Program-made: the position numbers and the translations under genes
The notes under the pieces: generated by a model
Seen by the model: the letters and a program-made list of their open reading frames with translations, nothing else
Database searches by the model: none
Told to the model about the DNA's origin: nothing
In this document: positions 1 through 64,000 of the stretch, in pieces
Position numbering within the stretch: position 1 is the stretch's first letter
Layout: each line of letters begins with the position of its first letter
Origin: Allohoeflea poritis
GTDB taxonomy: Bacteria > Pseudomonadota > Alphaproteobacteria > Rhizobiales > Rhizobiaceae
Length of the DNA stretch: 64,000 bases
Direction of reading: 5' to 3'
NCBI RefSeq assembly: GCF_027889715.1
Contig: NZ_JAPJZH010000003.1
Span: forward strand, 372,001 to 436,000

Positions 1-47
1 AAATAAGCACCGCTCCGGGTGCGTTGCGGATCATTGGGAGTATCGAG

Positions 48-1322
48 GTGGACGACAGGTCTTATCAGTCTGCGGCTTCGGCCGACGAGGCGGACGGGAG
101 CGCCGAAGGTGTGCTTTCGGGGATCAAGGTTCTGGACCTCTCACGGGTTGTCGCCGGGCCGCTCGCCGGCCAGACCTTGGCAGATCTGGGCGCCGATGTG
201 ATCAAGATCGAACGGGTCGGAGATGGCGACGATCTCAGAACACTGGGGCCGCCCTGGGTCACGTCTCCAACGACCGACCTGGAACAGTCGACCTATTTCC
301 AGACAGTCAATCGCGGCAAGCATTCTCTGACCCTGGACTTTTCCCAGCCGGAAGGCGCGGAAATCCTCAGGGAACTGGCCAAGGAAGCGGATGTCCTCAT
401 CGAGAATTTCCGAACCGGGACCCTGGATCGTTACGGGTTGGGCTACGGTGACCTGAAGGCCATCAACCCCGGGCTCATTTTTTGCTCGATCACCGGCTTC
501 GGACAAAGCGGACCCTATGCGGACCGGTCCGGCTATGACTATCTGGTGCAGGCGATGGGAGGTCAAATGGCGGTGACCGGACTGCCCGAGGGGATGACCG
601 GCGCCGGCCCGATGCGGGTCGGCGTTCCGATCGCCGATATCACGGCCGGCAACAATGCGGTCATCGGCATTCTGTCCGCCCTGCTGCATCGTGAAAAATC
701 CGGAACCGGCCAGCACATCGATATCGCTCTGCTGGATTCGCAGGTCGCCCTCCTTCTGAATTCCCTTTCCGCCTGGTTGAACGCTCGCGCTCCCCTGCCG
801 CGCACCGGCAATGATCATCCGACGGCGGTTCCCAACGGCGTCTTCGCGGTAAAGGACGGCCATATCCTGATCGCCACCTTCAATGACCGGGAATTTGCGA
901 GACTGGCCGAGGTGCTGGAGCACCCGGAATGGGCGACGGATCCGAAATATGCGCGTTCCCGGGATCGGCTCGCGAACCGGAGGGAGTTGACCCGCGACAT
1001 GACGGAGGCATTGTCGCACCACGACAAGCAGCATTGGATGAACGCGATCAACAACGCCAAGGTCTCGTGCGGACCGATAAACGACATGGGCGACATCGAG
1101 CGTGATGAACAGCTGTTCGAGCGGGGCATGTTCGTGACCCTTGAGCACCCGGTCATGGGTGAGGTGCGCGTGGTGGGAAGCCCGCTCAAGTTTTCCGACA
1201 CACCGGTGATCTATCCCAAGGCTCCACCGCTTGCCGGCGAAGATACAGAAACCATTCTCAAGGAACGCCTGACCCTGACCGATCAGGACATCCAGGGCCT
1301 GCGTGCAAAGAAAGTCGTCTGA
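48..1322 (+). CDS. CaiB/BaiF family CoA-transferase
   Basis: Class III CoA-transferase, moving CoA between an acyl-CoA and a free acid in the cytoplasm. The N-terminal family block (SGIKVLDLSRVVAGPLAG), the DLGADVIKIE segment and the GYDYLVQAMGG segment are all visible. The Asp of GYDY (about residue 172 counted from the TTG at 24) fits the family's catalytic aspartate. Length of about 425-430 residues is normal. I chose the GTG at 48 because GGGAG sits 7 nt upstream. A TTG at 24 is also in frame, and the frame stays open to the window edge, so an earlier start cannot be excluded. It is followed after 9 nt by the DUF35 gene, so it is probably the first visible gene of a + strand operon. The acyl substrate cannot be told. 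Confidence 0.88.
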   Translation: MDDRSYQSAASADEADGSAEGVLSGIKVLDLSRVVAGPLAGQTLADLGADVIKIERVGDGDDLRTLGPPWVTSPTTDLEQSTYFQTVNRGKHSLTLDFSQPEGAEILRELAKEADVLIENFRTGTLDRYGLGYGDLKAINPGLIFCSITGFGQSGPYADRSGYDYLVQAMGGQMAVTGLPEGMTGAGPMRVGVPIADITAGNNAVIGILSALLHREKSGTGQHIDIALLDSQVALLLNSLSAWLNARAPLPRTGNDHPTAVPNGVFAVKDGHILIATFNDREFARLAEVLEHPEWATDPKYARSRDRLANRRELTRDMTEALSHHDKQHWMNAINNAKVSCGPINDMGDIERDEQLFERGMFVTLEHPVMGEVRVVGSPLKFSDTPVIYPKAPPLAGEDTETILKERLTLTDQDIQGLRAKKVV

Positions 1323-1331
1323 GGCGGCGCT

Positions 1332-1706
1332 GTGGCAGAAGCGATAAACGATCCGCAGGCCAGGTTCCTGGCGCAGCTCTCACAGGGCCGCTTCATGCTG
1401 CAACGCGACCCGCTATCGGATCGCGCGGTGTTTCCGCCGCGGCTGCGCGCACCCGGTCACGGCGGAACGCTGACCGACTTTTTCCCGGTATCCGGGCGCG
1501 GCATTGTGTATTCGGTGACCGTTCAACCGAAGAGGCCTCCGGATCCGGACAGGGTCATTGTTCTTGTCGACCTTGAAGAAGGTGCGCGGATGCTGTCGCA
1601 CATGCCCAATGCCGATCCGGAGAATGTCGCGATCGGCGACAAGGTCATCGCCCGCATCGTGACGGAAGGCGAGACGCCGATGGTCGTCTTCGATCCCGCA
1701 CCGTGA
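1332..1706 (+). CDS. DUF35 / OB-fold protein lacking the zinc ribbon
   Basis: A 124-residue protein of the DUF35 (OB-fold, acyl-CoA-associated) family. The N-terminal part (about residues 12-42) keeps the PPR landmark that normally sits inside a rubredoxin-like zinc ribbon. The protein has no cysteine at all, so no metal site is possible there. The rest is the OB-fold, with a GIVYSVTV strand near residues 57-64. GTG start at 1332. Its stop overlaps the GTG start of the thiolase-like gene by 4 nt, suggesting translational coupling. DUF35 proteins commonly form complexes with thiolase-like enzymes; in steroid side-chain degradation a DUF35 protein partners the Ltp2 aldolase. A similar accessory role here is inference. 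Confidence 0.8.
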   Translation: MAEAINDPQARFLAQLSQGRFMLQRDPLSDRAVFPPRLRAPGHGGTLTDFFPVSGRGIVYSVTVQPKRPPDPDRVIVLVDLEEGARMLSHMPNADPENVAIGDKVIARIVTEGETPMVVFDPAP

Positions 1707-2860
1707 GTTGGCAGGACGCCTTTCCGCGCGGCCGCACGGCGGTCGTGGGCGCCGCCACCTATGGATTGGGCGAATGCCCCGGAGTCTCGTCGCTCGAGAT
1801 GGCAGCCGAGGCGGGCTACCGCGCCCTTGACGATGCGGGGCTCTCCATCGCGGATGTCGACGGGCTGTTCGTGGCGCTGCCGGACGACTATCTCGGCGGG
1901 CTCGCCATGGCGGAATATTTCGGCATCCAGCCGGCCATTGTCGACAACAACCGCCCCGGCGGCTCGGCCTTCCTTTGCCACGCCATCCATGCGGCCCTGG
2001 CGCTGGATGTCGGCCTGATCGACGTCGCGCTGGTCACATACGGATCGAACCAGCGTACGGGAGCCGGAAAACTGGTCGCGGCGCTGACGGCCTCGCCCTA
2101 CGAAGCGCCCCATGGAGCGCGGATGCCGGTCGGCGGATATGCCCTGGCGGCCGCGCGTCACATGCACGATTTCGGTACGACGCGCGAACAGCTCGCCCAT
2201 GTGGCGCTGGCCGCACGCGAATGGGCGAAACTCAATCCGGAGGCATTCCGCCGGGAAAGCGCAACGCTGGACGCGTTTCTGTCGGCCCGCATCGTCTCCT
2301 CACCGCTTTCCGTATCGGACTGCTGCCTTGTCACCGATGGCGCCGCGGCCATTGTCATGACGCGAATGGACAAGGCCCGATCCTGCCGGGCACCGGTGCC
2401 ACTGCTCGGCGGCGCGGCGACGGTGACACACAAGGAAATTGCGGCAATGCCGGACCTGACGACCACTGGCGCGGCCATTTCCGGCCCACGGGCCATGGCC
2501 TGCGCGCGGATTTCCCCGAGCGATGTCGATCTGGTCGCGCTTTACGACGCCTTCACGATCAACACGATCCTGTTTCTGGAGGACCTCGGTTTTTGCCCCA
2601 AGGGTGAAGGCGGACGCTTTGTGGAATCGGGCGCCATTGCCCCCGGCGGTGCCCTGCCCGTCAATACCAATGGCGGCGGGCTGTCATGCAATCATCCCGG
2701 CATGTACGGGCTCTTCACCATGGTCGAGGCCGTTCGCCAACTGCGCGGCGACGCGGGCGACCGGCAAGTTTCAGGCGCCGAGATCGCGGTAAGCCATGGC
2801 AATGGCGGCTTGCTGTCGAGCCAGGCGACGCTGGTTTTCGGGACCGAGGCGACCCTTTGA
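1703..2860 (+). CDS. Thiolase-like (SCP2/Ltp2-type) protein without the nucleophilic Cys
   Basis: A 385-residue thiolase-superfamily protein. The C-terminal signatures are present: NTNGGGLSCNHPG, then the EAVRQLRGDAGDRQV helix and SHGNGG. In the N-terminal half, where biosynthetic and degradative thiolases have the acyl-accepting Cys, this protein reads NNRPGGSAF (residues 82-90) with no Cys at that point. That resembles non-thiolytic family members such as Ltp2-type retro-aldolases rather than a classical acetyl-CoA acetyltransferase. GTG start at 1703 overlaps the DUF35 gene by 4 nt. I infer the two form a complex acting on a CoA-linked intermediate, by C-C cleavage or condensation. The annotation 'acetyl-CoA acetyltransferase' would be a family label only. 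Confidence 0.82.
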   Translation: MSWQDAFPRGRTAVVGAATYGLGECPGVSSLEMAAEAGYRALDDAGLSIADVDGLFVALPDDYLGGLAMAEYFGIQPAIVDNNRPGGSAFLCHAIHAALALDVGLIDVALVTYGSNQRTGAGKLVAALTASPYEAPHGARMPVGGYALAAARHMHDFGTTREQLAHVALAAREWAKLNPEAFRRESATLDAFLSARIVSSPLSVSDCCLVTDGAAAIVMTRMDKARSCRAPVPLLGGAATVTHKEIAAMPDLTTTGAAISGPRAMACARISPSDVDLVALYDAFTINTILFLEDLGFCPKGEGGRFVESGAIAPGGALPVNTNGGGLSCNHPGMYGLFTMVEAVRQLRGDAGDRQVSGAEIAVSHGNGGLLSSQATLVFGTEATL

Positions 2861-2884
2861 AACGCGTTTTGAAAGGAAGACACC

Positions 2885-3439
2885 ATGAACGATGACATAC
2901 TGAAACGGCTCGACCGGCTGGAGAGCCGCAATGCAATCATGGAGATTATCGCGAAGTACTGCAAAGCCTGCGACGACCGCGACATGCCGCTTCTCAGTTC
3001 AATCTTTGCCGAGGATGCCGAGGTCCGCTCTCTGGACGGCATGATGGTCGGCAAGGGACGCGACGAAATCATGCAAATGTACCGCGTGCGCTTTGCGGTG
3101 CTCGATATCTCCGTTCACTGGACCCACGACACGATTATCACGTTCGACGAATCCGATCCGGACCGTGCGACCGGTGAGGTGTTTTGCCATGCCGAAACGC
3201 ATCGCAACGGCGAAACGCTTGTCGGCAGCCTTCGCTACGACGACGAATATCGGCGTGTTGACGGCGTGTGGCAATTCTCCAGCCGCGTCTTGAAGTTCCT
3301 CTATTATGTCCCGGTCGAGGAATATAGCGAGGCGCTCGGCTCGAAGCTGCGCATGCGGGCCTATGGTGACCATCGCCCTTCGGATTATCCCGAGAGCTTC
3401 GATAGCTATAACAACTGGGAACAGCACTTCACCGGCTGA
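2885..3439 (+). CDS. SnoaL-like / NTF2-fold protein
   Basis: A 184-residue protein of the SnoaL/NTF2-like alpha+beta barrel superfamily. The N-terminal helix (RLDRLESRNAIMEIIAKYCKA) is followed by CDDRDMPLLSSIFAEDAEV, the typical start of this fold in ring-hydroxylating-dioxygenase-like and polyketide-cyclase-like members. The ATG at 2885 has AAAGGAAG about 6 nt upstream. It lies 24 nt after the thiolase-like gene, so it is probably the last gene of this + strand operon, facing the EthD gene. Members bind or isomerise hydrophobic or ring substrates, but no specific reaction can be assigned. Confidence 0.78.
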   Translation: MNDDILKRLDRLESRNAIMEIIAKYCKACDDRDMPLLSSIFAEDAEVRSLDGMMVGKGRDEIMQMYRVRFAVLDISVHWTHDTIITFDESDPDRATGEVFCHAETHRNGETLVGSLRYDDEYRRVDGVWQFSSRVLKFLYYVPVEEYSEALGSKLRMRAYGDHRPSDYPESFDSYNNWEQHFTG

Positions 3440-3450
3440 TCCGGCATTCG

Positions 3451-4134
3451 CTACGCGCTGTCCTCCGGCACATCGGCCGGCAGCACCTTGGCCTCGGAAT
3501 AGACGAGGTAAGCGGCTGTCGAAGCGCCGACACCGTCCAGGTGACGCAGGATCGGACCCTCCGGCGACGACAGCTCGTCGAAATTTTGCGCCAGGGGCAA
3601 CTCGGCGAATATGAACCACTCCGGACCGGCCGCGTCACCGGGTTCAGGCGGCTCGTTTGCGGTCTCTTCCGCATGGCAGGGAACCACCGCGCCGATCACC
3701 TCGACGGCCGCGGAAATCTTCTCAACCGGGATGGGATCGGTTGCGCCGTCAGGCCGGCTCAACAGGACGATGATCCGCCTTTGCGACAGTTCGGGCGGGC
3801 CATCCACAAGACGGGACCAATTGCCGATGCGCCCGCCGACAAAGCGGTTTTCATCCTCGCGAAGTTCATCGAGGCGCACCCAGGATTCGATGGTGTTGCG
3901 CAGCGCGCCCGGGTCGCGAAAGGCAATCTCCGCGATGCCGTGAACATCGCGGACCTGCCCGGGGGCGCACCATAATTGTCGCATCACGTGGTTCTGCACA
4001 TACCAGACGAGGCCCGGCAGATCGCGGGCAATTGCCGCATGCGGACCCGACCAATGGGCATGGAAATGGGAAAGGGGCATGTCTGCCCTTGGCATGATAA
4101 GCGTCACCCGCTTGTTTGCCGGTTCCTTTGGCAA
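3451..4134 (-). CDS. EthD domain protein
   Basis: A 227-residue protein whose N-terminal half carries the EthD/dimeric alpha-beta-barrel pattern: RVTLIMPRADMPLSHFHAHW, then GPHAAIARDLPG. The second half looks like a degenerate repeat of the same ferredoxin-like fold, and the length fits a fused pair. The start is TTG at 4134 with no clear Shine-Dalgarno; the VTLIM strand must be included, so the true start cannot be much later. EthD-type proteins accompany degradation of ethers, rings and polyketide-like molecules, usually with an unknown accessory role. It is convergent with the SnoaL-like gene and lies downstream of the NmrA-like gene on the same strand. Confidence 0.72.
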   Translation of the reverse strand: MPKEPANKRVTLIMPRADMPLSHFHAHWSGPHAAIARDLPGLVWYVQNHVMRQLWCAPGQVRDVHGIAEIAFRDPGALRNTIESWVRLDELREDENRFVGGRIGNWSRLVDGPPELSQRRIIVLLSRPDGATDPIPVEKISAAVEVIGAVVPCHAEETANEPPEPGDAAGPEWFIFAELPLAQNFDELSSPEGPILRHLDGVGASTAAYLVYSEAKVLPADVPEDSA

Positions 4135-4212
4135 AGCTTGTCCTCCGCTCGATTTGCCGACGATTTGCGCGGCAGCAACGCAATAGCCGGCCGCCGCCGT
4201 TTCCGGGCGGCT

Positions 4213-5127
4213 TCAGGCCGTGGTTGCCGGAAGGGTCTGCCGTGCGGCCCAGTCTTCCAACGATGTCAATGAGACCGGAAGCGCATCCAGAACCGGCCCC
4301 ATATCAACAAAGAACGGGCGATCCTTTTCGTCGTTGTACCACCGGTACTTCAGGGCCATCTCGCGAGCCAGGACGTCCCGGTCCAGTGTCGCGCTTGACC
4401 GAAACACGTCGGCCATGATCTCGCCGCAGGTCTCCAGGGGCATGGATTTGAATGTCAGCGGCCTTCCCCAGACTTGACCGAGACGGCGGGCAAGGTCCGG
4501 GCCGCGAATGGCCTCCGGCCCGCCGACGGGAAATATGCGGCCGGCAAGCTGCGGCCTTTCCGCGGCCGCGACCATGAGCCTTGCAAGGTCGTCGTGACAA
4601 ATCCAGCAGACATCGAGGGTTTCCCGATGGGGATAGTAAATCATGTTCTCGCGCGCGATCTGCGGCCAGGCCCAGGCCTTGAGCAGATTGTCGAGATAGA
4701 CCACGGGCTGGATGACAATTGCCGGGACACCCGTCGCGAATATACGCCTGCGCATCTCGAGCCGCGCATCCTGTGCGGCGATTCCCATTTCATGGCCGGG
4801 TACCGGCATGCTGGTATTGAAGACGAGTATTTTCACCGTGTCCGACGCGGCGGCCGCCTTCGCGATCACCTCGGCGGCTTCGATTAAAGGGGCGGCTTCC
4901 TGAAAGGAAGTCGAGGGCAGGTTCAGCAAGACCGCGTCCGCCCCGTCCATCGCTGCCCGCAGACTTTCATGCCGACCATAATCCGCCGCGACCCGTTCGA
5001 CGCTGTCCGGCAGGTCCGCCGCCTCCGGGCGTCGGGAGATGGCGACGGCCTGGTGCCCCAGTTCGATCAGGCTGCGCACTTGCGCGATGCCCTGGTCACC
5101 GGTCGCGGAATAGACTGCGACCCTCAT
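4213..5127 (-). CDS. NmrA-like NAD(P)-binding protein
   Basis: A 304-residue atypical short-chain dehydrogenase of the NmrA/isoflavone-reductase-like group. It starts MRVAVYSATGDQGIAQVRSL, a Rossmann strand with a GDQG variant of the GxxGxxG nucleotide-binding loop. There is no obvious YxxxK catalytic pair, so it may be a reductase of the NmrA type or an NAD(P)-sensing regulator. It lies between TRAP transporter 1 (52 nt upstream, same strand) and the EthD gene, which suggests co-transcription with both. The substrate is unknown. Confidence 0.78.
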   Translation of the reverse strand: MRVAVYSATGDQGIAQVRSLIELGHQAVAISRRPEAADLPDSVERVAADYGRHESLRAAMDGADAVLLNLPSTSFQEAAPLIEAAEVIAKAAAASDTVKILVFNTSMPVPGHEMGIAAQDARLEMRRRIFATGVPAIVIQPVVYLDNLLKAWAWPQIARENMIYYPHRETLDVCWICHDDLARLMVAAAERPQLAGRIFPVGGPEAIRGPDLARRLGQVWGRPLTFKSMPLETCGEIMADVFRSSATLDRDVLAREMALKYRWYNDEKDRPFFVDMGPVLDALPVSLTSLEDWAARQTLPATTA

Positions 5128-5179
5128 GAGCCTTCACCGCAGGGTCTCACGCGCTTTATTCGCTCGACCGCAACAGGGC

Positions 5180-6487
5180 TCATATCATCAGGCCCGGCAG
5201 GAACAGGACAATTGCCGGTACGGCAATGATCAGCAGCAGCACGACAATATCCGCCGCAATGAAATATGTTGTGCCTCTGAATATCTGCCCAAGGGTTATC
5301 CCTCGACCGACAATCCCGTTCAGCACAAAAACATTCAAGCCGATCGGTGGCGTTATCATCCCCACTTCAAGCAGCTTGGCGAGGAAAATACCGAACCACA
5401 GCTCGTTCACGCCGAGGGAGGCGGCGACCGGCAACACGATCGGCAAGGTGATGATCATCGCGCCGGTCGGCTCCAGAAACATGCCCAGGATAATGTAGAC
5501 CACCACAACTCCGGCGAGGAAAAGATAGGTGGAGGAGCCCACCGAGGCGATCACATCCGAGATGTAGGCATCGACACCGCTGAGCGCGACGAAACGGGCC
5601 AGCAGATTTGCCCCGATGACGATAAAAAGAAGTGCCGACGTCGTCGTAAAGGCCTCGGTTATGGAAACCCGGAAGCTGTTCCAGGTCAGACGGCGTTGCG
5701 CGGCGGCTATGAGCGCGCAGAGCGACGCGCCCACCGCGCCCGCCTCGGTCGGGGTGAACAGGCCGGCGAACAGCCCGCCGAAAACAAGAACCGCCAGCAG
5801 CAGCACCGGAGACACCTTGCGCAGCGAGCGGAACCGTTCGGCCAAAGTGAATTTATCGTCCGAGCGCGGCGCGACCCCGGGTTTGGCGCTGGCCCACAGG
5901 ATGACCAGCACGACATAGGCCAGCGCCGACAACAGCCCCACCCCTGCGCCTCCGATGAAAAGCTGGTTGATGGGAACCTCGGCGATGACGCCATAAAGGA
6001 TCAGCAGAATGCTCGGGGGAATGAGCGCCCCGATCGTTCCGGCCGCGGCAACGGTGCCGGTGGCAAGCCTCGGGTCGTAACCGTGGCGCAGCATTTCCGG
6101 CACCGCGATGCGCCCCATGGCGGCGGCCGTCGCGACCGACGAGCCAGTCACCGCGGCAAATCCGGAGGCACCGAATATGCTCGCAACCGCGAGCCCCCCG
6201 GGCAATCGCGAAAGCCAGACCCGCGCTGCGGCAAACAGCCCCGCCGTTATCCCCGTATGGTAAGCCAGATAACCCATCAGCAGGAACATCGGGACCGAAC
6301 TCAATTCCCAGCTTGCGGCGAAGTTGAAAGGAATGATCTTCAACGCTCCGAGGGCCGGACGCCATCCGAACATTGCGTATATTCCGACAAACGGCACAGT
6401 AAACAGAGCAATGGCGATGGGCACTCGAAGCCCGATCATGATCAGCAGAACGACGATTCCTGCCAACCCGATTTCAACTTCGCTCAT
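5180..6487 (-). CDS. TRAP transporter 1, large permease (DctM type)
   Basis: A 435-residue inner-membrane protein of the TRAP DctM family. It has about a dozen hydrophobic segments and family landmarks such as FGASGFAAVTGSSVATAAAMG, GTIGALIPPSILLILYG, FTPTEAGAVGA and MITPPIGLNVFVLNG. It forms the ion-coupled transport channel. The start codon at 6487 overlaps the stop of the small permease gene by 4 nt, so the two are translationally coupled. The solute-binding protein gene of the same system lies upstream. Neighbouring CoA-transferase and thiolase-like genes suggest an organic acid substrate, but this is inference. Confidence 0.92.
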   Translation of the reverse strand: MSEVEIGLAGIVVLLIMIGLRVPIAIALFTVPFVGIYAMFGWRPALGALKIIPFNFAASWELSSVPMFLLMGYLAYHTGITAGLFAAARVWLSRLPGGLAVASIFGASGFAAVTGSSVATAAAMGRIAVPEMLRHGYDPRLATGTVAAAGTIGALIPPSILLILYGVIAEVPINQLFIGGAGVGLLSALAYVVLVILWASAKPGVAPRSDDKFTLAERFRSLRKVSPVLLLAVLVFGGLFAGLFTPTEAGAVGASLCALIAAAQRRLTWNSFRVSITEAFTTTSALLFIVIGANLLARFVALSGVDAYISDVIASVGSSTYLFLAGVVVVYIILGMFLEPTGAMIITLPIVLPVAASLGVNELWFGIFLAKLLEVGMITPPIGLNVFVLNGIVGRGITLGQIFRGTTYFIAADIVVLLLIIAVPAIVLFLPGLMI

Positions 6488-7035
6488 TCATTTACTCCGC
6501 TATTGGCACCCAGGATACCGAGGATGTTCTTCCCTTCCCTCAGAACATTGCTTCTGATGGTGTAGGCAACAAATTTGAACAGGAACAAGAGTGTCAGGAT
6601 CCCATAACCGATCGGAGCGGCAAACCTGATTGGCCATGTCAGAACTTTCATGCCCCGCTCCATCTTGAATGCACCGATATGGAACTTGTCCACGGCCTCC
6701 AGCCAGGTTGCGTATGTCAGCAAGGCGCATACCGTGAAGCACAGCAGAAAGGTCCAGCCGAAAATATGCGTTTGTCCGCGCTGCGGAAGGAATTGTGTCA
6801 GCACATCTGCCGAAACGTGGTTTTCCAGTCGCTCCACGAAGGCAAGCGGCAGGAAAGTAACGAGCGGCATGTAGTAGTTGGAGACGATGATCAGTGTCCC
6901 CGGCAGCGGCCGGTTGAACAGGATGTCCAGGACAACATCCAGCGTGACGTGAAGCATCATCAGCACCACCGCGCAGGCGGCGAGGAAACCAAGGGCAAGG
7001 ATGACCCTGTCAATGATATTCAGAACCGGTTTCAT
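6484..7035 (-). CDS. TRAP transporter 1, small permease (DctQ type)
   Basis: A 183-residue membrane protein with four predicted hydrophobic segments, typical of DctQ small TRAP subunits. Features include the MLHVTLDVVLDILFNRPLPGT segment and an N-terminal helix after KPVLNIIDRVI. It pairs with the adjacent large permease, with which it overlaps by 4 nt. A 190-nt gap containing a stem-loop separates it from the upstream binding-protein gene. Confidence 0.88.
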   Translation of the reverse strand: MKPVLNIIDRVILALGFLAACAVVLMMLHVTLDVVLDILFNRPLPGTLIIVSNYYMPLVTFLPLAFVERLENHVSADVLTQFLPQRGQTHIFGWTFLLCFTVCALLTYATWLEAVDKFHIGAFKMERGMKVLTWPIRFAAPIGYGILTLLFLFKFVAYTIRSNVLREGKNILGILGANSGVNE

Positions 7036-7183
7036 GGTAGGTATTCATCTCCCCAGCCATTGATCGATGCAGGTCAACGCACCCATCGAGGCGGCTGCGC
7101 CTATGATCGGCGGTCAATGCCGTTTGATTTGTCCCGGTCGACCGGGTCGACCTCTTTTACCAGTTTTCCAGGGCTGCAGGAGA

Positions 7184-7214
7184 GGGATGCCCCGGGGAGA
7201 AGAACGGGGCACCC
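7184..7214 (-). promoter_or_regulatory. Stem-loop between dctP1 and dctQ1
   Basis: On the - strand, GGGTGCCCCG (7205-7214) pairs with CGGGGCATCCC (7184-7194) around a 10-nt loop; one bulged base is needed. It begins 11 nt after the dctP stop codon and is not followed by a T run. It therefore looks more like a stabilising or processing hairpin, which would give more binding protein than permease, than a full terminator. Confidence 0.45.
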
Positions 7215-7225
7215 GATGTCTTTAC

Positions 7226-8398
7226 TCAATCGATTCCGTAACTGGAGACATCGACCTTGGAATGCACTTCGTCGATATAGAGATTGGCGAAGGCATCGAC
7301 ATCCATTTCGTCGATCTGGTTGGTGAGGCCTTTCCACTTCTCGATCAGCTCGGATATCAGCGCGATTTTCTCGTCAACGCCGTCGATGCCGTATTGGTCG
7401 ACAAATTGATTGCGCACGACGGCGGTGTCCTGCTTTGCGAACTCGCCGATCTTCGCACGGTCCTCGGCCGAGGTGTTGAATACGGTCTTGCCTGCGTCCT
7501 TGAATGTCTTGAGGCTGGACGCATTGAGGTTCTTGACCGTAACCCAGCTGCTTGCGGATGTCTTGGCAGCCGCATTCAGAACTGCACGCCGCTGCTCGTC
7601 CGTCATGCCCTTCCACGTATCGCGGTTCATGTTGGCTATGCCGATTCCCGAGAACATGTTGCCGGGCAACAGATGGCTGTAGAAATCCGCGACTTCCATC
7701 AGTCGCAGACCGGTCAGGGTTTCCGGAGGCACCGTGGAACAATCCACATTTCCTGTGTTGAGAGCGTCGTAGATCTCATTGCCGGAGAGCGATACCTGAG
7801 TGCCGCCGAAATATTCGACGAACCGCGAGACATCGGCCGCGCCGGTGCGCACCTTTTTGCCCGCTATGTCTTCGATGGTTTCAACCGGCTTGTTGCATAC
7901 CAGGCCGTAATCCACCGCCACACCGCCGCTGAGGAAAACCGTGTTGAACCCCTCGAGCTGCTTCAGGCAATCGGGGCAGTTCAGCATGACATATTCCATC
8001 GACGCGCCAAGCATTGCCGGGCCGGGCCACTTGGCCTCCGAACCGGTCGATGCCAGCCACGAAAGACTCGCCGGGAGGTTCAGCTCCGAGAACTCGGCCG
8101 GGAAATAGGGGAAGAGAGAAAAGCCGAAATCGGCCAACCCGTCCCGGATCCCGCCAGGTATCTCATTCAGTCCGAGCAAAGACAGCGCATAGACCTTGAC
8201 GTCCACGTCGCTGGTGCGTGCAAGCTCCTCAGAGAAAAACACCGCGTTGTCGTAATTGTAGCTGCTTTCCGGCAGGCCGACCGCATAACGCAACTCCTGC
8301 GCACTCGCCGTTGTGCCGCCGATTGCGCCGAGAACCACTCCCGCCAGGATCGACCTCTTCAGATGCGATGCTAACCCGATTTTACGCGTTGATTTCAT
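7226..8398 (-). CDS. TRAP transporter 1, solute-binding protein (DctP type)
   Basis: A 390-residue periplasmic binding protein. The N-terminal region has positive residues, then the hydrophobic LAGVVLGAIGGTTASAQ ending in an A-x-A cleavage site near residue 33. The mature protein follows the DctP pattern, with a GKKVRTGAADVSRFVEYFGGTQVSLSGNEIYDALNTGNVD block, the usual ligand-site region. AAGGAGG lies 6 nt before the ATG. It is the first gene of the TRAP 1 operon and is divergent from the large gap before the argE-like gene. The ligand is unknown. Confidence 0.9.
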   Translation of the reverse strand: MKSTRKIGLASHLKRSILAGVVLGAIGGTTASAQELRYAVGLPESSYNYDNAVFFSEELARTSDVDVKVYALSLLGLNEIPGGIRDGLADFGFSLFPYFPAEFSELNLPASLSWLASTGSEAKWPGPAMLGASMEYVMLNCPDCLKQLEGFNTVFLSGGVAVDYGLVCNKPVETIEDIAGKKVRTGAADVSRFVEYFGGTQVSLSGNEIYDALNTGNVDCSTVPPETLTGLRLMEVADFYSHLLPGNMFSGIGIANMNRDTWKGMTDEQRRAVLNAAAKTSASSWVTVKNLNASSLKTFKDAGKTVFNTSAEDRAKIGEFAKQDTAVVRNQFVDQYGIDGVDEKIALISELIEKWKGLTNQIDEMDVDAFANLYIDEVHSKVDVSSYGID

Positions 8399-9643
8399 GT
8401 CTTCCTCCTTAGACTTTCTTGGAATTTTGCAATCTTCCGGCGCGCCGGGCGCCTCGATCCCGACGATCCGGCAAATGCGCCAGATATGCCCCCGAAATCA
8501 CGCAACGGATTGACAAGGTCGGCGGTCAGCCAGTTCGCATCGCCGGCGCACCACGTCGCAGCCGGTAAAAAAGATGCGCGATCAAAGGGCACCGCGTCAC
8601 TTTTCCCAATCATTGCGTGCCTCCCAAACGTCGCCAGACGCCGTGCGGATAAACCCCGCTGCACCTGCGTGTGCAGCGTTCCGGAATTCCGGCTTGTGTG
8701 CACAGCAGATTTTTCATTATGCATTAATGACCATAATTTATACAAAATTTCAAGATTTTTGTACAAGCATTCAGGTTATATTATTCACAGCCCACCAGAA
8801 TAGAGGTGACCGGCCGCCTGCAAGCGCGTTGGCAAATCGGTGCACCAACCCTGAATGAAGCCATCATACCGAGGCAAAACGACCGAGGTTTCGGCCAAAG
8901 CCCGAATTCAGATGAAACGACAGCGCGCCAATCCACGGGACCTTACGATATTGCGGTCCTGCGTCTTTACCTTGGCCTGCAGCGCATCACTTTGATGGCG
9001 ACCGGCGGTCGCCGGTTCGGGACGCGGAACGCCAAGGTCGGAGCGTTCGCGACCCAAAGGGCCTACCGGACCTTCTGGCCGGCCAGGCCGATCGCTCCAG
9101 CGTTGCGCTGTGGCTCCGCGCGTTCGTCGCAACGTCCCAGCCCTTCGAGCACAGCTCTCAGGGCGTTCGATGATCGATTTGGCGGATAAGCCCCTGATTT
9201 CATGACAAATTTATCTGCAACCACCCGCACACACCTTCAACATTCCAAGCTTCTGAAATTGCTTGCGTTATTTGTTCATACTTCGAATGAAAACATATGG
9301 AGAATCGCCAAACGCATAATCGAAGACCTTCTCCGGCCTCTTTGGCAGGCACTACAGGTTCAAACAAAGGCTCGCAACCAACGCCATCGGCAGCGGACTG
9401 TTCCCGACGGCGGTCAAACCGTTGGAATCAGCCCCTTTTCGGTCACCCTGAACCGGCCGAACTCCCTCAGCTCGCCAAATAAGGTGCCCACCACACCACG
9501 CGGCCAACCGCCGGTATTGGCCGATCCTGTGCTGGCCTGATGCGATGCCGATGGAGCGGAAGCGATTTGCAAACCGCGCATCAAGGATCGCCAATAGGTG
9601 CTTCCGGAGATGGGCTATTCACGTCTGCAGGAGGCAATAGTCA
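8399..9643. other. 1.2-kb gene-poor region between TRAP 1 and the argE-like gene
   Basis: No convincing gene here. The left part must hold the TRAP 1 promoter. An AT-rich stretch at about 8700-8790 is the best candidate for divergent promoters. The middle (about 9000-9280) carries a decayed copy of a dispersed palindromic repeat described separately. A 112-codon open frame at 9202-9540 (+) starts inside that repeat and looks like chance. The right part leads into the argE-like gene. Confidence 0.6.
9054..9240. repeat. Dispersed intergenic repeat, copy 1 (decayed)
   Basis: Three blocks match the segment at 62.8-63.08 kb. The first is a hairpin-like block at 9054-9078, a degenerate version of the perfect palindrome at 62923-62947. 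The second is CAGCCCTTCGAGC followed by CAGCTCTCA and GGCG (9138-9165). The third is TTCGATGATC (9166-9175) followed by TGATTTCATG and ATCTGC further right. In copy 2 the second and third blocks are split by about 149 bp. Both copies lie in gaps next to gene clusters. Confidence 0.6.
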
Positions 9644-10789
9644 ATGTATGATCGTGCGCGCGAATTTCTGGATCGCCTGATTCAATTCGATACGGTTTCG
9701 CGCAACAGCAATCTCGAATGTGTCGATTGGATTCAGGAAACGCTTGGCGCCGCGGCGTCGATGGCATTACCGATACCCCATCGCATTGAGCCAAAGAGCA
9801 GCCTGCTCCTCAGATTTGGTCCGGCGGAACCGGGTGGCATCGCTCTGTCGGGACATCTTGATGTCGTGCCGGTCGACGGACAGAAGTGGTCTAGCGATCC
9901 CTTTTGCCTTTCCGAAAGGGATGGCAAGCTATACGGGCGCGGAACCTGCGACATGAAGGGCTTCGTGGCACTTGCCATGGCGCTTGCCTCGGAGATCGAC
10001 AGTGCGCGCCTGGTTCGTCCGCTCTGGCTTGTTTTGACCTATGATGAAGAAATCGGTTGCCTGGCGGCCGAAGAGGCGGCGACGACGCTGGCCAGACAGG
10101 CAGGCACGCCCGATATCGTTGTTGTCGGCGAGCCGACATCCATGCAGCCGGTCGATCGGCACAAGGGAATAAGCATATTGCGGCTACGTGCCAGAGGAGC
10201 GGCCGCCCACTCCTCAAATCCGGACCTGGGTGCGGGCACAATCGTGCCGGTCTCGCGCTTTGTGGCCGCGATCGCTGATTACTTCGACGAACGAACGCAC
10301 CAGCAAGCCCGCGGCACAAACGACGATGCAACGACATTCAACGCTGGATGTCTTGCGGGCGGCAACGCTGTCAACATCGTCCCGGCCGAGACGATCCTCG
10401 ATTTCGAATTCCGCGAGATCGACGATGATCCGGACGAAATTTTGCGCGACGTGCGCACCTTGGCCGACATACACATCGCGCGCGATTTGCGCGCAGCGGG
10501 AATTGAGGCACCGGTCGATCTGGAACGCATAATCTGGTGCCCGTCCCTGTCACCGGAGCACAATGCAAAGGCGACCCGCGTTGCATCCAAGCTGTCCGGC
10601 AATGCGGTCGGCGATCCGGTCGCATTCGGCACCGAAGCGGGCTTTTTTCAAAATGCCGGTTTTTCAGCCGTCGTGTGCGGCCCGGGCGGTATAGAGCAAG
10701 CGCATCAGCCCGACGAAAATCTGTCTCTCGAACAGTTTTCCATCGCCGCAAGATTCATGGATGCGCTTGGTGAGCATCTAGCCAGATGA
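9644..10789 (+). CDS. argE: M20 peptidase, acetylornithine deacetylase-like
   Basis: A 381-residue zinc amidohydrolase of the M20/ArgE family. Metal and catalytic landmarks are [11 protein letters not shown] (His71, Asp73), GRGTCDMKG (Asp103), YDEEIG (Glu135-Glu136) and a C-terminal AHQPDE histidine. Length matches ArgE (about 380). Family members remove N-acetyl or other N-acyl groups from amino acids in the cytoplasm. It is the first gene of a block with aidB-like, alaX, amino acid dehydrogenase, araC and ileS genes, not of arginine genes. I therefore infer it acts on an N-acyl amino acid other than acetylornithine; the symbol is a family-level label. Confidence 0.82.
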
Positions 10790-10829
10790 AAACAACCGTT
10801 TCGCAGCAGCTAAGGAGATCGGGATCGAG

Positions 10830-12500
10830 ATGCATCACGCTTTGACGACGGATTCCGGTTCGTTTCCGATCACCACCCATGAGGTGCTGAACCAAAGCGG
10901 TCCCTTTGTGGGCGTAAACATTTACGACGGGGATGCCATATTATCCGCGGCCGTTGAGCGAGAGGGCGGTGGATGGGTGACTGAACGTGCGTCTGCCCTC
11001 GGTGCAGCGGCGGGCGATCCTGAAGTACAGGAACATTCATACCTTGCCAACAAACACGGCCCGGTTCTGCGAACGCACGACCGTTTCGGCAACCGGATCG
11101 ATGCGGTTGATTTTCACCCCAGCTATCACGCGCTGATGCAGCTTGCCTTCGGCTCCGGCGTGCATGCCCTATCCTGGACGGAACCCAGGGAGGGTGCCCA
11201 CGTCGCTCGTGCGGCGCTCAGCTTTGTCTGGAACCAGATTGAGAGCGGAATCGGGTGTCCGACAGGTATGGCCTATTCTTCGGTGCCCACTTTACGGAAG
11301 GTTCCTGAAATCGATCGTGTGTGGACGGACAAGATTATCGCGCAAGACTACGATCCCCGACCCATCGCGGTCGGTGAAAAGCAAGCCTGCACGATTGGTA
11401 TGGCGCTGACGGAGAAACAGGGCGGATCAGACCTGCGGGCCAATTCGACATTTGGGATGCCTGCAGGGCTGCGTGGCGAGGGCCAGGAGTATCGCCTCAC
11501 CGGCCATAAATGGTTTTGCTCCGCACCGATGAGCGATGCGTTCCTGACCCTTGCACAGACGGACAACGGTCCGTCGCTCTTTTTCGTTCCGCGCTCGCTT
11601 CCCGATGGAACCCGCAACCGCTTCTTCATTCAGCGCTTGAAGGATAAAGCTGGCAACCGTTCAAATGCTTCAAGCGAAATCGAATATGAGGACACCTTTG
11701 CCCTGCTCATTGGTGAAGAAGGTCGTGGTATTCGCGCTGCCATGGAGATGGCGCACCTGACGCGTCTCGATTTTTCAATCGGCTCAGCGGGATTGATGCG
11801 ATGGGCCTTGAATCTGACCTTGCACCACACGCACCACCGTCGCGTCTTTCAACGCACCCTCGCTGAACAGCCGCTAATGGAGAACGTGTTGGCAGACCTT
11901 TGCCTGGAGGTCGAGGCGGCCACGCTTCTCGGTTTCGCATTGGCTGGTCACATCGATCGCGCTGACCTTGTGGAACGTGACCGGCTGTTGGAGCGCCTTG
12001 TTACCCCTGCGGCAAAGTTCTGGAACTGCAAACGTGCGCCGGCTTTTGTTGCCGAATGCCTGGAGTGCCATGGCGGCAATGGCTTTATCGAAGAACAACC
12101 GATGCCACGGCTTTATCGGGAAGCACCGCTCAACGGCATTTGGGAAGGTACGGGCAATGTGGTTTGCCTGGATGTGGAGCGTGTGTTGACCCGCGAGCCT
12201 GATGCATTCGATGCCTTCATGGAAGAGCTGAGAACCGAGCGGGGCAGCAATGCGACGTTCGATCATTATGTCGACAAGATCGGAGATCTCGCCATCGGGC
12301 CGCTTCAAGGCCGCATGCGCCAGCTGACGATCGCAATGGCAACGGCCTATGAGGGGTTGCTGTTTCTGCGCCATTCTTCGACGGACGCGGCTGCACTGTT
12401 CATCGAGAGCCGCCTTGGCAATCTGCCAAACCGCGCGTTCGGGAGCTTGCCGGCGGATGCCCGATTAAGGGGTGTCATCAGGCGCACCCGAGTTGCTTGA
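10830..12500 (+). CDS. AidB-like acyl-CoA dehydrogenase
   Basis: A 556-residue flavoprotein of the AidB branch of acyl-CoA dehydrogenases. The N-terminal THEVLNQSGPFVGVNIYDGD block, the SCTEPREG-like SWTEPREG region, MALTEKQGGSDLRANST (FAD contact), KWFCSAPMSDAFLTLAQ and the C-terminal ECHGGNGFIEE signature are all AidB-type. E. coli AidB is about 540 residues, is induced by alkylation and resembles isovaleryl-CoA dehydrogenase. The start ATG at 10830 lies 40 nt after the argE-like gene, and the next gene follows 9 nt later. In this context a metabolic role on a branched acyl-CoA, or protection from a reactive amino acid metabolite, is as plausible as alkylation defence. Confidence 0.85.
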   Translation: MHHALTTDSGSFPITTHEVLNQSGPFVGVNIYDGDAILSAAVEREGGGWVTERASALGAAAGDPEVQEHSYLANKHGPVLRTHDRFGNRIDAVDFHPSYHALMQLAFGSGVHALSWTEPREGAHVARAALSFVWNQIESGIGCPTGMAYSSVPTLRKVPEIDRVWTDKIIAQDYDPRPIAVGEKQACTIGMALTEKQGGSDLRANSTFGMPAGLRGEGQEYRLTGHKWFCSAPMSDAFLTLAQTDNGPSLFFVPRSLPDGTRNRFFIQRLKDKAGNRSNASSEIEYEDTFALLIGEEGRGIRAAMEMAHLTRLDFSIGSAGLMRWALNLTLHHTHHRRVFQRTLAEQPLMENVLADLCLEVEAATLLGFALAGHIDRADLVERDRLLERLVTPAAKFWNCKRAPAFVAECLECHGGNGFIEEQPMPRLYREAPLNGIWEGTGNVVCLDVERVLTREPDAFDAFMEELRTERGSNATFDHYVDKIGDLAIGPLQGRMRQLTIAMATAYEGLLFLRHSSTDAAALFIESRLGNLPNRAFGSLPADARLRGVIRRTRVA

Positions 12501-12509
12501 GAGGCCTGC

Positions 12510-13238
12510 ATGTCACGATATCTTTGCCACGACCAGCCCCAACTATCCGAACTTGAGACGTCGGTCGTTGACTGGCGCCCCGGCCGCGTTCGCCTCGACC
12601 GCTCGCCATTCTATCCCGGAGGTGGCGGGCAATTGGCCGATCGCGGCCACTTGTCGTGGCGTAATGGAGACGTTTCCATTACCGGGTTCGAAGCCGAAGC
12701 CGACGGGCTCTGGCACTTGCTCTCCGCTAACGATGAGATCGATGGCGCGATCAAAGTCCGGATCGATCAGCCCTTTCGCGAGCTGATGAGCGAGCTCCAT
12801 ACCCTATCCCATGTCGTCAACAACTTCGTTTTCGAAGAATTTGGCGGTGCTCTGGTGACTGGGGTTCAGATGGCCGAAGATGGATCCTTTCGCATCGATT
12901 TCGATCTGCCAGGCGCTGACAACGACCGTCTTCGTGGCATGGTAGACGAGATCAACGATGCTCTGCGTCAGGATTTTCCCGTGCGGCAGGAGTATCTGTC
13001 CGAAGAGGCAGTGGGATCGGAACCCGGCCTTATCCGCTCGAAGGCCGTCACGCCGCCGCCACAACCCGATGGAACGATCCGCATCGTCGATATTGTCGGG
13101 CTCGACCGGCAAGCTTGCGGCGGCACGCATCTGTTTCACACGGGGCTTGCGCGTTCAATTCGCATTCTGAAGGTCGAAAACAAGGGGCGACAGAACCGCA
13201 GACTTCGCGTGGGCATCGCTGACCTTTTTAATGACTGA
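12510..13238 (+). CDS. alaX: Free-standing alanyl-tRNA editing protein (AlaX family)
   Basis: A 242-residue trans-editing hydrolase related to the editing domain of AlaRS; it removes a wrong amino acid from charged tRNA. The N-terminal SPFYPGGGGQLADRG glycine-rich motif is intact. So are both zinc-binding pairs, HTLSH (His97, His101) and CGGTH (Cys203, His207). Length fits the larger AlaX type. The gene starts 9 nt after the aidB-like gene and ends 8 nt inside the next one. Its position beside an alternative IleRS and an amino acid dehydrogenase suggests it clears tRNA mischarged with a non-canonical amino acid. Confidence 0.87.
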   Translation: MSRYLCHDQPQLSELETSVVDWRPGRVRLDRSPFYPGGGGQLADRGHLSWRNGDVSITGFEAEADGLWHLLSANDEIDGAIKVRIDQPFRELMSELHTLSHVVNNFVFEEFGGALVTGVQMAEDGSFRIDFDLPGADNDRLRGMVDEINDALRQDFPVRQEYLSEEAVGSEPGLIRSKAVTPPPQPDGTIRIVDIVGLDRQACGGTHLFHTGLARSIRILKVENKGRQNRRLRVGIADLFND

Positions 13239-14328
13239 GCGCTTTCACCAATCGCGAGAGATATCAGCGCGCATTCCCGGCAAAGAGGGCATGGCAGCGC
13301 TACCGGATTTCGACGATCACGAGCAAGTGGTGTTCTGTTCCGAGGAGAGCGCCGGACTACGGGCCGTTATCGCACTCCACGACACCCGCCTAGGGCCCGC
13401 GATCGGAGGGTGCCGCATGTGGGCCTATGCTGACGAAACAGCAGCCGTTGTCGATGCGCTGCGGCTGTCACGCGCGATGACTTACAAGGCGGCCATGGCA
13501 GGCCTTGATCTTGGCGGAGGAAAGAGCGTGATTATGGGCAATCCGCGTCGGGCCAAGACGCCTGAACTGCTGCAGGCCATGGGTCGGGCCGTCAACCGAT
13601 TGTGCGGACGTTACATCACCTCGGAGGATGTCGGCACGTCAGTGGCGGATATGAGCGAGATACGCAAGGCGACCCGGTATGTCGTAGGACTTAGCGAAAC
13701 AGAAGGCGGAAGCGGCGATCCCTCGGCAACCACCGCTGAGGGAACCGTTATTGGCATTCGCGCGGCGGTAGGCCATGCATTCGCGACCACGGACCTGCGC
13801 GATGCGCGCATTGCCGTGCAGGGTCTCGGCGATGTCGGCTGGCACGTCGCCGACAGCCTTGCACGGCAGGGTGCCGAATTGATCGTCAGCGACACGATCC
13901 CGGAACGGATCGAGAGGGCGGTTGTCGAGTTTCGCGCCAGTGTCGCTGAACCCGGCCGGATCTACGATGAGCCGATGGACGTCTTTGTACCATGCGCGCT
14001 TGGCGGGATCATTGATGACTCGACGGTCAATCGCCTCAAGGCCAGGGTCATAGCCGGTGCAGCCAATAATCAATGCGCCCGCGACTGTCATGCACAGGCA
14101 CTGCAGGATCGTGGTATTCTGTTCGCACCGGACTATATAATAAATGCCGCCGGACTGATCCGGGTGGATTCTGAACGCCGCGGTTTTGACCCCGAATGGG
14201 TGGAACAGAAAGTCCGGTCGATCGGGAAAACACTGAAGCAGGTTTTTCTTGCTGCCGAGCAATGGAACGTGTCCACCCTTGAAGCGGCTCAAAGATTGGC
14301 GCTTAAACGCCTGACTTCACATAAATAA
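13231..14328 (+). CDS. Glu/Leu/Phe/Val-type amino acid dehydrogenase
   Basis: A 365-residue NAD(P)-dependent oxidative deaminase of the Leu/Phe/Val dehydrogenase group. Visible are GPAIGGCRMW, MTYKAAMAGLDLGGGKSV (substrate and catalytic lysines), TSEDVGTSVADM, AVQGLGDVGWHVADSLARQGA (the GxGxxG nucleotide fold) and GAANNQC. The length and Gly-rich loop fit leucine/valine dehydrogenases better than hexameric glutamate dehydrogenase. The ATG at 13231 overlaps alaX by 8 nt; a second ATG in frame at 13291 would lose 20 poorly conserved residues. It would convert a branched or aromatic amino acid to the 2-oxo acid. Confidence 0.87.
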   Translation: MTERFHQSREISARIPGKEGMAALPDFDDHEQVVFCSEESAGLRAVIALHDTRLGPAIGGCRMWAYADETAAVVDALRLSRAMTYKAAMAGLDLGGGKSVIMGNPRRAKTPELLQAMGRAVNRLCGRYITSEDVGTSVADMSEIRKATRYVVGLSETEGGSGDPSATTAEGTVIGIRAAVGHAFATTDLRDARIAVQGLGDVGWHVADSLARQGAELIVSDTIPERIERAVVEFRASVAEPGRIYDEPMDVFVPCALGGIIDDSTVNRLKARVIAGAANNQCARDCHAQALQDRGILFAPDYIINAAGLIRVDSERRGFDPEWVEQKVRSIGKTLKQVFLAAEQWNVSTLEAAQRLALKRLTSHK

Positions 14329-14331
14329 TAC

Positions 14332-14346
14332 GTAAATTTAATTTAC
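14332..14346. promoter_or_regulatory. Perfect AT-rich palindrome abutting the araC start codon
   Basis: GTAAAT-TTA-ATTTAC is a perfect 6-bp inverted repeat with a 3-bp centre. It ends at the base before the ATG at 14347, in the 18-nt space after the amino acid dehydrogenase gene. It occupies the place where a Shine-Dalgarno should be, and none is visible. Possible roles are an operator for autoregulation or a translation-control hairpin. Confidence 0.4.
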
Positions 14347-15177
14347 ATGGCACGATCGGACACGAGAAACAATTCACGCTACTGGCAGGATCCTTCCGTG
14401 CCGGGATTGTCCTGTTTGTGGGCAGACTTCACGACTCACGAATACGCACCCCATGTTCATGATGCTTACGTAATTGCAACGACCGTTGCAGGCGGTGCTG
14501 AGTTCAAAAGTCGGGGCGTTGTCGATCATGCCGAGACGTCACGTCTCCTCGTCTTCAATCCGGGAGAACCGCATTCCGGGTGGATGGGAGCGAGCAAACG
14601 CTGGCGTTACCGTTCCTTCTATCTGACCGACCGTGCCATGATGGCCATTTGCAAAGGTCTTGGCTCCGAGCGTCTGCCATTCTTTACCCGCAACGCCCTA
14701 TCGGATCCCGACTTGTCCCGCCGTTTTCTCGATTTGCACCGCTCCATGGATGAGGGCACGGAACCGTCCAAGACGCGACAGCTGATCTATACATCTTTCG
14801 CCCGTTTGTTTGACCGCCATTCCGACGCGGAGTTGCCCAGCAAACGGGCAGGAAAAGAGCCGTTGATTGTTCGTCGAACGGTCGAAATGCTGAACGAGCA
14901 CTACAGCCAACCGGTTTCACTGGACGATATTGCCGACGATCTGGACGTGACGCCTTTCCATTTGATTCGCGTTTTCACCAAGCAGATGGGAATCTCGCCC
15001 TACGCCTATTTGACGCAAATCCGTTTGAAGACGGCATGCAGACATCTCAAACGGGGCGTGTCGTTCGCAGAGGCGGCATTGGCTGTCGGCTTCTACGACC
15101 AAAGTGCACTGAACAAGCACTTCAAGAAGACCTACGGCATCACACCGAGCCAGTTCAGGAATTCCTGCCTGAGCTGA
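14347..15177 (+). CDS. AraC family regulator with cupin sensor domain
   Basis: A 276-residue AraC/XylS-type transcription factor. The N-terminal 150 residues look like an AraC-type cupin (THEYAPHVHDAYVIATTVAGGAEF, then FNPGEPHSG). The C-terminal 100 residues carry the two HTH units: SLDDIADDLDVTPFHLIRVFTKQMGISPYAYL, then SFAEAALAVGFYDQSALNKHFKKTYGITPSQFR. It sits within the run argE to ileS, in the same orientation, and is the likely regulator of that block, responding to an amino acid or related metabolite. No ribosome binding site precedes the ATG; a 15-bp palindrome abuts it. Confidence 0.85.
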   Translation: MARSDTRNNSRYWQDPSVPGLSCLWADFTTHEYAPHVHDAYVIATTVAGGAEFKSRGVVDHAETSRLLVFNPGEPHSGWMGASKRWRYRSFYLTDRAMMAICKGLGSERLPFFTRNALSDPDLSRRFLDLHRSMDEGTEPSKTRQLIYTSFARLFDRHSDAELPSKRAGKEPLIVRRTVEMLNEHYSQPVSLDDIADDLDVTPFHLIRVFTKQMGISPYAYLTQIRLKTACRHLKRGVSFAEAALAVGFYDQSALNKHFKKTYGITPSQFRNSCLS

Positions 15178-15284
15178 AACGGTCAACTTTCGCCAATAGT
15201 TTTCACAAAAGACGCGGCACCAAGGACCTTTGAGCCCGCCTCAGAGCGTGGCGTGCATGGAGCGGCATCCGCCGGCTGAAGGTT

Positions 15285-18200
15285 ATGGCATCAGATACGA
15301 TATATCCGCTCGTCAATCCCAACCCGAGTTTTCCGGAGATCGAAAAGGCGGTCCTCGAACGGTGGAAACAGAGCCGTATTTTTGAGCGCTCCGTCAGCGA
15401 AAGACCCATCGCAACACCGGACGGCAGGACAAACGAATTCGTTTTCTATGACGGGCCGCCTTTCGCGAACGGCCTGCCCCACTATGGTCATCTGGCCACG
15501 GGTTTCGTGAAGGATCTCATTCCCCGCTATCAGACCATGCGCGGACGGCATGTCGAACGCCGTTTCGGCTGGGATTGTCACGGGCTTCCGGCCGAGCTGG
15601 AAGTTGAAAAGGAACTGGACTTGTCCGGCCGGGAAGAAATTCTTGCTTATGGCATGCGCGCGTTCAACGAAAAATGCCGGGAATCGGTCCTGCGCTATAC
15701 CGAAGAGTGGGAGTGGTATGTCACGCGCGCCGCACGTTGGGCCTCGTTTGACAACGATTACAAGACCATGGACCTGTCGTTCATGGAGAGTGTCATCTGG
15801 GCGTTCAAGACCCTGTGGGACAAGGACTTGGTCTATCAAGGCTACCGTGTGGTCCCCTATTCCTGGGCCGTCCAAACGCCACTGTCCAACTTCGAAACGC
15901 GATTGGATGATTCCTACCGTGATCGCGATGACCCCGCATTGACGGTCCGCTTTGCACTCATGGACCCGATCGACGGTTTGAAGGCGCAGATATGGTCCTG
16001 GACGACAACACCATGGACCTTGCCCTCAAACTTGGCCCTTTGTGTCAATCCGGACATTTCCTATGCGCTCATGCGATACGATGAGCATCTTGTTGTCCTG
16101 GCAAAGGATGCCGTGCCGCGCTACGAGCGTGAGCTGGAGGCCTATTCGCTTGTCGGCGAAATGAGTGGTTCCGAGTTGTCGGGGAGGACTTATGAGCCGT
16201 TGTTCCCCTATTTCGCAAAGCAGGAAAATGCGTTCCGCGTTCTGCTTGGTGAATTCGTCGGAGCCGAGGACGGGACAGGTATCGTTCATATTGCGCCTGG
16301 ATTCGGTGAGGAAGACCTGGAGGTCGCCCAGGAAAACGACATCGACCTGATCGTGCCGGTTGACGCCAAGGGTGCGTTCACGAGCCTTGTGCCGGACTAC
16401 GAGGGGCAAAACGTCATTCATGAGGCTAATCCCGCTATCATCCGCGATCTCAAGGCCATGGGCAAAGTCGTACGTCACGAGCAGTACCGACATACCTACC
16501 CACATTGCTGGCGCACCGATGAACCGCTCATCTACATGGCAGTCCAATCCTGGTACATCAAAGTCAGCACGATTGCCGACCGGATGGTCGAACTTAATCA
16601 GCACATCAACTGGACACCGGCCCACGTGAAGGATGGCGTGTTCGGCAATTGGCTTGCCAATGCGCGTGACTGGAATGTCAGCCGGAACCGCTTCTGGGGA
16701 TCGCCCATCCCTGTTTGGCAAAGCGACGATCCTGCATATCCAAGGACAGATGTCTACGGATCCCTTGATGAGATCGAGCGTGATTTTGGCATTCGGCCGA
16801 CCGATCTTCATCGACCCGAAATCGACGCGTTAACGCGCCCGAACCCGGATGATCCCACCGGTCGAAGCACAATGCGCCGGGTGCCGGAAGTGCTGGATTG
16901 CTGGTTCGAATCCGGCTCGATGCCCTTTGCGCAACTTCATTATCCCTTCGAGAACAAGGACCGGTTTGATCGCAATTTTCCGGGCGATTTCGTGGTCGAA
17001 TACGTGGCTCAGACCCGTGGCTGGTTCTACACCATGATGGTAATGGCAACCGCCCTTTTTGATCGCGCACCGTTCAGGAACTGCATCTGCCACGGCGTGG
17101 TTCTCGACGAAAATTCACAAAAACTCTCCAAGCGACTGCGCAACTATCCAGATCCCGTCGACGTGTTCAATACCTACGGTGCAGATGCGCTGCGGTGGCA
17201 TATACTTGCATCTCCACTGATGACAGGCGGCAATCTGAGCATGCGGCGTGATGGCAAGGACATTGCCAAATCGATGCGCGCTGCGATTATTCGCCTCTGG
17301 AGTGCCTATTCCTTCTTTTCACTTTATGCCAACGCCGGAGCAATGCGGGGAGAGATCGTCAAAGACGCCGATGACGTTCTTGATCGCTACATTCTTGCAA
17401 AAACCCGCGAGTTCGTGACCGACCTGGAGGCCTGCCTCGACAATTACGACCTGCCGGGTGCCTATGCCGTCGTTCCCGGTTTCGTTGATGCCCTGAATAA
17501 CTGGTACATTCGTGGCAAGCGGCGCGCGTTTTGGGAAGCCGGGCCGAAAAATCGAGGCAGCTTCGACGCCCTCTTCACCGCGTTGACCACGTCAGCAAGG
17601 GCGCTAGCGCCGCTGATGCCACTTCTGGCCGAGCATATTTATGTGTCCCTCACCGACGATGAAAGCGTTCATCTGGCACCATGGCCGGATACGGAGGATC
17701 TGCCGCGGGATCAAACGCTCGTGCGATCGATGGACCTCGCGCGCGAAGCCTGCGCGGGCGCCTTGAGCATCAGAGAGAACGCCAGGCTTCGGTTGCGTCT
17801 GCCACTCGCAAAGCTTGTCGTGGCACATGCTGAGGCAGACGCGCTTGGGCAGCATCTTTCTCTCATGCAGGAGGCGGTGAATGTCAAACAGGTCGAACTG
17901 CAAACGGAGATCGAAAAACTTGGTGTTCCGCAAGTTCGTGTTGATCCGCGTTTGGGCAAAAGGCTTGGGGCACGCATGAAGGATGTTCTGGCCGCTCAAA
18001 AGAACAACCTTTACGAGATATCCGACGATGGCACATTACGAATTGCCGGAGTGAAGGTTGCATCGGATGAGTATGAGATCAGGATCGCGGTCAATGAGGG
18101 CATAGCGGCGGCACCTATCGACGGCGGCCGCGGTGCAGTCGCCCTCGATACGGTCATCCTGCCCGAATTACAGCGCGAGGGATGGTCGAGGGACATAATT

Positions 18201-18443
18201 CGAAGTGTGCAACAGGCACGCAAGGATGCCGGGCTCGACGTTTCGGACCGGATACATTTGCAACTCGGGCTTGCCGACGGATTGGTCGAGGCCTTTGAAG
18301 AACATGCCGAGCAGATCGCCAGCGAGACCCTGGCGACGGAGATTGAAAGCGTTCCAGCCGCCTCGATTGAACCACTGGCAACGGAGATGATCGACGGGTT
18401 TCAGATCGCAATCCGGTTTGAAAAAACCGCAGCAGGTCCTTGA
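15285..18443 (+). CDS. ileS: Isoleucyl-tRNA synthetase, type 2 (eukaryotic-like)
   Basis: A 1052-residue class I synthetase. The HIGH signature is HYGH (residues 66-69) and the KMSKS loop is KLSKR (613-617). The CP1 editing domain is present, with WTTTPWTLPSNLALCVN and GTGIVHIAPGFGEED. Length and sequence style (YDGPPFANGLPHYGH, CWFESGSMPFAQLHYPFEN) match the eukaryotic-like type 2 IleRS. In bacteria this form often replaces or supplements type 1 and is known for mupirocin tolerance. ATG at 15285, 107 nt after araC. Its position behind a catabolic-looking amino acid block suggests an inhibitor-resistant enzyme; whether a housekeeping type 1 copy exists elsewhere cannot be seen here. Confidence 0.9.
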   Translation: MASDTIYPLVNPNPSFPEIEKAVLERWKQSRIFERSVSERPIATPDGRTNEFVFYDGPPFANGLPHYGHLATGFVKDLIPRYQTMRGRHVERRFGWDCHGLPAELEVEKELDLSGREEILAYGMRAFNEKCRESVLRYTEEWEWYVTRAARWASFDNDYKTMDLSFMESVIWAFKTLWDKDLVYQGYRVVPYSWAVQTPLSNFETRLDDSYRDRDDPALTVRFALMDPIDGLKAQIWSWTTTPWTLPSNLALCVNPDISYALMRYDEHLVVLAKDAVPRYERELEAYSLVGEMSGSELSGRTYEPLFPYFAKQENAFRVLLGEFVGAEDGTGIVHIAPGFGEEDLEVAQENDIDLIVPVDAKGAFTSLVPDYEGQNVIHEANPAIIRDLKAMGKVVRHEQYRHTYPHCWRTDEPLIYMAVQSWYIKVSTIADRMVELNQHINWTPAHVKDGVFGNWLANARDWNVSRNRFWGSPIPVWQSDDPAYPRTDVYGSLDEIERDFGIRPTDLHRPEIDALTRPNPDDPTGRSTMRRVPEVLDCWFESGSMPFAQLHYPFENKDRFDRNFPGDFVVEYVAQTRGWFYTMMVMATALFDRAPFRNCICHGVVLDENSQKLSKRLRNYPDPVDVFNTYGADALRWHILASPLMTGGNLSMRRDGKDIAKSMRAAIIRLWSAYSFFSLYANAGAMRGEIVKDADDVLDRYILAKTREFVTDLEACLDNYDLPGAYAVVPGFVDALNNWYIRGKRRAFWEAGPKNRGSFDALFTALTTSARALAPLMPLLAEHIYVSLTDDESVHLAPWPDTEDLPRDQTLVRSMDLAREACAGALSIRENARLRLRLPLAKLVVAHAEADALGQHLSLMQEAVNVKQVELQTEIEKLGVPQVRVDPRLGKRLGARMKDVLAAQKNNLYEISDDGTLRIAGVKVASDEYEIRIAVNEGIAAAPIDGGRGAVALDTVILPELQREGWSRDIIRSVQQARKDAGLDVSDRIHLQLGLADGLVEAFEEHAEQIASETLATEIESVPAASIEPLATEMIDGFQIAIRFEKTAAGP

Positions 18444-18679
18444 AATGGTCACAACCTGAAAAAACGTCCGATCAGCTGAGTTCAGCCACGTGTTGCAGCC
18501 GGCCGCAAATTCCTCCGACCGCTATTGACGTCTGCCACACCAACTTGCGCGGACAGGGTCGCCAAACGCCCAACGCTTGCCCGTCCAATACTTTGGGCGG
18601 CAGATGTTGCGATGACAGTGTTCCCGGTGGTGATCTTAAGCCTGGTTTTTGTGCATTTTGTTCTATTGCCCGCAGACAC

Positions 18680-19567
18680 TCAGAAATGGATCGGCACGAA
18701 TACGTTCGTGACGGTCCCCGCGAGAAGCAGCAACAGAAACGAAACCGCGACCAGAATTATTTGCACAGCAAGCGGCAAGCTCTTCATTGACATTGAATCA
18801 TGCCCGCCGGAGTGCCCTTGATGAGACATCTGCTCGTCAAGATGAGCCTTGCTCACCGTCCCGGACATTTCCGGGTTTATCTCGGGAGATCGATGACCCA
18901 GGTGGGGCACATCCTTGCCGGGAAGGGTCATGCAGCCGTGCTTGAGATGCGATGCCACCAGCCAGTAATTCACCGGAAAAGCGGTGACCAAGCCGACAAT
19001 AGATGCCAGGCTCATGCGAAACCAGAACTCCGCAGACAAGGGATCGGTGGAGTTTGGCCACAAACTTGCCAAAACCACCATTGTCGGCAGCATTCCGGCC
19101 ATCACGCAGTTCATCGAAACCGTTTCCGCAAAAAGGGTTTTTCGAACCGCTTTCCAGTAGTCTCCGTCATACATGCCGCGCATCATCATAGCCTGAAAAA
19201 CAAACAGACCGACAACAAAACCGGCAGTATATTCAAGGATACTGTCCCATCCATTCGTAAGGCCGAGCACCGGAACGATTGACGCTGCAATCAAGATGCC
19301 CGTCGCATCGCCCGCAAGACAGTGCATTTCACTGTTAAGCGCCTGTTTCCAGGGCTTGTTCGTAAATGCATCGTGAGCACCCGGAAATGGCCTGCGGCAG
19401 GCCATCAGATACAGAAAACAGCCGATTGGACCTGTATATGCGACCACGAGTATCCATGCGGCGCGCTGAACCCAACTCGTGACACCGTTGAATACGGAAT
19501 CCCAGATAACAAAAGCAAGGCTGGCAACCGAGAGCACAAACCAGGTGATCATTGCACCTTCAAGCAT
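18680..19567 (-). CDS. DUF4396 membrane protein
   Basis: A 295-residue multi-pass membrane protein of the DUF4396 family. Features are the N-terminal hydrophobic segments, the conserved EMHCLAGDATGI motif, the MMRGMYDGDYWKA and MNCVMAGMLPTM segments, and a final membrane helix. Between the last two helices is a His/Met-rich stretch (HGCMTLPGKDVPHLGHRSPEI, then HLDEQMSHQGHSGGHDSMSMK) that could bind copper. It is divergent from a multicopper oxidase gene, which supports a metal-related role. The family has no established biochemical function. Confidence 0.8.
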   Translation of the reverse strand: MLEGAMITWFVLSVASLAFVIWDSVFNGVTSWVQRAAWILVVAYTGPIGCFLYLMACRRPFPGAHDAFTNKPWKQALNSEMHCLAGDATGILIAASIVPVLGLTNGWDSILEYTAGFVVGLFVFQAMMMRGMYDGDYWKAVRKTLFAETVSMNCVMAGMLPTMVVLASLWPNSTDPLSAEFWFRMSLASIVGLVTAFPVNYWLVASHLKHGCMTLPGKDVPHLGHRSPEINPEMSGTVSKAHLDEQMSHQGHSGGHDSMSMKSLPLAVQIILVAVSFLLLLLAGTVTNVFVPIHF

Positions 19568-19922
19568 GCGGTTCCTCCAACGATGTCAATATCTCGAAGA
19601 AAAGACGCCCTGAACCGGAATTTCAAATGAAGATGCAAACCACCTCCATTGCCCCGTTGCCTAGCCATAACCGCGGACCACTTCAATGCGGGAGGCTCAG
19701 AAACAAGCCGATGAGACATTTGTCATGTGAAGTTCGATACGCTGGTCACATTATATTTTATATTTCAAATTTTTACGGAACTTGTTCGTGCTATTGTCTG
19801 GAGAATGCGTAACTCCCTAAGCCGTAGAATCAAACTTTCATAGTTTTGAAAAAATTGTTCCCGAGTTGACTGTCAATACGGCTCCGATTGTCACGTTCGC
19901 AATACGAGGAGGGTACCGGAAG
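19568..19922. promoter_or_regulatory. Divergent promoter region, DUF4396 / multicopper oxidase
   Basis: A 355-nt gap between divergent genes, so both promoters should be here. An AT-rich stretch at about 19740-19800 is the most likely RNA polymerase site. GAGGAGGG at 19906-19913 is the ribosome binding site for the oxidase and decides its start at 19923. No clear copper-box palindrome was found. Confidence 0.5.
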
Positions 19923-21482
19923 ATGTACGGACTTTCGAGGCGGGCCTTTTTGTCGGTTGCAGCGGGATTTGGGAGCTTGGCGGGCCTTTCGCTTGTATCA
20001 GCGGCCCGCGCATCTGACCGCCCTACCATGCCAGTCCCCCCCGAATTGCGGGCAGACTCCAGCGGATCAATCGCGCTGCGGACCGAAGCCGGCACAGGTC
20101 AGTTTCTCCCCGGCATCACGACGCCGACCTACGGTATCAATGGACCCTTTCTCGGTCCGGCCATAAGAGTGCGGCGCGGCGATCAGATATCGATGAATGT
20201 GACCAACGGTCTCGACGAGAATACAACCATGCACTGGCATGGTCTGAAAATACCAGGCGATGTCGACGGAAGTCCTTACACCGTTATCAAACCCGGCGAC
20301 ACCTGGAGACCGACACTCAATATCGACCAGCCGGCCGCCACATGCTGGTTCCACCCGCACTTCTACCCGACCACCGCTGAGCAGGTCATCAAAGGCCTTG
20401 CCGGCCTGTTCATTATTGACGACGATGAAACCGATACTCTTGGCCTGCCGTCGCGATGGGGCGTCGACGATATTCCGATCATAATCCAGGACCGGCGTTT
20501 CAATTCCAACGGAACCTTCTTTCACCGTTTTAACCTTGCCGCAGTGACAACCGGCTATGTCGGCGACACCATGCTCGTCAATGGCGCCCACGATCCGGTC
20601 GCAAGGACCGCGCGCGGTTGGTTGCGCCTGCGCCTTCTCAACGGTTCAAATGCCCGGACATACCGCCTGGCCGCCAGCGACAGACGATCGATGTTTGTGA
20701 TTGCGGGAGACGGAGGATTGCTGGCGGAACCCGTCGAACTGAAGGAACTGACGATCTATTCCGGCGAGCGTTACGAGGTGATGGTCGATGCTCGTGATGG
20801 CGTTCCATTCGACATGATGACACTGCCGGTCGACCAGATGGCCATGAGCCTGCCTCCCTTCCATGCCCCGCTCCGGTTGGTAACCGTCAATCCCGAAGGC
20901 GTGGACATTGCGGGCGCGCTGCCGGACACGCTGGTTGAGGTTCCTCCATTGGTCAAAAACCAGCCGCCGGTCAGCCAGGAACTCGTTATGGAGATGAATA
21001 TGGATGACCAGGGCATGGGCGCGTTCAAGGCGGCAGGTCTGATGGAAATGACGCAATCAGGAAAGGCTGATCCGAATATCATCAAGGCCGTCAACAACCT
21101 GATCACAGATGGACCGGCACTTCCGCTCAAGACGCAACTAAGCGCCAACGCGGTCAACGGCCAGCCTTTCGAACTCGGCACCGTTCCGTTCTCGGCTCCG
21201 CTGAAAACGGATCTACGCTGGAAAATCTCCGAAGGAACGGACAGCATGTACCATCCGGTCCATATCCACGGATGTCAGTTTCGAATACTCGAGTTGAATG
21301 GTGCCGCGGTTCCGGCACACATGGCGGGGTGGAAGGATATTGCACCTGTTCTGAAGGGCGGGTCGTGCACAATCCAGATTCGATTTGACCACCCTGCGGG
21401 CAAAGAGGCGCCGTTTATGGCGCATTGTCACAATCTTGAACATGAGGATTCAGGAATGATGACGAATTTCACCGTCGGCTGA
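19923..21482 (+). CDS. Tat-exported multicopper oxidase (CueO/laccase-like)
   Basis: A 519-residue periplasmic multicopper oxidase. It opens with a twin-arginine signal (LSRRAFLSVAAGFGSLAGL, then SAARAS). All four copper ligand motifs are present: HWHG, WFHPHFY, HPVHIHGC and HCHNLEHEDSGMM, the last with the type 1 His-Cys-His-Met set. The ATG at 19923 is chosen because GAGGAGGG lies about 10 nt upstream and places the RR motif at residues 5-6; an in-frame start at 19866 would bury the signal. Such enzymes oxidise Cu(I), Fe(II) or phenols. The divergent His/Met-rich DUF4396 gene fits copper tolerance. Confidence 0.9.
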   Translation: MYGLSRRAFLSVAAGFGSLAGLSLVSAARASDRPTMPVPPELRADSSGSIALRTEAGTGQFLPGITTPTYGINGPFLGPAIRVRRGDQISMNVTNGLDENTTMHWHGLKIPGDVDGSPYTVIKPGDTWRPTLNIDQPAATCWFHPHFYPTTAEQVIKGLAGLFIIDDDETDTLGLPSRWGVDDIPIIIQDRRFNSNGTFFHRFNLAAVTTGYVGDTMLVNGAHDPVARTARGWLRLRLLNGSNARTYRLAASDRRSMFVIAGDGGLLAEPVELKELTIYSGERYEVMVDARDGVPFDMMTLPVDQMAMSLPPFHAPLRLVTVNPEGVDIAGALPDTLVEVPPLVKNQPPVSQELVMEMNMDDQGMGAFKAAGLMEMTQSGKADPNIIKAVNNLITDGPALPLKTQLSANAVNGQPFELGTVPFSAPLKTDLRWKISEGTDSMYHPVHIHGCQFRILELNGAAVPAHMAGWKDIAPVLKGGSCTIQIRFDHPAGKEAPFMAHCHNLEHEDSGMMTNFTVG

Positions 21483-21688
21483 CCGGGAACCCGGTATGGA
21501 ATGAGACGGGAATCGGAGGCTCTATTTTTCCATGAAGATCGTTTCGATCGCACCATTCGGTGTCGTGACACTCTGAAGCATACAGCACCGGAGGTCTTTT
21601 GGTGACTGCCGGCTAAGTTCGCGCAACCCGGTTTCAATGGTCGACATTGCCGGGGGCCCTTCCCCTTCGTTCCTCAATTGCCTGCGCT

Positions 21689-23026
21689 TCAGCTCTCGCG
21701 CATCGCATGGGCTATCTGATCGACGATCGGTTCCGTAAGAAAACTCAGAACGGTGCGGTCCTCAGTCGTTACAAATGCCTCGACCGGCATTCCGGGCACG
21801 AGTTCTTGCCCAGCCAGTTTCTGCAGCTCATCCTTCGGTATCCCCAGCCTGATCCGATAATAGCGTTGCTGTGTGTTTTCATCATGCGTCTGGTCTGCGG
21901 CAACGGTCCGGACCCGCGCCGACAGTTTTGGTGTCGTGCGATGGTCAAGGCCCGGAAACCTGATTTCAGCTAACTGCCCCACCTGCACCTGATCGATGTC
22001 GGTCGGCGTCACCCTGGCATCGACAACAAGCGTGTCGTTCCTGGGTACAAGTTGCAGCAATGTGGCGCCGGGCGGCACAACCCCGCCGACGGTATGGGCG
22101 GCGAGTTGATGCACAAAACCTGCTTGCGGGGCTCGTATCTCCAATCGCCGGAGCTCATCCTGAGCCTTGACTTTCTGGAGCTCCAGTTCCGAGATATTCA
22201 AGGTAACGTCCTGCAGCTCCTGCAGGATTTCCTCGCGTGTATCCTCTTCCACCTGGAGCATCTGCATTTGCCGCTCGCTGATCGTTTCCCGCACGCCGGC
22301 GATCTGCGACAGGAGTTCGCTGTTTTCCCCCTGAACGCGGGTCTTGTCGCGCTTGAGCTGCGTGACGCGATTCTTCGTGACCAGTTTTTTCTCAAACAGC
22401 TGTTCCACACCCGACAATTCATCGTCCACGAGTGCGAGCTCGTCGTTCTTTGTGCCAAGGCGCGCTTCAAGCCCCTCGATCTGTTTGGTCAATTGCGCAA
22501 CTTGATCCTCTGATTGCTCCCTGCGCTTTTCCAGGCTGCCGCGACGCGCACTCAACAACAAAGATTGGGTATGTTCGATTTTCGCATATTCTTCGGCGGG
22601 AAGGTTTTCAGAGCGCTCGGGAAATTCGATTTTCTCGCTGCCGTCACGCTCCGCCAGAAGCCGCGCCTGCCTCGCCTTCAGCTCTGCAAGCTGGTTGCGA
22701 ATGATCGAATGGTTCGTCCTTGCCGTGGTGTCATCAAGGCGGATCAAGAGGTCGCTTGCCTCGACTTCCGATCCTTCGCGGACGAGGATTTCACGCACAA
22801 TCCCCCCTTCGCGGTGCTGGATCTGCTTGACCTCGCTCTCAACAACAATATTGCCGGTTGCGATGACGGCGCCCGAGATTCTGGTGAAAACCGTCCACCC
22901 CCCGCCGACGAAAACCAGGATCAGGACAACCGCGCCGGCAATCCGGACATGATTTCGTATGCTGTCCGCATTGGTCGTCGCGCCCGGGCTCGAACGCCCC
23001 AATCTCGAAATAAGTGCATTCAACAT
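21689..23026 (-). CDS. Type I secretion membrane-fusion protein (HlyD/PrtE family)
   Basis: A 445-residue periplasmic adaptor. One N-terminal membrane segment (VRIAGAVVLILVFVGGGWTVFTRISGAVIATG) is followed by a long coiled coil (about residues 100-280, rich in Glu/Gln/Leu heptads). The C-terminal lipoyl/beta-barrel segment includes GFVHQLAAHTVGGVVPPGATLLQLVP and the family signature ending VPGMPVEAFVTTEDRTVLSFLTEPI. Its start overlaps the ABC gene by 7 nt. It would bridge the ABC exporter to a TolC-type outer-membrane channel, which is not encoded in the window. Confidence 0.92.
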   Translation of the reverse strand: MLNALISRLGRSSPGATTNADSIRNHVRIAGAVVLILVFVGGGWTVFTRISGAVIATGNIVVESEVKQIQHREGGIVREILVREGSEVEASDLLIRLDDTTARTNHSIIRNQLAELKARQARLLAERDGSEKIEFPERSENLPAEEYAKIEHTQSLLLSARRGSLEKRREQSEDQVAQLTKQIEGLEARLGTKNDELALVDDELSGVEQLFEKKLVTKNRVTQLKRDKTRVQGENSELLSQIAGVRETISERQMQMLQVEEDTREEILQELQDVTLNISELELQKVKAQDELRRLEIRAPQAGFVHQLAAHTVGGVVPPGATLLQLVPRNDTLVVDARVTPTDIDQVQVGQLAEIRFPGLDHRTTPKLSARVRTVAADQTHDENTQQRYYRIRLGIPKDELQKLAGQELVPGMPVEAFVTTEDRTVLSFLTEPIVDQIAHAMRES

Positions 23027-24777
23027 TGCTGGCTCGCCTTTACCGGCGCGATCGAACTCCGCAGGACCTCTTCCTTGGGACCAATTGCGGCGACCCGCCC
23101 TTCCTTCAACAAAAGCACCTTGTCGACCGAAGCCAACGCCCGCGGACGATGCGCAATGAGCACGATGATTGATCCGCGTTGCCGCATGGCCAAAAGCGCG
23201 TCCGCCAGCGCGGCCTCGCCGTCTGCGTCAAGATTTGAATTCGGTTCGTCAAGAACCAGCAGGAACGGGTTTCGGAAAAGGGCGCGGGCCAACGCAATCC
23301 TCTGTTTCTCGCCGCCTGAAAGGGCGACGCCTTGCGCGCCGATCAGGGTGTCATACCCCTTCGGCAGCCCGACGATAAGCTCATGCACATTTGCCTGCGT
23401 CGCCGCCGCAACGATCTCGTCGGATGTTGCGCCGGAATCGAAACGGGAGATGTTCTGGGCCACCGTTCCATCGAACAACTGAAGGTCCTGCGGCAGATAT
23501 CCCACAAAGCGCTTGCGGGCTTCGTCGTCCCACTGGTCAAGTGCGGCACCATCCAGCCGGACCTCGCCATTGGAAATCGTTGCAGCCCCCACAATCGCTT
23601 TGGCGAGCGTGGATTTGCCGGAGCCTGAAGGCCCCAGAACGGCTATCCCCTCTCCGGCGTTCAGGGCCATCGACGCACCCATAATTACGGGTTCACGCAC
23701 ACCAGCCGGTGCACAGTAGAGCTTGTCAATCTTCAAGTTACTGCTCGGCGTGCGAAGCTGCGTAACCTGCTCCACGTTCGGAGCAAGCTCCATAAACTCC
23801 TTCAGCCTGCGGAAACTTTGCCGAGCCCCGATGAACCCGCGCCAATGCGAGACGGCCTGCTCGACAGGCGCCAGTGCGCGCGACATCATGATCGAAGATG
23901 CGATCATTACACCTGGGGAGATTTCCTGCTTGATCGCCAACCATGCGCCGACGGCCAGAATGCCGGATTGCAGAACGAACCGGACTGTCTTGATAGCCGT
24001 TGCAAAGAAACCGCTCCAATCGGCGGCGGCACGCTGCCCGGCAAGGTAAATGTCGTTTTCGGCGTTCCACCTTTCCGAAAGCGCATTCTGCATGCCCATC
24101 GCCGTGACGACCTCGGCGTTGGTCCTGCTCTCTTCGACCAGCGTCGCGCGCCGTGTCCTCGTTTGCGCTGCATCCGCGGAAGCGGTGCGGGACACAAATT
24201 CGTTGAGCACGACAAGCAGCGAAATAGCGATCGCGCCCAAAAGCGCGACCACTCCAAGCGTCGTGTGAAAGAGGAAGATCACGCTGAGATAAACAGGCAG
24301 CCAGGGAACGTCAAAAACCGCCGAGGGTCCGCTGCCGGACATGAACGCCGTGACGCTATCCAGATCCTGCACTGGTCTGACAGAATGCCCCCTCGCCCCG
24401 TAATTTACCGGAACCCTGGTAGACAAGGCATATGCTTGAGCGGAAAGATCGACGTCGACCTGCTGCCCGATACGCAGCAGTATCCTCGATCTCAAACCTT
24501 CCAGGACACCGAAAAACAAGTAAAGCACGAGAGTCAGAAAACCGAGCGCGAGAAGGGTCGGCACCGAGCCGCTGGCAAGCACACGGTCGTACACCTGAAG
24601 CATAAAGAGCGGCCCCGTAAAGGCGAGCAGGTTCACCACGAGACTGATGCCGGCGACACTCAGAAGCCATCCGCGCAACGATGAAATAACGTCCCGGATG
24701 CTCTGCTTTTCCATGGGGTTTTTCTGAAGAGCACCGTACTGCCCTACCCCAAACGCTTCACTGCTTGCCACTGACAT
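23020..24777 (-). CDS. Type I secretion ABC transporter (PrtD family)
   Basis: An ATP-driven exporter of about 585 residues. The N-terminal membrane domain begins around VISSLRGWLLSVAGISLVVNLLAFTGPLFMLQVYDRVLASGSVPTLL. The ABC domain has Walker A GPSGSGKST, signature LSGGEKQRIALARAL and Walker B LLVLDEPNSNLD. There is no C39-type peptidase domain, as expected for PrtD/HasD-type exporters of uncleaved proteins. I prefer the ATG at 24777 (MSVASSEAF); a TTG at 24798 is in frame. It is divergent from the 1564-residue GH18 gene, the likely cargo. Confidence 0.92.
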   Translation of the reverse strand: MSVASSEAFGVGQYGALQKNPMEKQSIRDVISSLRGWLLSVAGISLVVNLLAFTGPLFMLQVYDRVLASGSVPTLLALGFLTLVLYLFFGVLEGLRSRILLRIGQQVDVDLSAQAYALSTRVPVNYGARGHSVRPVQDLDSVTAFMSGSGPSAVFDVPWLPVYLSVIFLFHTTLGVVALLGAIAISLLVVLNEFVSRTASADAAQTRTRRATLVEESRTNAEVVTAMGMQNALSERWNAENDIYLAGQRAAADWSGFFATAIKTVRFVLQSGILAVGAWLAIKQEISPGVMIASSIMMSRALAPVEQAVSHWRGFIGARQSFRRLKEFMELAPNVEQVTQLRTPSSNLKIDKLYCAPAGVREPVIMGASMALNAGEGIAVLGPSGSGKSTLAKAIVGAATISNGEVRLDGAALDQWDDEARKRFVGYLPQDLQLFDGTVAQNISRFDSGATSDEIVAAATQANVHELIVGLPKGYDTLIGAQGVALSGGEKQRIALARALFRNPFLLVLDEPNSNLDADGEAALADALLAMRQRGSIIVLIAHRPRALASVDKVLLLKEGRVAAIGPKEEVLRSSIAPVKASQQC

Positions 24778-25020
24778 CCTAAAACCATTCCTACGCAAAA
24801 CCTGGCTATTTCTTTTTCAGGTAATATGTTGATTAAATGTCATAATTTTGATTTTTTTTGGACTATTTGCAGAAATTGACAAGTTTTTGACACATAAAAA
24901 TCTACTTTTACTTAATATCACGCAATATTAACAAATAATATGGGTTTTTTATTTGTTTTCTTTCAATTCTTACTGTGAGCGTCTCCGTGCGGGCGATTAC
25001 GTTGAGTAAGGAATTGAGTT
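24778..25020. promoter_or_regulatory. AT-rich divergent promoter region of the secretion locus
   Basis: About 240 nt between the ABC exporter and its putative substrate, strikingly AT-rich compared with both flanks. Two TTGACA boxes on + (24876-24881 and 24887-24892) are followed by AT-rich -10-like hexamers at about 17-18 bp, giving plausible sigma-70 promoters for the GH18 gene. AAGGAA lies 8 nt before its ATG. Confidence 0.5.
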
Positions 25021-28000
25021 ATGGAAGGCACATTCGAAGATTTTCTGGCAGCGCTCCTCGCGTTTGAGTCCGGTTGGGACCGTGAGCGGTACAACGCCGG
25101 CATTATTCAGGATTGGCAGCTGGACCAATGGGCCGGCGGAACCGTCAGCAGCTTCTACCCAAATCGCAGCAGTTGGAGTGAATTGACCGATGACGAATGG
25201 GAAACCATGGCCTATCGCTCGATGAACACGCTGGGCTTTGTCGGCTTTCAGTTCGGCGAAGCATTGCTGATCGACCTGGGCTACTACGACGACGACTTCT
25301 ATTACGGCAACGGCGCTGCTTCCAACACTTGGGACGGCACCTGGACGGGCAAGAACGGGGTTAACTCGCTCGAGGACTTCATGACGCAGGACGCTCAGGA
25401 TGTCGCCATCCGCGAAGCTTTCGGCTACAACCTCGGCTTCATTGAAAACGGTTTGAATGCTCAGGGCCGCAGCCTGGACGAATTCCTCGGCACGACCATC
25501 AGCTACACAACCGGCGGACAGACCGTTCCGGTCGAAGTCACGCTGACGGGCGTCGCTGCCGCAGCACACCTGCGCGGCGCAACCTCCGTTGTGAACCTGC
25601 TGCTGGACGGCACCTTGAGCAATGACGAGTTCGGCACATCGATCCTTCAGTACATGGATCAGTTCGGTGGGTACGATTCCCCACAGGCCGAAGAGTTGAT
25701 TGCCTACTACGAAGGCCGCCTGACGGGCGATGAGGGTCTTGGCACACCGGGTGACACGTCGGACGACGACACGACAAATGACGGCTCAACAAACGGCGGA
25801 ACCGCCTCGGACGGTACCGCGGGCGTGAGTGCCGCGACAGCCGATGTCGTAATCGATTGGGCTTGGGGAACGAATGCCGTCGAGACGAGTTTCAATCCGG
25901 CGACAGACACTATTTTCGTCGGCTGGCTCAAGGCAGAGCATATCGACGTTGCCGAGAGCAATGGCAACGTGGTGTTCTCCATCCCCTCCAACAACCAGAC
26001 GGTTACCTTGCAGGGCGTGAGCCTTTCACAGCTGTCGGCACAGAACTTCACGTTCCTGGAGCCTTCTGCTGCCGCGGAAATTCTTTCGCTGGTCGGTCAG
26101 GGCTCCGATGGCGACGGCACCGGTGACGATGCCGGAGACGACGCTGGCGGTGACACCGGAGGCAATGCCGGCGGTGGAGCTGACGACGATGCAGGCGGCA
26201 ACACTGGCGGCAACGCTGGCGGCGGTACGGGTGGCAACAACGGCGGCGGAAACGCCGGCGGCGATACCGGTGGATCCGGTGAAGCGCCCATTATCGCGGC
26301 CTATTTCCCTGAATGGGGCATCTATGGGCGCGACTTCAACGTTGCCGACGTGGAAGCGGACAAGATCACCAACCTGATCTACGCCTTCGTCAACGTCAAC
26401 GACCAGTTCGAGATCCAGTTGCATGACCCCTGGGCAGCAACGGATAAAGCGTTCCCGGCCGAAGACAGTGTCGATGGTGTTGCAGATACCTGGGACCAGG
26501 CGATTGCCGGTAACTTCAATCAGCTTGCCGAGTTGAAGGAGGAAGACCCGCATCTGACCGTTCAGCTTGGTATCGGCGGATGGACGCTTTCCCAGCACTT
26601 CAGTGACATGGCCTCGACCGCTCAGGGACGTGCCACGTTCATCGACAGCGTCGTTCAGTTCCTGCAGGACTACCCGATGTTCGACGGCATCGACTTCGAC
26701 TGGGAGTACCCTGGCGGAGGCGGCCTTGCCGGAAACTCCGCAAGCGAAGACGACGGCGCGAACTTCACTCTGCTTGCCGCAGAGACCCGTGCGGCTCTGG
26801 ACCAGCTGGAAGCAGATACCGGCCGGACCTACACAATCTCCGCCGCACTTCCGGGTGGCCATGACAAGATTGAAAATCTTGACATTCCGGGCCTCGCCGA
26901 AAGTCTCGATTTCATGAACATCATGACATACGACTATTACGGTGCCTGGCAAAACACCACCGGCCACCTGGCGGGTATGTATGACCTGACGGGCGGTGAC
27001 TACGACATCACCACATCCATCCAGATGTACCTGGATGCCGGCGTTGACCCAAGCCAGATCGTTCTGGGCCTGCCTGCCTACACACGTGCATGGGGCGGTG
27101 TTTCGGTCGACAATCCGAGCGACGCCTGGAACAGCTCAAGCAGTGGCGGAGCTCCCGGAACCTGGGAAGCCGGCAACTATGACTACAAGGACCTGCTTGC
27201 CGAGTTGCAGGCAGTCGACAGCGATTGGGGTCTCTACTACGATGACAACGCCCAGGCCGCTTTCCTCTACAACCCGACACTCGGCATCTTCAGCTCCTTC
27301 GAGACACCGTCAACCATCGCTCTGAAATCGGAGTGGGCGCAGTCTCTGGGTCTTGGCGGCGTGATGTTCTGGGACCTGTCCGGGGACAGCAGCGGCTCTG
27401 AAAGCCTCATTACCGCAGCCTATAACTCGTGGTTCGAAGGCATGACCTTCTACGAGATCGATGACGCTTCGGCGCTGGAGTTCGATGCGGTCTATGGCGG
27501 TGACGGAGTGTTCGCTCCAATCGCTGAATCCGACACGCCCCCGACCGATCTGCCCGACGGCTCCGGTGACGATGCTGGCGATGATGCCGGTGACGGTTCC
27601 GGCGATGACACGGGCGGCGATGCCGGGGATGACGCCGGTGACGATACTGGTGGCAACACCGGTGGCGGTACTGGCGGAGGTGCCGGTTCAGGCGCAAGCG
27701 GCAACGGCACCGCGGGCGTGAACGCCAACACCGCCGATGTCGTCGTCAACTGGGCGTGGGGAAACAATGCCACAGTGACGGACTTCGATCCGGCAACCGA
27801 CACGATCTATGTCGGCTGGTTCACATCCGCGACAATCGATGTGAGCGAAGTCAACGGCAGCACCGTGTTCTCAATCCCGTCAAACAACCAGACGGTAACG
27901 CTGCAAGGCGTCGGACTGACTCAATTGTCGGCTGCGAACTTCACGATCATGGATGATTCGGCAGCTCAGGAAATCCTGGCCCTGGTCGGACAGGAACCAA

Positions 28001-29715
28001 CCGATACGGGTGGCGACACCGGTGATGGTGCCGGCAATGATGACGGCGGCAATGCCGGAGACGATGATGGCGGCAACGGCGGCGATGATGCCGGGAACGG
28101 TGACGGCACCGGTGATAACGGCGGATCCGGACCGTTTGTCGGCGGCGGGCAGACCTTTACCGTCGGCGAAAACACGGTCATCACCGACTTTGATCCGACC
28201 ACCGATGTGCTCGATCTGGGGCCGTACTCGATCCACGACCAGTTCGCGGTTGATACGCCTGACGGCTTCATGATGCTGAACATGTGGGACAGCAACAGAA
28301 ACACGTTGCTGGAAGGCGTCAATCTCGGTGATCTTTCTGCGGAGAACTTCGCGCCGATCAATGACGCGCATCTGCAGCAGGACATGAGTGCGATCCTGGC
28401 CTTTGAAAACGGCTCCGGCCTTGTCAGGCCGAACACCGTCTACATCCGCTCGCACGAAGAAGGACTGGAAGAGATCGTCGACTTCAACCCGGCGACCGAC
28501 AAGATCAGCTTCTTCTATCTTTCGGTACGTGGTGATGGTCAGCGCAACTTCGCTGTCGAGGATACGGACGAAGGCGCACGGTTCTACAACCCGTTGACGG
28601 GTCAGAGCCTTACGCTTCGCGATGTGTCCTTCTCCGAGCTGGACAGTTCCCACTTCGAATGGCGTGCAAGCCAGCTTGAGGACAGCATCGCGACCCGGAT
28701 GGGACTGGATGCCGTCGTTGATGGCTTCAGCTACGTCAGCGAGAACGTCTTTACCGGCAAGAGCGTTGAGATGGCGGGCGGCGTGGACCGTGCCCCGTAT
28801 CACAGCGAGCAGGGCTATGAAGAGTACACCGGCACCCCGATCGGAAACGGCTCGGATGATGGCGGTTCCGGCGATGACTCGAGCGTTGATCCGGGCGGTG
28901 ATCCGGGCGACGGTGGATCGGATAGCGGCACGGGCGATGACTCCGCGCCGATCGGCGTGACCGTCACCGGTGGCTCGGTCACGGAGGCCGACCCCGGCAT
29001 GGACCACGTGCATGACGATGGATCAAGCCATGTCCATGATGACGGGCACCGCTACATCAACTTCACGGTCACGCTCGATGCGCCGGCCACTGAAGAGCTC
29101 ACGCTGACCTATGCGACATCGGACGGTACGGCCGTTGCCGATACGACCAGCGACGTAGCCTGGGACTATCATACGGCGACCGGGGACCTTGTCTTCGCCG
29201 CCGGCGAGCAGACCCGGACCGTGATGGTCGCGGTGCATCCCGACACGCTGGTGGAGGGCACCGAAACCTTCACCTTCGCGGTGTCCGGGGACAATGTCAC
29301 TGGCACACTCGAAGCCGTCGGTACCATCTTCGACAACGATACCGAAGATACCGGCGATGACGGTGCAGGCGGTGACTCCGGCTCTGACTCCAATACCGGA
29401 AACCAGATCGAGGACGTGGTGCAAGTCAACTGGGACTGGGGCACCGAGGAAACCATTTCGGATTTCGCGCCGTCGGAAGACCTGATTGATTTCGGAGCGA
29501 TGAAAGCAGACCTCATCGAAATCACGGAGTCCGACGGAGATCTCCACATAGAGATCCTTCAAAATGGTGGCCACAAGTACATTCTGGAAAATGTGCAGGC
29601 TGAGGATCTCGCCTTGGCGAACCTGTCCGCCCCCGACTGGAACGACGATGTTCTGCACGGCAGCAATGGCGTCGTGCAGAAACTGACGGTCCTCGGCAAC
29701 GACGACCTGGCATGA
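25021..29715 (+). CDS. Large secreted GH18 chitinase-like protein with repeat modules
   Basis: A 1564-residue modular protein without a Sec signal. An N-terminal domain of unknown family (1-240) is followed by a module with WAWG and DFxPxxDxxxxGW features (about 274-355), then a Gly/Asp/Asn linker. The GH18 catalytic domain (about 423-810) has the DGIDFDWE active-site motif at 555-562, whose final Glu is the acid. Further modules lie at about 904, 1043 and 1138. A Calx-beta-like domain (about 1312-1440) precedes a final WDWG module that ends the protein. The acidic composition and glycine linkers suit calcium-dependent folding outside the cell. The adjacent PrtD/HlyD pair probably exports it. 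Chitin or a related beta-glycan is the expected substrate. Confidence 0.88.
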   Translation: MEGTFEDFLAALLAFESGWDRERYNAGIIQDWQLDQWAGGTVSSFYPNRSSWSELTDDEWETMAYRSMNTLGFVGFQFGEALLIDLGYYDDDFYYGNGAASNTWDGTWTGKNGVNSLEDFMTQDAQDVAIREAFGYNLGFIENGLNAQGRSLDEFLGTTISYTTGGQTVPVEVTLTGVAAAAHLRGATSVVNLLLDGTLSNDEFGTSILQYMDQFGGYDSPQAEELIAYYEGRLTGDEGLGTPGDTSDDDTTNDGSTNGGTASDGTAGVSAATADVVIDWAWGTNAVETSFNPATDTIFVGWLKAEHIDVAESNGNVVFSIPSNNQTVTLQGVSLSQLSAQNFTFLEPSAAAEILSLVGQGSDGDGTGDDAGDDAGGDTGGNAGGGADDDAGGNTGGNAGGGTGGNNGGGNAGGDTGGSGEAPIIAAYFPEWGIYGRDFNVADVEADKITNLIYAFVNVNDQFEIQLHDPWAATDKAFPAEDSVDGVADTWDQAIAGNFNQLAELKEEDPHLTVQLGIGGWTLSQHFSDMASTAQGRATFIDSVVQFLQDYPMFDGIDFDWEYPGGGGLAGNSASEDDGANFTLLAAETRAALDQLEADTGRTYTISAALPGGHDKIENLDIPGLAESLDFMNIMTYDYYGAWQNTTGHLAGMYDLTGGDYDITTSIQMYLDAGVDPSQIVLGLPAYTRAWGGVSVDNPSDAWNSSSSGGAPGTWEAGNYDYKDLLAELQAVDSDWGLYYDDNAQAAFLYNPTLGIFSSFETPSTIALKSEWAQSLGLGGVMFWDLSGDSSGSESLITAAYNSWFEGMTFYEIDDASALEFDAVYGGDGVFAPIAESDTPPTDLPDGSGDDAGDDAGDGSGDDTGGDAGDDAGDDTGGNTGGGTGGGAGSGASGNGTAGVNANTADVVVNWAWGNNATVTDFDPATDTIYVGWFTSATIDVSEVNGSTVFSIPSNNQTVTLQGVGLTQLSAANFTIMDDSAAQEILALVGQEPTDTGGDTGDGAGNDDGGNAGDDDGGNGGDDAGNGDGTGDNGGSGPFVGGGQTFTVGENTVITDFDPTTDVLDLGPYSIHDQFAVDTPDGFMMLNMWDSNRNTLLEGVNLGDLSAENFAPINDAHLQQDMSAILAFENGSGLVRPNTVYIRSHEEGLEEIVDFNPATDKISFFYLSVRGDGQRNFAVEDTDEGARFYNPLTGQSLTLRDVSFSELDSSHFEWRASQLEDSIATRMGLDAVVDGFSYVSENVFTGKSVEMAGGVDRAPYHSEQGYEEYTGTPIGNGSDDGGSGDDSSVDPGGDPGDGGSDSGTGDDSAPIGVTVTGGSVTEADPGMDHVHDDGSSHVHDDGHRYINFTVTLDAPATEELTLTYATSDGTAVADTTSDVAWDYHTATGDLVFAAGEQTRTVMVAVHPDTLVEGTETFTFAVSGDNVTGTLEAVGTIFDNDTEDTGDDGAGGDSGSDSNTGNQIEDVVQVNWDWGTEETISDFAPSEDLIDFGAMKADLIEITESDGDLHIEILQNGGHKYILENVQAEDLALANLSAPDWNDDVLHGSNGVVQKLTVLGNDDLA

Positions 29716-29801
29716 CGTCAACAGACGGCAAACCCGTCTAGACGCCTGACCGCAACCGGTCAGCGCATTGCGCTGCACCGAGATTGCATCAACGCACTGC
29801 T

Positions 29802-29846
29802 CAGGAGCGAGACTTGGTCTGAAGTCTCGCTCCTGATTGTTTTTTC
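29802..29846 (+). terminator. Rho-independent terminator of the GH18 gene
   Basis: A perfect 13-bp stem, CAGGAGCGAGACT (29802-29814) and AGTCTCGCTCCTG (29823-29835), with an 8-nt loop is followed by ATTGTTTTTT. It lies about 90 nt after the stop codon. Confidence 0.92.
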
Positions 29847-30239
29847 AATGACAGCGTACGGCAATTTGTCCGCGCGCTGATCGAAGAAACCACAAACCCC
29901 ATTGGAAACGTGATTGAGGAAGCGGGCAAATAAGCCGACGAATCCATACAGGCGATTGTCCCGGGGCTTTCCTGTCAGGCGTCGCGGCGGCCGGGTATGG
30001 TCTTCTCAACCCCGACATGAATTCTCGTCCGGGTCGCCGCGCTCGGAACTGGTCTTGACAGTTGCCAGTTCACCGGCGGTCAGGCCTTCGACAATTTCCA
30101 GGAATTCTTTCCGTTTACGGCCAAAGCAGACGTTTGCGCTGGCACATCGTTGGAACACTTCAGATTCGCGCGATCCCTGACATTGATCGAATATCAATGA
30201 CCATTTCAGATTTTCCGAAAGCTGCCCTTTGGCAGATCA
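29847..30239. other. Gap between the GH18 terminator and tetR
   Basis: No supportable gene. A short + frame ending at about 29932 (…VIEEAGK, stop) and a 63-codon - frame at 30006-30197 resemble pieces of coding sequence, but neither has a start signal or a recognisable family. Confidence 0.4.
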
Positions 30240-30911
30240 TCAATCCAGATAGTCAAACCTCGGAATCACATCGAGGACGTCGAGAACCGGTTCTCCGTCC
30301 TGCTTCGTTGGCATTCTTCCTTCATTGAACAGCGACGCATACCCGTGAACAAATGCCCAGAGCATGAGTTGGGTTCGAAGGTTCTCAGTATCCGGGCCAA
30401 GCCTTGGTCCGCGTTTTTGCCAATCCAATCCCTCTGCAATTTCTTCCAGGACAGAATAGCTTTCGCGTCCCGCCGCCATAAGCTCATCTCCAGCGTTCTC
30501 GTGGAAGCGGGGAGAAAACATGAGGCTGAACAAAGCCTGGTTTTCACGCGCAAAGCGGACATAGCCTTTTGATGCTGCGTCCAGGCGCTCCCGCCCATTG
30601 GATGCGCCTTCAACGCCCTTTCTCATTTCGGCCGCGTGCCGTCTGAATCCCTCTGCTGCGATCGAGGCAAGTAGACCGTGAAAGCTGCCAAAGTGATTCT
30701 TTGGCGCGGTATGGCTCACGCCAACTCGCGAAGCGATAGCGCGTAATGAAAGAGCATCAAGACCTTCCTCTTCAAGGATCTCCAAGCCAGCCTGGATCAA
30801 TGCAGGTTTCAGATCTCCGTGGTGGTAACCTTTTTTATTATTGTGTCTCAATGCGTTGGCCCTAACATATTTCCATTGTAAATTTTTCGGCTTGCCTTTC
30901 AAGTCATTCAC
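30240..30911 (-). CDS. TetR family regulator
   Basis: A TetR/AcrR repressor of up to 223 residues. The N-terminal HTH is YHHGDLKPALIQAGLEILEEEGLDALSLRAIASRVGVSHTAPKNHFGSFHGLLASIAAEGF, the style of the group with a WHG-type C-terminal ligand domain. The frame opens at GTG 30911, but the YHHG block usually lies near the N-terminus. A TTG at 30851 would remove 20 residues and put the palindromic site at 30869-30883 upstream of the gene. It is divergent from the ABA4-like gene, which it probably represses together with itself. Confidence 0.85.
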   Translation of the reverse strand: MNDLKGKPKNLQWKYVRANALRHNNKKGYHHGDLKPALIQAGLEILEEEGLDALSLRAIASRVGVSHTAPKNHFGSFHGLLASIAAEGFRRHAAEMRKGVEGASNGRERLDAASKGYVRFARENQALFSLMFSPRFHENAGDELMAAGRESYSVLEEIAEGLDWQKRGPRLGPDTENLRTQLMLWAFVHGYASLFNEGRMPTKQDGEPVLDVLDVIPRFDYLD

Positions 30912-30945
30912 ATAGATATTTCCAGTGGAAATTTACATTGGAGAT
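30869..30945. promoter_or_regulatory. Three copies of a palindromic operator, tetR/ABA4-like divergence
   Basis: ATTTCCATTGTAAAT (30869-30883), the perfect palindrome ATTTCCAGTGGAAAT (30918-30932), and ATTTACATTGGAGAT (30931-30945), which is the inverted form. The shared consensus is ATTTCCANTGTAAAT. Position between divergent tetR and membrane-protein genes is classic for a TetR operator. Confidence 0.62.
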
Positions 30946-30951
30946 ATATTC

Positions 30952-31419
30952 ATGAACCCCGAAGCGTATTTTTCCTTGGCTGGTATTGCCGCCATGGCCG
31001 GGTGGGTGATGCTCATTTTGGGGCCAAGGCGCTTCGCATGGTTCAATTTCATTCCGTGCTGGTTGATACCGGGCGCCATCTCAGCTCTCTACTCTGTTTT
31101 AGTACTGACGTGGTTTTCTTCCGCCGAGGGCGGCTTCGATAGCCTGGCGTCGGTTGCAGCGCTTTTTGAGAATGACTGGGCATTGTTGGCCGGTTGGGTA
31201 CATTTTCTGGCCTTTGATCTGTTCGTCGGAGCGGTTATGGCGGCGCGGATGGATTATGCCGGGGTCGGACGTCTTGTTCAGGCACCGATCCTTACAACCA
31301 CATTCATGCTTGGTCCATTAGGGTTCTTGCTTGCAGCGATGACCGAGCTTGGCCTGCGTTTAAGTATTCTCCCGACGCAAACACGCAGCATGAAAGGCAC
31401 GTCAAATGTCATCGCTTGA
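30952..31419 (+). CDS. ABA4-like (DUF4281) membrane protein
   Basis: A 155-residue protein with four hydrophobic segments. MNPEAYFSLAGIAAMAGWVMLILGPRR, LFENDWALLAGWVHFLAFDLFVGAVMAARM and a final LGPLGFLLAAMTELGL follow the ABA4-like family, whose plant founder acts in neoxanthin synthesis. The bacterial role is unknown. The ATG at 30952 is chosen for GGAG about 9 nt upstream; an upstream in-frame start at 30925 would lie inside the operator. It overlaps the next gene by 14 nt. Confidence 0.8.
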   Translation: MNPEAYFSLAGIAAMAGWVMLILGPRRFAWFNFIPCWLIPGAISALYSVLVLTWFSSAEGGFDSLASVAALFENDWALLAGWVHFLAFDLFVGAVMAARMDYAGVGRLVQAPILTTTFMLGPLGFLLAAMTELGLRLSILPTQTRSMKGTSNVIA

Positions 31420-32224
31420 GACGAGTTTCTCCAAGATCGGCAATGAGTACCCGTCACCCTTCAGAACACTTGCAGTCGCCGCCACTGCCCTCTTCCTTCT
31501 ATCTGCACTTTGGGGATTCTTCGACACAAGGCTGATCGACGGTTCGCCAGTCTGGATGAAACCACTTAAATTCGCACTTAGCCTGGCAATACTGTTCGGT
31601 ACACTGGAGATAGTGGAAAGGCGCCTTTCAGAACGTGTTCGCAACGGATGGACGCTAAGCATCACAGTCTTGGTAATGACGGCCGCGTTTCTCTCGGAAA
31701 TGGCTTACATTTTCTTTCAGGCTGCGCAGGCTGAGGATTCGCATTTCAACTACTCCACCCCGTTTCACGAGTTTATGTACACAGTTGTGATGGCAGGTGG
31801 TGCAGTTGCATTGGTAGCCTGTGTCGGATTGATCGGCTGGCTTGTAAAGCGAGATGATGAAGCCGACCTCTCACCGGTGATGCGCGAGGCGATTTGGCTG
31901 GGCTTCATTTTGAGTTTCGTGCTTACGATGATCGTTGCGGGTTTCCTGAGCAGCAATGGAGGGCGATTTGTGGGCATTCATCCTGAAGGAGCCCCAACTA
32001 TACCTCTGTTCGGCTGGTCCGGTGTGACAGGAGATTTGAGGCCGGCGCATTTTCTGTCGCTACACGCAATGCAGGTATTGCCGTTGCTGGCATTTTGGTT
32101 GGAGCGCCGCAAAGTCAAGCGGGCAATACGCGTCGTTCGATCTGTCGCGGTTGGATATACTTTGGTAACGCTGACTGTTTTCTCCATGGCGCTAGCAGGA
32201 ATTCCGTTGATTCCGCTTGCATAA
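31406..32224 (+). CDS. Multi-pass membrane protein of unknown function
   Basis: A 272-residue protein with about seven hydrophobic segments (TLAVAATALFLLSALWGFF, FALSLAILFGTLEI, LSITVLVMTAAFLSEMAYIFF and others). A loop holds HPEGAPTIPLFGWSGVTGDLRPAHFLSLHAMQVLP. I do not recognise a characterised family. It overlaps the ABA4-like gene by 14 nt, so the two are co-translated and probably under TetR control. Confidence 0.75.
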   Translation: MSSLETSFSKIGNEYPSPFRTLAVAATALFLLSALWGFFDTRLIDGSPVWMKPLKFALSLAILFGTLEIVERRLSERVRNGWTLSITVLVMTAAFLSEMAYIFFQAAQAEDSHFNYSTPFHEFMYTVVMAGGAVALVACVGLIGWLVKRDDEADLSPVMREAIWLGFILSFVLTMIVAGFLSSNGGRFVGIHPEGAPTIPLFGWSGVTGDLRPAHFLSLHAMQVLPLLAFWLERRKVKRAIRVVRSVAVGYTLVTLTVFSMALAGIPLIPLA

Positions 32225-32393
32225 CCAAGGTCGTGAGTTGTGTTTCTCAGCAGCCTGGGTGTCGATGTTGAGTTTTAGGTAACCACACAGGCAATTCTCA
32301 CCAGGTCAGGACTTGTTAGCGGTCAACCGACTCTTGCGGCGAACCTTCGTAGTGATTGAATTCGATACGCTCGATGAAGCCTTCGATATATGG

Positions 32394-33488
32394 CTACTCT
32401 GATTGTCCAGTCGTTTCATTCGCTTCCGAATTGCCGGTTTCTTTCGCCGTCTCAGCAAGTATTTGCCAAACAGTCACAAAAACACCAGCGATAACGGGAC
32501 CAATGAGAAGACCGGCCGCGCCAAACATGGAAAGACCGCCAAGCGTGCTGATCAGAATCAGGAGATCCGGCATTTTGGTATCACGTCCGACCAAAGTCGG
32601 ACGCAGCAGATTATCGACTGTGGTAACGACAAGTAACGTCCATAGCAAAAGTGCAATTGCACTTACAGCCTGACCGGCAATGAACAAGTAAATTACGCCG
32701 GGAATCAGAACAAGACCGGGGCCGACACCGGGTATGACCGATAAGACGGCGATGATCATACTCCAAAACGCTGCTCCTGGAATGCCAGTCACCAGGAAGC
32801 CCAACCCACCCAGCAAACCTTGGATTACACCGATAACCAGCGTGCCCTTGATCGTTGCCCGGCTTACCGACATGACCCGGTCGGTCACCCGCGAGCGGGT
32901 CGTTTTCGACAGGCCCAGGAACCGCAGCAATTGCGTCAGGACATCAGTGCTCTCCTGTAGAAAAAACACCATTGCATAAGTCAGGACAAACAAGTTTATG
33001 AAGAAACTTGCCGTGCCTCTTGTCACAACCGACAAAGTACTCACGACAAAAACGGCAAGATTATCCGCCAGCTCTCCGACCTTTGAAACAACCGTCGGTG
33101 CGGCACGCTCCAGTTCCTGGCGGAACGGCAGCCAATCTGGCAGGTTCGAAAGCAAGCTTGTCAGATCGATGTCCCGACCAATTGATATGGCACTACCGGC
33201 TAAATCTTGTGCCTGAGAAGCAGCCAGAACGATTATTCCCAGGACCGGCGCCAAAATGCATACATATAAAAGTATCAAAGTTGCGGCTGCGGCTATACTC
33301 TTCCGGCCATACGATAGAGCCAAAATCCTGAGGTAGAGTGGCTGCGACATCGCGCTAAATACCGCCGCCAGGAAAAGGGTGATCAGGAAGTCCGAGATCA
33401 TTCCGACAAACAACGCAGTGATGGCCAGCGCAGCCAGCCCGACTGCGAATACCTTGCTGTTCTGTACGGATTTGTGTTGGTAGTTCAT
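32394..33488 (-). CDS. AI-2E/PerM family transporter
   Basis: A 364-residue membrane protein of the AI-2E transporter (PerM/TqsA-like) family. It has an N-terminal helix pair, a long periplasmic central region, and the conserved C-terminal block running from GLGFLVTGIPGAAFWSMIIAVLSVIPGVGP to LRPTLVGRDTKMPDLLILISTLGGL. It stands alone on -. Substrates of such proteins are mostly unproven; some members are Na+/H+ antiporters. A second, divergent paralogue lies at 35316-36389. Confidence 0.85.
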   Translation of the reverse strand: MNYQHKSVQNSKVFAVGLAALAITALFVGMISDFLITLFLAAVFSAMSQPLYLRILALSYGRKSIAAAATLILLYVCILAPVLGIIVLAASQAQDLAGSAISIGRDIDLTSLLSNLPDWLPFRQELERAAPTVVSKVGELADNLAVFVVSTLSVVTRGTASFFINLFVLTYAMVFFLQESTDVLTQLLRFLGLSKTTRSRVTDRVMSVSRATIKGTLVIGVIQGLLGGLGFLVTGIPGAAFWSMIIAVLSVIPGVGPGLVLIPGVIYLFIAGQAVSAIALLLWTLLVVTTVDNLLRPTLVGRDTKMPDLLILISTLGGLSMFGAAGLLIGPVIAGVFVTVWQILAETAKETGNSEANETTGQSE

Positions 33489-33886
33489 GACGCGGATTCT
33501 ACAGAACCGGTTCTATGCAATTCAAGCCATGCCGCATTGAATCACAACTTGTAAACAGAACTGTCGATTGCCAACCGATCAATCGCGAAAACGACTTGCA
33601 ACAACTGCGGTCGTACCTGGGGAAGACATGATTGGTTTGTCACAAGGCAATGCCATCGGTTCAAATTGCCGATGTCAACTCTGCTGTCCTGCCCAGCCAG
33701 TCAGCACACATCGGCCAGTTACTGAAAAGGCGCAAGAAAGCTTCGCTTGATTGAGCCTGACGCATGTCGCACTCGGGATGTCTGCAATTTTCCTGCCGGT
33801 GGACCGGTCTATTGCCAATGGTGTTTTGCGAGGCCTATTCTGGCGGCCAATAGCCCAATCAGACCATCGCCGGCGGAGGACAAGAG
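33489..33886. other. 398-nt gap with divergent promoters
   Basis: Lies between a - strand permease and a + strand small secreted protein. GGAGGACAAGAG directly before 33887 is the ribosome binding site for the latter. Nothing else recognisable was found. Confidence 0.5.
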
Positions 33887-34243
33887 ATGAAGTTACTTTG
33901 GATCATCGCCATCCTGGGATTGGCTGCATCGTCCCAGGCGGCACCTGCCGCGCAAACGATCCCCGATCGCTGTGCCTACGCCTACGCGGCGGCAAGCTAT
34001 CGCGTCGCTTTCATGATCCACAAACAGATTACCAGATTTGGAGATGCCGATGCACTTGAGCGGGCTTATCACGCTGTGCAACTTTCGCGTGATCTAAACT
34101 GTCCGGTGGAACCAATGCTCAACGCCATCGACTGCACGGTCTCCCTGCTCATCGATGGTGGTGGAAGCGAGGTGACCGAACCAGAGGCAGTCGAATGTGT
34201 GTCTCGACAATTGGGGCGAGAATTTCCGAAATTAGGCGACTAG
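33887..34243 (+). CDS. Small exported protein of unknown function
   Basis: 118 residues with a clear Sec signal peptide (MKLLWIIAILGLAASSQAA, cleavage after A-A near residue 19). The mature part has four Cys (CAYAYAA, LNCPVE, IDCTVS, VECVSR), which could form two disulfides. GGAGG lies 7 nt before the ATG. No family recognised. Confidence 0.7.
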   Translation: MKLLWIIAILGLAASSQAAPAAQTIPDRCAYAYAAASYRVAFMIHKQITRFGDADALERAYHAVQLSRDLNCPVEPMLNAIDCTVSLLIDGGGSEVTEPEAVECVSRQLGREFPKLGD

Positions 34244-34495
34244 ATGCGATAGCCGCCCCTAGGTGGCAGGCGGCGAACATTAATCCTGCGCCTGACGTAA
34301 CTTTCTCGCCATCGTTAGACTACCGGCTATCTTTTTGGGGTCCTGTCGCCCCTGTTCTTCAATCAAGTAAAGACAAGCTTTGTGCGACGTCAGGTCGAAA
34401 GTATCGCCAATGATCGCTTGGCGCCATTCAGGATTAACCAATAGTTGACATAGGCCGCTGGAATTGTTGGCTTTGCTGTAGGTTCGATAGCCACA

Positions 34496-34795
34496 ATGAC
34501 ACATGAGACAAAAATGACCACCGACCTGAAGTCTGAAATCGAAGCGATGCGACAGGAAATAGCAGCGCTGAAGGACGCCAGAACCGCAGACGAAATTGAT
34601 CGTAAGAAGAAACCCGGCCGAAAAGTCGACAAGGAAAAAAAGCTAGCCGGAGAGGAAACGACTCTTCCTGCCGACGTGGAACAAGCACTAAAAGATATTT
34701 TGGCACAGGGCGAGAAGGAAGTGACCGAGCGACCTCTTCTGGCTGTTGGATTGGCGTTCGCCCTAGGTGTTATGCTTGGCCGTTCGGCTCGATGA
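34496..34795 (+). CDS. DUF883/ElaB-YqjD-like membrane-anchored protein
   Basis: 99 residues. The N-terminal coiled coil (LKSEIEAMRQEIAALKD) precedes a basic stretch (DRKKKPGRKVDKEKK). The C-terminal RPLLAVGLAFALGVMLGRSAR is the single anchor typical of the ElaB/YqjD/DUF883 family. ATGs at 34496 and 34514 are both possible. In E. coli such proteins tether ribosomes to the inner membrane in stationary phase. The next gene starts 3 nt after the stop, as in yqjD-yqjE. Confidence 0.75.
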   Translation: MTHETKMTTDLKSEIEAMRQEIAALKDARTADEIDRKKKPGRKVDKEKKLAGEETTLPADVEQALKDILAQGEKEVTERPLLAVGLAFALGVMLGRSAR

Positions 34796-34798
34796 TGG

Positions 34799-35299
34799 AT
34801 GCAGCGCATGAGTAACATGAAAAGAAATCTGCTACTGCTTTGGCGTTCGGAACGCATACTGGCTGAAGCAAGATTCAAACAGACCACCCGAAAGATGACG
34901 CTCGGGGTATTGGCCGCAATCTCATGCTTGTTTGCCTGGGGTATGTTCAATTGGGCCGGATTTTTTGCGCTTGGGCCTCATGTCGGCAACGCATGGGCGG
35001 CGCTTATTGTAGGACTCGCGGATATCCTTATCGCAACGCTGCTGATCCTGGTTTCGCAAGTCCTGAAACCAGCGCCTGAAGAGGAGATGGTCCGGGAAGT
35101 GCGCGATATGGCGCTTGGTGAAATCGGCGCCGAAGCCGAGGAGGTGCAGACAAAGCTTCTGCAGCTGCGGGATGATGTCGAAGATGTCCGCGCCAATGTC
35201 GCCGATTTTGTCAAACGACCCCTGGATGTATTGTCGCCCTCCCTTATCGGCCCGACGCTGGTAGCCGTTTCAAAGTTGGTGAAGTCACGTTCGAAGTAG
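34799..35299 (+). CDS. Holin-superfamily-III / YqjE-like membrane protein
   Basis: 166 residues with two adjacent membrane helices (LGVLAAISCLFAWGMFNWAGFFAL and AALIVGLADILIATLLILVSQVL). A C-terminal amphipathic, probably coiled-coil region follows (EEMVREVRDMALGEIGAEAEEVQTKLLQLRDDVEDVRANV). It matches the 'phage holin family' proteins that follow yqjD-like genes and are not prophage genes. ATG at 34799 or 34808. It is followed by a 16-nt gap and an AI-2E family gene. Confidence 0.72.
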   Translation: MQRMSNMKRNLLLLWRSERILAEARFKQTTRKMTLGVLAAISCLFAWGMFNWAGFFALGPHVGNAWAALIVGLADILIATLLILVSQVLKPAPEEEMVREVRDMALGEIGAEAEEVQTKLLQLRDDVEDVRANVADFVKRPLDVLSPSLIGPTLVAVSKLVKSRSK

Positions 35300-35315
35300 G
35301 CGGGCAAATAACCCT

Positions 35316-36389
35316 ATGACTGGAACGTCAGATACGTCAGCGCGACTCCAACAAGCTGGTTTTGTCGCAATCATTGGCAGCATTGTCCTGGCATTGCTTT
35401 ATTTTGGTCGAGACTTCATCGTCCCCATTGTGATTGCAGGGCTGCTTACCAGCCTATTCTCATACGGCATTCGGCAACTCACACGGGTTGGCACTCCCTC
35501 ATGGCTCGCTACGATGCTTGTTCTGAGCGCCGGAACACTTGCACTTACTATCGTCGGCATGGTGTTCATCAATCAAAGTGAAGCGTTTCAGCAAGCTTGG
35601 CCGAGCTATTCAGAGCGCCTATCTGGACTTGCAACCGAGCTTAGGAACAAGACGAGTGATGAATTTGCCGACTACGTCCAACAATCGCTATCTCAAATTG
35701 AACTGGCTCCAATAATTGCGGGCTTTGCCAATTCCGCTGGCGGTTATCTCGGCGGCCTCGTGCAGGTTCTGCTCTATTTGGCCTTCATGCTGGTGGAGCG
35801 CGGCAGGTTCGCCGCCAAACTCGCAGCATTGGTTTCTAATGGGGACAAAAGCCGCAAGGTAACCGAATTGTTTGCTTCGGTGAACCAGAGCATTCGTCGG
35901 TACCTGTTCATCAAATCAGTCGTCAGTGCACTCACCGCCGGTCTTTGTTATTTGGTGCTGAAGCTGTATGGCGTTCATTTCTCCGAGCTCTCCGGACTGC
36001 TCATTTTTATATTGAATTTCATTCCTTACGTCGGCTCATTCATTGCCACTGTGATGCCGGCCTTATTGGCTCTGCTTCAATTCGAAACGGTGTGGCCCTT
36101 CGTCCAGATAACTCTCCTGCTTGTTGGCGTACAGTTTCTGGTCGGCAACATTATCGAGCCGACATTTACCGGGCGTACGCTTAATCTGAGCCCGCTGGCA
36201 GTAATTCTCTCGCTAACGTTTTGGAGCACCCTGTGGGGTGTAGAGGGTGCTTTTTTGAGCGTCCCCTTAACGGTTTCCTTGGCTATCGTATGTAGTCATG
36301 TACCCTCATTGCACGCAGTTGCAGTCGTTCTTTCAGAAGACGGGCACCCTGAGAGGTCGCAAAGATCAGACCAGGATCAAAAAGGCTGA
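35316..36389 (+). CDS. AI-2E/PerM family transporter (second copy)
   Basis: A 357-residue membrane protein of the AI-2E family. It has the N-terminal pair FVAIIGSIVLALLYFGRDFIVPIVIAGLLTSLF, a soluble middle, and the conserved ILNFIPYVGSFIATVMPALLALLQF and IEPTFTGRTLNLSPLAVILSLTFWSTLWGVEGAFLSVPLTVSL blocks. It probably forms a small + strand operon with the DUF883 and holin-like genes. It is divergent in sequence from the copy at 32394-33488, so not a recent duplication. Confidence 0.85.
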   Translation: MTGTSDTSARLQQAGFVAIIGSIVLALLYFGRDFIVPIVIAGLLTSLFSYGIRQLTRVGTPSWLATMLVLSAGTLALTIVGMVFINQSEAFQQAWPSYSERLSGLATELRNKTSDEFADYVQQSLSQIELAPIIAGFANSAGGYLGGLVQVLLYLAFMLVERGRFAAKLAALVSNGDKSRKVTELFASVNQSIRRYLFIKSVVSALTAGLCYLVLKLYGVHFSELSGLLIFILNFIPYVGSFIATVMPALLALLQFETVWPFVQITLLLVGVQFLVGNIIEPTFTGRTLNLSPLAVILSLTFWSTLWGVEGAFLSVPLTVSLAIVCSHVPSLHAVAVVLSEDGHPERSQRSDQDQKG

Positions 36390-36414
36390 CCTGAGAGAGC
36401 CTCCGCTTGAAGGC

Positions 36415-36540
36415 TCACGATACCGCGATGAGGTTGAACCCTGGCGGAAGGGCCAGCAACACGATTTTCAGGTTGATGATCACAATAACTCCCAGATGAA
36501 CCGGGTTTGCACCGACATGTGCCAATTTTCCGGCCACTGG
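36415..36540 (-). pseudogene. 3' remnant of a TRAP large-permease (dctM) gene
   Basis: Read on -, this stretch gives KLAHVGANPVHLGVIV, then IINLKIVLLALPPGFNLIAVS and a stop. That lines up with the DctM segment of TRAP 2, which reads THFGVSPIQLGIIM, then IINLEIGLLTPPIGLNLLVAS. The same match is visible at DNA level (TTGATGATCA in both). Upstream (rightward) the similarity ends, and no start, N-terminal part or neighbouring dctQ/dctP is left. It is a truncated relic of about 40 codons between the AI-2E gene and the maoC-phaC operon. Confidence 0.72.
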
Positions 36541-36632
36541 CAGGTCTCGCCCCTGCAAAGCATTACCGGACATTGGATTCACACTGAAAGCTGCTTCAAG
36601 CCTGTTTGACGGCGGCAGTTCTCATCCTGGTT

Positions 36633-36659
36633 TGTCCGCTCAAGTCAACAATTCGTCCG
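36633..36659 (+). promoter_or_regulatory. AraC-type 27-bp operator, site upstream of maoC-phaC
   Basis: TGTCCG (36633-36638), N4, AGTCA (36643-36647), N6, CGTCCG (36654-36659): the same spacing as the five other sites and two mismatches to the half-site consensus. It lies 121-147 nt before the maoC start, in gene orientation. This places the PHA genes in the same proposed regulon as the alcohol/aldehyde genes. Confidence 0.6.
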
Positions 36660-36779
36660 ATCGCACCCTTGGCAGATGCGGGTCTGCTGAGCGATTCCAA
36701 TTGTCAAGATGAATGGTGGACGGCATGCCAGGACCTGCACCTGGCAATCGCCGCGGGGATACCGGAAGGAGTTTTGACG

Positions 36780-37259
36780 ATGAACGCGCAAGAGAAATAT
36801 CCGGACAGCTACACACTGGAGAATATCGAAGAGCACATCGGGCGAACTTTTGGTCCGGGAAGCCCGATCCCGGTCGGGCAGGATCGCATCAACGAATTTG
36901 CCGAGGTCACGGAAGATCGGCAGTGGATCCACACCGATGTCGCGCGTGCCAATGAGCGCAGCCCCTTCGGAGGAACGATCGCGCATGGTTATCTGACGTT
37001 GTCCTTGCTGGCGGCTGAGCAGATGAAGCTGGGACTGATCCCGAAAGGGTGCAGTGGCGCTATGAACTACGGTTTGGACAAGGTCAGATTTCTTGCTCCG
37101 GTTCCCAGCGGGGCGGACCTGCGGGTCTCTGCGGTATTGACGGGGATAGAGCGAAAAGAAGGCGGACGCGTTCTCATCCGGTCCAAGGTTACCGCACAAG
37201 CGGTGGGTGCCAGCGGACCCGCGCTTATTGCCGACACCCTTGCTCTGGCTTTCCGCTAG
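36780..37259 (+). CDS. MaoC-like dehydratase
   Basis: A 159-residue hot-dog-fold enoyl-CoA hydratase-like protein. The landmarks are VGQDRINEFAEVTEDRQWIHTDVARANERSPFGGTIAHGYLTLSL, with the Asp/His catalytic pair of the R-hydratase motif. The ATG at 36780 has GGAAGGAG 9 nt upstream; a longer frame from 36606 would read through the operator. R-specific hydratases supply (R)-3-hydroxyacyl-CoA from beta-oxidation to PHA synthase, and the phaC-like gene follows 24 nt later. Confidence 0.87.
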   Translation: MNAQEKYPDSYTLENIEEHIGRTFGPGSPIPVGQDRINEFAEVTEDRQWIHTDVARANERSPFGGTIAHGYLTLSLLAAEQMKLGLIPKGCSGAMNYGLDKVRFLAPVPSGADLRVSAVLTGIERKEGGRVLIRSKVTAQAVGASGPALIADTLALAFR

Positions 37260-37283
37260 TTCATCCAGACACGAGTATGCACC

Positions 37284-38915
37284 ATGACCAGGAAACGCGA
37301 AGAAAATGATCGCATCGTCGGATCCGTTGCCAGTTTCTACGCCGCGATGGCCCGGCAGCCGATGGACTTCGTTCGCCACGGTGTCAATTTCGGCAACCAG
37401 ATGTTCGGCATTCTCGGAGGTGCGGATACCGCTGATAAACACGCTGCCGACAAGCGATTCTCGGATCCCGTCTGGTCCAGCAACCATGCGTATCGTGCAC
37501 TGAAGAACAGTTATTTGTCGTGGTGCAAGAGCACGCAGGCATGGATCAACGACCTCGATATGGATGTGCGTGACAAGGAGCGGATCAGACTGCTTGCTGG
37601 AACAATCCTTGATGGATGGTCGCCGACGAACATGCTTGTCGGCAACCCGAGCGCGATGAAGAAAACACTTGAGACCGGGGGTGAAAACATACTGTCCGGG
37701 TTGCGCAATCTTGTTTCCGATCTTGCCAACAACGGCGCCATGCCATCGTCGGTCGACAGGTCGCAATTCCAGGTCGGTGAAAACCTTGGCATCAGCAAAG
37801 GCGATGTTGTCGACCGCGACGAGTTGCGCGAGTTGATCCAGTACAAAGCCCAAACGGACAAGGTCCACGGCACACCGATCCTTATCGTTCCGCCACAGAT
37901 CAACAAATTCTATATTTGGGACCTCTCGCCCGGTCGCAGCCTTGTCGAGTTTCTGATTCAGCAGGGATTTTCCGTGTTCATAGTTTCGTGGCGCAATCCT
38001 GGTCCAAAAGACGCGGAATACGGACTGGATGACTACGTGCAGTCCCTCGATCGTGCGTCCGAGGTCGTTTCAAAGATAAGCAGGGCGAAGAAAATTCACA
38101 TCGCAGGCGCCTGTTCAGGAGGGATCAGCCTGTCCCTGTTGCTGAGCTACTGGGCGGCAAAAGGCATCGACCGTGCCGCCAGTGCGACCTTTCTCGTAAC
38201 CATTCTGGACACCGACGGTGCGTCCGATACGTCGATGGGATTGTTTGCAAATCTTGAAATCCTCACGCTTGCCAAGTCCATCTCACGCAGCAAAGGCATC
38301 GTACGAGGCCGCGATCTGGCCCGAGTCTTTGCACTGCTGAGACCCAACGATCTGATCTGGGCCTACTGGGTCAACAACTACCTGATGGGGGAAACGCCAC
38401 CGGCATTCGACATCCTGTACTGGAACGATGACACGACCAACATGACCGCGTCGCTGCATGGAGACTACATTGCGCTTCTGGAGGAAAACGGGATCAAAAC
38501 CCGTCGCGCTTCCGTCCTGAATGAACAGGTCGATCTGTCGCGGGTGACCTGCGATAGCTTTGTTCTCGGAGGCTCGACGGATCACATCACGCCTTGGAAA
38601 GGCTGCTACCGAACCGTCGAGATGCTGGGCGGCAAATCAGAATTTGTCCTTAGCTCCAGCGGTCATATTCAGGCGATCGTAAATCCGCCATCCAATCAGA
38701 AAGCAAAGTTTCGCACGATGGATGAATTGCCGAAAAGTACCGAGGCCTTTCTGGAGAACAGCTCAGAGATCGAAGGGACCTGGTGGCTACATTGGGCCGA
38801 GTGGCTGAAGCAAAGGTCCCAAAAGGAAAAGGCTGCGCCCGGATCCTCCGGGAACGCCGAATTCATGCCTTTGTGCGCAGCACCTGGCAAATATGTGCTC
38901 GAAGGAGAGAGCTGA
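37284..38915 (+). CDS. phaC: PHA synthase (PhaC-like)
   Basis: A 543-residue poly(3-hydroxyalkanoate) synthase of the alpha/beta-hydrolase superfamily. The lipase-like box is GACSGG with Cys277 as nucleophile. VPPQINKFYIWDLSPGRSLVEFLIQQGFSVFIVSWRNP is the strongly conserved core. The catalytic Asp and His are in GGSTDHITPWKGCY and SSSGHIQAIVNPP. Length fits class I/II. It polymerises hydroxyacyl-CoA on the granule surface. A maoC gene lies upstream and a depolymerase-like gene starts at the next base after its stop, so the cluster fits medium-chain PHA turnover fed by beta-oxidation. Confidence 0.88.
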   Translation: MTRKREENDRIVGSVASFYAAMARQPMDFVRHGVNFGNQMFGILGGADTADKHAADKRFSDPVWSSNHAYRALKNSYLSWCKSTQAWINDLDMDVRDKERIRLLAGTILDGWSPTNMLVGNPSAMKKTLETGGENILSGLRNLVSDLANNGAMPSSVDRSQFQVGENLGISKGDVVDRDELRELIQYKAQTDKVHGTPILIVPPQINKFYIWDLSPGRSLVEFLIQQGFSVFIVSWRNPGPKDAEYGLDDYVQSLDRASEVVSKISRAKKIHIAGACSGGISLSLLLSYWAAKGIDRAASATFLVTILDTDGASDTSMGLFANLEILTLAKSISRSKGIVRGRDLARVFALLRPNDLIWAYWVNNYLMGETPPAFDILYWNDDTTNMTASLHGDYIALLEENGIKTRRASVLNEQVDLSRVTCDSFVLGGSTDHITPWKGCYRTVEMLGGKSEFVLSSSGHIQAIVNPPSNQKAKFRTMDELPKSTEAFLENSSEIEGTWWLHWAEWLKQRSQKEKAAPGSSGNAEFMPLCAAPGKYVLEGES

Positions 38916-39746
38916 ATGCAGGGCGGCTCCGAAGCGGCAAGCACACAATTTGTTGTCGGCACGATCAAGATTTGGGGGCGACCGGTCAGATATGCAAGAC
39001 ACGATCCGCCGCACGCGGAAACAACACTTCTTTTGTTCAACGGCATCGGCGCCAATCTGGAAAGCGCTGAGCGCTTTATCACAAGTTTTCAGAACGTTCG
39101 CGTAATTACCTTTGATGTCCCGGGAGTCGGCGGGACTCCAACGCCAACGCTACCCTACCGGATGTCGCACATTGCTGACATGGCCGCAGCCCTTTTGGAC
39201 CGGCTTGACATTCACAAGGTGCACGTGTTTGGCGTCTCATGGGGTGGCGGAGCAGCGCAACAGTTTGCATGGATGTATCAGGAACGTTGCCTGTCGCTGA
39301 CACTGGCGGCAACCACGTCCGGCGCCATCATGATACCCGGATCGCCGAAAGCCTTGATAAGAATGGTGACGCCGAGACGGTATTCTGATCCAAACTTCAT
39401 GTTCAAGAACGCAGCGCATCTTTATGGCGGCACCGTTGCCGTTCAACAGGAACTCATGCGCGAGTTTGTCGAGGCGCTCGATCATGGAACACCGGTCGGA
39501 TACATTTACCAGTTGATCGCCATGGTCGGCTGGACGAGTTGGCACTACTTGTCCCGCCTGGATCTCCCCGCTCTTGTGCTGATGGGCGAGGAAGATCCAA
39601 TCGTTCCGGTGTCAAATGGCCGGGTACTGACCAGCCGCCTGAAGCGGGCCACCCTGGAAACAATGCCATGCGGTCATCTATTCATAATAACAATGCCGGC
39701 GGAAACGGCCCGACGCGTTGAACGTTTCGTCCTTGAGGGGCTTTGA
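38916..39746 (+). CDS. phaZ: Intracellular PHA depolymerase-like alpha/beta hydrolase (PhaZ-like)
   Basis: A 276-residue alpha/beta hydrolase. The nucleophile elbow is GVSWGG, the Asp region is LVLMGEEDPIVPV and the His region is PCGHLFIITMP. The start (VGTIKIWGRPVRYARH, then LLLFNGIGANLESAERFI) matches the PhaZ that lies beside phaC in pseudomonad-type mcl-PHA loci. The ATG directly follows the phaC stop. It would release 3-hydroxy acids from granules. Annotation as an unspecified alpha/beta hydrolase is the fallback. Confidence 0.8.
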   Translation: MQGGSEAASTQFVVGTIKIWGRPVRYARHDPPHAETTLLLFNGIGANLESAERFITSFQNVRVITFDVPGVGGTPTPTLPYRMSHIADMAAALLDRLDIHKVHVFGVSWGGGAAQQFAWMYQERCLSLTLAATTSGAIMIPGSPKALIRMVTPRRYSDPNFMFKNAAHLYGGTVAVQQELMREFVEALDHGTPVGYIYQLIAMVGWTSWHYLSRLDLPALVLMGEEDPIVPVSNGRVLTSRLKRATLETMPCGHLFIITMPAETARRVERFVLEGL

Positions 39747-40978
39747 AAGCCTTTAAAATGGCCAGCGTCCGCTTTGATATGCCGATGATGCATCGTGTCG
39801 CAACCGGCGCACTTGTCGGGCTCATCGCGATCTACTTGGGCACCTTCCTGATTGAGCATCATCATTGGTTGATCGGCCTTGTTCGCGCCGCGGCCGGAGC
39901 AGGTGTCGTTGGCGCATTGGCGGATTGGTTCGCGGTGGTTGCGCTGTTTCGCCATCCGCTTGGCATGCCAATCCCGCATACGGCGCTTTTGCCCCGCAAT
40001 CAGAACAGGGTTGCTGACAATGTCGGGCGCTTCATAAAGGAGAATTTTCTGCGCCCGGAACTCGTGGCAGAAAAGATCCGCGGCGGCGGCTTCTCGTCGC
40101 AACTGGCAAGCTGGGTGGTTGACGGAGCGCAGTCTGGTTTTATCCGGCAGACCTTGCAGACCATTGCACGCGTTTTGAGGGCTGATACGCCTGAGCCGCT
40201 TCACCGGCTTCTCGCCGATCTTATCCGCAAGGCATCTCAGGAAAAGGCTGGGCATGCCGGACTTGCGCAGGAGATTTCGCGGTTTCTGGAATATGGTCTG
40301 CGCGGCGACGCCTTGTCGGAAATCGTCGTCTATATGCGGGACACCGTTCACAGGAACCGTCGCGAAGTGGACCGGCTTGTCAGGGCAAACAGCCGTTGGT
40401 GGATTGCGTCCCGTGTGGACCGGAATGTTTCGGACATGATCGTCAATAGCGTGCTTTCCGTACTGGACGATCTAGCCCAACCTGACGGCGCTCTGCGCGC
40501 CGATTTCGAACATCTGGCAGGTTCAACGATCAGGGATCTGACGAAATCCCGGCGGCTCCAATCGCTGATTGAACAGGCGAGCGCGGGGTATGTGAACTCC
40601 AAAAGTTTTGAAAACAGGTTGCGCCATTTCGTGGACGCTGCAAAGAACCAGTTAGCCGACTATGCGGAAAGCGATGCAGTGGTCGCCGAGGTTCAAATTG
40701 CTGTCGGCAAGATGGCGGAGAACGTACTGAACAATCCTGAAATGCAGCGGTCACTGGATGACAAGGCCGCTGAAACGATCGCCGGCATAATTCCTGTTAT
40801 CCGGCCGGCGGTGGCCGCGTTCGTCACACAGACGATTTCGGAATGGGATCCGGATGTCCTGGTTGAGCGCTTCGAGGCTGAAGCTGGCCGCGACCTTCAG
40901 TTTATCCGGATCAATGGCGCTATTCTGGGTGCGATGATCGGGGGCGCGCTCTTTGCAATTGAGCGCGCCCTCGCATGA
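39743..40978 (+). CDS. DUF445 membrane protein
   Basis: A 411-residue protein of the DUF445 family. It has N-terminal hydrophobic helices (GALVGLIAIYLGTFLIE, then GVVGALADWFAVVALFRHPLG with the conserved ADWFAVVALF motif). A long, helical soluble region and a C-terminal helix follow (RINGAILGAMIGGALFAIERAL). The TTG at 39743 overlaps phaZ by 4 nt; an ATG at 39758 is a likely alternative. Function unknown. It is the last gene of the maoC-phaC-phaZ operon by spacing. Confidence 0.82.
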   Translation: MKAFKMASVRFDMPMMHRVATGALVGLIAIYLGTFLIEHHHWLIGLVRAAAGAGVVGALADWFAVVALFRHPLGMPIPHTALLPRNQNRVADNVGRFIKENFLRPELVAEKIRGGGFSSQLASWVVDGAQSGFIRQTLQTIARVLRADTPEPLHRLLADLIRKASQEKAGHAGLAQEISRFLEYGLRGDALSEIVVYMRDTVHRNRREVDRLVRANSRWWIASRVDRNVSDMIVNSVLSVLDDLAQPDGALRADFEHLAGSTIRDLTKSRRLQSLIEQASAGYVNSKSFENRLRHFVDAAKNQLADYAESDAVVAEVQIAVGKMAENVLNNPEMQRSLDDKAAETIAGIIPVIRPAVAAFVTQTISEWDPDVLVERFEAEAGRDLQFIRINGAILGAMIGGALFAIERALA

Positions 40979-41030
40979 TCGTTTGGACCAATCCGGAATA
41001 GCAGTACCGGTACACATCCCGGCCTTGTTG

Positions 41031-41477
41031 CTATGCCGACTTTTCTCTGGCTTTGGCAACGGTCTCGTCGACATATCCGAACAGCGGCGCCAGGGCCTCC
41101 TTGCTTTGCTGCTCGGCGACGTCGCTCAGGTCCTTGATCTGGCTGCCAATCAGTTCGATCTGATCGTTGAGGAACGCAGTGTGTTGAACGGCGACATCGG
41201 CGACGCTCGGGGCCTTGAGGATGTTACGGCCATGTTCGACAGTATTGTCGAGATTGGCGCGCAGGCAGTTGGCAAAGGCGCGTTCGAAGCGGATAAATCC
41301 CTTAAACGTCAGTTGAGCGGTTTCTCCGGCTATCGAGCCGAAGCGGCCCGCATTTGAACCATACCGGCTCAGATTCCTGGCGGCGTTCTGATAGGTCGAC
41401 GATACGGTCTCAACAACGGTCAGTTTGTTATTTTGGGCGGGTGCCTTTCCGGGCGATGCGGATTTTGCGGTTGCCAT
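41031..41477 (-). CDS. Phasin family protein
   Basis: A 148-residue granule-associated protein. It is almost entirely helical, with a coiled-coil-prone centre (AFANCLRANLDNTVEHGRNILKAPSVADVAVQHTAFLNDQIELIGSQIKDLSDVAEQQSKEAL), the phasin pattern. The N-terminus is rich in Ala, Ser, Pro and Lys. The ATG at 41477 is chosen for GGAG 8 nt upstream; the open frame extends to 41567 but would cross the PhaR-type sites. It is convergent with the phaC operon and coats PHA granules. Confidence 0.82.
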   Translation of the reverse strand: MATAKSASPGKAPAQNNKLTVVETVSSTYQNAARNLSRYGSNAGRFGSIAGETAQLTFKGFIRFERAFANCLRANLDNTVEHGRNILKAPSVADVAVQHTAFLNDQIELIGSQIKDLSDVAEQQSKEALAPLFGYVDETVAKAREKSA

Positions 41478-41542
41478 TTTGACTCTCCATGGGGTTTGAA
41501 AATTGCTGTTTGCTTTGAGGCTCAACCATACCCCAATTCGCG

Positions 41543-41572
41543 TTGCATTGCAACATAAATGCTGCATTGCAG
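41543..41572. promoter_or_regulatory. Two PhaR-type operator sites before the phasin gene
   Basis: TTGCATTGCAA (41543-41553) and CTGCATTGCAG (41562-41572) are perfect inverted repeats whose centres are 19 bp apart. The second is an exact match to CTGC-N3-GCAG, the recognition pattern described for the PHA repressor PhaR of Paracoccus. They lie 66-95 nt before the phasin ATG, so PHA-responsive repression of the phasin is likely. No phaR gene is in the window. Confidence 0.72.
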
Positions 41573-41757
41573 CATAAATTTTGTTATATTTATCAGCTAT
41601 TTACAAGAAAATTGCCTATCCGGGATGACTGATTGGAAGCCGGTATCCGGGCCGCTCTTTCGTTTGTGCGCGACCCTTCCAACATGTTTGAAGCCTGGAC
41701 TACGAGCAGGACAATCGCCGGAGCGTTGCTCGCGTGAGCGATGACGGTTTGCGCGGC

Positions 41758-43017
41758 TCAGTCCAGCAAAAATTGCGTTAGCTCAGGGATGAAGGTGACC
41801 ATCAACAGCATCGCAATCATGAGCACAATGAAGGGAATGACCGAGAGACTGACCTCGGCAAACCGTTTCTTGAATGCACCGGAGGCGACGAGAAGGTTCA
41901 ATCCGATTGGTGGTGTCAGCAGTCCGATTTCCAGATTGATGATCATTATAATCCCAAGCTGAATCGGGCTCACACCGAAATGTGTGGCCGCAGCCAGCAT
42001 GACGGGCCCCAAAAGCAGAACTGCGGAAATAACGTCGATCAGGCATCCGATCAGCAGCAGTGCGACATTCAGGGCCAGGAGGAATGTCCACTTGTTGTCG
42101 AAGGTGGCCTGAATCCAATCGGCAAAGTCGCCGGGCACGCCTTCGATGGCAAGGACCGATTTCAGCGAGAGCGCAACAGCGACAATCGGAAACAACGTTC
42201 CCAGCATCACTGCGGTTGAAACGGCTTCGTCGAAGAAATCCTTCGCCGACAATTCCCGATAGACCAGCAGTTCGACCAGAATGGCATATCCGACCGCAAC
42301 CGCAGCTGCCTCGGTGGGCGAAAAATACCCCGAATAAATACCCCCGAGCAGGATGACCGGGGTCATGAGCGCAAAGATTCCCTTGCGGATGGCGGTCAGC
42401 AGACGCACCAGAGAAAACACACCCCGTTCATTCCCGAGGTTCGTGACCATGCTGTAGGCCGCCAGAATTGCCGTCAGCAGCAGACCGGGAATGATACCCG
42501 CCAGGAAAAGGTCGGCGACGCTGGTTTCGGTGACGATCCCGTAGATGATAAGCGGGATGGATGGCGGGATGAGTATACCAAGCGTGCCTGCCGAGGTCAC
42601 GGCGCCGATCGAGAACTTTTCGCTGTATCCGGACTCCTTGAGAGCCGGATACATGACCACGCCCACCGCCAGCAAAGTTGCTGCCGAAGACCCGGAGACT
42701 GCCGCAAACAGCGCGCAGGACAGGACCGTCGCCATGCCGAGGCCGCCCGGCATCCAGTCGGTTGCTGCGCGCACCATGGCGATCAGGTCACGCGCGATCG
42801 AGCCCCGCGCCATCAGTTTGCCGGCGATTATGTACATCGGAATGGCCAGCAGAACGTGGTTGTCCATGGACGACCAGAGATCCTCCAGTACATAGAGGAC
42901 GGTGCCGCCACTCCAGACCACCTGAATATAGGCTGTCACGACCAGAAGTATCAGGACCACGTTTTGACGCAGTACCAGCATCAGAAGAACGGTACCAAGC
43001 AGCAGGGTCGCTTCCAT
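41758..43017 (-). CDS. TRAP transporter 2, large permease (DctM type)
   Basis: A 419-residue membrane protein with the DctM landmarks FAAVSGSSAATLLAVG, GTLGILIPPSIPLIIYGIV, YFSPTEAAAVAVGYA and LTPPIGLNLLVASGAF. It begins 3 nt after the small permease stop. A decayed relative of its 3' end lies at 36415-36540. Upstream regulation by the 27-bp element ties it to the alcohol/aldehyde regulon. Confidence 0.92.
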   Translation of the reverse strand: MEATLLLGTVLLMLVLRQNVVLILLVVTAYIQVVWSGGTVLYVLEDLWSSMDNHVLLAIPMYIIAGKLMARGSIARDLIAMVRAATDWMPGGLGMATVLSCALFAAVSGSSAATLLAVGVVMYPALKESGYSEKFSIGAVTSAGTLGILIPPSIPLIIYGIVTETSVADLFLAGIIPGLLLTAILAAYSMVTNLGNERGVFSLVRLLTAIRKGIFALMTPVILLGGIYSGYFSPTEAAAVAVGYAILVELLVYRELSAKDFFDEAVSTAVMLGTLFPIVAVALSLKSVLAIEGVPGDFADWIQATFDNKWTFLLALNVALLLIGCLIDVISAVLLLGPVMLAAATHFGVSPIQLGIIMIINLEIGLLTPPIGLNLLVASGAFKKRFAEVSLSVIPFIVLMIAMLLMVTFIPELTQFLLD

Positions 43018-43020
43018 GGC

Positions 43021-43494
43021 CTATGTCCTTCCCAGTTGCTCTTTTGCGGCCGGGTTCAAGGCAAAGACGAAATGTTTGATTGCCGAGGAAGCCATCGCGT
43101 AAGGAACAACGATCTGAACTGGCCACAGCGTGAGATTGATCACCGGCACACGGTCCGAGAAATTCCGTGACTCAACGACAAACTCCACTGCGAAATAGGC
43201 GAAGCCCGCAAACAGGATTGCAGAGATCAGGTCGCCCAACCTGTCCACCCAGGAAAAAGCAAGGATCCCGTCGGCGAATTCCGGCCGAAAGTGGGCCTGG
43301 CGCCCTGTCGCAAGTGTCAGCCCGATCATGCCTGCCAATATGCTGAGCAAAATCGCGCTTTGCTGTGCGCCCCATAGCGACCGCGACAGGAATTCTCTTG
43401 AAAACACGTCTGCTAACAGCAGAAGAGTTGTAGCGGCATAGGCTAATGCCGCCACAATCGCCTCCGTTTGCATAAGTAAACGAAGAATCTTCAT
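43021..43494 (-). CDS. TRAP transporter 2, small permease (DctQ type)
   Basis: A 157-residue four-helix membrane protein. It has TEAIVAALAYAATTLLLLADVFSREFL, the DctQ helix with the conserved DVFSR turn, and three further hydrophobic segments. It lies between the binding protein (5 nt) and the large permease (3 nt), so the three form one operon. Confidence 0.87.
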   Translation of the reverse strand: MKILRLLMQTEAIVAALAYAATTLLLLADVFSREFLSRSLWGAQQSAILLSILAGMIGLTLATGRQAHFRPEFADGILAFSWVDRLGDLISAILFAGFAYFAVEFVVESRNFSDRVPVINLTLWPVQIVVPYAMASSAIKHFVFALNPAAKEQLGRT

Positions 43495-43499
43495 GGCCT

Positions 43500-44501
43500 T
43501 CAGCTTCCGCAGTCAGCCTTGGCTGTCTCGATCTTTTCAAGAAGCGACACGGCCTTTGGACCAAGTTGTTCGACCAGTTCCTCGCGCAAGCCCTCGGAAG
43601 AGGCCTTCCATGCGGCGATCTGTTCGTCGTTCAGTCGCACCACCGGCAGCCCGGCGCCCTCTACCTTTTTCAGAAGCGCTTCCTGCGTGCCAAGGATCGT
43701 GGCTGACATGGCCGGGCCGGTCTCTTCGAAGACCTTCAGCCACTCCTTTTCCTGATCCGACAGTTTTTTGTAACTGCGTTCGGAAATCGCCACCGTGCCA
43801 ATCGGACGCGCATGGTCGCTGACGGTGATGTGCGGCGCGACCTTGTGAGTTCCGATAGCAATGCCGAAAAGCCCCGGCAGGAAGGCAGATTCGACGTTGC
43901 CGGTCTGCAGCGCCGGGATCGTATCCGACGTTCCCATCGGCACGCCGACCGCGCCGAGACGCCTTGCGAAAGCTTCGTCCGAAGTGGTCGCGGCTACGCG
44001 CAGTTTTTTTCCTGACAGCGCATCGGGCGTCAGAGCAGGCGCCTCCTTTGAGAAGGTCACGTAGTGTCCGATTTCCATCCACGTCAGCGGTACCAGGCCG
44101 GCTTCCAACAGGTTGGGACCAAGAATATCCGACATGTGGTTGTAGGCGACGCAAGTGCCTTGTTCGACAGTGTCGAACAAATAGGGCGTTGAGAAAACGT
44201 CGACCTCCTGACCGATCAGAGACAATGGTATGTTGGACACCATGACGATGTCGACACGGCCTTTCATACCCTGTCGCAGGATCGTCTGTTCGTCTCCCAA
44301 CTGCGCGTCACCGATTACTTCGATCTTGAGCTCGCCACCGGACTTCTCCGCGATCTGATCCGCGACGCTCTGTGCCCACTGCCCCCAGGGCGAGTTCATC
44401 GGCGCAACGGTTGCGGCGCGCAAGGTTGTTTCCGCCGATGCCGGCGAACTCAACAGGCCAATAGCTGTCGCGCAGATTGCCGCGATACATTTGATTTTCA
44501 T
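43500..44501 (-). CDS. TRAP transporter 2, solute-binding protein (DctP type)
   Basis: A 333-residue periplasmic binding protein with signal MKIKCIAAICATAIGLLSSPASAE. LRAATVAPMNSPWGQWAQSVADQIAEKSGGELKIEVIGDAQLG is the DctP N-terminus. GKKLRVAATTSDEAFARRLGAVGVPMGTSDTIPALQTGNVES holds the usual Arg that contacts a carboxylate ligand. The ATG at 44501 has AGGAGG 7 nt upstream; the longer frame to 44627 has no signal peptide at its start. The Arg and the neighbouring acyl-CoA synthetase suggest an organic acid ligand. Confidence 0.9.
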   Translation of the reverse strand: MKIKCIAAICATAIGLLSSPASAETTLRAATVAPMNSPWGQWAQSVADQIAEKSGGELKIEVIGDAQLGDEQTILRQGMKGRVDIVMVSNIPLSLIGQEVDVFSTPYLFDTVEQGTCVAYNHMSDILGPNLLEAGLVPLTWMEIGHYVTFSKEAPALTPDALSGKKLRVAATTSDEAFARRLGAVGVPMGTSDTIPALQTGNVESAFLPGLFGIAIGTHKVAPHITVSDHARPIGTVAISERSYKKLSDQEKEWLKVFEETGPAMSATILGTQEALLKKVEGAGLPVVRLNDEQIAAWKASSEGLREELVEQLGPKAVSLLEKIETAKADCGS

Positions 44502-44709
44502 TGGTTCCTCCTGAACTGACTGCATTTTTTGCGTCCGATTGGGGCTTTCTCTCTCCGGTGAGCCGACACTGCGGGCCTTTCCTGCAGACCCGTTCGCAGG
44601 ATCAGTCGGCCTGACGACCTGCGACATTGTTCGCGTGTTTCACCGATACCTCCCGACCTCCGCAGTAAACAGCTTTGCGGCATTGTCGGTGCTTTCGCTA
44701 TGGTGCCAG

Positions 44710-44736
44710 CGGACACATAGTTGACACATTCGGCCA
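44710..44736 (-). promoter_or_regulatory. AraC-type 27-bp operator, site upstream of TRAP 2
   Basis: In gene orientation it reads TGGCCG-N4-TGTCA-N6-TGTCCG (on + CGGACA at 44710-44715, TGACA at 44722-44726, CGGCCA at 44731-44736). All three half-sites match the consensus. It lies 209-235 nt before the dctP start. Confidence 0.72.
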
Positions 44737-44816
44737 GCGTGAGATCGGGCGCTATTTCGGCCGTCGGCTAGCGTTTTTCAGGCGACCGGTGCCGTATACC
44801 CAGCCGGGTAGCTGAG

Positions 44817-44853
44817 ACGAAAAACCGCTCCGCAAAAATTCCGCGGAACGGTT
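44817..44853 (-). terminator. Rho-independent terminator of the acyl-CoA synthetase unit
   Basis: On -, AACCGTTCCGC (44843-44853) pairs with GCGGAGCGGTT (44823-44833), one G-T pair, around a 9-nt loop, followed by a T run and C. It lies 33 nt after the synthetase stop and separates this unit from the TRAP 2 operon. Confidence 0.82.
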
Positions 44854-44885
44854 CCATCACAGCGGTTTGCCGCAAAATCGAGGAC

Positions 44886-46808
44886 TTAGTTCAGGTCCAC
44901 GTTGAAGGCAAAATTACCAAGGGCCCGATTGAGGCCCTCGCGGCCGGATTTGACACAGACCTTTGCAACGATGCCGCGGCTGGCATCCTGCACCACCTCA
45001 AGTGTTTCGATCTCAGCTGCGGCACTTTGGGCCTCTACGCGGATTGCACGCTCGATTTCCATCATATTCAAGGTGACTTTGTGGATCTTGCCCACGGCAG
45101 TAAGCGGAAGGGCATCGAGGCAGATGAAGTCCTTCGGCACCGCCGCTCTTTCTGGAACGTGAATCTGCGCAAATTCAGCCAGGTCGTCTTTATCGACATC
45201 CATGCCGGACGCTTTTTGGTAGTACATCACCGGCACTTCGCCAACCTTGGCGTCCGGACGGGCGACCACCGCAGCCATAGCCACCGCGTCATGCTTGTGC
45301 ATGGCCTCCTCGACAATTTTCGGATCAATATTGTGTCCGCCCCGGATGATCAGTTCTTTCTTGCGACCGGTCATCCAGAAATAGCCTTCGGCGTCCTGCC
45401 GGGCCAGGTCGCCGGTATTGAACCAGCGCTTTCCATCGTGCTCCAGCCAGATACCCCTGTTTTGCTCCTCGATCAGATAGCCATCGAAGACATTGGGACC
45501 GGTGATGAAGATCACGCCCGCCTCGTCGACTTCGGCCCAGCGTTCGAATTCGTCCCTGTCGTTCAAGATGCCGATACGCATGTCCTGATACGGAAAGCGC
45601 AGGCCGATCGAGCCGATCCGTGGCGCGTCTGTCTCGGCCGGATTCATCGACGACGCCAACACGCCTTCGGTCATGCCGTAGGCTTCGACAATCGACACGC
45701 CGGTTTCGGAAACAAAGCTGTTGAAGAGTTCCACAGGCATTGGCGCGGCACCGCACGCGGCAAACCGCATCGAGCTCAGATCCCTTCCCTTGTGCGGCAC
45801 CTGCAACAAAGCCCCGTAGATCGTCGGAACCCCCGAGAATGAAGTGATTCCATAATGTTCGACCATCTCCCAGAAACCAGCGATGACCCCTTCCCCGCGA
45901 TAGCCTGAGGGCGTGGCAAGCACAACATGGCCGCCATGCATCCAGGGCAGCAGACCGGTGACCAGCATGGCATTCGTGTGGAACAACGGGAGTCCGCAAA
46001 GCGCGGTTGTACCGGGTCCCACATTATCCTGTCCGACAAAGAGGCTGGGACACCAGGAATTGTAAACCTCGCCAAAATGTGTCCGGCTCACGATCTTGGG
46101 CAGGCCCGTGGTTCCGCCCGTACACAGCATGGTCGAAATGTCGTCGGGACCGGGCAGTGCGAAGTTTATGTCCTTGGCGTTTTCGGCGGCGATCTCGTCG
46201 AGCAGCCGGGTGATCGTGATGTCCCGGCCCTCGATCCGCGCGGCGACCGGCGGCAGGTCTGGACCGTTCGGCCAGACACCGTCACCCATGACGTAGGACG
46301 CGAAATTGCAAAGCAGAATGCGTTCGAGCCCAGGAACCTTCGCCGCTGCCTGACTTGCCTTTTCCCAAATGTCGGACCCTGGGCTCTGCTCAAGTGTAAT
46401 CAGGATTTTTACGCCGGCCGCATTCAACAAGTCCGCCATCTGGCCGGCCTCAATCAACGGATTGATGGCAAGAATTCCACCTGCTGCGCTGCCACCCCAG
46501 ATCGAAAAATGGGTTTCGGGCATGTTGGGCAAGATATAGGCCGCGACTTCGTTGCGCTGCAGACCCAGGCGTCTTAGCGCGTTGGCTGTCTGGGTGATGC
46601 GCCCCATAAGCTGAGCATGCGTCAACGTATAGGGTGCGCGCATTGCTGAAGCACTGAGAAAAAAACTGAGCGCCGGCGCATCCGGATTGATCGCCGCGCC
46701 CTGCCTGAGCGCTTCATATGTCGTCTCAGGCAACTGCCGCTCGGACAATGGTATTTGCTCGAACGCCTGAATATCGTCGATGCAGCGAAGAACTGTTTGC
46801 TGACTCAT
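44886..46808 (-). CDS. Acyl-CoA synthetase (AMP-binding enzyme)
   Basis: A 640-residue adenylate-forming ligase. The P-loop is MLCTGGTTGLPKIV. The AMP site is seen as EAYGMTEG and WFNTGDLARQDAEGYFWMTGRKKELIIRGGHNIDPK. The catalytic lysine near the C-terminus is in LPLTAVGKIHK. The size and the extra 40-residue tail after that Lys fit acyl-CoA synthetases acting on medium-chain or bulky acids. It is 75 nt downstream of the GMC dehydrogenase gene on the same strand and so should share its operator. It would activate the acid made by the aldehyde dehydrogenases. Confidence 0.88.
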   Translation of the reverse strand: MSQQTVLRCIDDIQAFEQIPLSERQLPETTYEALRQGAAINPDAPALSFFLSASAMRAPYTLTHAQLMGRITQTANALRRLGLQRNEVAAYILPNMPETHFSIWGGSAAGGILAINPLIEAGQMADLLNAAGVKILITLEQSPGSDIWEKASQAAAKVPGLERILLCNFASYVMGDGVWPNGPDLPPVAARIEGRDITITRLLDEIAAENAKDINFALPGPDDISTMLCTGGTTGLPKIVSRTHFGEVYNSWCPSLFVGQDNVGPGTTALCGLPLFHTNAMLVTGLLPWMHGGHVVLATPSGYRGEGVIAGFWEMVEHYGITSFSGVPTIYGALLQVPHKGRDLSSMRFAACGAAPMPVELFNSFVSETGVSIVEAYGMTEGVLASSMNPAETDAPRIGSIGLRFPYQDMRIGILNDRDEFERWAEVDEAGVIFITGPNVFDGYLIEEQNRGIWLEHDGKRWFNTGDLARQDAEGYFWMTGRKKELIIRGGHNIDPKIVEEAMHKHDAVAMAAVVARPDAKVGEVPVMYYQKASGMDVDKDDLAEFAQIHVPERAAVPKDFICLDALPLTAVGKIHKVTLNMMEIERAIRVEAQSAAAEIETLEVVQDASRGIVAKVCVKSGREGLNRALGNFAFNVDLN

Positions 46809-46883
46809 ACTAATTCCTTCCGGTCATTGACGTGCCTCGCTGACATGACGGCCTCGGCCGGCAACAACGATCGCATCGTCACA

Positions 46884-48494
46884 TCATGCGGCGGCTTTGA
46901 TCATGTCAGCGGCTTTTTCCGCGATCATGATGGTTGGTGCGTTTGTGTTTCCCGATATCAGGTTTGGCATTATCGAGGCGTCGACCACTCGCAGCGCCTC
47001 AATGCCCCGTACTCGCAGTTCGGGGTCCACCACCGACATCTCGTCCCTGCCCATCTTGCAGGTGCCGACGGGGTGATAGATCGTGTCCGCGCGCGTGCGA
47101 ATATGCTCCTCCCAGTCCGCATCGGTAGTGGCGTGCTGCGTCCCGAACATCTCCTTGTGCCGGAATTTGGTCATCGGCGGGCTTTCAAGGATTTCCCGCG
47201 TCAACCGTGCGCCTTTGATCATGACCTCCAGGTCCCTTGGGTCCGAAAGGAAGCGGGGATCAATTTTGGGTGCGGCCAATGGATCGCTGCTCTGCAAAGA
47301 GACAGTGCCGCGGCTGTCCGGGCGTAACTTGCAGACATGACAGCTGTAGCCGTAGCCGAGATGAAGTTGGCGGGCGTGATCATCGACAAGCGCTATTGTG
47401 AAGTGGAGCTGTATATCAGGCCGGTCCAGTGTGGGTGAGGTTTTGAGGAACGCCCCGCCCTCCGCAAAGCACGTCGCAGCCATGGAAACGCCGGTCTTCC
47501 GCCATCGGGCCAGGTGCCGCATCAGGTTCACCGTTCCGGTAACCCCGATGCCGAAATTGTCCTTGTCCTTGCTCTTGTAGGCAAGAACGAAGTCCAGATG
47601 GTCCTGAAGGTTTTTGCCGACGCCGGGCAGATCGTTCCTGACATCGATTCCGTGCGACGCAAGTTCGTCGCCGGGCCCTATACCCGACAGCTGCAACAAT
47701 TGCGGTGTGTGAAAGGTGCCTCCGCACAAAAGCACTTCCACACGTGCGGATATCTCAACATCCCGCCCCTTGTGCCTCACGATTACGCCGGTGGCGCGAT
47801 TGCCATCGAAGGTCAGCCTTTTGGCCCGGGCCTGAGTGATGACTGTCAGATTGGGACGGCCCATCACGGGAAACAGGTATGCAGCAGCGGCGGAGCAGCG
47901 TTCGCCATTCTTGGCCTTTTCATGAAACTGGGTGACCTGGTACAGCCCGACCCCTTCATTGTCGCCGCCATTGAAGTCTTCTGTTTTTCGATATTGAAGT
48001 TGCCCCGCGGCTTCGATGAATGCACGCGTAATGGGGCGCTCTTCCTTTTGATTTGAAACCTGCAGCGGGCCGTCAGCACCGTGAACGTCGCTGCCGCCCC
48101 GTTCATTATTTTCGGCGCGCTTGAAGTAAGGCAGGACGCTCTCCCAATCCCATCCGTCGCAGCCCAGATCGGCCCAGCCGTCATAATCTTGCTGCTGACC
48201 GCGAACATAGAGCATCGCGTTGATCGCACTGGATCCTCCAAGACCCCGGCCGCGAGGTTGATATCCCTTGCGCCCGTTCAGGCCCGGCTGTTCGACGGTT
48301 TCATAGGCCCAGTTGTTGATTTTTGGCCGTCCGGGAAGTGTCGCCACCGCGCCGGCGGGCAACCTTACAAGAATGTGGTTCGCTCTGCCGCCAGCTTCCA
48401 GCAAACACACTTTAACCTTGGGGTTTTGGCTGAGACGGTTGGCAAGAACGGAACCTGCCGACCCGCCACCTACGATCACATAGTCAAACTGCAT
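46884..48494 (-). CDS. GMC family FAD-dependent alcohol dehydrogenase
   Basis: A 536-residue flavoprotein of the glucose-methanol-choline family. The FAD fold is FDYVIVGGGSAGSVLANRLSQ at the N-terminus. The GMC signature is GRGLGGSSAINAMLYVRG. The active-site His is in YHPVGTCKMGRDEM, followed by DASIMPNLISGNTNAPTIMIAEKAAD. Related enzymes include choline dehydrogenase and the AlkJ-type long-chain alcohol dehydrogenases that feed the respiratory chain. No signal peptide is seen. A 27-bp operator lies 59-85 nt upstream. It should oxidise a primary alcohol to the aldehyde. Confidence 0.9.
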   Translation of the reverse strand: MQFDYVIVGGGSAGSVLANRLSQNPKVKVCLLEAGGRANHILVRLPAGAVATLPGRPKINNWAYETVEQPGLNGRKGYQPRGRGLGGSSAINAMLYVRGQQQDYDGWADLGCDGWDWESVLPYFKRAENNERGGSDVHGADGPLQVSNQKEERPITRAFIEAAGQLQYRKTEDFNGGDNEGVGLYQVTQFHEKAKNGERCSAAAAYLFPVMGRPNLTVITQARAKRLTFDGNRATGVIVRHKGRDVEISARVEVLLCGGTFHTPQLLQLSGIGPGDELASHGIDVRNDLPGVGKNLQDHLDFVLAYKSKDKDNFGIGVTGTVNLMRHLARWRKTGVSMAATCFAEGGAFLKTSPTLDRPDIQLHFTIALVDDHARQLHLGYGYSCHVCKLRPDSRGTVSLQSSDPLAAPKIDPRFLSDPRDLEVMIKGARLTREILESPPMTKFRHKEMFGTQHATTDADWEEHIRTRADTIYHPVGTCKMGRDEMSVVDPELRVRGIEALRVVDASIMPNLISGNTNAPTIMIAEKAADMIKAAA

Positions 48495-48552
48495 TTCATT
48501 CCTCCCTTTGAAACAGGGTGGAGGAATCAGAGGTTTTGCGACAGCGTTGAAG

Positions 48553-48579
48553 CGGACAAAATCTTGATATTTTCGGCCA
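48553..48579 (-). promoter_or_regulatory. AraC-type 27-bp operator, site upstream of the GMC gene
   Basis: In gene orientation TGGCCG-N4-TATCA-N6-TGTCCG (on + CGGACA at 48553-48558, TGATA at 48565-48569, CGGCCA at 48574-48579). Spacing is identical to the other sites, with one change in the middle half-site. Confidence 0.7.
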
Positions 48580-48655
48580 GCCTGCCCGCGTCAATCACGC
48601 AAGGCGATGCTGCGCGCACAAGCGCAGCATCACAAATGGCGTTTGGTTTGCCCGG

Positions 48656-49372
48656 TCAATTCGGCTGGGGTTTCGCCCTGCGCTGTTTCGGGGCGATCTC
48701 TTCATCCGCGCTGAAATACAGGGTGCCGAAAAGCCAGTCCGACAGGGGAAGCGTGATATTGAAGTTCCCCTCGGTCATGAGATCGCGGTTGTGATGCACG
48801 GTGTGGAACAGTCGCAGATACGTCCATCCGGGGATGAGCCGAAACACACGTTCAATGAGTGATCCCCTGGGAAGGTGATAACTGAAGTGCAGGATTTCGT
48901 AGGCAAGGTAGCAAGACGTCATGGTTGCCGCGAACAGGTAACCGATGTTAGCGCCGAAAAGAAGGGAAAGGACGAGCCCGCCCGGTACCGAAACCAAGCT
49001 TGTGAAAACGACAAGCAGGTAAATCGGGAAGATGACGACCCGCCAGTCCATGACCATCTGGTATTCCATCGCCCGGTCGACAAAGAATGTGTGATGGTCG
49101 CCCGTATGGCGCTGGTAAAAAAGCTTGAAGAGCTTCGTTTTTTGGTGTCCCCACCATCGGTGTGACGCCCATTCGCAGACATTGTAGGCGAGCAGTGAAA
49201 TCACGACGATCCAAAGCTGGGAATAGTGGAAATCGACCAGCCGCGAGATCGCGAAATAAAGGAGGCCTGTTCCTCCAAGCAGCACAACGAACAGGTGGAC
49301 CCAGCCACTGTAGTAAGGGCTGACATTCGCCCGGTATTTTGCGCGGAATTTCTCCCTTGCTTCATCTTTCAT
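48656..49372 (-). CDS. Sterol desaturase / fatty acid hydroxylase family protein
   Basis: A 238-residue membrane di-iron enzyme. Four or more hydrophobic stretches carry the histidine boxes HRWWGH, RHTGDHH, HFSYH and HTVHH, the set expected for two iron atoms. Family members hydroxylate or desaturate sterols, fatty acids or carotenoids with O2. It is divergent from a LysR gene and precedes the GMC gene on the same strand, so it may make the alcohol that the GMC enzyme oxidises. The substrate is unproven. Confidence 0.85.
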   Translation of the reverse strand: MKDEAREKFRAKYRANVSPYYSGWVHLFVVLLGGTGLLYFAISRLVDFHYSQLWIVVISLLAYNVCEWASHRWWGHQKTKLFKLFYQRHTGDHHTFFVDRAMEYQMVMDWRVVIFPIYLLVVFTSLVSVPGGLVLSLLFGANIGYLFAATMTSCYLAYEILHFSYHLPRGSLIERVFRLIPGWTYLRLFHTVHHNRDLMTEGNFNITLPLSDWLFGTLYFSADEEIAPKQRRAKPQPN

Positions 49373-49480
49373 CGATAGATCCTCCCATCCCTAAAGATGG
49401 CGGACAGGATACGTAATATTGATATAATGAAAAATTTATAATAATTAAGAGCATTATCACTCTGGTAAATAACGACTGTA

Positions 49481-50422
49481 ATGCTGAGAAACCGCGATCT
49501 GAATCTCCTGCCGGTTTTTGATTCCCTGATGCAGGAACAGCACCTTTCAAAAGCCGCGGAGCGTCTGAACATGAGCCAGCCGGCCGTCAGCAATGCTCTC
49601 AAGAGGCTCAGACAGGGATTCGACGACGAGCTTTTCGTGCGTACCGGCCGCGGGCTCAAGCCGACGCAGCGTGCGCGTGAACTGCATACACAAATTGCTC
49701 CGGCACTTGCGTCGATCCGGGAGAGTTTCGAGGGCCGAGAATTTTCGGCTGAAAATTTTTCCAGAACCATCGACATCTCCATGAACCACGCGGTCGAACA
49801 TATCTGGGGTGAAATCCTTCTGAGGGAGGCCCGGGCTCAAGCTCCGAATTTGAAATGGAAGCTACACCCCGACTATGTCGACGACATACCCGCGCGCCTC
49901 AAGGACGGACGCCTCAGCTATGCGGTGGAATACACGCCGATGCCTGAAGACCAGTTCGGATCGCGACTGCTCCTGCGGGAAGGACTTACCTTAATATGTG
50001 CCAGTGACCATCCATGTGCCAATACCGGCGTGACGATGGAGCAGTTTGAGTCCTTGCCCCAGGTTTCCCTTGTTCGCAGGTCAGGACTGATCCGGACGCA
50101 GAACAGCCGCCGAACAACCCCGCTCGAGTTCCTTCTGGGCAACGCTCTGCCAGAACGCAACATCGCGGTTCAGATGTCCAGTTTTGTTTCCGTACCACAC
50201 GTCGTTGCGGCAACCGATCTGATTGCCGTTGTGCCAAGCCGGTTGGCAAAGTTCTTGAGCGACAACGGAAAACTTAAGTGTCTGCCGCTGCCCTTCGACT
50301 GTCCGATGATAGAAGTACAGCTCTACTGGCATAGAAGCCGCGACAATGATCCAAGCCACAAGTGGGTCGTCGAAATGATGTCGAAAACCGCTTCAAGCCT
50401 TGGCACAGCAGATTGGTTTTGA
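49481..50422 (+). CDS. LysR family regulator
   Basis: A 313-residue LysR-type regulator. The N-terminal winged HTH is LNLLPVFDSLMQEQHLSKAAERLNMSQPAVSNALKRLRQGFDDELFVRTGRGLKPTQRA. A periplasmic-binding-like effector domain follows, and the NodD/PcaQ-like spacing fits. It is divergent from the hydroxylase gene with 108 nt between, so it most likely controls that gene and itself. The effector is unknown. Confidence 0.88.
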   Translation: MLRNRDLNLLPVFDSLMQEQHLSKAAERLNMSQPAVSNALKRLRQGFDDELFVRTGRGLKPTQRARELHTQIAPALASIRESFEGREFSAENFSRTIDISMNHAVEHIWGEILLREARAQAPNLKWKLHPDYVDDIPARLKDGRLSYAVEYTPMPEDQFGSRLLLREGLTLICASDHPCANTGVTMEQFESLPQVSLVRRSGLIRTQNSRRTTPLEFLLGNALPERNIAVQMSSFVSVPHVVAATDLIAVVPSRLAKFLSDNGKLKCLPLPFDCPMIEVQLYWHRSRDNDPSHKWVVEMMSKTASSLGTADWF

Positions 50423-50448
50423 GGCCTGCAGACTTTAGCCAAACGGAT

Positions 50449-51486
50449 CTAAGCAGAAACCCTGTTGTGAGCGGCGTCTTTTTTCAGGCTGCCTGGCGAG
50501 TAATTGTACTTTTTTGTGAAAGCGCGCACGAAACTGGATGGCTCAGAATAACCGGTGCGCCACGCGACCGTGGTAACATCCAGTCCCGCCGTCTTTAGCA
50601 ATTCGTGCCCAATAGCAAGACGGGCATCAACAAGTATTTGCCGGAAGCTGGTGCTTTCCTCCGACAAGCGACGTCGCAAGGTCCGCTCGGTCACACCGAG
50701 CTTGGCAGCGACGGTACCGATGGTCGGATCGTTTCCCATTTCAAGCAGGGTTGCTTCGCGCACCTGTGCCGTCCACTTCGGGTATGGTCGGTCCTCAAGA
50801 TTCAACAGGTTTCTGCATTGCCCGAGGCAATATTCCATGACCGCCGGATCATGCTGTGGCAAAGGCCTGTCCAGCAGATCCTTGGGCAACGCAATCGCGT
50901 CCCTCGGCCTTCCAGGCATTACGCTGATACCGAGCATGCTCTCGATCGCTGCCGCGACATCGGGATCGTCCAAAGTCGTCAGGAATGTGAAATCGGAAAG
51001 CGAGAACTTCGGCAAAAGTTGCGCGCTGAAGTTCGCCAGGACCGTGAGATGCCGTTCCAGCACAAAGCTTTTCACCCGTGGCGATAGACCGCTTGTGTCA
51101 AAAGTCAGGAGCGGCGGATCGTGGAGTTCGTCGAGACCGACTGTGGCTATGATGAAAGACAGATTGGCGTAATCAATTGCTGTCTTCAGGCTTGCACGGA
51201 ACGTCGGGCTGCTCAGGATGGCATAACCCCATATGCCGAAGACCTCCGGCCGGTAGCGGCGACCGATTTCAACGCCTAGCCCAGGGCGGTTCGGAGCATA
51301 TTTGAGAAAGTTACCGATAGCGGTGACTTCCTGGGCCAAAGTCACTTTCATATCGCTACTGTAGAGATCGAATGTCACGAGCCCCGTGCCCTCAAGGCAC
51401 TGTTCCGCTTCCACATTGTAGCTTGGCGCAGCTTCGCACAGGATACGGACGCTTCCGGGCGATCGTTTCTGTGATGCATTCTTCAT
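50449..51486 (-). CDS. AraC family regulator 1 (arabinose-binding-like sensor)
   Basis: A 345-residue regulator. The N-terminal 200 residues are of the arabinose-operon-regulator-like type (LGVEIGRRYRPEVFGIWGYAILSSPTFRASLKTAIDYANLSF). The C-terminal HTH pair is LGVTERTLRRRLSEESTSFRQILVDARLAIGHELL and VAWRTGYSEPSSFVRAFTKKYNYSPGSLKK. It is divergent from the tautomerase/ALDH operon across a 101-nt gap containing operator 51506-51532. Its DNA-binding domain is nearly the same as that of AraC 2 (57419-58459), so both should read the same site. Confidence 0.9.
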   Translation of the reverse strand: MKNASQKRSPGSVRILCEAAPSYNVEAEQCLEGTGLVTFDLYSSDMKVTLAQEVTAIGNFLKYAPNRPGLGVEIGRRYRPEVFGIWGYAILSSPTFRASLKTAIDYANLSFIIATVGLDELHDPPLLTFDTSGLSPRVKSFVLERHLTVLANFSAQLLPKFSLSDFTFLTTLDDPDVAAAIESMLGISVMPGRPRDAIALPKDLLDRPLPQHDPAVMEYCLGQCRNLLNLEDRPYPKWTAQVREATLLEMGNDPTIGTVAAKLGVTERTLRRRLSEESTSFRQILVDARLAIGHELLKTAGLDVTTVAWRTGYSEPSSFVRAFTKKYNYSPGSLKKDAAHNRVSA

Positions 51487-51505
51487 GTCGCAATGCTAGG
51501 TAGCT

Positions 51506-51532
51506 TGGCCGGAAATGTCAAAGACATGTCCG
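51506..51532 (+). promoter_or_regulatory. AraC-type 27-bp operator, araC1 / tautomerase operon divergence
   Basis: TGGCCG (51506-51511), N4, TGTCA (51516-51520), N6, TGTCCG (51527-51532). It is oriented toward the + strand operon, 56-82 nt before its first start, and 20-46 nt before the araC1 start, so it could also autoregulate araC1. Confidence 0.75.
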
Positions 51533-51587
51533 TTGCCATCATCGGCTTTTGGCAGGCGATGACAGAGAGTGTTCGCAGGAGGACCCC

Positions 51588-52037
51588 ATGCGATCACTCA
51601 TTGCCATTCAAGAAGGTCAAATTTCGCTGGAGCAAATCAAGGCTCTCGAGAAGATGCTGCGTAAGCTTTACGCGGAGCATATCGGACCCGAAAAACTGAC
51701 CGTCATCTGGAACGTTGCGGCCAGGCAGCACACGATTACCGACAGAAAGTGGTCGCGCTCTTCGACGGTAACCATGGAAGTACCGGATGGCCTGGAAACA
51801 CAACGGCGCGAGGCCTTCATGCTCGAGTGTGAAAAGAGCTGGCGCGAAGTGACCGGACAGCATCCGGATCAGGTTTCCGTCGGGGCATTCGATCAGTCGC
51901 GCTACGACGAAATTCTGAAAAGCAACCTCACCCGCTTATCGACTTTGGGACGCGTCAGCTATCTGGGCAAGCTCTTCACCCGGGCGATGATCTCGAAGAT
52001 GCAGCATGGCGTGATGATCACACGGTTTAATCAATAG
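51588..52037 (+). CDS. Tautomerase-superfamily-like protein, alpha-type (no Pro-1)
   Basis: A 149-residue protein starting MRSLIAIQEGQISLEQ. The IxEGxxS-type first strand recalls 4-oxalocrotonate tautomerase-like proteins, but the residue after Met is Arg, so the catalytic Pro-1 is missing. AGGAGG lies 9 nt before the ATG at 51588. It shares the QEGQIS start with the 105-residue protein at 58889-59206; each is followed by a Pro-1 tautomerase. I infer a hetero-oligomer like the alpha/beta CaaD dehalogenase, with this as the non-catalytic or structural subunit. Family placement is moderate. Confidence 0.6.
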   Translation: MRSLIAIQEGQISLEQIKALEKMLRKLYAEHIGPEKLTVIWNVAARQHTITDRKWSRSSTVTMEVPDGLETQRREAFMLECEKSWREVTGQHPDQVSVGAFDQSRYDEILKSNLTRLSTLGRVSYLGKLFTRAMISKMQHGVMITRFNQ

Positions 52038-52049
52038 GAGCGTTCGACA

Positions 52050-52466
52050 ATGCCACTTTATACACTCGCATCGAAAAGGCCGTTCTCCGAACAAATCCGT
52101 TTCGACATCGCTCAGGTGATCACGGACGTGCATTGCGGGCTGACAGGCGCTCCAACGGAATTTGTGAATGTTGTGTTCATGACCGGGTTTCGAATGCGCC
52201 GGGGCACGACCCTTGGTGTGAACGGCAATGTGCGCATGGGCGGCGACCGCAATGCTGACCTTTATCAGCGGTTGAACGATCAGATGCATCGGCGTGTCGC
52301 GGAGGCGGCGCAACTGGATATCTCCCGAGTTCTGGTCACGCTGATCGGCATCGAACCGCATTGGGTTGTCGAGGGAGGAATGGTCCTTCCGCCGCCCGGT
52401 GAAGAAGCAGGCTGGCTGGAGCGCAAGAATGCCGTTCATGCCGCTATGGGGATCGGTCCGGCCTGA
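52050..52466 (+). CDS. cis-CaaD-like tautomerase with Pro-1
   Basis: A 138-residue tautomerase-superfamily protein. After Met removal it starts PLYTLASKR. ITDVHCGLTGAPTEFVNVVF matches the cis-3-chloroacrylic acid dehalogenase segment with its active-site His. VVEGGMVLPPPGEEAGW keeps the catalytic Glu, and the Arg before NADL fits one of the two active-site arginines. Chemistry would be hydration or tautomerisation of an unsaturated acid or aldehyde. It follows the Pro-1-less partner by 12 nt and precedes the aldehyde dehydrogenase by 34 nt. The native substrate is unknown; dehalogenation need not be its role. Confidence 0.75.
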   Translation: MPLYTLASKRPFSEQIRFDIAQVITDVHCGLTGAPTEFVNVVFMTGFRMRRGTTLGVNGNVRMGGDRNADLYQRLNDQMHRRVAEAAQLDISRVLVTLIGIEPHWVVEGGMVLPPPGEEAGWLERKNAVHAAMGIGPA

Positions 52467-52500
52467 TCCCGGTTTCAATCAAACACTCGGAGAAACGCAA

Positions 52501-53967
52501 ATGTCCGCACCACAACTGACCGCAGTCACACCGGAAATGCCGGATCTTGAGGCAATGCTTCTGGCTCAGAAGAAGGCGTATATGGCTGATCCGATGCCCG
52601 ATCGGGCGACACGGATTCGCAGGCTCGACAAGCTGCACAATGCTCTTGTCGACAACAAGGCGCGGATCATCGCTGCGGTGAGCAAGGATTTCTCCAACCG
52701 CTCCGCGGCGGAAACGGAGCTGGCGGAGATCATGCCGTTGCTGGACGGCATTTCCTATTACCGCAAACGCCTGAAACGTCTGATGAAGCCGCAACGCCGC
52801 CATGTGTCGCTGACTTTGATGCCAGCGCGTGTCGAGGTGCAATATCAGCCTGTCGGCGTCGTCGGCATCGTAGTACCCTGGAACTTTCCCATCTTTCTGG
52901 CCCTGTCACCGTTGATCGGTGCACTGGCAGCCGGCAACCGCGCAATGCTCAAATCGTCGGAATTCGCGCCCGCCACGGGAGATTTGCTGAAGCAGATCAT
53001 CGCGGAAAACTATGCCGAAGACGAGGTGACGGTCGTTACCGGCGGCGTTGAAGTTGCCACCGAGTTCACCAAGCTGCCGTTCGATCACCTGGTGTTCACC
53101 GGTTCGACCCAGGTCGGCAGAATTGTGATGCGTGCCGCGGCGGAAAATCTCACACCGGTGACACTGGAACTCGGAGGCAAATCTCCGGTCATCATCCACA
53201 AGGATTTTCCCATTGAAGAAGCCGCCGGCCGGATCGCATTCGGCAAGGGCATCAATGCCGGTCAGGTCTGTGTATCGCCGGACTACATCCTGTGCCCGCG
53301 CGACAAGGTGAATGCCTTCTGCAACGCCTTTTCGGAATCGATGGGCAAAGCCTACCCGAGTCTGCAGAACAATGGCGACTATACCGCGATCATCACCGAT
53401 CGGCAGAAAGCCCGGTTGGAAGGCTACCTCAAGGATGCCGAGGAAAAAGGCGCCGAACTGATCACCATCAATCCGCAGGCCGAGTCGTTCGGCGACTCGC
53501 GAAAGATGCCGATGACGCTGGTCATCGGCGCCACCGACGAGATGCTGGTCCTGCGCGAAGAGATTTTCGGCCCGATCTTACCCGTGGTCCCCTATGACAC
53601 GATCGACGAGGCCATCGCCTATGTGAATGACCGCCCGCGGCCGTTGGCGTTCTACTATTTCGATTGGAACAAAAGTCGTGCCGACGATGTGCTGGCCCGG
53701 ACCCATTCGGGGGGAGCGTGCGTGAACGACACGATGAGCCATGTGCTTGCCGACGATATTCCTTTCGGCGGCATCGGCCCGTCGGGCATGGGCCATTATC
53801 ACGGCGCGGAAGGGTTCCGCAATTTCTCCAAGGCCAAAGGGGTGGTCCGCAAGGGCCGGATCAATGCGACGGCTTTCATCGCGCCGCCCTGGGACAACTT
53901 CATGTTCAACAGCCTGAAAAAACTACAGGCAATGCGCTTCCGTCGCCGGAAGATTCAGGAGTATTGA
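52501..53967 (+). CDS. Coniferyl-aldehyde-dehydrogenase-like ALDH (CalB type)
   Basis: A 488-residue NAD(P)-dependent aldehyde dehydrogenase of the class 3/CalB branch. The nucleophilic Cys is in GINAGQVCVSPDYIL and the general-base Glu in VTLELGGKSPVI. The GSTQVGRIVMRAAAENLTPV cofactor loop and C-terminal SKAKGVVRKGRINATAFIAPPW are present. The ATG at 52501 has GGAGA 7 nt upstream; the frame extends further left only inside the tautomerase gene. It oxidises an aldehyde, aromatic or aliphatic, to the acid, next to the tautomerases and OYE. Confidence 0.88.
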   Translation: MSAPQLTAVTPEMPDLEAMLLAQKKAYMADPMPDRATRIRRLDKLHNALVDNKARIIAAVSKDFSNRSAAETELAEIMPLLDGISYYRKRLKRLMKPQRRHVSLTLMPARVEVQYQPVGVVGIVVPWNFPIFLALSPLIGALAAGNRAMLKSSEFAPATGDLLKQIIAENYAEDEVTVVTGGVEVATEFTKLPFDHLVFTGSTQVGRIVMRAAAENLTPVTLELGGKSPVIIHKDFPIEEAAGRIAFGKGINAGQVCVSPDYILCPRDKVNAFCNAFSESMGKAYPSLQNNGDYTAIITDRQKARLEGYLKDAEEKGAELITINPQAESFGDSRKMPMTLVIGATDEMLVLREEIFGPILPVVPYDTIDEAIAYVNDRPRPLAFYYFDWNKSRADDVLARTHSGGACVNDTMSHVLADDIPFGGIGPSGMGHYHGAEGFRNFSKAKGVVRKGRINATAFIAPPWDNFMFNSLKKLQAMRFRRRKIQEY

Positions 53968-53970
53968 CCA

Positions 53971-55260
53971 ATGCTTGAGACACAGCACGCACAGGCCCGT
54001 CAATTTCACGCCGATCAGGCAAGCAAGGATACCGCAAATCTTGCAGACCCCCTGACGCTGAAGTCGGGCACTGTACTGCGCAACCGGATTTGCAAGGCAT
54101 CGATGAATGAAGCCCTGGCAACGCCGGACGGCAAGGTCACCGACGCCCACACATCGCTCTATGACGTCTGGGCCGACAGCGGTGCCAGTCTTCTGATCAC
54201 CGGCAACATGATGGTGGACGGCAAGCACATGAACGAACCTCTGGTCGTTGATGCGTTGCTGGATACCAACATGGATCAATTGCGCAAATGGGCTGCGACC
54301 GGGCGGCGCACCAACACGCACATCTGGCCGCAATTGAATCATCCGGGCAAGCAGTCGCCCAAAATGGTCAATGACGCACCCGTCGCACCCTCCGTCGTGC
54401 CGATCCCAAACGAGATGTTCGCCCCCCCGCGCGAACTGACCGATAGCGAGATCGAAGAGATCATCGACCGTTTCGCAGAGGCGGCCGGCCGCCTCCAGGA
54501 GGCTGGGTTCACCGGCGTACAGCTGCACGGGGCGCATGGCTACCTCATCGGCCAGTTCCTGTCGCCGCATCACAACCGGCGGGAAGACAAATGGGGCGGA
54601 AGTTTCGACAACCGTTTCCGATTCGTTGAAGAGGTCTACAAGCGCGTGCGCGAGCGTACGGGCGAAGGCTTCAATGTCGCAATAAAGATCAATTCATCCG
54701 ATTTCCAGAAAGGCGGGTTCACCGAGGCGGATTCGATTGAGGTCGCCAGGCGGCTGGACCGGCTGGGAATCGACCTGATCGAAATCTCGGGCGGTAGCTG
54801 GGAAAATCCCGTCAACCGCAAGGGAAAGCAGGAAGTCAAAAAGGAAAGCACCATCAAACGTGAGGCGTATTTCCTGGAATATGCGGAAAAGGTCAAAAGC
54901 CAGATTTCGACCCCACTTGTTGTCACGGGCGGCTTCCGGTCCTCAGCCGGCATGCGCCAGGCTCTTGCCTCAGGTGCGATTGACATGGCCGGTGTTGCAC
55001 GCCCCTTTGCCGTCGATCCCAAATTCGGTACGCACGTACTGGAAAATCCGAACCATGTCTCGCCGGTGGCCCCCATCAAATCGGGGCTGAAGAAAATCGA
55101 CGCAATGGCGATCATGGAAATCAGCTGGTACACGCTTCAAATCGAACGCATATCACAAGGCAAGAAGATTCAGAAGAAGGCGGACGGTGTGTGGCCGGCC
55201 CTTCGTGTGATATATCGCTTCTGGAAAAACGGAAAGGCCGTCAAGAGAGTCAGAGCGTAG
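53971..55260 (+). CDS. NADH:flavin oxidoreductase, old yellow enzyme family
   Basis: A 429-residue FMN-binding TIM-barrel ene-reductase. GAHGYLIGQFLSPHHNRREDKWGGSFDNRFRF is the OYE signature. WPQLNHPGKQSP and TPLVVTGGFRS are further FMN contacts. There is no C-terminal iron-sulfur/FAD extension of the 2,4-dienoyl-CoA reductase type. It starts 3 nt after the ALDH stop, so coupled. It would reduce an activated C=C bond in an unsaturated aldehyde, ketone or acid. Confidence 0.88.
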   Translation: MLETQHAQARQFHADQASKDTANLADPLTLKSGTVLRNRICKASMNEALATPDGKVTDAHTSLYDVWADSGASLLITGNMMVDGKHMNEPLVVDALLDTNMDQLRKWAATGRRTNTHIWPQLNHPGKQSPKMVNDAPVAPSVVPIPNEMFAPPRELTDSEIEEIIDRFAEAAGRLQEAGFTGVQLHGAHGYLIGQFLSPHHNRREDKWGGSFDNRFRFVEEVYKRVRERTGEGFNVAIKINSSDFQKGGFTEADSIEVARRLDRLGIDLIEISGGSWENPVNRKGKQEVKKESTIKREAYFLEYAEKVKSQISTPLVVTGGFRSSAGMRQALASGAIDMAGVARPFAVDPKFGTHVLENPNHVSPVAPIKSGLKKIDAMAIMEISWYTLQIERISQGKKIQKKADGVWPALRVIYRFWKNGKAVKRVRA

Positions 55261-55293
55261 GGGCAATCGGCATCAGACAAGCTGGAAGATGGC

Positions 55294-55758
55294 ATGATGC
55301 AATGGAGCGGCAGTTGTAACTGCACCGAAGTGAGCTTTCGGACCTCGGGCCGCCCGATTTTCCGGGCGGTCTGCCATTGCTCAATCTGTCAGGAATTCAA
55401 TGCCGCCGAATACGCGGACATTCTTACATTTCGGGCCAGGGATATCGATTTAAACTCGCCTGGAACTGTCGCGTACAAATCCTACAAGAAGCCGCCATTA
55501 CTTCGGCGCGGCAGATGCAATACTTGCGGCACTCCGGTGATCGAGAAACTGAATATTCCCTTGTTTCCCAAGCTGATACTCGTACCTGTGGGTCGTTTTG
55601 CCGAACAGGACCTGCTGCCCGCGCGGGACTTTCATATCTTTTACGATTGCCGGGTGAAGGACGTGCCGGACAACCTGCCAAAGGCCAGCGGATATCTGCA
55701 AAGCCAGACCAAATTCGCCGCATTCCTCATGCGCCGCCTGCTTCGCGGCAGGAACTGA
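55294..55758 (+). CDS. GFA family zinc protein
   Basis: A 154-residue protein with the GFA (glutathione-dependent formaldehyde-activating enzyme-like) zinc pattern: GSCNC, then VCHCSICQEFNAA, and later RCNTCGTPV. A second ATG at 55297 gives one residue less. It lies 33 nt after the OYE gene. Members of this fold are mostly uncharacterised; formaldehyde-glutathione activity should not be assumed. It may handle a glutathione adduct of a reactive aldehyde, together with the DsbA-like protein downstream. Confidence 0.8.
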   Translation: MMQWSGSCNCTEVSFRTSGRPIFRAVCHCSICQEFNAAEYADILTFRARDIDLNSPGTVAYKSYKKPPLLRRGRCNTCGTPVIEKLNIPLFPKLILVPVGRFAEQDLLPARDFHIFYDCRVKDVPDNLPKASGYLQSQTKFAAFLMRRLLRGRN

Positions 55759-55864
55759 TCTTGCGGCAAAGGCAGCCGGGCCCGGAGCAGTTCATTGAGG
55801 CAATGACTTTTCCCTGGCCGACGGGTCCGACTGACGGGATCTGTACAAATGTGGAGGAAACACG

Positions 55865-56602
55865 ATGGACAATCCAAATGGCGCTTGTCTTGTAATCGGC
55901 GCTGGCGACGACACCGGCGCCGCGATTGCGCGTGCCTTTGCGCGCGAAGGTTTGACAGCGTGCGTCGTGCGCCGCGACAGGCATGCCGAGGCGCTCGAGA
56001 CATTGGCGGCTTCCATACGCGATGAAGGCTGTCAGGCACGGGCGTTTCCCGCCGACGCCCGCGACGAGGCAGAGATGCGCGCGCTTGTCGAAAAGATCGA
56101 AGACGAGATCGGCCCCATTGAAGTCGCCGTTTTCAACATCGGCGCCAACGTGAGGTTCGGGATCAACGAGACGACCTCTCGTGTCTATCGGAAAGTCTGG
56201 GAGATGGGATGTTTCGCCGGTTTTTTGATGGGGCGCGAGGTGGCAGCCCGGATGTTGCCGCGTGCGCGCGGCACGATCATCTTTACGGGTGCATCTGCGA
56301 GTGTGCGGGGCGGTTCCGGCTTTGCCGCATTTTCCGGCGCCAAGCACGCATTGCGTGCGCTGGCGCAATCGATGGCGCGCGAACTTGGCCCCCGCAATAT
56401 TCACGTAGCGCACACGGTCATTGATGGCGCTATCGACAGTACGTTTATCCGCGAAAATGTTCCGGACGTGGACCGCATGCGGGAAGAGGACCGGATTTTG
56501 AACCCCGACGATATCGCGGCGAATTATGTTCATCTGCACAAACAGCCACGCACGGCCTGGACGCACGAGTTGGACCTGCGCCCCTGGAAAGAAACCTGGT
56601 GA
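55865..56602 (+). CDS. SDR-family protein with the catalytic Tyr replaced
   Basis: A 245-residue short-chain dehydrogenase-like protein. The Rossmann loop is IGAGDDTGAAIARAFA, a variant of TGxxxGIG. The Asn/Ser positions are recognisable (NIGANV, TGASAS at 141-146). The catalytic YxxxK is FSGAK (Phe156 to Lys160), so the usual proton-donor Tyr is missing. It may be a non-canonical dehydrogenase or a binding protein. The ATG at 55865 follows a good GGAGG. It lies 12 nt before the isomerase gene. Confidence 0.82.
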   Translation: MDNPNGACLVIGAGDDTGAAIARAFAREGLTACVVRRDRHAEALETLAASIRDEGCQARAFPADARDEAEMRALVEKIEDEIGPIEVAVFNIGANVRFGINETTSRVYRKVWEMGCFAGFLMGREVAARMLPRARGTIIFTGASASVRGGSGFAAFSGAKHALRALAQSMARELGPRNIHVAHTVIDGAIDSTFIRENVPDVDRMREEDRILNPDDIAANYVHLHKQPRTAWTHELDLRPWKETW

Positions 56603-56614
56603 AAGGAGCATATT

Positions 56615-57235
56615 GTGACGGTCTCGGTTGAGTTTATCTATGATTTCGGCAGCCCCAATACCTATCTGGCGCATTGTGTAATTCCCGAAATCGAGAAGCG
56701 CACGGGTGTGAAAATCGACTATGTTCCGTGCCTGCTGGGCGGTATCTTCAAGGCAACCGGCAACCAGTCTCCCTTTTTGGCCTTCAGCAAGATCAAGGGC
56801 AAACTCGAATATGACCGGCTGGAAATTTCACGGTTTATCGAGAAGCACAAACTGACGAATTTTCGACTGAACAAGCATTTTCCGGTGAACACGCTTCTGC
56901 TGATGCGTGGCGCGGTCGCGGCTGATTTCGACGGCAATCAGGGGGATTATATCAAGGTCGGCATGCGAGCGATGTGGGAGGAAAGTCTGAAGATGGACGA
57001 CCCAAAGGTATTCGCCGACACATACAATCAGGCAGGCCTGGACGGTCAACACCTTCTGGAGCGAAGCCAGGACGATGACGTGAAACAGCGTTTGATGGAC
57101 AATACCAGCCGTGCCGTTGAACGCGGGGCATTTGGCGCTCCTACTTTCTATGTCGACGATGAGATGTTTTTTGGAAAGGAGCGTCTCGGCCAGGTGGAAG
57201 AGGAAATACGAAAGCACTTGCGCTCGGATCAGTAG
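56615..57235 (+). CDS. 2-hydroxychromene-2-carboxylate isomerase-like (DsbA/GST-kappa fold)
   Basis: A 206-residue DsbA-superfamily protein. EFIYDFGSPNTYLAHCVIPEIEKRTG has the active-site Ser of the GST-kappa/HCCA isomerase group in place of the DsbA CxxC. GAFGAPTFYVDDEMFFGKERLGQVEEEI is the conserved cis-Pro block. GTG start at 56615. Known relatives use glutathione to isomerise cis/trans products of naphthalene degradation. Last gene of the + strand operon. The true substrate is unclear, but it fits the unsaturated-aldehyde theme. Confidence 0.85.
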   Translation: MTVSVEFIYDFGSPNTYLAHCVIPEIEKRTGVKIDYVPCLLGGIFKATGNQSPFLAFSKIKGKLEYDRLEISRFIEKHKLTNFRLNKHFPVNTLLLMRGAVAADFDGNQGDYIKVGMRAMWEESLKMDDPKVFADTYNQAGLDGQHLLERSQDDDVKQRLMDNTSRAVERGAFGAPTFYVDDEMFFGKERLGQVEEEIRKHLRSDQ

Positions 57236-57418
57236 AACGAGATCTTTCGACATGTTTGAAGCAGGATGGCCGAAAACGCGGGTTCTTTTCCAGATGCAGT
57301 GGATGGTTGCGTCCGGACCGGTCGTGCAAAACGCGCGATAGAAAACAAGGATTATTGGTTCGAACGTTGTTTCGCTGCTGCGGGCCGAAGCCGAATTTCC
57401 AAATCGGCAGAATTCAGC

Positions 57419-58459
57419 TTACGCGGCCCGGACCGCATTTTTCTTTCGAACCTCGCCGGGCGTCTCGCCGTAGTGTTTGGTGAATGCGCGGGCAAAACTG
57501 GCTGGTTCGGCATAGCCGACACGCCATGAAACTGTATCGACGTTCAGTCCAGCGGAGGCCAGCAATTCATAGGCAATTGTCATGCGGGCATCGATGTAAA
57601 GCTGTCGAAAACTGGTTCCTTCGTCGGTCAACCGTCGTCGCAAAGTTCGTTCGGTCACGGCCAATCTTGCTGCGATCTCTTCGATTTGCTGTTCCGATCC
57701 GATGTTGTCGACGATAGCGTCGCGCACTTGTTGCGACCAATGCGGCAAAGCGCCGGTCTGCTCCTCCAGGAGAACCTTGCACTGATCGAGACAGAATTTC
57801 AGAGAGACGGGATCTGAATTCGGAAGTGGCGCGTCCAGTATCTCCGCCGGAAAGGCCAGAGCGTTTACGGGCTGGCCCATCTTGATTGAGGGCGGTTTGA
57901 ATTTGGCCAACTTCTCCGGATAGTCGGGGTCGCCGTCCATTAGCCGGGCTTCGAAGTTGTTGAAATCCGGCTTCTGCAACAAGTCGCGAATAAACTTGAC
58001 CGCAATTACAGTGTGGCGCTCGAGGATATAGCGATGTGTTGAGACCGGGATACCGGTTGTGTCGAACTCCAGCCGAGCCTCGCCATTGTCCTCCACCAAC
58101 GACATCTCGGCGATCAGGAATGACAACTTTGAGAAGTCGATGGCCGTTTCTATCGCGGCCCTCAAAGTGGGGCTTGTCAGGATCGCAAAACCCCAGATGC
58201 CGAAAGCATGAACATGGGTGGCGCGGCCGACCGCAAAGCCCAGACCGACATTTTCAGGCGCAAGGCGAACCAGATTCTCAATCGCCCGGATTTCATCGGT
58301 TGTGCTGTGCAAGGCGCCGGGATTGTCCAGATCAGCAACCGAGACGGAAGTGCCTTCGAGGCATGCTTCCTCGGTGATTCCATACCTGGCCGCCTCATCG
58401 CAAAGGAGGCGCAGGCTGGTAGGCGGGCGGGATTGCGCGTGAACAATCATCGGGAACAT
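57419..58459 (-). CDS. AraC family regulator 2 (paralogue of AraC 1)
   Basis: A 346-residue regulator with the same layout as AraC 1. The sensor has LGFAVGRATHVHAFGIWGFAILTSPTLRAAIETAIDFSKLSFLI. The HTH pair is LAVTERTLRRRLTDEGTSFRQLYIDARMTIAYELL and VSWRVGYAEPASFARAFTKHYGETPGEVRKK. Recognition segments are nearly identical to AraC 1. It lies 55 nt downstream of the tautomerase gene on the same strand, so it is probably the last gene of the Fe-ADH operon; a degenerate operator (58470-58496) sits in the gap. No Shine-Dalgarno is evident before the ATG at 58459 or the one at 58450. Confidence 0.9.
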   Translation of the reverse strand: MFPMIVHAQSRPPTSLRLLCDEAARYGITEEACLEGTSVSVADLDNPGALHSTTDEIRAIENLVRLAPENVGLGFAVGRATHVHAFGIWGFAILTSPTLRAAIETAIDFSKLSFLIAEMSLVEDNGEARLEFDTTGIPVSTHRYILERHTVIAVKFIRDLLQKPDFNNFEARLMDGDPDYPEKLAKFKPPSIKMGQPVNALAFPAEILDAPLPNSDPVSLKFCLDQCKVLLEEQTGALPHWSQQVRDAIVDNIGSEQQIEEIAARLAVTERTLRRRLTDEGTSFRQLYIDARMTIAYELLASAGLNVDTVSWRVGYAEPASFARAFTKHYGETPGEVRKKNAVRAA

Positions 58460-58469
58460 GATAGAGGCC

Positions 58470-58496
58470 TGGCCGGAAACATCAATCTGCAGGGTT
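58470..58496 (+). promoter_or_regulatory. Degenerate AraC-type operator before araC2
   Basis: TGGCCGGAAA followed by CATCA at the correct spacing matches the first two half-sites of the 51506-51532 element (TGGCCGGAAA, TGTCA). The third half-site (AGGGTT) does not match. It lies 11-37 nt upstream of araC2, the same geometry as site E to araC1. It may be a decayed or weak autoregulatory site. Confidence 0.4.
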
Positions 58497-58514
58497 CAGC
58501 TGTGGCAGGGCACG

Positions 58515-58883
58515 TTATGTGTCGTCTTCCGCATGTTCCGGCTGGACCACACCGCCCTCCATGACCCAACCCGCCGGCACGTCCGTTGTGTCGGCGACAA
58601 TCGCACTCAACGGCACGCCGGCATGGGTGAAGATGGACATTTTCATGCGCATCACGAGTGTGCTCTTTTGGTCAGCGGTACTACCCGAGTGGATACTGCC
58701 AAAAAGGAATACGCTTCTGCCATTGATCGGCACTTGCGGAGCGTCCTCAAAGAAAAAAACATGAACGAAGGTCCGGGGGGTGCCGGTGATGTCACAATGA
58801 ATATCGGTGATGTCAGACGCGATAACCGGCTTTGCGTCGTCGGGAATTGCACCGGGAACAGCATTGCACATATAGAGAGGCAT
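58515..58883 (-). CDS. cis-CaaD-like tautomerase with Pro-1 (second copy)
   Basis: A 122-residue tautomerase-superfamily protein, mature N-terminus PLYMCNAVPG. His28 in ITDIHCDITGTPRTFVHVFF is at the cis-CaaD position, and VMEGGVVQPEH keeps the Glu. The segment GSIHSGSTADQKS lacks the two active-site arginines of cis-CaaD, so substrate binding should differ from that enzyme and from the copy at 52050. It starts 5 nt after the partner gene. It is a paralogue of 52050-52466, and the two-gene order (partner, then Pro-1 protein) is conserved. Confidence 0.75.
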   Translation of the reverse strand: MPLYMCNAVPGAIPDDAKPVIASDITDIHCDITGTPRTFVHVFFFEDAPQVPINGRSVFLFGSIHSGSTADQKSTLVMRMKMSIFTHAGVPLSAIVADTTDVPAGWVMEGGVVQPEHAEDDT

Positions 58884-58888
58884 GATTG

Positions 58889-59206
58889 CTATACCTTTGG
58901 ATTACGGATCGATGTGACAACTTCGTTGGCAGACAAGCCAGTCCTGGTCATGCAGATGTCGCAGAGCTCTCCAAGAAACGCGACGCGCTCATCACGGGAA
59001 AGCGCACGATTTGCATGGAGCGAGGCAATCACGCTCTTTGAGGGTGCAGCTGCTGTAAATCCGTTGCCACTTGGCACAACGATCCAGTCGATATCCGCAG
59101 GCGCCGCAAAGGCGCGCTGCGAAAAGTCGTTGATCTGAGCCTTCAGGCGAAGTTCGTTTTCAGTTGAAATCTGCCCTTCTTGGACAAGGCACATTACGGG
59201 TATCAC
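58889..59206 (-). CDS. Tautomerase-superfamily-like partner protein (second copy)
   Basis: A 105-residue protein starting MIPVMCLVQEGQISTENE (GTG start at 59206, AAAGGA upstream). The PVMCLVQEG strand looks like a tautomerase first strand, but with an extra residue before the Pro, so Pro-1 would not be N-terminal. The QEGQIS start is shared with 51588-52037, which is 44 residues longer overall. I infer a subunit for the adjacent Pro-1 protein. It lies 36 nt after the Fe-ADH gene. Confidence 0.62.
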   Translation of the reverse strand: MIPVMCLVQEGQISTENELRLKAQINDFSQRAFAAPADIDWIVVPSGNGFTAAAPSKSVIASLHANRALSRDERVAFLGELCDICMTRTGLSANEVVTSIRNPKV

Positions 59207-59242
59207 AGGACTGTTCCTTTGTTGTTGAACCCAGGTTGTTTG

Positions 59243-60454
59243 TCAGGCGAAGTCCACCGATCTGCTTCCATTGGAAACGGAGTTTAGAATCTTCGTCACA
59301 TCGCTCTTGCGCATGACTTTCGGCACGGCATAGGAAGACCGCGCTTCAGCAAGGGCATCTTTGGCAATGGAGGCGAAATCCTTCTGTTGCAGGTCATCGA
59401 GATTTACGGGGATGCCTACTGTGCTTGCCAGCGCATCGACGCGTTCGATGAACTGATCGGCCTGGATCAATGCATAGGGTGCCGAGCTGTTTCCTTGCAG
59501 CATCCGCTCCAGCTCGGCGAACCGCTCCGCGCTGACCTGTCTATTGAACCGCAAGACGCGCGGCAACAGGATGGCGTTGGCCAGACCATGGGGTGTGTTG
59601 TAGTGCGCGCTGATCTGGTGCGAGATTGCATGGACATAGCCGAGGCCTGCGCGTGTGAAGGCATTGCCCGCAAGGAAGGAGCCGAGGGCGACCATTTCGC
59701 GGGCATGCTCATCATTGCCATTGGAGTAGGCGACGGGCAGGAACTCCACGATCAAGCGAATGGCGGTCGCGGCGTCGCGATCCGTCGCCGGTGTGCGCGC
59801 GCGGGATATGAACGCTTCAATCGCGTGCGTGAGTGCGTCCATGCCGGTGCCGGCCGTCATCGGTCCCGGCAGCGAGACGAGCAAATCCGTGTCAAACGCG
59901 GCCGCAACCGGCAGATATTTCGGATCCACGAAGAACTTCTTCTTGTGGGTCTGCGTGTCCGAGATCACTGCCGCGGTCGTCACTTCAGAGCCGGTGCCGG
60001 ACGTGGTCGCGACCACATAGAACGGCAGCAGGGGCTGATCGACTTTCAGGATGCCAGCCAGTTTGTCCAGAGATTTTTTGCTGGTGCTGGCCGCTGCCAT
60101 GACCTTGGCCGCGTCGATGGCGGAGCCGCCGCCAACGGCGAACACGCTGTCGCACTTTCCTGCACGAATAGCAGCAACGCCTTCTTCTACAACCGCAAAA
60201 GTGGGGTTGGGGATGATCCCGTCATAGACGGTCACATCGCAGCCTTCATTTGCCAGGAATTCCAGCAGACCATCAAGCATTCCGTTTTTGAGAAGGAAGC
60301 TGTCTGTAACAAGAAGCGGGCGTCTGGAACCACTGCGCACCATAAGGTCAGCGAGCTTGATCATGGCTCCTTTACCAGAAAAAGTCAGTGGTTTTTCAAG
60401 GGTATAGAGCCGGTTCATTGCGCGAAGGGCGAAGGCCATGGGTAAGCTGATCAT
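59243..60454 (-). CDS. Iron-containing alcohol dehydrogenase
   Basis: A 403-residue group III alcohol dehydrogenase. The cofactor region is VFAVGGGSAIDAAKVMAA, and VATTSGTGSEVT follows. Metal ligands are visible as the Asp of AAFDTDLL, the His of YVHAISHQISAHYNTPHGLANAILLP, and GMDALTHAIEAF. The ATG at 60454 may be used; a later Met (residue 6) is possible. First gene of an operon with the tautomerase pair and araC2, preceded by operator site 60660-60686. It would oxidise a primary alcohol to the aldehyde with NAD, or the reverse. Confidence 0.9.
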   Translation of the reverse strand: MISLPMAFALRAMNRLYTLEKPLTFSGKGAMIKLADLMVRSGSRRPLLVTDSFLLKNGMLDGLLEFLANEGCDVTVYDGIIPNPTFAVVEEGVAAIRAGKCDSVFAVGGGSAIDAAKVMAAASTSKKSLDKLAGILKVDQPLLPFYVVATTSGTGSEVTTAAVISDTQTHKKKFFVDPKYLPVAAAFDTDLLVSLPGPMTAGTGMDALTHAIEAFISRARTPATDRDAATAIRLIVEFLPVAYSNGNDEHAREMVALGSFLAGNAFTRAGLGYVHAISHQISAHYNTPHGLANAILLPRVLRFNRQVSAERFAELERMLQGNSSAPYALIQADQFIERVDALASTVGIPVNLDDLQQKDFASIAKDALAEARSSYAVPKVMRKSDVTKILNSVSNGSRSVDFA

Positions 60455-60868
60455 GAGAGTATCCTCGATTTGTCTGCGCGCTGCCTTATCAGCGCTTTGG
60501 GTTTATACGTGGCACCAGGAACACGGAACCGATGAGAGTCTTTGCGGGATTGGCTGATTGGCTCACACGCCCGCTCGGGAAATCCGGAAGAGATAGACGA
60601 TGTCCGCCTTCTCTTGATCTCAATGTGGTGGTTTCAACCCGGAATCGACATGTTCAATACGGACAAGGTTCTGACAGTTTCGGACAATCGAGCTGGCCAT
60701 TTGTAGGCTACCGGACCTGACTGAGGTGACTGACGAGAGTACCCGTACTTGAAGCCTGACCGGTGCAGGTGTGCCTTCGTGCAATGGACAATGCCCCTTT
60801 TTGTATAGGGCTGAATATGTTTCGCGGCCGCCATAAATGACGACCGCGGTATTCAGTGCGGATTGTTG
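60455..60868. other. Upstream region of the Fe-ADH operon
   Basis: 414 nt between two - strand genes. It contains the 50-bp repeat/operator at 60641-60690. The long distance (about 200 nt) from that site to the ADH start leaves room for a leader. No gene seen; the short frames here are chance. Confidence 0.5.
60641..60690 (-). promoter_or_regulatory. AraC-type operator, Fe-ADH copy, inside a 50-bp repeat
   Basis: The core in gene orientation is TGTCCG-N4-TGTCA-N6-TGTCCG (on + CGGACA at 60660-60665, TGACA at 60672-60676, CGGACA at 60681-60686). The surrounding 50 bp match 43 of 50 positions of 62332-62381, including GAATCGACATGTTCA on the left. All three half-sites are perfect. Confidence 0.78.
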
Positions 60869-62263
60869 TTACCCGAGCTTGCGGATCAGATTCATCTGCC
60901 GATCGGAGTGCCCATAGTATTTTAGGTCCAGCTCGAAATCGAAGTACTTCTCCAGAACCGGTTTCATATGAGAGAAGCACTCGAGGCTGTACTCACCGTG
61001 GTAACGACCCATGCCGCTGTTGCCAACGCCACCGAAAGGAAGATTTGAATTCGTGATCTGCATGACGGCGTCATTGATTGCGCCGCTTCCGAAGGGTATC
61101 TCGGCGAGGAAGCGCTGCTTGGTCTCGCGGTCGTGGGAAAACAGATACCCGGCCAGCGGCTTTTCGATCTTCCGAACGATGTCAAAGGCTTCATCGAGCG
61201 TCTCGAATTCCAGCACTGCGATGACCGGGCCGAAAATCTCTTCCTGCATGATCGGGTCGTCAACGCTTATGTTGTGTACAACCGTCGGACGGATGACGCG
61301 GTCTTCACGGTTGCTCTCGCCACCGTAGTACACCTTGTCGGCATCAATCAGCCCGACAACGCGGTCGAAGTTACGCTCGTTGATGATCCGAGTGAAATTG
61401 CCGCGCTCGACGGAATAGTCGTGCTTCTCAATCTCATAAACCATCCGCTCGAGAACGCGCTCCTTGATGCTCTTGTGAACCAGAACGTAATCGGGTGCGA
61501 GACAGAGCTGGCCGGAGTTGATGAATTTGGCCCAGATGAGCCGCTTCACACTGACGTCAACAGGCGCGTCTTCGGCCAGGATCGCGGGGTTCTTCCCGCC
61601 CAGTTCGAGTGTCACATTGGTCAAATGAGGCGCGGCGGCTTCATTCACGATCTTCCCGACCTGCGGGCTTCCGGTAAAGAAGATCTTGTCCCAGCGCTGA
61701 TTGAGCAGCGCGGTTGTCTCTGGGACAGCGCCCTCGACAACATGCAGATATCCCGGGTCGAAGTTCTCGTTGATGATCTTCGCCATGACCCGGCTCGTTT
61801 CAGCCGGAAGTTCGCTGGGTTTCAGGATGGTGGTGTTTCCTGCCATCATCGAGCCGACCACCGGGGTAAGAGACAGATTGTATGGGAAGTTCCACGCGCC
61901 GATGACAAGTGCCGTTCCAAGCGGTTCTGCGACGATATAACTTTTCCCGGGTTGGTTGAGCAGGTTGGTTGCGACTTTGCGAGGTTTGGCCCAATCCTTG
62001 AGATGGTCGATCGCCAATCCCAACTCCTCGAACAGCGGGAACAGTTCGGTCAATTGCGTGTGGTGCCTGGATTTGCCGAAATCATTGAATATGGCTTCGT
62101 AGAGCTCATCCTCGTGAGCCCGCAGCAAGCGTTCGAACTTTCTGAGCTGTTCCAGCCGGAATTCGACCGGCAACGTGACCTTAGTGCGAAAATACTCGCG
62201 CTGGCGTTGGACGGCGTCGCGAATCTGTTCTTCGATCCTGGTGTTCTGTGTTTGGTTGGACAT
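60869..62263 (-). CDS. Aldehyde dehydrogenase, class 3-like (AlkH/YwdH type)
   Basis: A 464-residue aldehyde dehydrogenase. The nucleophile Cys is in INSGQLCLAPDYVL and the Glu in VTLELGGKNPAI. IPFGSGAINDAVMQITNSNLPFGGVGNSGMGRYHGEYSLECFSHMKPV is the class 3 C-terminal block. It lacks a clear membrane tail. Class 3-type enzymes often take fatty or aromatic aldehydes. Single-gene unit with its own perfect operator 88-114 nt upstream. It would complete alcohol-to-acid oxidation with the GMC and iron dehydrogenases. Confidence 0.9.
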   Translation of the reverse strand: MSNQTQNTRIEEQIRDAVQRQREYFRTKVTLPVEFRLEQLRKFERLLRAHEDELYEAIFNDFGKSRHHTQLTELFPLFEELGLAIDHLKDWAKPRKVATNLLNQPGKSYIVAEPLGTALVIGAWNFPYNLSLTPVVGSMMAGNTTILKPSELPAETSRVMAKIINENFDPGYLHVVEGAVPETTALLNQRWDKIFFTGSPQVGKIVNEAAAPHLTNVTLELGGKNPAILAEDAPVDVSVKRLIWAKFINSGQLCLAPDYVLVHKSIKERVLERMVYEIEKHDYSVERGNFTRIINERNFDRVVGLIDADKVYYGGESNREDRVIRPTVVHNISVDDPIMQEEIFGPVIAVLEFETLDEAFDIVRKIEKPLAGYLFSHDRETKQRFLAEIPFGSGAINDAVMQITNSNLPFGGVGNSGMGRYHGEYSLECFSHMKPVLEKYFDFELDLKYYGHSDRQMNLIRKLG

Positions 62264-62331
62264 AACGGTTCCTCTTTCGGTTGGCGGTAATAAACGTCCT
62301 TGATCGAGGTGCAGCTTGTCCTTTCAGGCTC

Positions 62332-62381
62332 GAAATCGACATGTTCATCCCGGACAGGATTCTGACAGTTTCGGACAAACG
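62332..62381 (-). promoter_or_regulatory. AraC-type operator, ALDH copy, inside a 50-bp repeat
   Basis: The core in gene orientation is TGTCCG-N4-TGTCA-N6-TGTCCG (on + CGGACA at 62351-62356, TGACA at 62363-62367, CGGACA at 62372-62377). It lies 88-114 nt before the ALDH start. The 50-bp match to 60641-60690 suggests the two promoters were duplicated together. Confidence 0.78.
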
Positions 62382-62799
62382 CTGATCGCTTCGCCGCCAT
62401 TGGATGGCCATGCGTCGTCGTTCGCATATGGTGTTGAAATCTCATTGCGGGCGACGAAGGTGTACAACGCGTGCAAGGCTTGGCGACCATCGGAAAAGAC
62501 CGACTTAAAGTCAGAGATACCTGAAACCCGGTTTATGCGTCCTGCTTGCAGAAAAACACCGAATGCCTCTGGAACCGCCTTCGTGATCGCGCGCGGAGGC
62601 TCAGATACCAATCCGTCAAGTCGAAGTGATTGTAACGGAGAGGGATGATCCGGCAGTCATAGCCAAAACTCACAGAACCCGAGGCTGAAACATTGGCGCA
62701 CATGGCGGGCTTTGGACGGCGATGGAAAATTCCTTGATATCAATTGCTTGTGGGAACGCCGGTTGACCGCCATCAACATGAATCCATGTGCCATTGCGC
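62382..62799. other. Gap without a recognisable gene
   Basis: An 88-codon - frame (62345-62611) covers part of it but has no family, overlaps the operator and lacks a ribosome binding site. I do not call it a gene. Confidence 0.45.
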
Positions 62800-63080
62800 C
62801 AGCCCTTCGAGCGCAGCTCTCACGGCGCCTGTTGCTCGCAAAGGTCCACTCGACCTTTGCGTTGAAGCGCATCGCGCTTCAAACGCTCCAGCGCTCCGCT
62901 ATGGCTTCGCGCGTTCATCGCTCCAAAAGGTCCACTGGACCTTTTGGCCGGCTACGCCGACCGCTCCTCACTCCCATTCGATGATCAACGAGCTGCATAA
63001 GCTATTGATTTCATGTCGGCTTCATCTGCGACAATTCGCGCATACCGTCAAAAATACCGTCAAATTTTTAAGTTGCTGAA
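62800..63080. repeat. Dispersed intergenic repeat, copy 2, with hairpin array
   Basis: CAGCCCTTCGAGC followed by CAGCTCTCA and GGCG (62800-62827) and TTCGATGATC (62977-62986), with TTGATTTCATG and ATCTGCGAC to the right, match copy 1 at 9138-9240. Between them lie 149 bp absent at that point from copy 1. This insert holds three hairpins. GCAAAGGTC/GACCTTTGC is at 62838-62860 and a GCGTTGAAGCG-type stem at 62859-62886. CCAAAAGGTCC/GGACCTTTTGG, an 11-bp stem with a 3-nt loop, is at 62923-62947. Confidence 0.65.
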
Positions 63081-63257
63081 ATCGCTTTTTTATTCCCTTC
63101 GCTAGCGGACAGCAACTTGTGAAATAATGCTAAGTGCGTGCGTGGAGTTCTCGTCGAATTGGCACTGCGGGTTTAAATCGTGGGCACGCGAACAAACATA
63201 CCGGTTATTGTATCAACATAGCGTGGCCCTTGGCTGTTGTTTGGAGTTCCCCCGGTT

Positions 63258-63590
63258 TGATGGACACTTTTCAGTTTTTGAAGGAGTGTGTTTTTCATAC
63301 CGAGAACGAGGAACCCGTACCTTGCGGAGTGAGCTTGTGAACGGAACACATCATTGAACTTGCGCGGTCTGGCCGCAGCATTGAAAGCCTGGCGCGAGAG
63401 TTCGACCCTCGCGTTGCAACGATCCATGTCTGGATCAAGCAATTAGAACGGGATACGGGTCTGCGTGATGGTGGGCTGACCAGCACCGAGCGAGAAGAGC
63501 TTCGGCGCGTTCGCACAGAAAACCGACAGTTGCGTCAGGAGGGCGGCATACTCTCAAAAGCCGCGACCTGGTTTGCGCAAAACGACGGGA
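63258..63590 (+). pseudogene. IS3-family remnant A: left end and broken orfA
   Basis: It begins with an IS end-like TGATGGACACTTTTC and a GAAGGAG ribosome binding site. The expected start codon is ATA instead of ATG at 63297 (ATA CCG AGA ACG AGG AAC CCG TAC), then TGA stops interrupt the frame near 63330. Beyond them another frame gives ELARSGRSIESLAREFDPR, then VATIHVWIKQLERDTGLRDGGL and ENRQLRQEGGILSKAATWFAQND, a typical IS3 OrfA HTH plus leucine zipper. It ends abruptly near 63588. Neither orfB nor a right end is present. Confidence 0.75.
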
Positions 63591-63710
63591 CATGCCTTGC
63601 CCCATCAGTACTTCAACCTGCCGTAACTTCGAGACAATCTCTTCCGGCTTGGTTCGCTTGTTTGCCATTCTTGATCCTCCGTTCCATAAACACAACGGTG
63701 GACCAGTTCA
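63585..63710 (-). mobile_element. IS3-family remnant B: 5' end of a different orfA
   Basis: On -, TGAACTGGTCCACC (outer end near 63710) is followed by GGAGG and ATG at 63668. It then gives MANKRTKPEEIVSKLRQVEVLMGQGMS, the N-terminus of an IS3-family OrfA. After 28 codons the similarity stops at the junction with remnant A (about 63585-63590), which is in the opposite orientation. Only this 126-bp end survives. Confidence 0.72.
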
Positions 63711-64000
63711 TTCAGGGAGGCTTAGCGCCTTGAGAAGGCGGCAAGCCCAATCGGGTTGGCCATGGCGGACGGTTCGGGCGCTACGTGAAATGGGTTACCA
63801 ATATAAACTTACCTGTCGGCGGTGAACGGCAGTTTCCGACGGGGGTGGGCTTCTTACCACCGCGCTGGGGACCGATGGCGCGCGGACGCCAAAATCGGAA
63901 ATAGCATTTTTGCTATCGGTCTGATCGGAACAAAGAATTGGTGCCAGCACCCTGTCGCGGCCAAATATCAAACACATGAGACGCGCGCGGCATGAGGCGT
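63711..64000. other. Right end of the window, no feature recognised
   Basis: Short frames only. The sequence next to the IS remnant may be further IS debris, but nothing can be assigned. Confidence 0.4.

Follow-up and report, generated by a model that had tools for sequence, protein, structure and literature searches.

Two paralogous AraC regulons predicted to share a 39-bp operator in Allohoeflea poritis

The question raised by this locus is whether a repeated element standing before several operons with alcohol- or aldehyde-handling enzymes marks one regulon or two. The window, i.e. the whole stretch of 64 000 nucleotides analysed here, encodes two AraC proteins, and the first-pass annotation had placed six transcription units under one switch on the basis of a pattern of three half-sites, TGKCCG-N4-TGTCA-N6-TGTCCG. 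The analysis indicates that the motif is genuine and predicts, with a probability of about 0.8, a pair of paralogous AraC regulons that share a 39-bp operator, each with its own gene set. The two regulons, predicted from sequence, would be of a known kind.

The window was scanned with the 27-bp pattern at up to three mismatches, which gave eight matches against 0.43 expected; none of 100 shuffles gave eight. Four matches were exact (44710, 51506, 60660 and 62351), 48553 had one mismatch (TATCA) and 36633 had two (AGTCA and CGTCCG). The invariance claimed earlier held for the spacing and failed for the letters at these last two sites. Two other places, 2346 and 50279, had three mismatches each. 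In the 5.58-Mb genome, all four exact copies lay inside the window, and matches at up to three mismatches numbered 134 versus 39 for the reversed pattern. A refined core, TGKCCGRAANTRTCANNNNNYTGTCCG, was derived from the loci of other genomes. It was found in the genome at exactly five places with up to two mismatches, all within the window, and at nine further places with exactly three, all within open frames of at least 100 codons; at up to three mismatches the reversed core, used as a control, gave one match versus 14. The three-mismatch places of the own genome, being inside reading frames, were taken as chance. Measured against equally good matches at coding positions across the genome, five sites stood out and 36633 fared worse, as one of 13 places with exactly two mismatches to the 27-bp pattern. 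Among relatives, this pattern at up to one mismatch was matched in 14 of 61. Seventeen relative loci (excluding the own genome and G059) lay in open frames of at least 100 codons and were set aside as chance matches, as were the matches inside open reading frames in three genomes (G115, G291 and G299) and on contig C17 of the own genome. At L041, which has one coding match of this chance type, a distant DctM match (26%) adjoins.

The description of the element as three half-sites proved incomplete. The training sites had been selected by bases 1–27, and a fourth half-site, RACA, was present at positions 33–36 in 13 of the 14. In the five strong window sites this half-site reads AACAT twice and ATCAT, ACCAT or ACGCT in the others. 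The element is 39 bp long and made of two 21-bp direct repeats in the order A-B-A-B, with a consensus of roughly TGKCCG-N5-RTCA-N6-TGKCCG-N5-RNCAT. The half-sites are in register in the listed sites and 10–11 bp apart, as in an AraC-type two-repeat operator; 48541 has a weak second B box. In a set of five promoters, 23 of 39 columns were invariant within the site versus 19 of 161 outside it. The predicted operator has the layout expected if a pair of AraC monomers binds it, each through two helix-turn-helix (HTH) units. All six sites precede a start codon in the orientation of the gene, as had been stated, and their 39-bp form ends 43–196 bp before it.

Two modules lie side by side in the window and apart in other genomes. 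In the AraC1 module, the regulator gene (50449–51486, minus strand, 345 aa) is divergent from the tautomerase-ALDH-OYE operon, and a predicted operator (51506–51544, plus strand), detected with the pattern and with both matrices described below, lies between them. The sites were correctly placed upstream of the named target operons. The start of the tautomerase operon had to be corrected: it begins with an unlisted gene for a 149-aa protein with no Pfam family above the cut-off (51588–52037), followed by a tautomerase-like protein below the Pfam cut-off (52050–52466), aldehyde dehydrogenase 1 (ALDH; 52366–53967, start unrefined) and an Old-yellow-enzyme family reductase (OYE; 53971–55260), all on the plus strand. 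The other genes and predicted operators of this module are on the minus strand. A predicted operator at 48541–48579 precedes a GMC dehydrogenase (46884–48494, PRK02106 choline dehydrogenase subfamily) and an acyl-CoA synthetase (44886–46808, PRK07529 subfamily). Another at 44698–44736 precedes the TRAP transporter genes dctPQM, i.e. the DctP binding protein (43500–44501, whose start was moved to 44501 because of the ribosome site and homologues) and the membrane subunits DctM and DctQ (41758–43494). The AraC2 module is also on the minus strand. One predicted operator (60648–60686), with no mismatch to the 39-bp pattern, precedes the genes for an iron-containing alcohol dehydrogenase (FeADH; 59243–60454), a 105-aa protein conserved in L049 (58889–59206), tautomerase 2 (58515–58883, PF14832/PF01361) and AraC2 itself (57419–58459, 346 aa). 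The other (62339–62377), conserved in the promoters of L049–L051, precedes aldehyde dehydrogenase 2 (60869–62263).

The sites were scored with two matrices, one built from 14 AraC2 sites, all from genomes outside the window, and one from eight AraC1 sites of three genomes. The background was 400 kb of the same genome outside the window, read on both strands (798 480 positions). Only the fourth half-site and the gene-relative positions count as independent evidence, because the search that supplied the training sites used the 27-bp pattern or a derived matrix, and some of these sites are near-duplicates (L049/L050 and L086/L138). The AraC2 matrix ranked the five strong window sites first, at 24.6–49.0 bits (60648, 49.0; 62339, 48.8; 48541, 33.1; 51506, 30.9; 44698, 24.6) versus a background maximum of 15.0 and a best score of 17.7 in 60 window shuffles. 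With the AraC1 matrix, the AraC1-module sites scored 36.8 (44698), 35.9 (51506) and 29.3 bits (48541), and the two others 26.5 and 23.6, for a background maximum of 15.2. The AraC2 matrix was favoured by 22–25 bits at 60648 and 62339, and the AraC1 matrix by 12 bits at 44698 and 5 bits at 51506; by these scores the predicted operators at 60648 and 62339 are clearly AraC2-like and those at 44698 and 51506 AraC1-like. Separation by type was incomplete, with 48541 and L166:1042 favouring the AraC2 matrix; 48541 was assigned to the AraC1 module by synteny.

The homologue search gave 17 loci, six of them with good homologues of AraC2 (55–83% identity); six further order-level genomes also have one, and three of these were judged to be repeats, leaving nine distinct AraC2 loci. 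The site stood directly before ALDH within the AraC2 cluster in all eight evaluable loci; at the ninth (G360), the 3.2-kb contig stops short of the promoter. A match to FeADH was missing in L084 and one to the tautomerase in L052. Across 397 genomes of the order, the AraC2 homologue (E ≤ 1e-60) was present in seven, the refined motif (up to one mismatch) in ten and both in six (P = 2.8e-10, an optimistic value because the pattern was refined on the loci of G059, G071, G096, G216 and G424, five of the shared genomes). Three of the four genomes with the motif alone had their match inside a reading frame. The fourth, G389, has a site with the ALDH-FeADH promoter, and no AraC hit was found in the 20 kb examined of its 25.8-kb contig. 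At L053, additional sites precede an RND efflux operon, an epimerase-like gene and, divergently, an ion-channel-like gene and AraC2. One more site lies further along the L053 contig. The remaining 11 of the 17 loci, from Pseudoalteromonas (L055–L065), resembled AraC2 in the HTH part only and were dropped; the 27-bp pattern at up to two mismatches occurred in none of them. A search of plasmid DNA gave no matches, and a search of plasmid proteins gave only AraC proteins of less than 60% identity.

AraC1 homologues were found in G1139 (63%), G1162 (55%), G912 (50%) and G1160 (50%), and AraC1 groups with these four (support 95/96). Each of these genomes gave one AraC1 hit at E ≤ 1e-55, and the window AraC2 reaches 3e-91 against AraC1; on these values, an AraC2 orthologue is unexpected in the four genomes. 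G1139 retains the whole block (acyl-CoA synthetase-GMC, hydroxylase, LysR, AraC1, 149-aa gene-tautomerase-ALDH-OYE and TRAP), with three sites at the three corresponding promoters. The dctPQM site has counterparts in G1139 (L165:19687) and G1162 (L166:5440), and the GMC site has one in G1139 (L165:9026). G1162 has four module sites, one of them weak (L166:3396, 14.4 bits with the AraC2 matrix); matches to GMC and OYE were absent from its contig. G912 has one module site with unchanged spacing and altered A boxes (TGGCGT and TGGCGA). Neither module nor site was found within the 20 kb examined in G1160. In four genomes the distance from the end of the site to the start codon of the 149-aa gene is 43–44 bp, and in two the distance to GMC is 46–47 bp.

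Both regulators carry an N-terminal PF12625 ligand domain (88.9 and 101.1 bits for AraC1 and AraC2, cut-off 27.6) and PF12833 (HTH_18, with two HTH units; 58.8 and 71.8 bits, cut-off 33.6). The near-identity of their recognition helices noted in the first-pass annotation is real, the first helix, TERTLRRRL, being identical in the two. CdpR carries the same letters, so the helix is not special to this pair. Counted over related sites, excluding L138 and both pha sites, CG was present in 38 of 42 A boxes for which the helix residue is Arg, versus 3 of 10 with Ala or Thr. QhpR (NF049968) was the best NCBIfam match of both proteins and was rejected as the same regulator at 140.3 and 124.7 bits for a cut-off of 250; the GliR equivalog (NF050186) was likewise rejected at 88.9 and 75.6 bits for a cut-off of 570.

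Among known systems, XylS of the AraC/XylS family has at Pm a two-box site present as two direct repeats 21 bp apart near the -35 box; its box sequences differ from the window operator and its ligands are benzoates. In the polyethylene glycol (PEG) degradation operon of Sphingopyxis, the AraC regulator PegR adjoins a GMC dehydrogenase, an ALDH and an acyl-CoA synthetase; the likeness to the window is by description and serves as a lead only. CdpR, VqsM and GliR, AraC-family proteins of Pseudomonas aeruginosa, have target genes that differ from those of the window. The solved protein nearest to AraC2 is 5CHH, identified as CdpR of Pseudomonas aeruginosa in the accessible part of PMC4847859. Consensus motifs quoted in the accessible part of PMC8151288 are GGATSNNNTYGGCCA for VqsM and RGWYNNNWNCGGCCA for CdpR. 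Their reverse complements, made by hand (TGGCCRANNNSATCC and TGGCCGNWNNNRWCY, respectively), are close to one repeat of the window operator, with two departures in VqsM (letters 11 and 15) and one in CdpR (letter 15). Each quoted motif is a single unit of 15 bp, whereas the window operator has two in tandem. The CdpR footprint as it appears in the accessible part of PMC4847859, CTGCGCCTGGATGAT, shows no obvious fit to the operator. No description of the present regulon was found in those parts of the literature that the search covered. Together with the co-occurrence of AraC2 and the synteny of AraC1, the likeness to the quoted VqsM and CdpR motifs supports well the assignment of the element to AraC proteins.

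The single switch proposed at the outset, in which both AraC proteins, or one of them, would read all six sites interchangeably, is unlikely. It accords with the identical first recognition helix, with the scores of the five strong window sites, which exceed background with either matrix, and with 48541, which is not separated by type. In other genomes, however, each gene set accompanies its own AraC: a single hit was obtained per genome both in the six other AraC2 genomes of the order set (E ≤ 1e-60; L051, L052 and L054 are outside this count) and in the four AraC1-type genomes (1e-55), and the matrix preferences at 60648/62339 and 44698/51506 run in opposite directions. One switch over six units is for these reasons unsupported. 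A version in which the paralogues share an operator code through the identical helix, with an Arg of this helix recognising the A-box CG, and cross-regulate the neighbouring alcohol modules under differing feedback, coupling alcohol oxidation to polyester storage, is doubtful. Binding of the element by another regulator, such as the LysR protein encoded at 49481, is very improbable. Its gene adjoins araC1 and is syntenic in G1139, but no match to it was found in the G1162 and G912 loci that retain sites, nor in the AraC2 loci (the LysR of L053 is unrelated). LysR sites are usually palindromic, unlike direct repeats at 21 bp. An origin of the repeats by duplication of one promoter, or as a mobile repeat, with no part in regulation, is hardly credible; the promoters at 60648 and 62339 are alike beyond the site itself, yet the remaining sites have little in common except the half-site letters, and these same letters are kept in distant genomes while the flanks diverge.

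The sixth and weakest site (36633–36671, plus strand) is a candidate operator before maoC (36780–37259), phaC (37284–38915) and a phaZ-like hydrolase gene (38916–39746), and the proposed tie between polyhydroxyalkanoate (PHA) metabolism and alcohol oxidation rests on it. A first judgement with the AraC2 matrix had put this site in the background, and it was revised on the AraC1-matrix scores and the G1139 operon. With the AraC2 matrix it scores 11.1 bits, reached by 2 of the 798 480 background positions, whereas window shuffles (run with this matrix only) reached 17.7. With the AraC1 matrix it scores 21.4 bits, with AraC1 matrices overall 20.2–23.0 and with a pooled matrix 17.6; with these four AraC1-containing matrices it exceeds every background position. 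The search for PhaC covered G389 and ten genomes that have an AraC1 or AraC2 homologue, and all 11 encode one; an orthologue of the window PhaC was present only in G1139 (70%; others 33–38%). There, syntenic copies of maoC, phaC and phaZ (70–73%) form an operon acyl-CoA ligase-maoC-phaC-phaZ-DUF445 on a contig different from that of the AraC1 block. Whichever matrix is used, the top match in 20 kb falls 98 bp upstream of the first gene of this operon, on the correct strand. This match is itself weak, at 13.8–18.1 bits near the top of the background (13.8–15.6 with AraC1 matrices, reached by 0–4 background positions). No site was found in L168, which covers 1.5 kb each side of the G1139 phaC, because the first gene of the operon, for the acyl-CoA ligase, lies further upstream. 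Near the G1139 pha operon is another AraC gene (27% to AraC1), which could encode its regulator instead. PhaC homologues in relatives of the genus, family and order are only 32–37% identical and unable to test the link. A chance match at 36633, with the PHA genes outside the regulon, would agree with its two mismatches, its AraC2-matrix score and the weak G1139 counterpart, and goes against the AraC1-matrix scores and the placement of that counterpart before the orthologous operon; it is judged somewhat improbable. Extension of AraC control to maoC-phaC-phaZ is plausible and reasonably probable.

For the pair of regulons, the following mechanism is proposed. Each 21-bp repeat would take one AraC monomer through its two HTH units, and the dimer, bound just upstream of the promoter, would activate it once ligand is bound; both proteins are most likely ligand-dependent activators. 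The inducer may be an alcohol or aldehyde handled by these enzymes, or a derivative thereof. AraC1 would control dctPQM, the GMC dehydrogenase-acyl-CoA synthetase genes and the tautomerase-ALDH-OYE operon, and probably maoC-phaC-phaZ. AraC2 would control ALDH2 and its own operon, and would raise itself through the latter. AraC1 binding could limit its own expression, because araC1 is divergent and its start codon is 1–19 bp from the operator in four genomes.

A precise predicted operator and a target list can thus be assigned to two uncharacterised members of the PF12625 (CdpR-like) group of AraC regulators, and two modules that adjoin here and are apart in other genomes are now told apart. 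The Arg, Ala or Thr of the recognition helix, set against the A-box letters, forms a small natural series for AraC DNA recognition. Through the site before maoC-phaC-phaZ, PHA storage may be tied to the catabolism of alcohols or aldehydes.

In G1162 and G912, two genomes with AraC1 homologues, the Arg that follows TL in the HTH1 motif TERTLRRRL of the AraC proteins is replaced by Ala or Thr. CG was found in 38 of 42 A boxes (the TGKCCG-type half-sites of the predicted operator) where the helix has Arg versus 3 of 10 where it lacks Arg, the sites not being independent (two pha sites and locus L138 were left out). The substitution coincides with CG being lost from the A boxes. Genome G1139 has a third AraC gene close to its maoC-phaC-phaZ operon; this gene (L183:18599-19525) is only distantly related, at 27% to AraC1.

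In a Hyphomicrobiales MAG (L053:4596-9766), an HlyD-AcrB (RND efflux) operon is preceded by a predicted AraC2-type site; a second predicted site, back to back with it, faces an ion channel-like gene and the AraC2 gene.

Each AraC module of the window contains a small-protein and tautomerase pair (51588-52466 and 58515-59206). The small proteins share their N-terminal start (VQEGQIS/IQEGQIS), and the pairs look like diverged copies. A putative transposase-like frame was noted by eye past the last gene of the window (63340-63600). Likeness between the FeADH (60450-60760) and ALDH2 (62260-62460) promoters extends outside the operator, as if one had been copied from the other.
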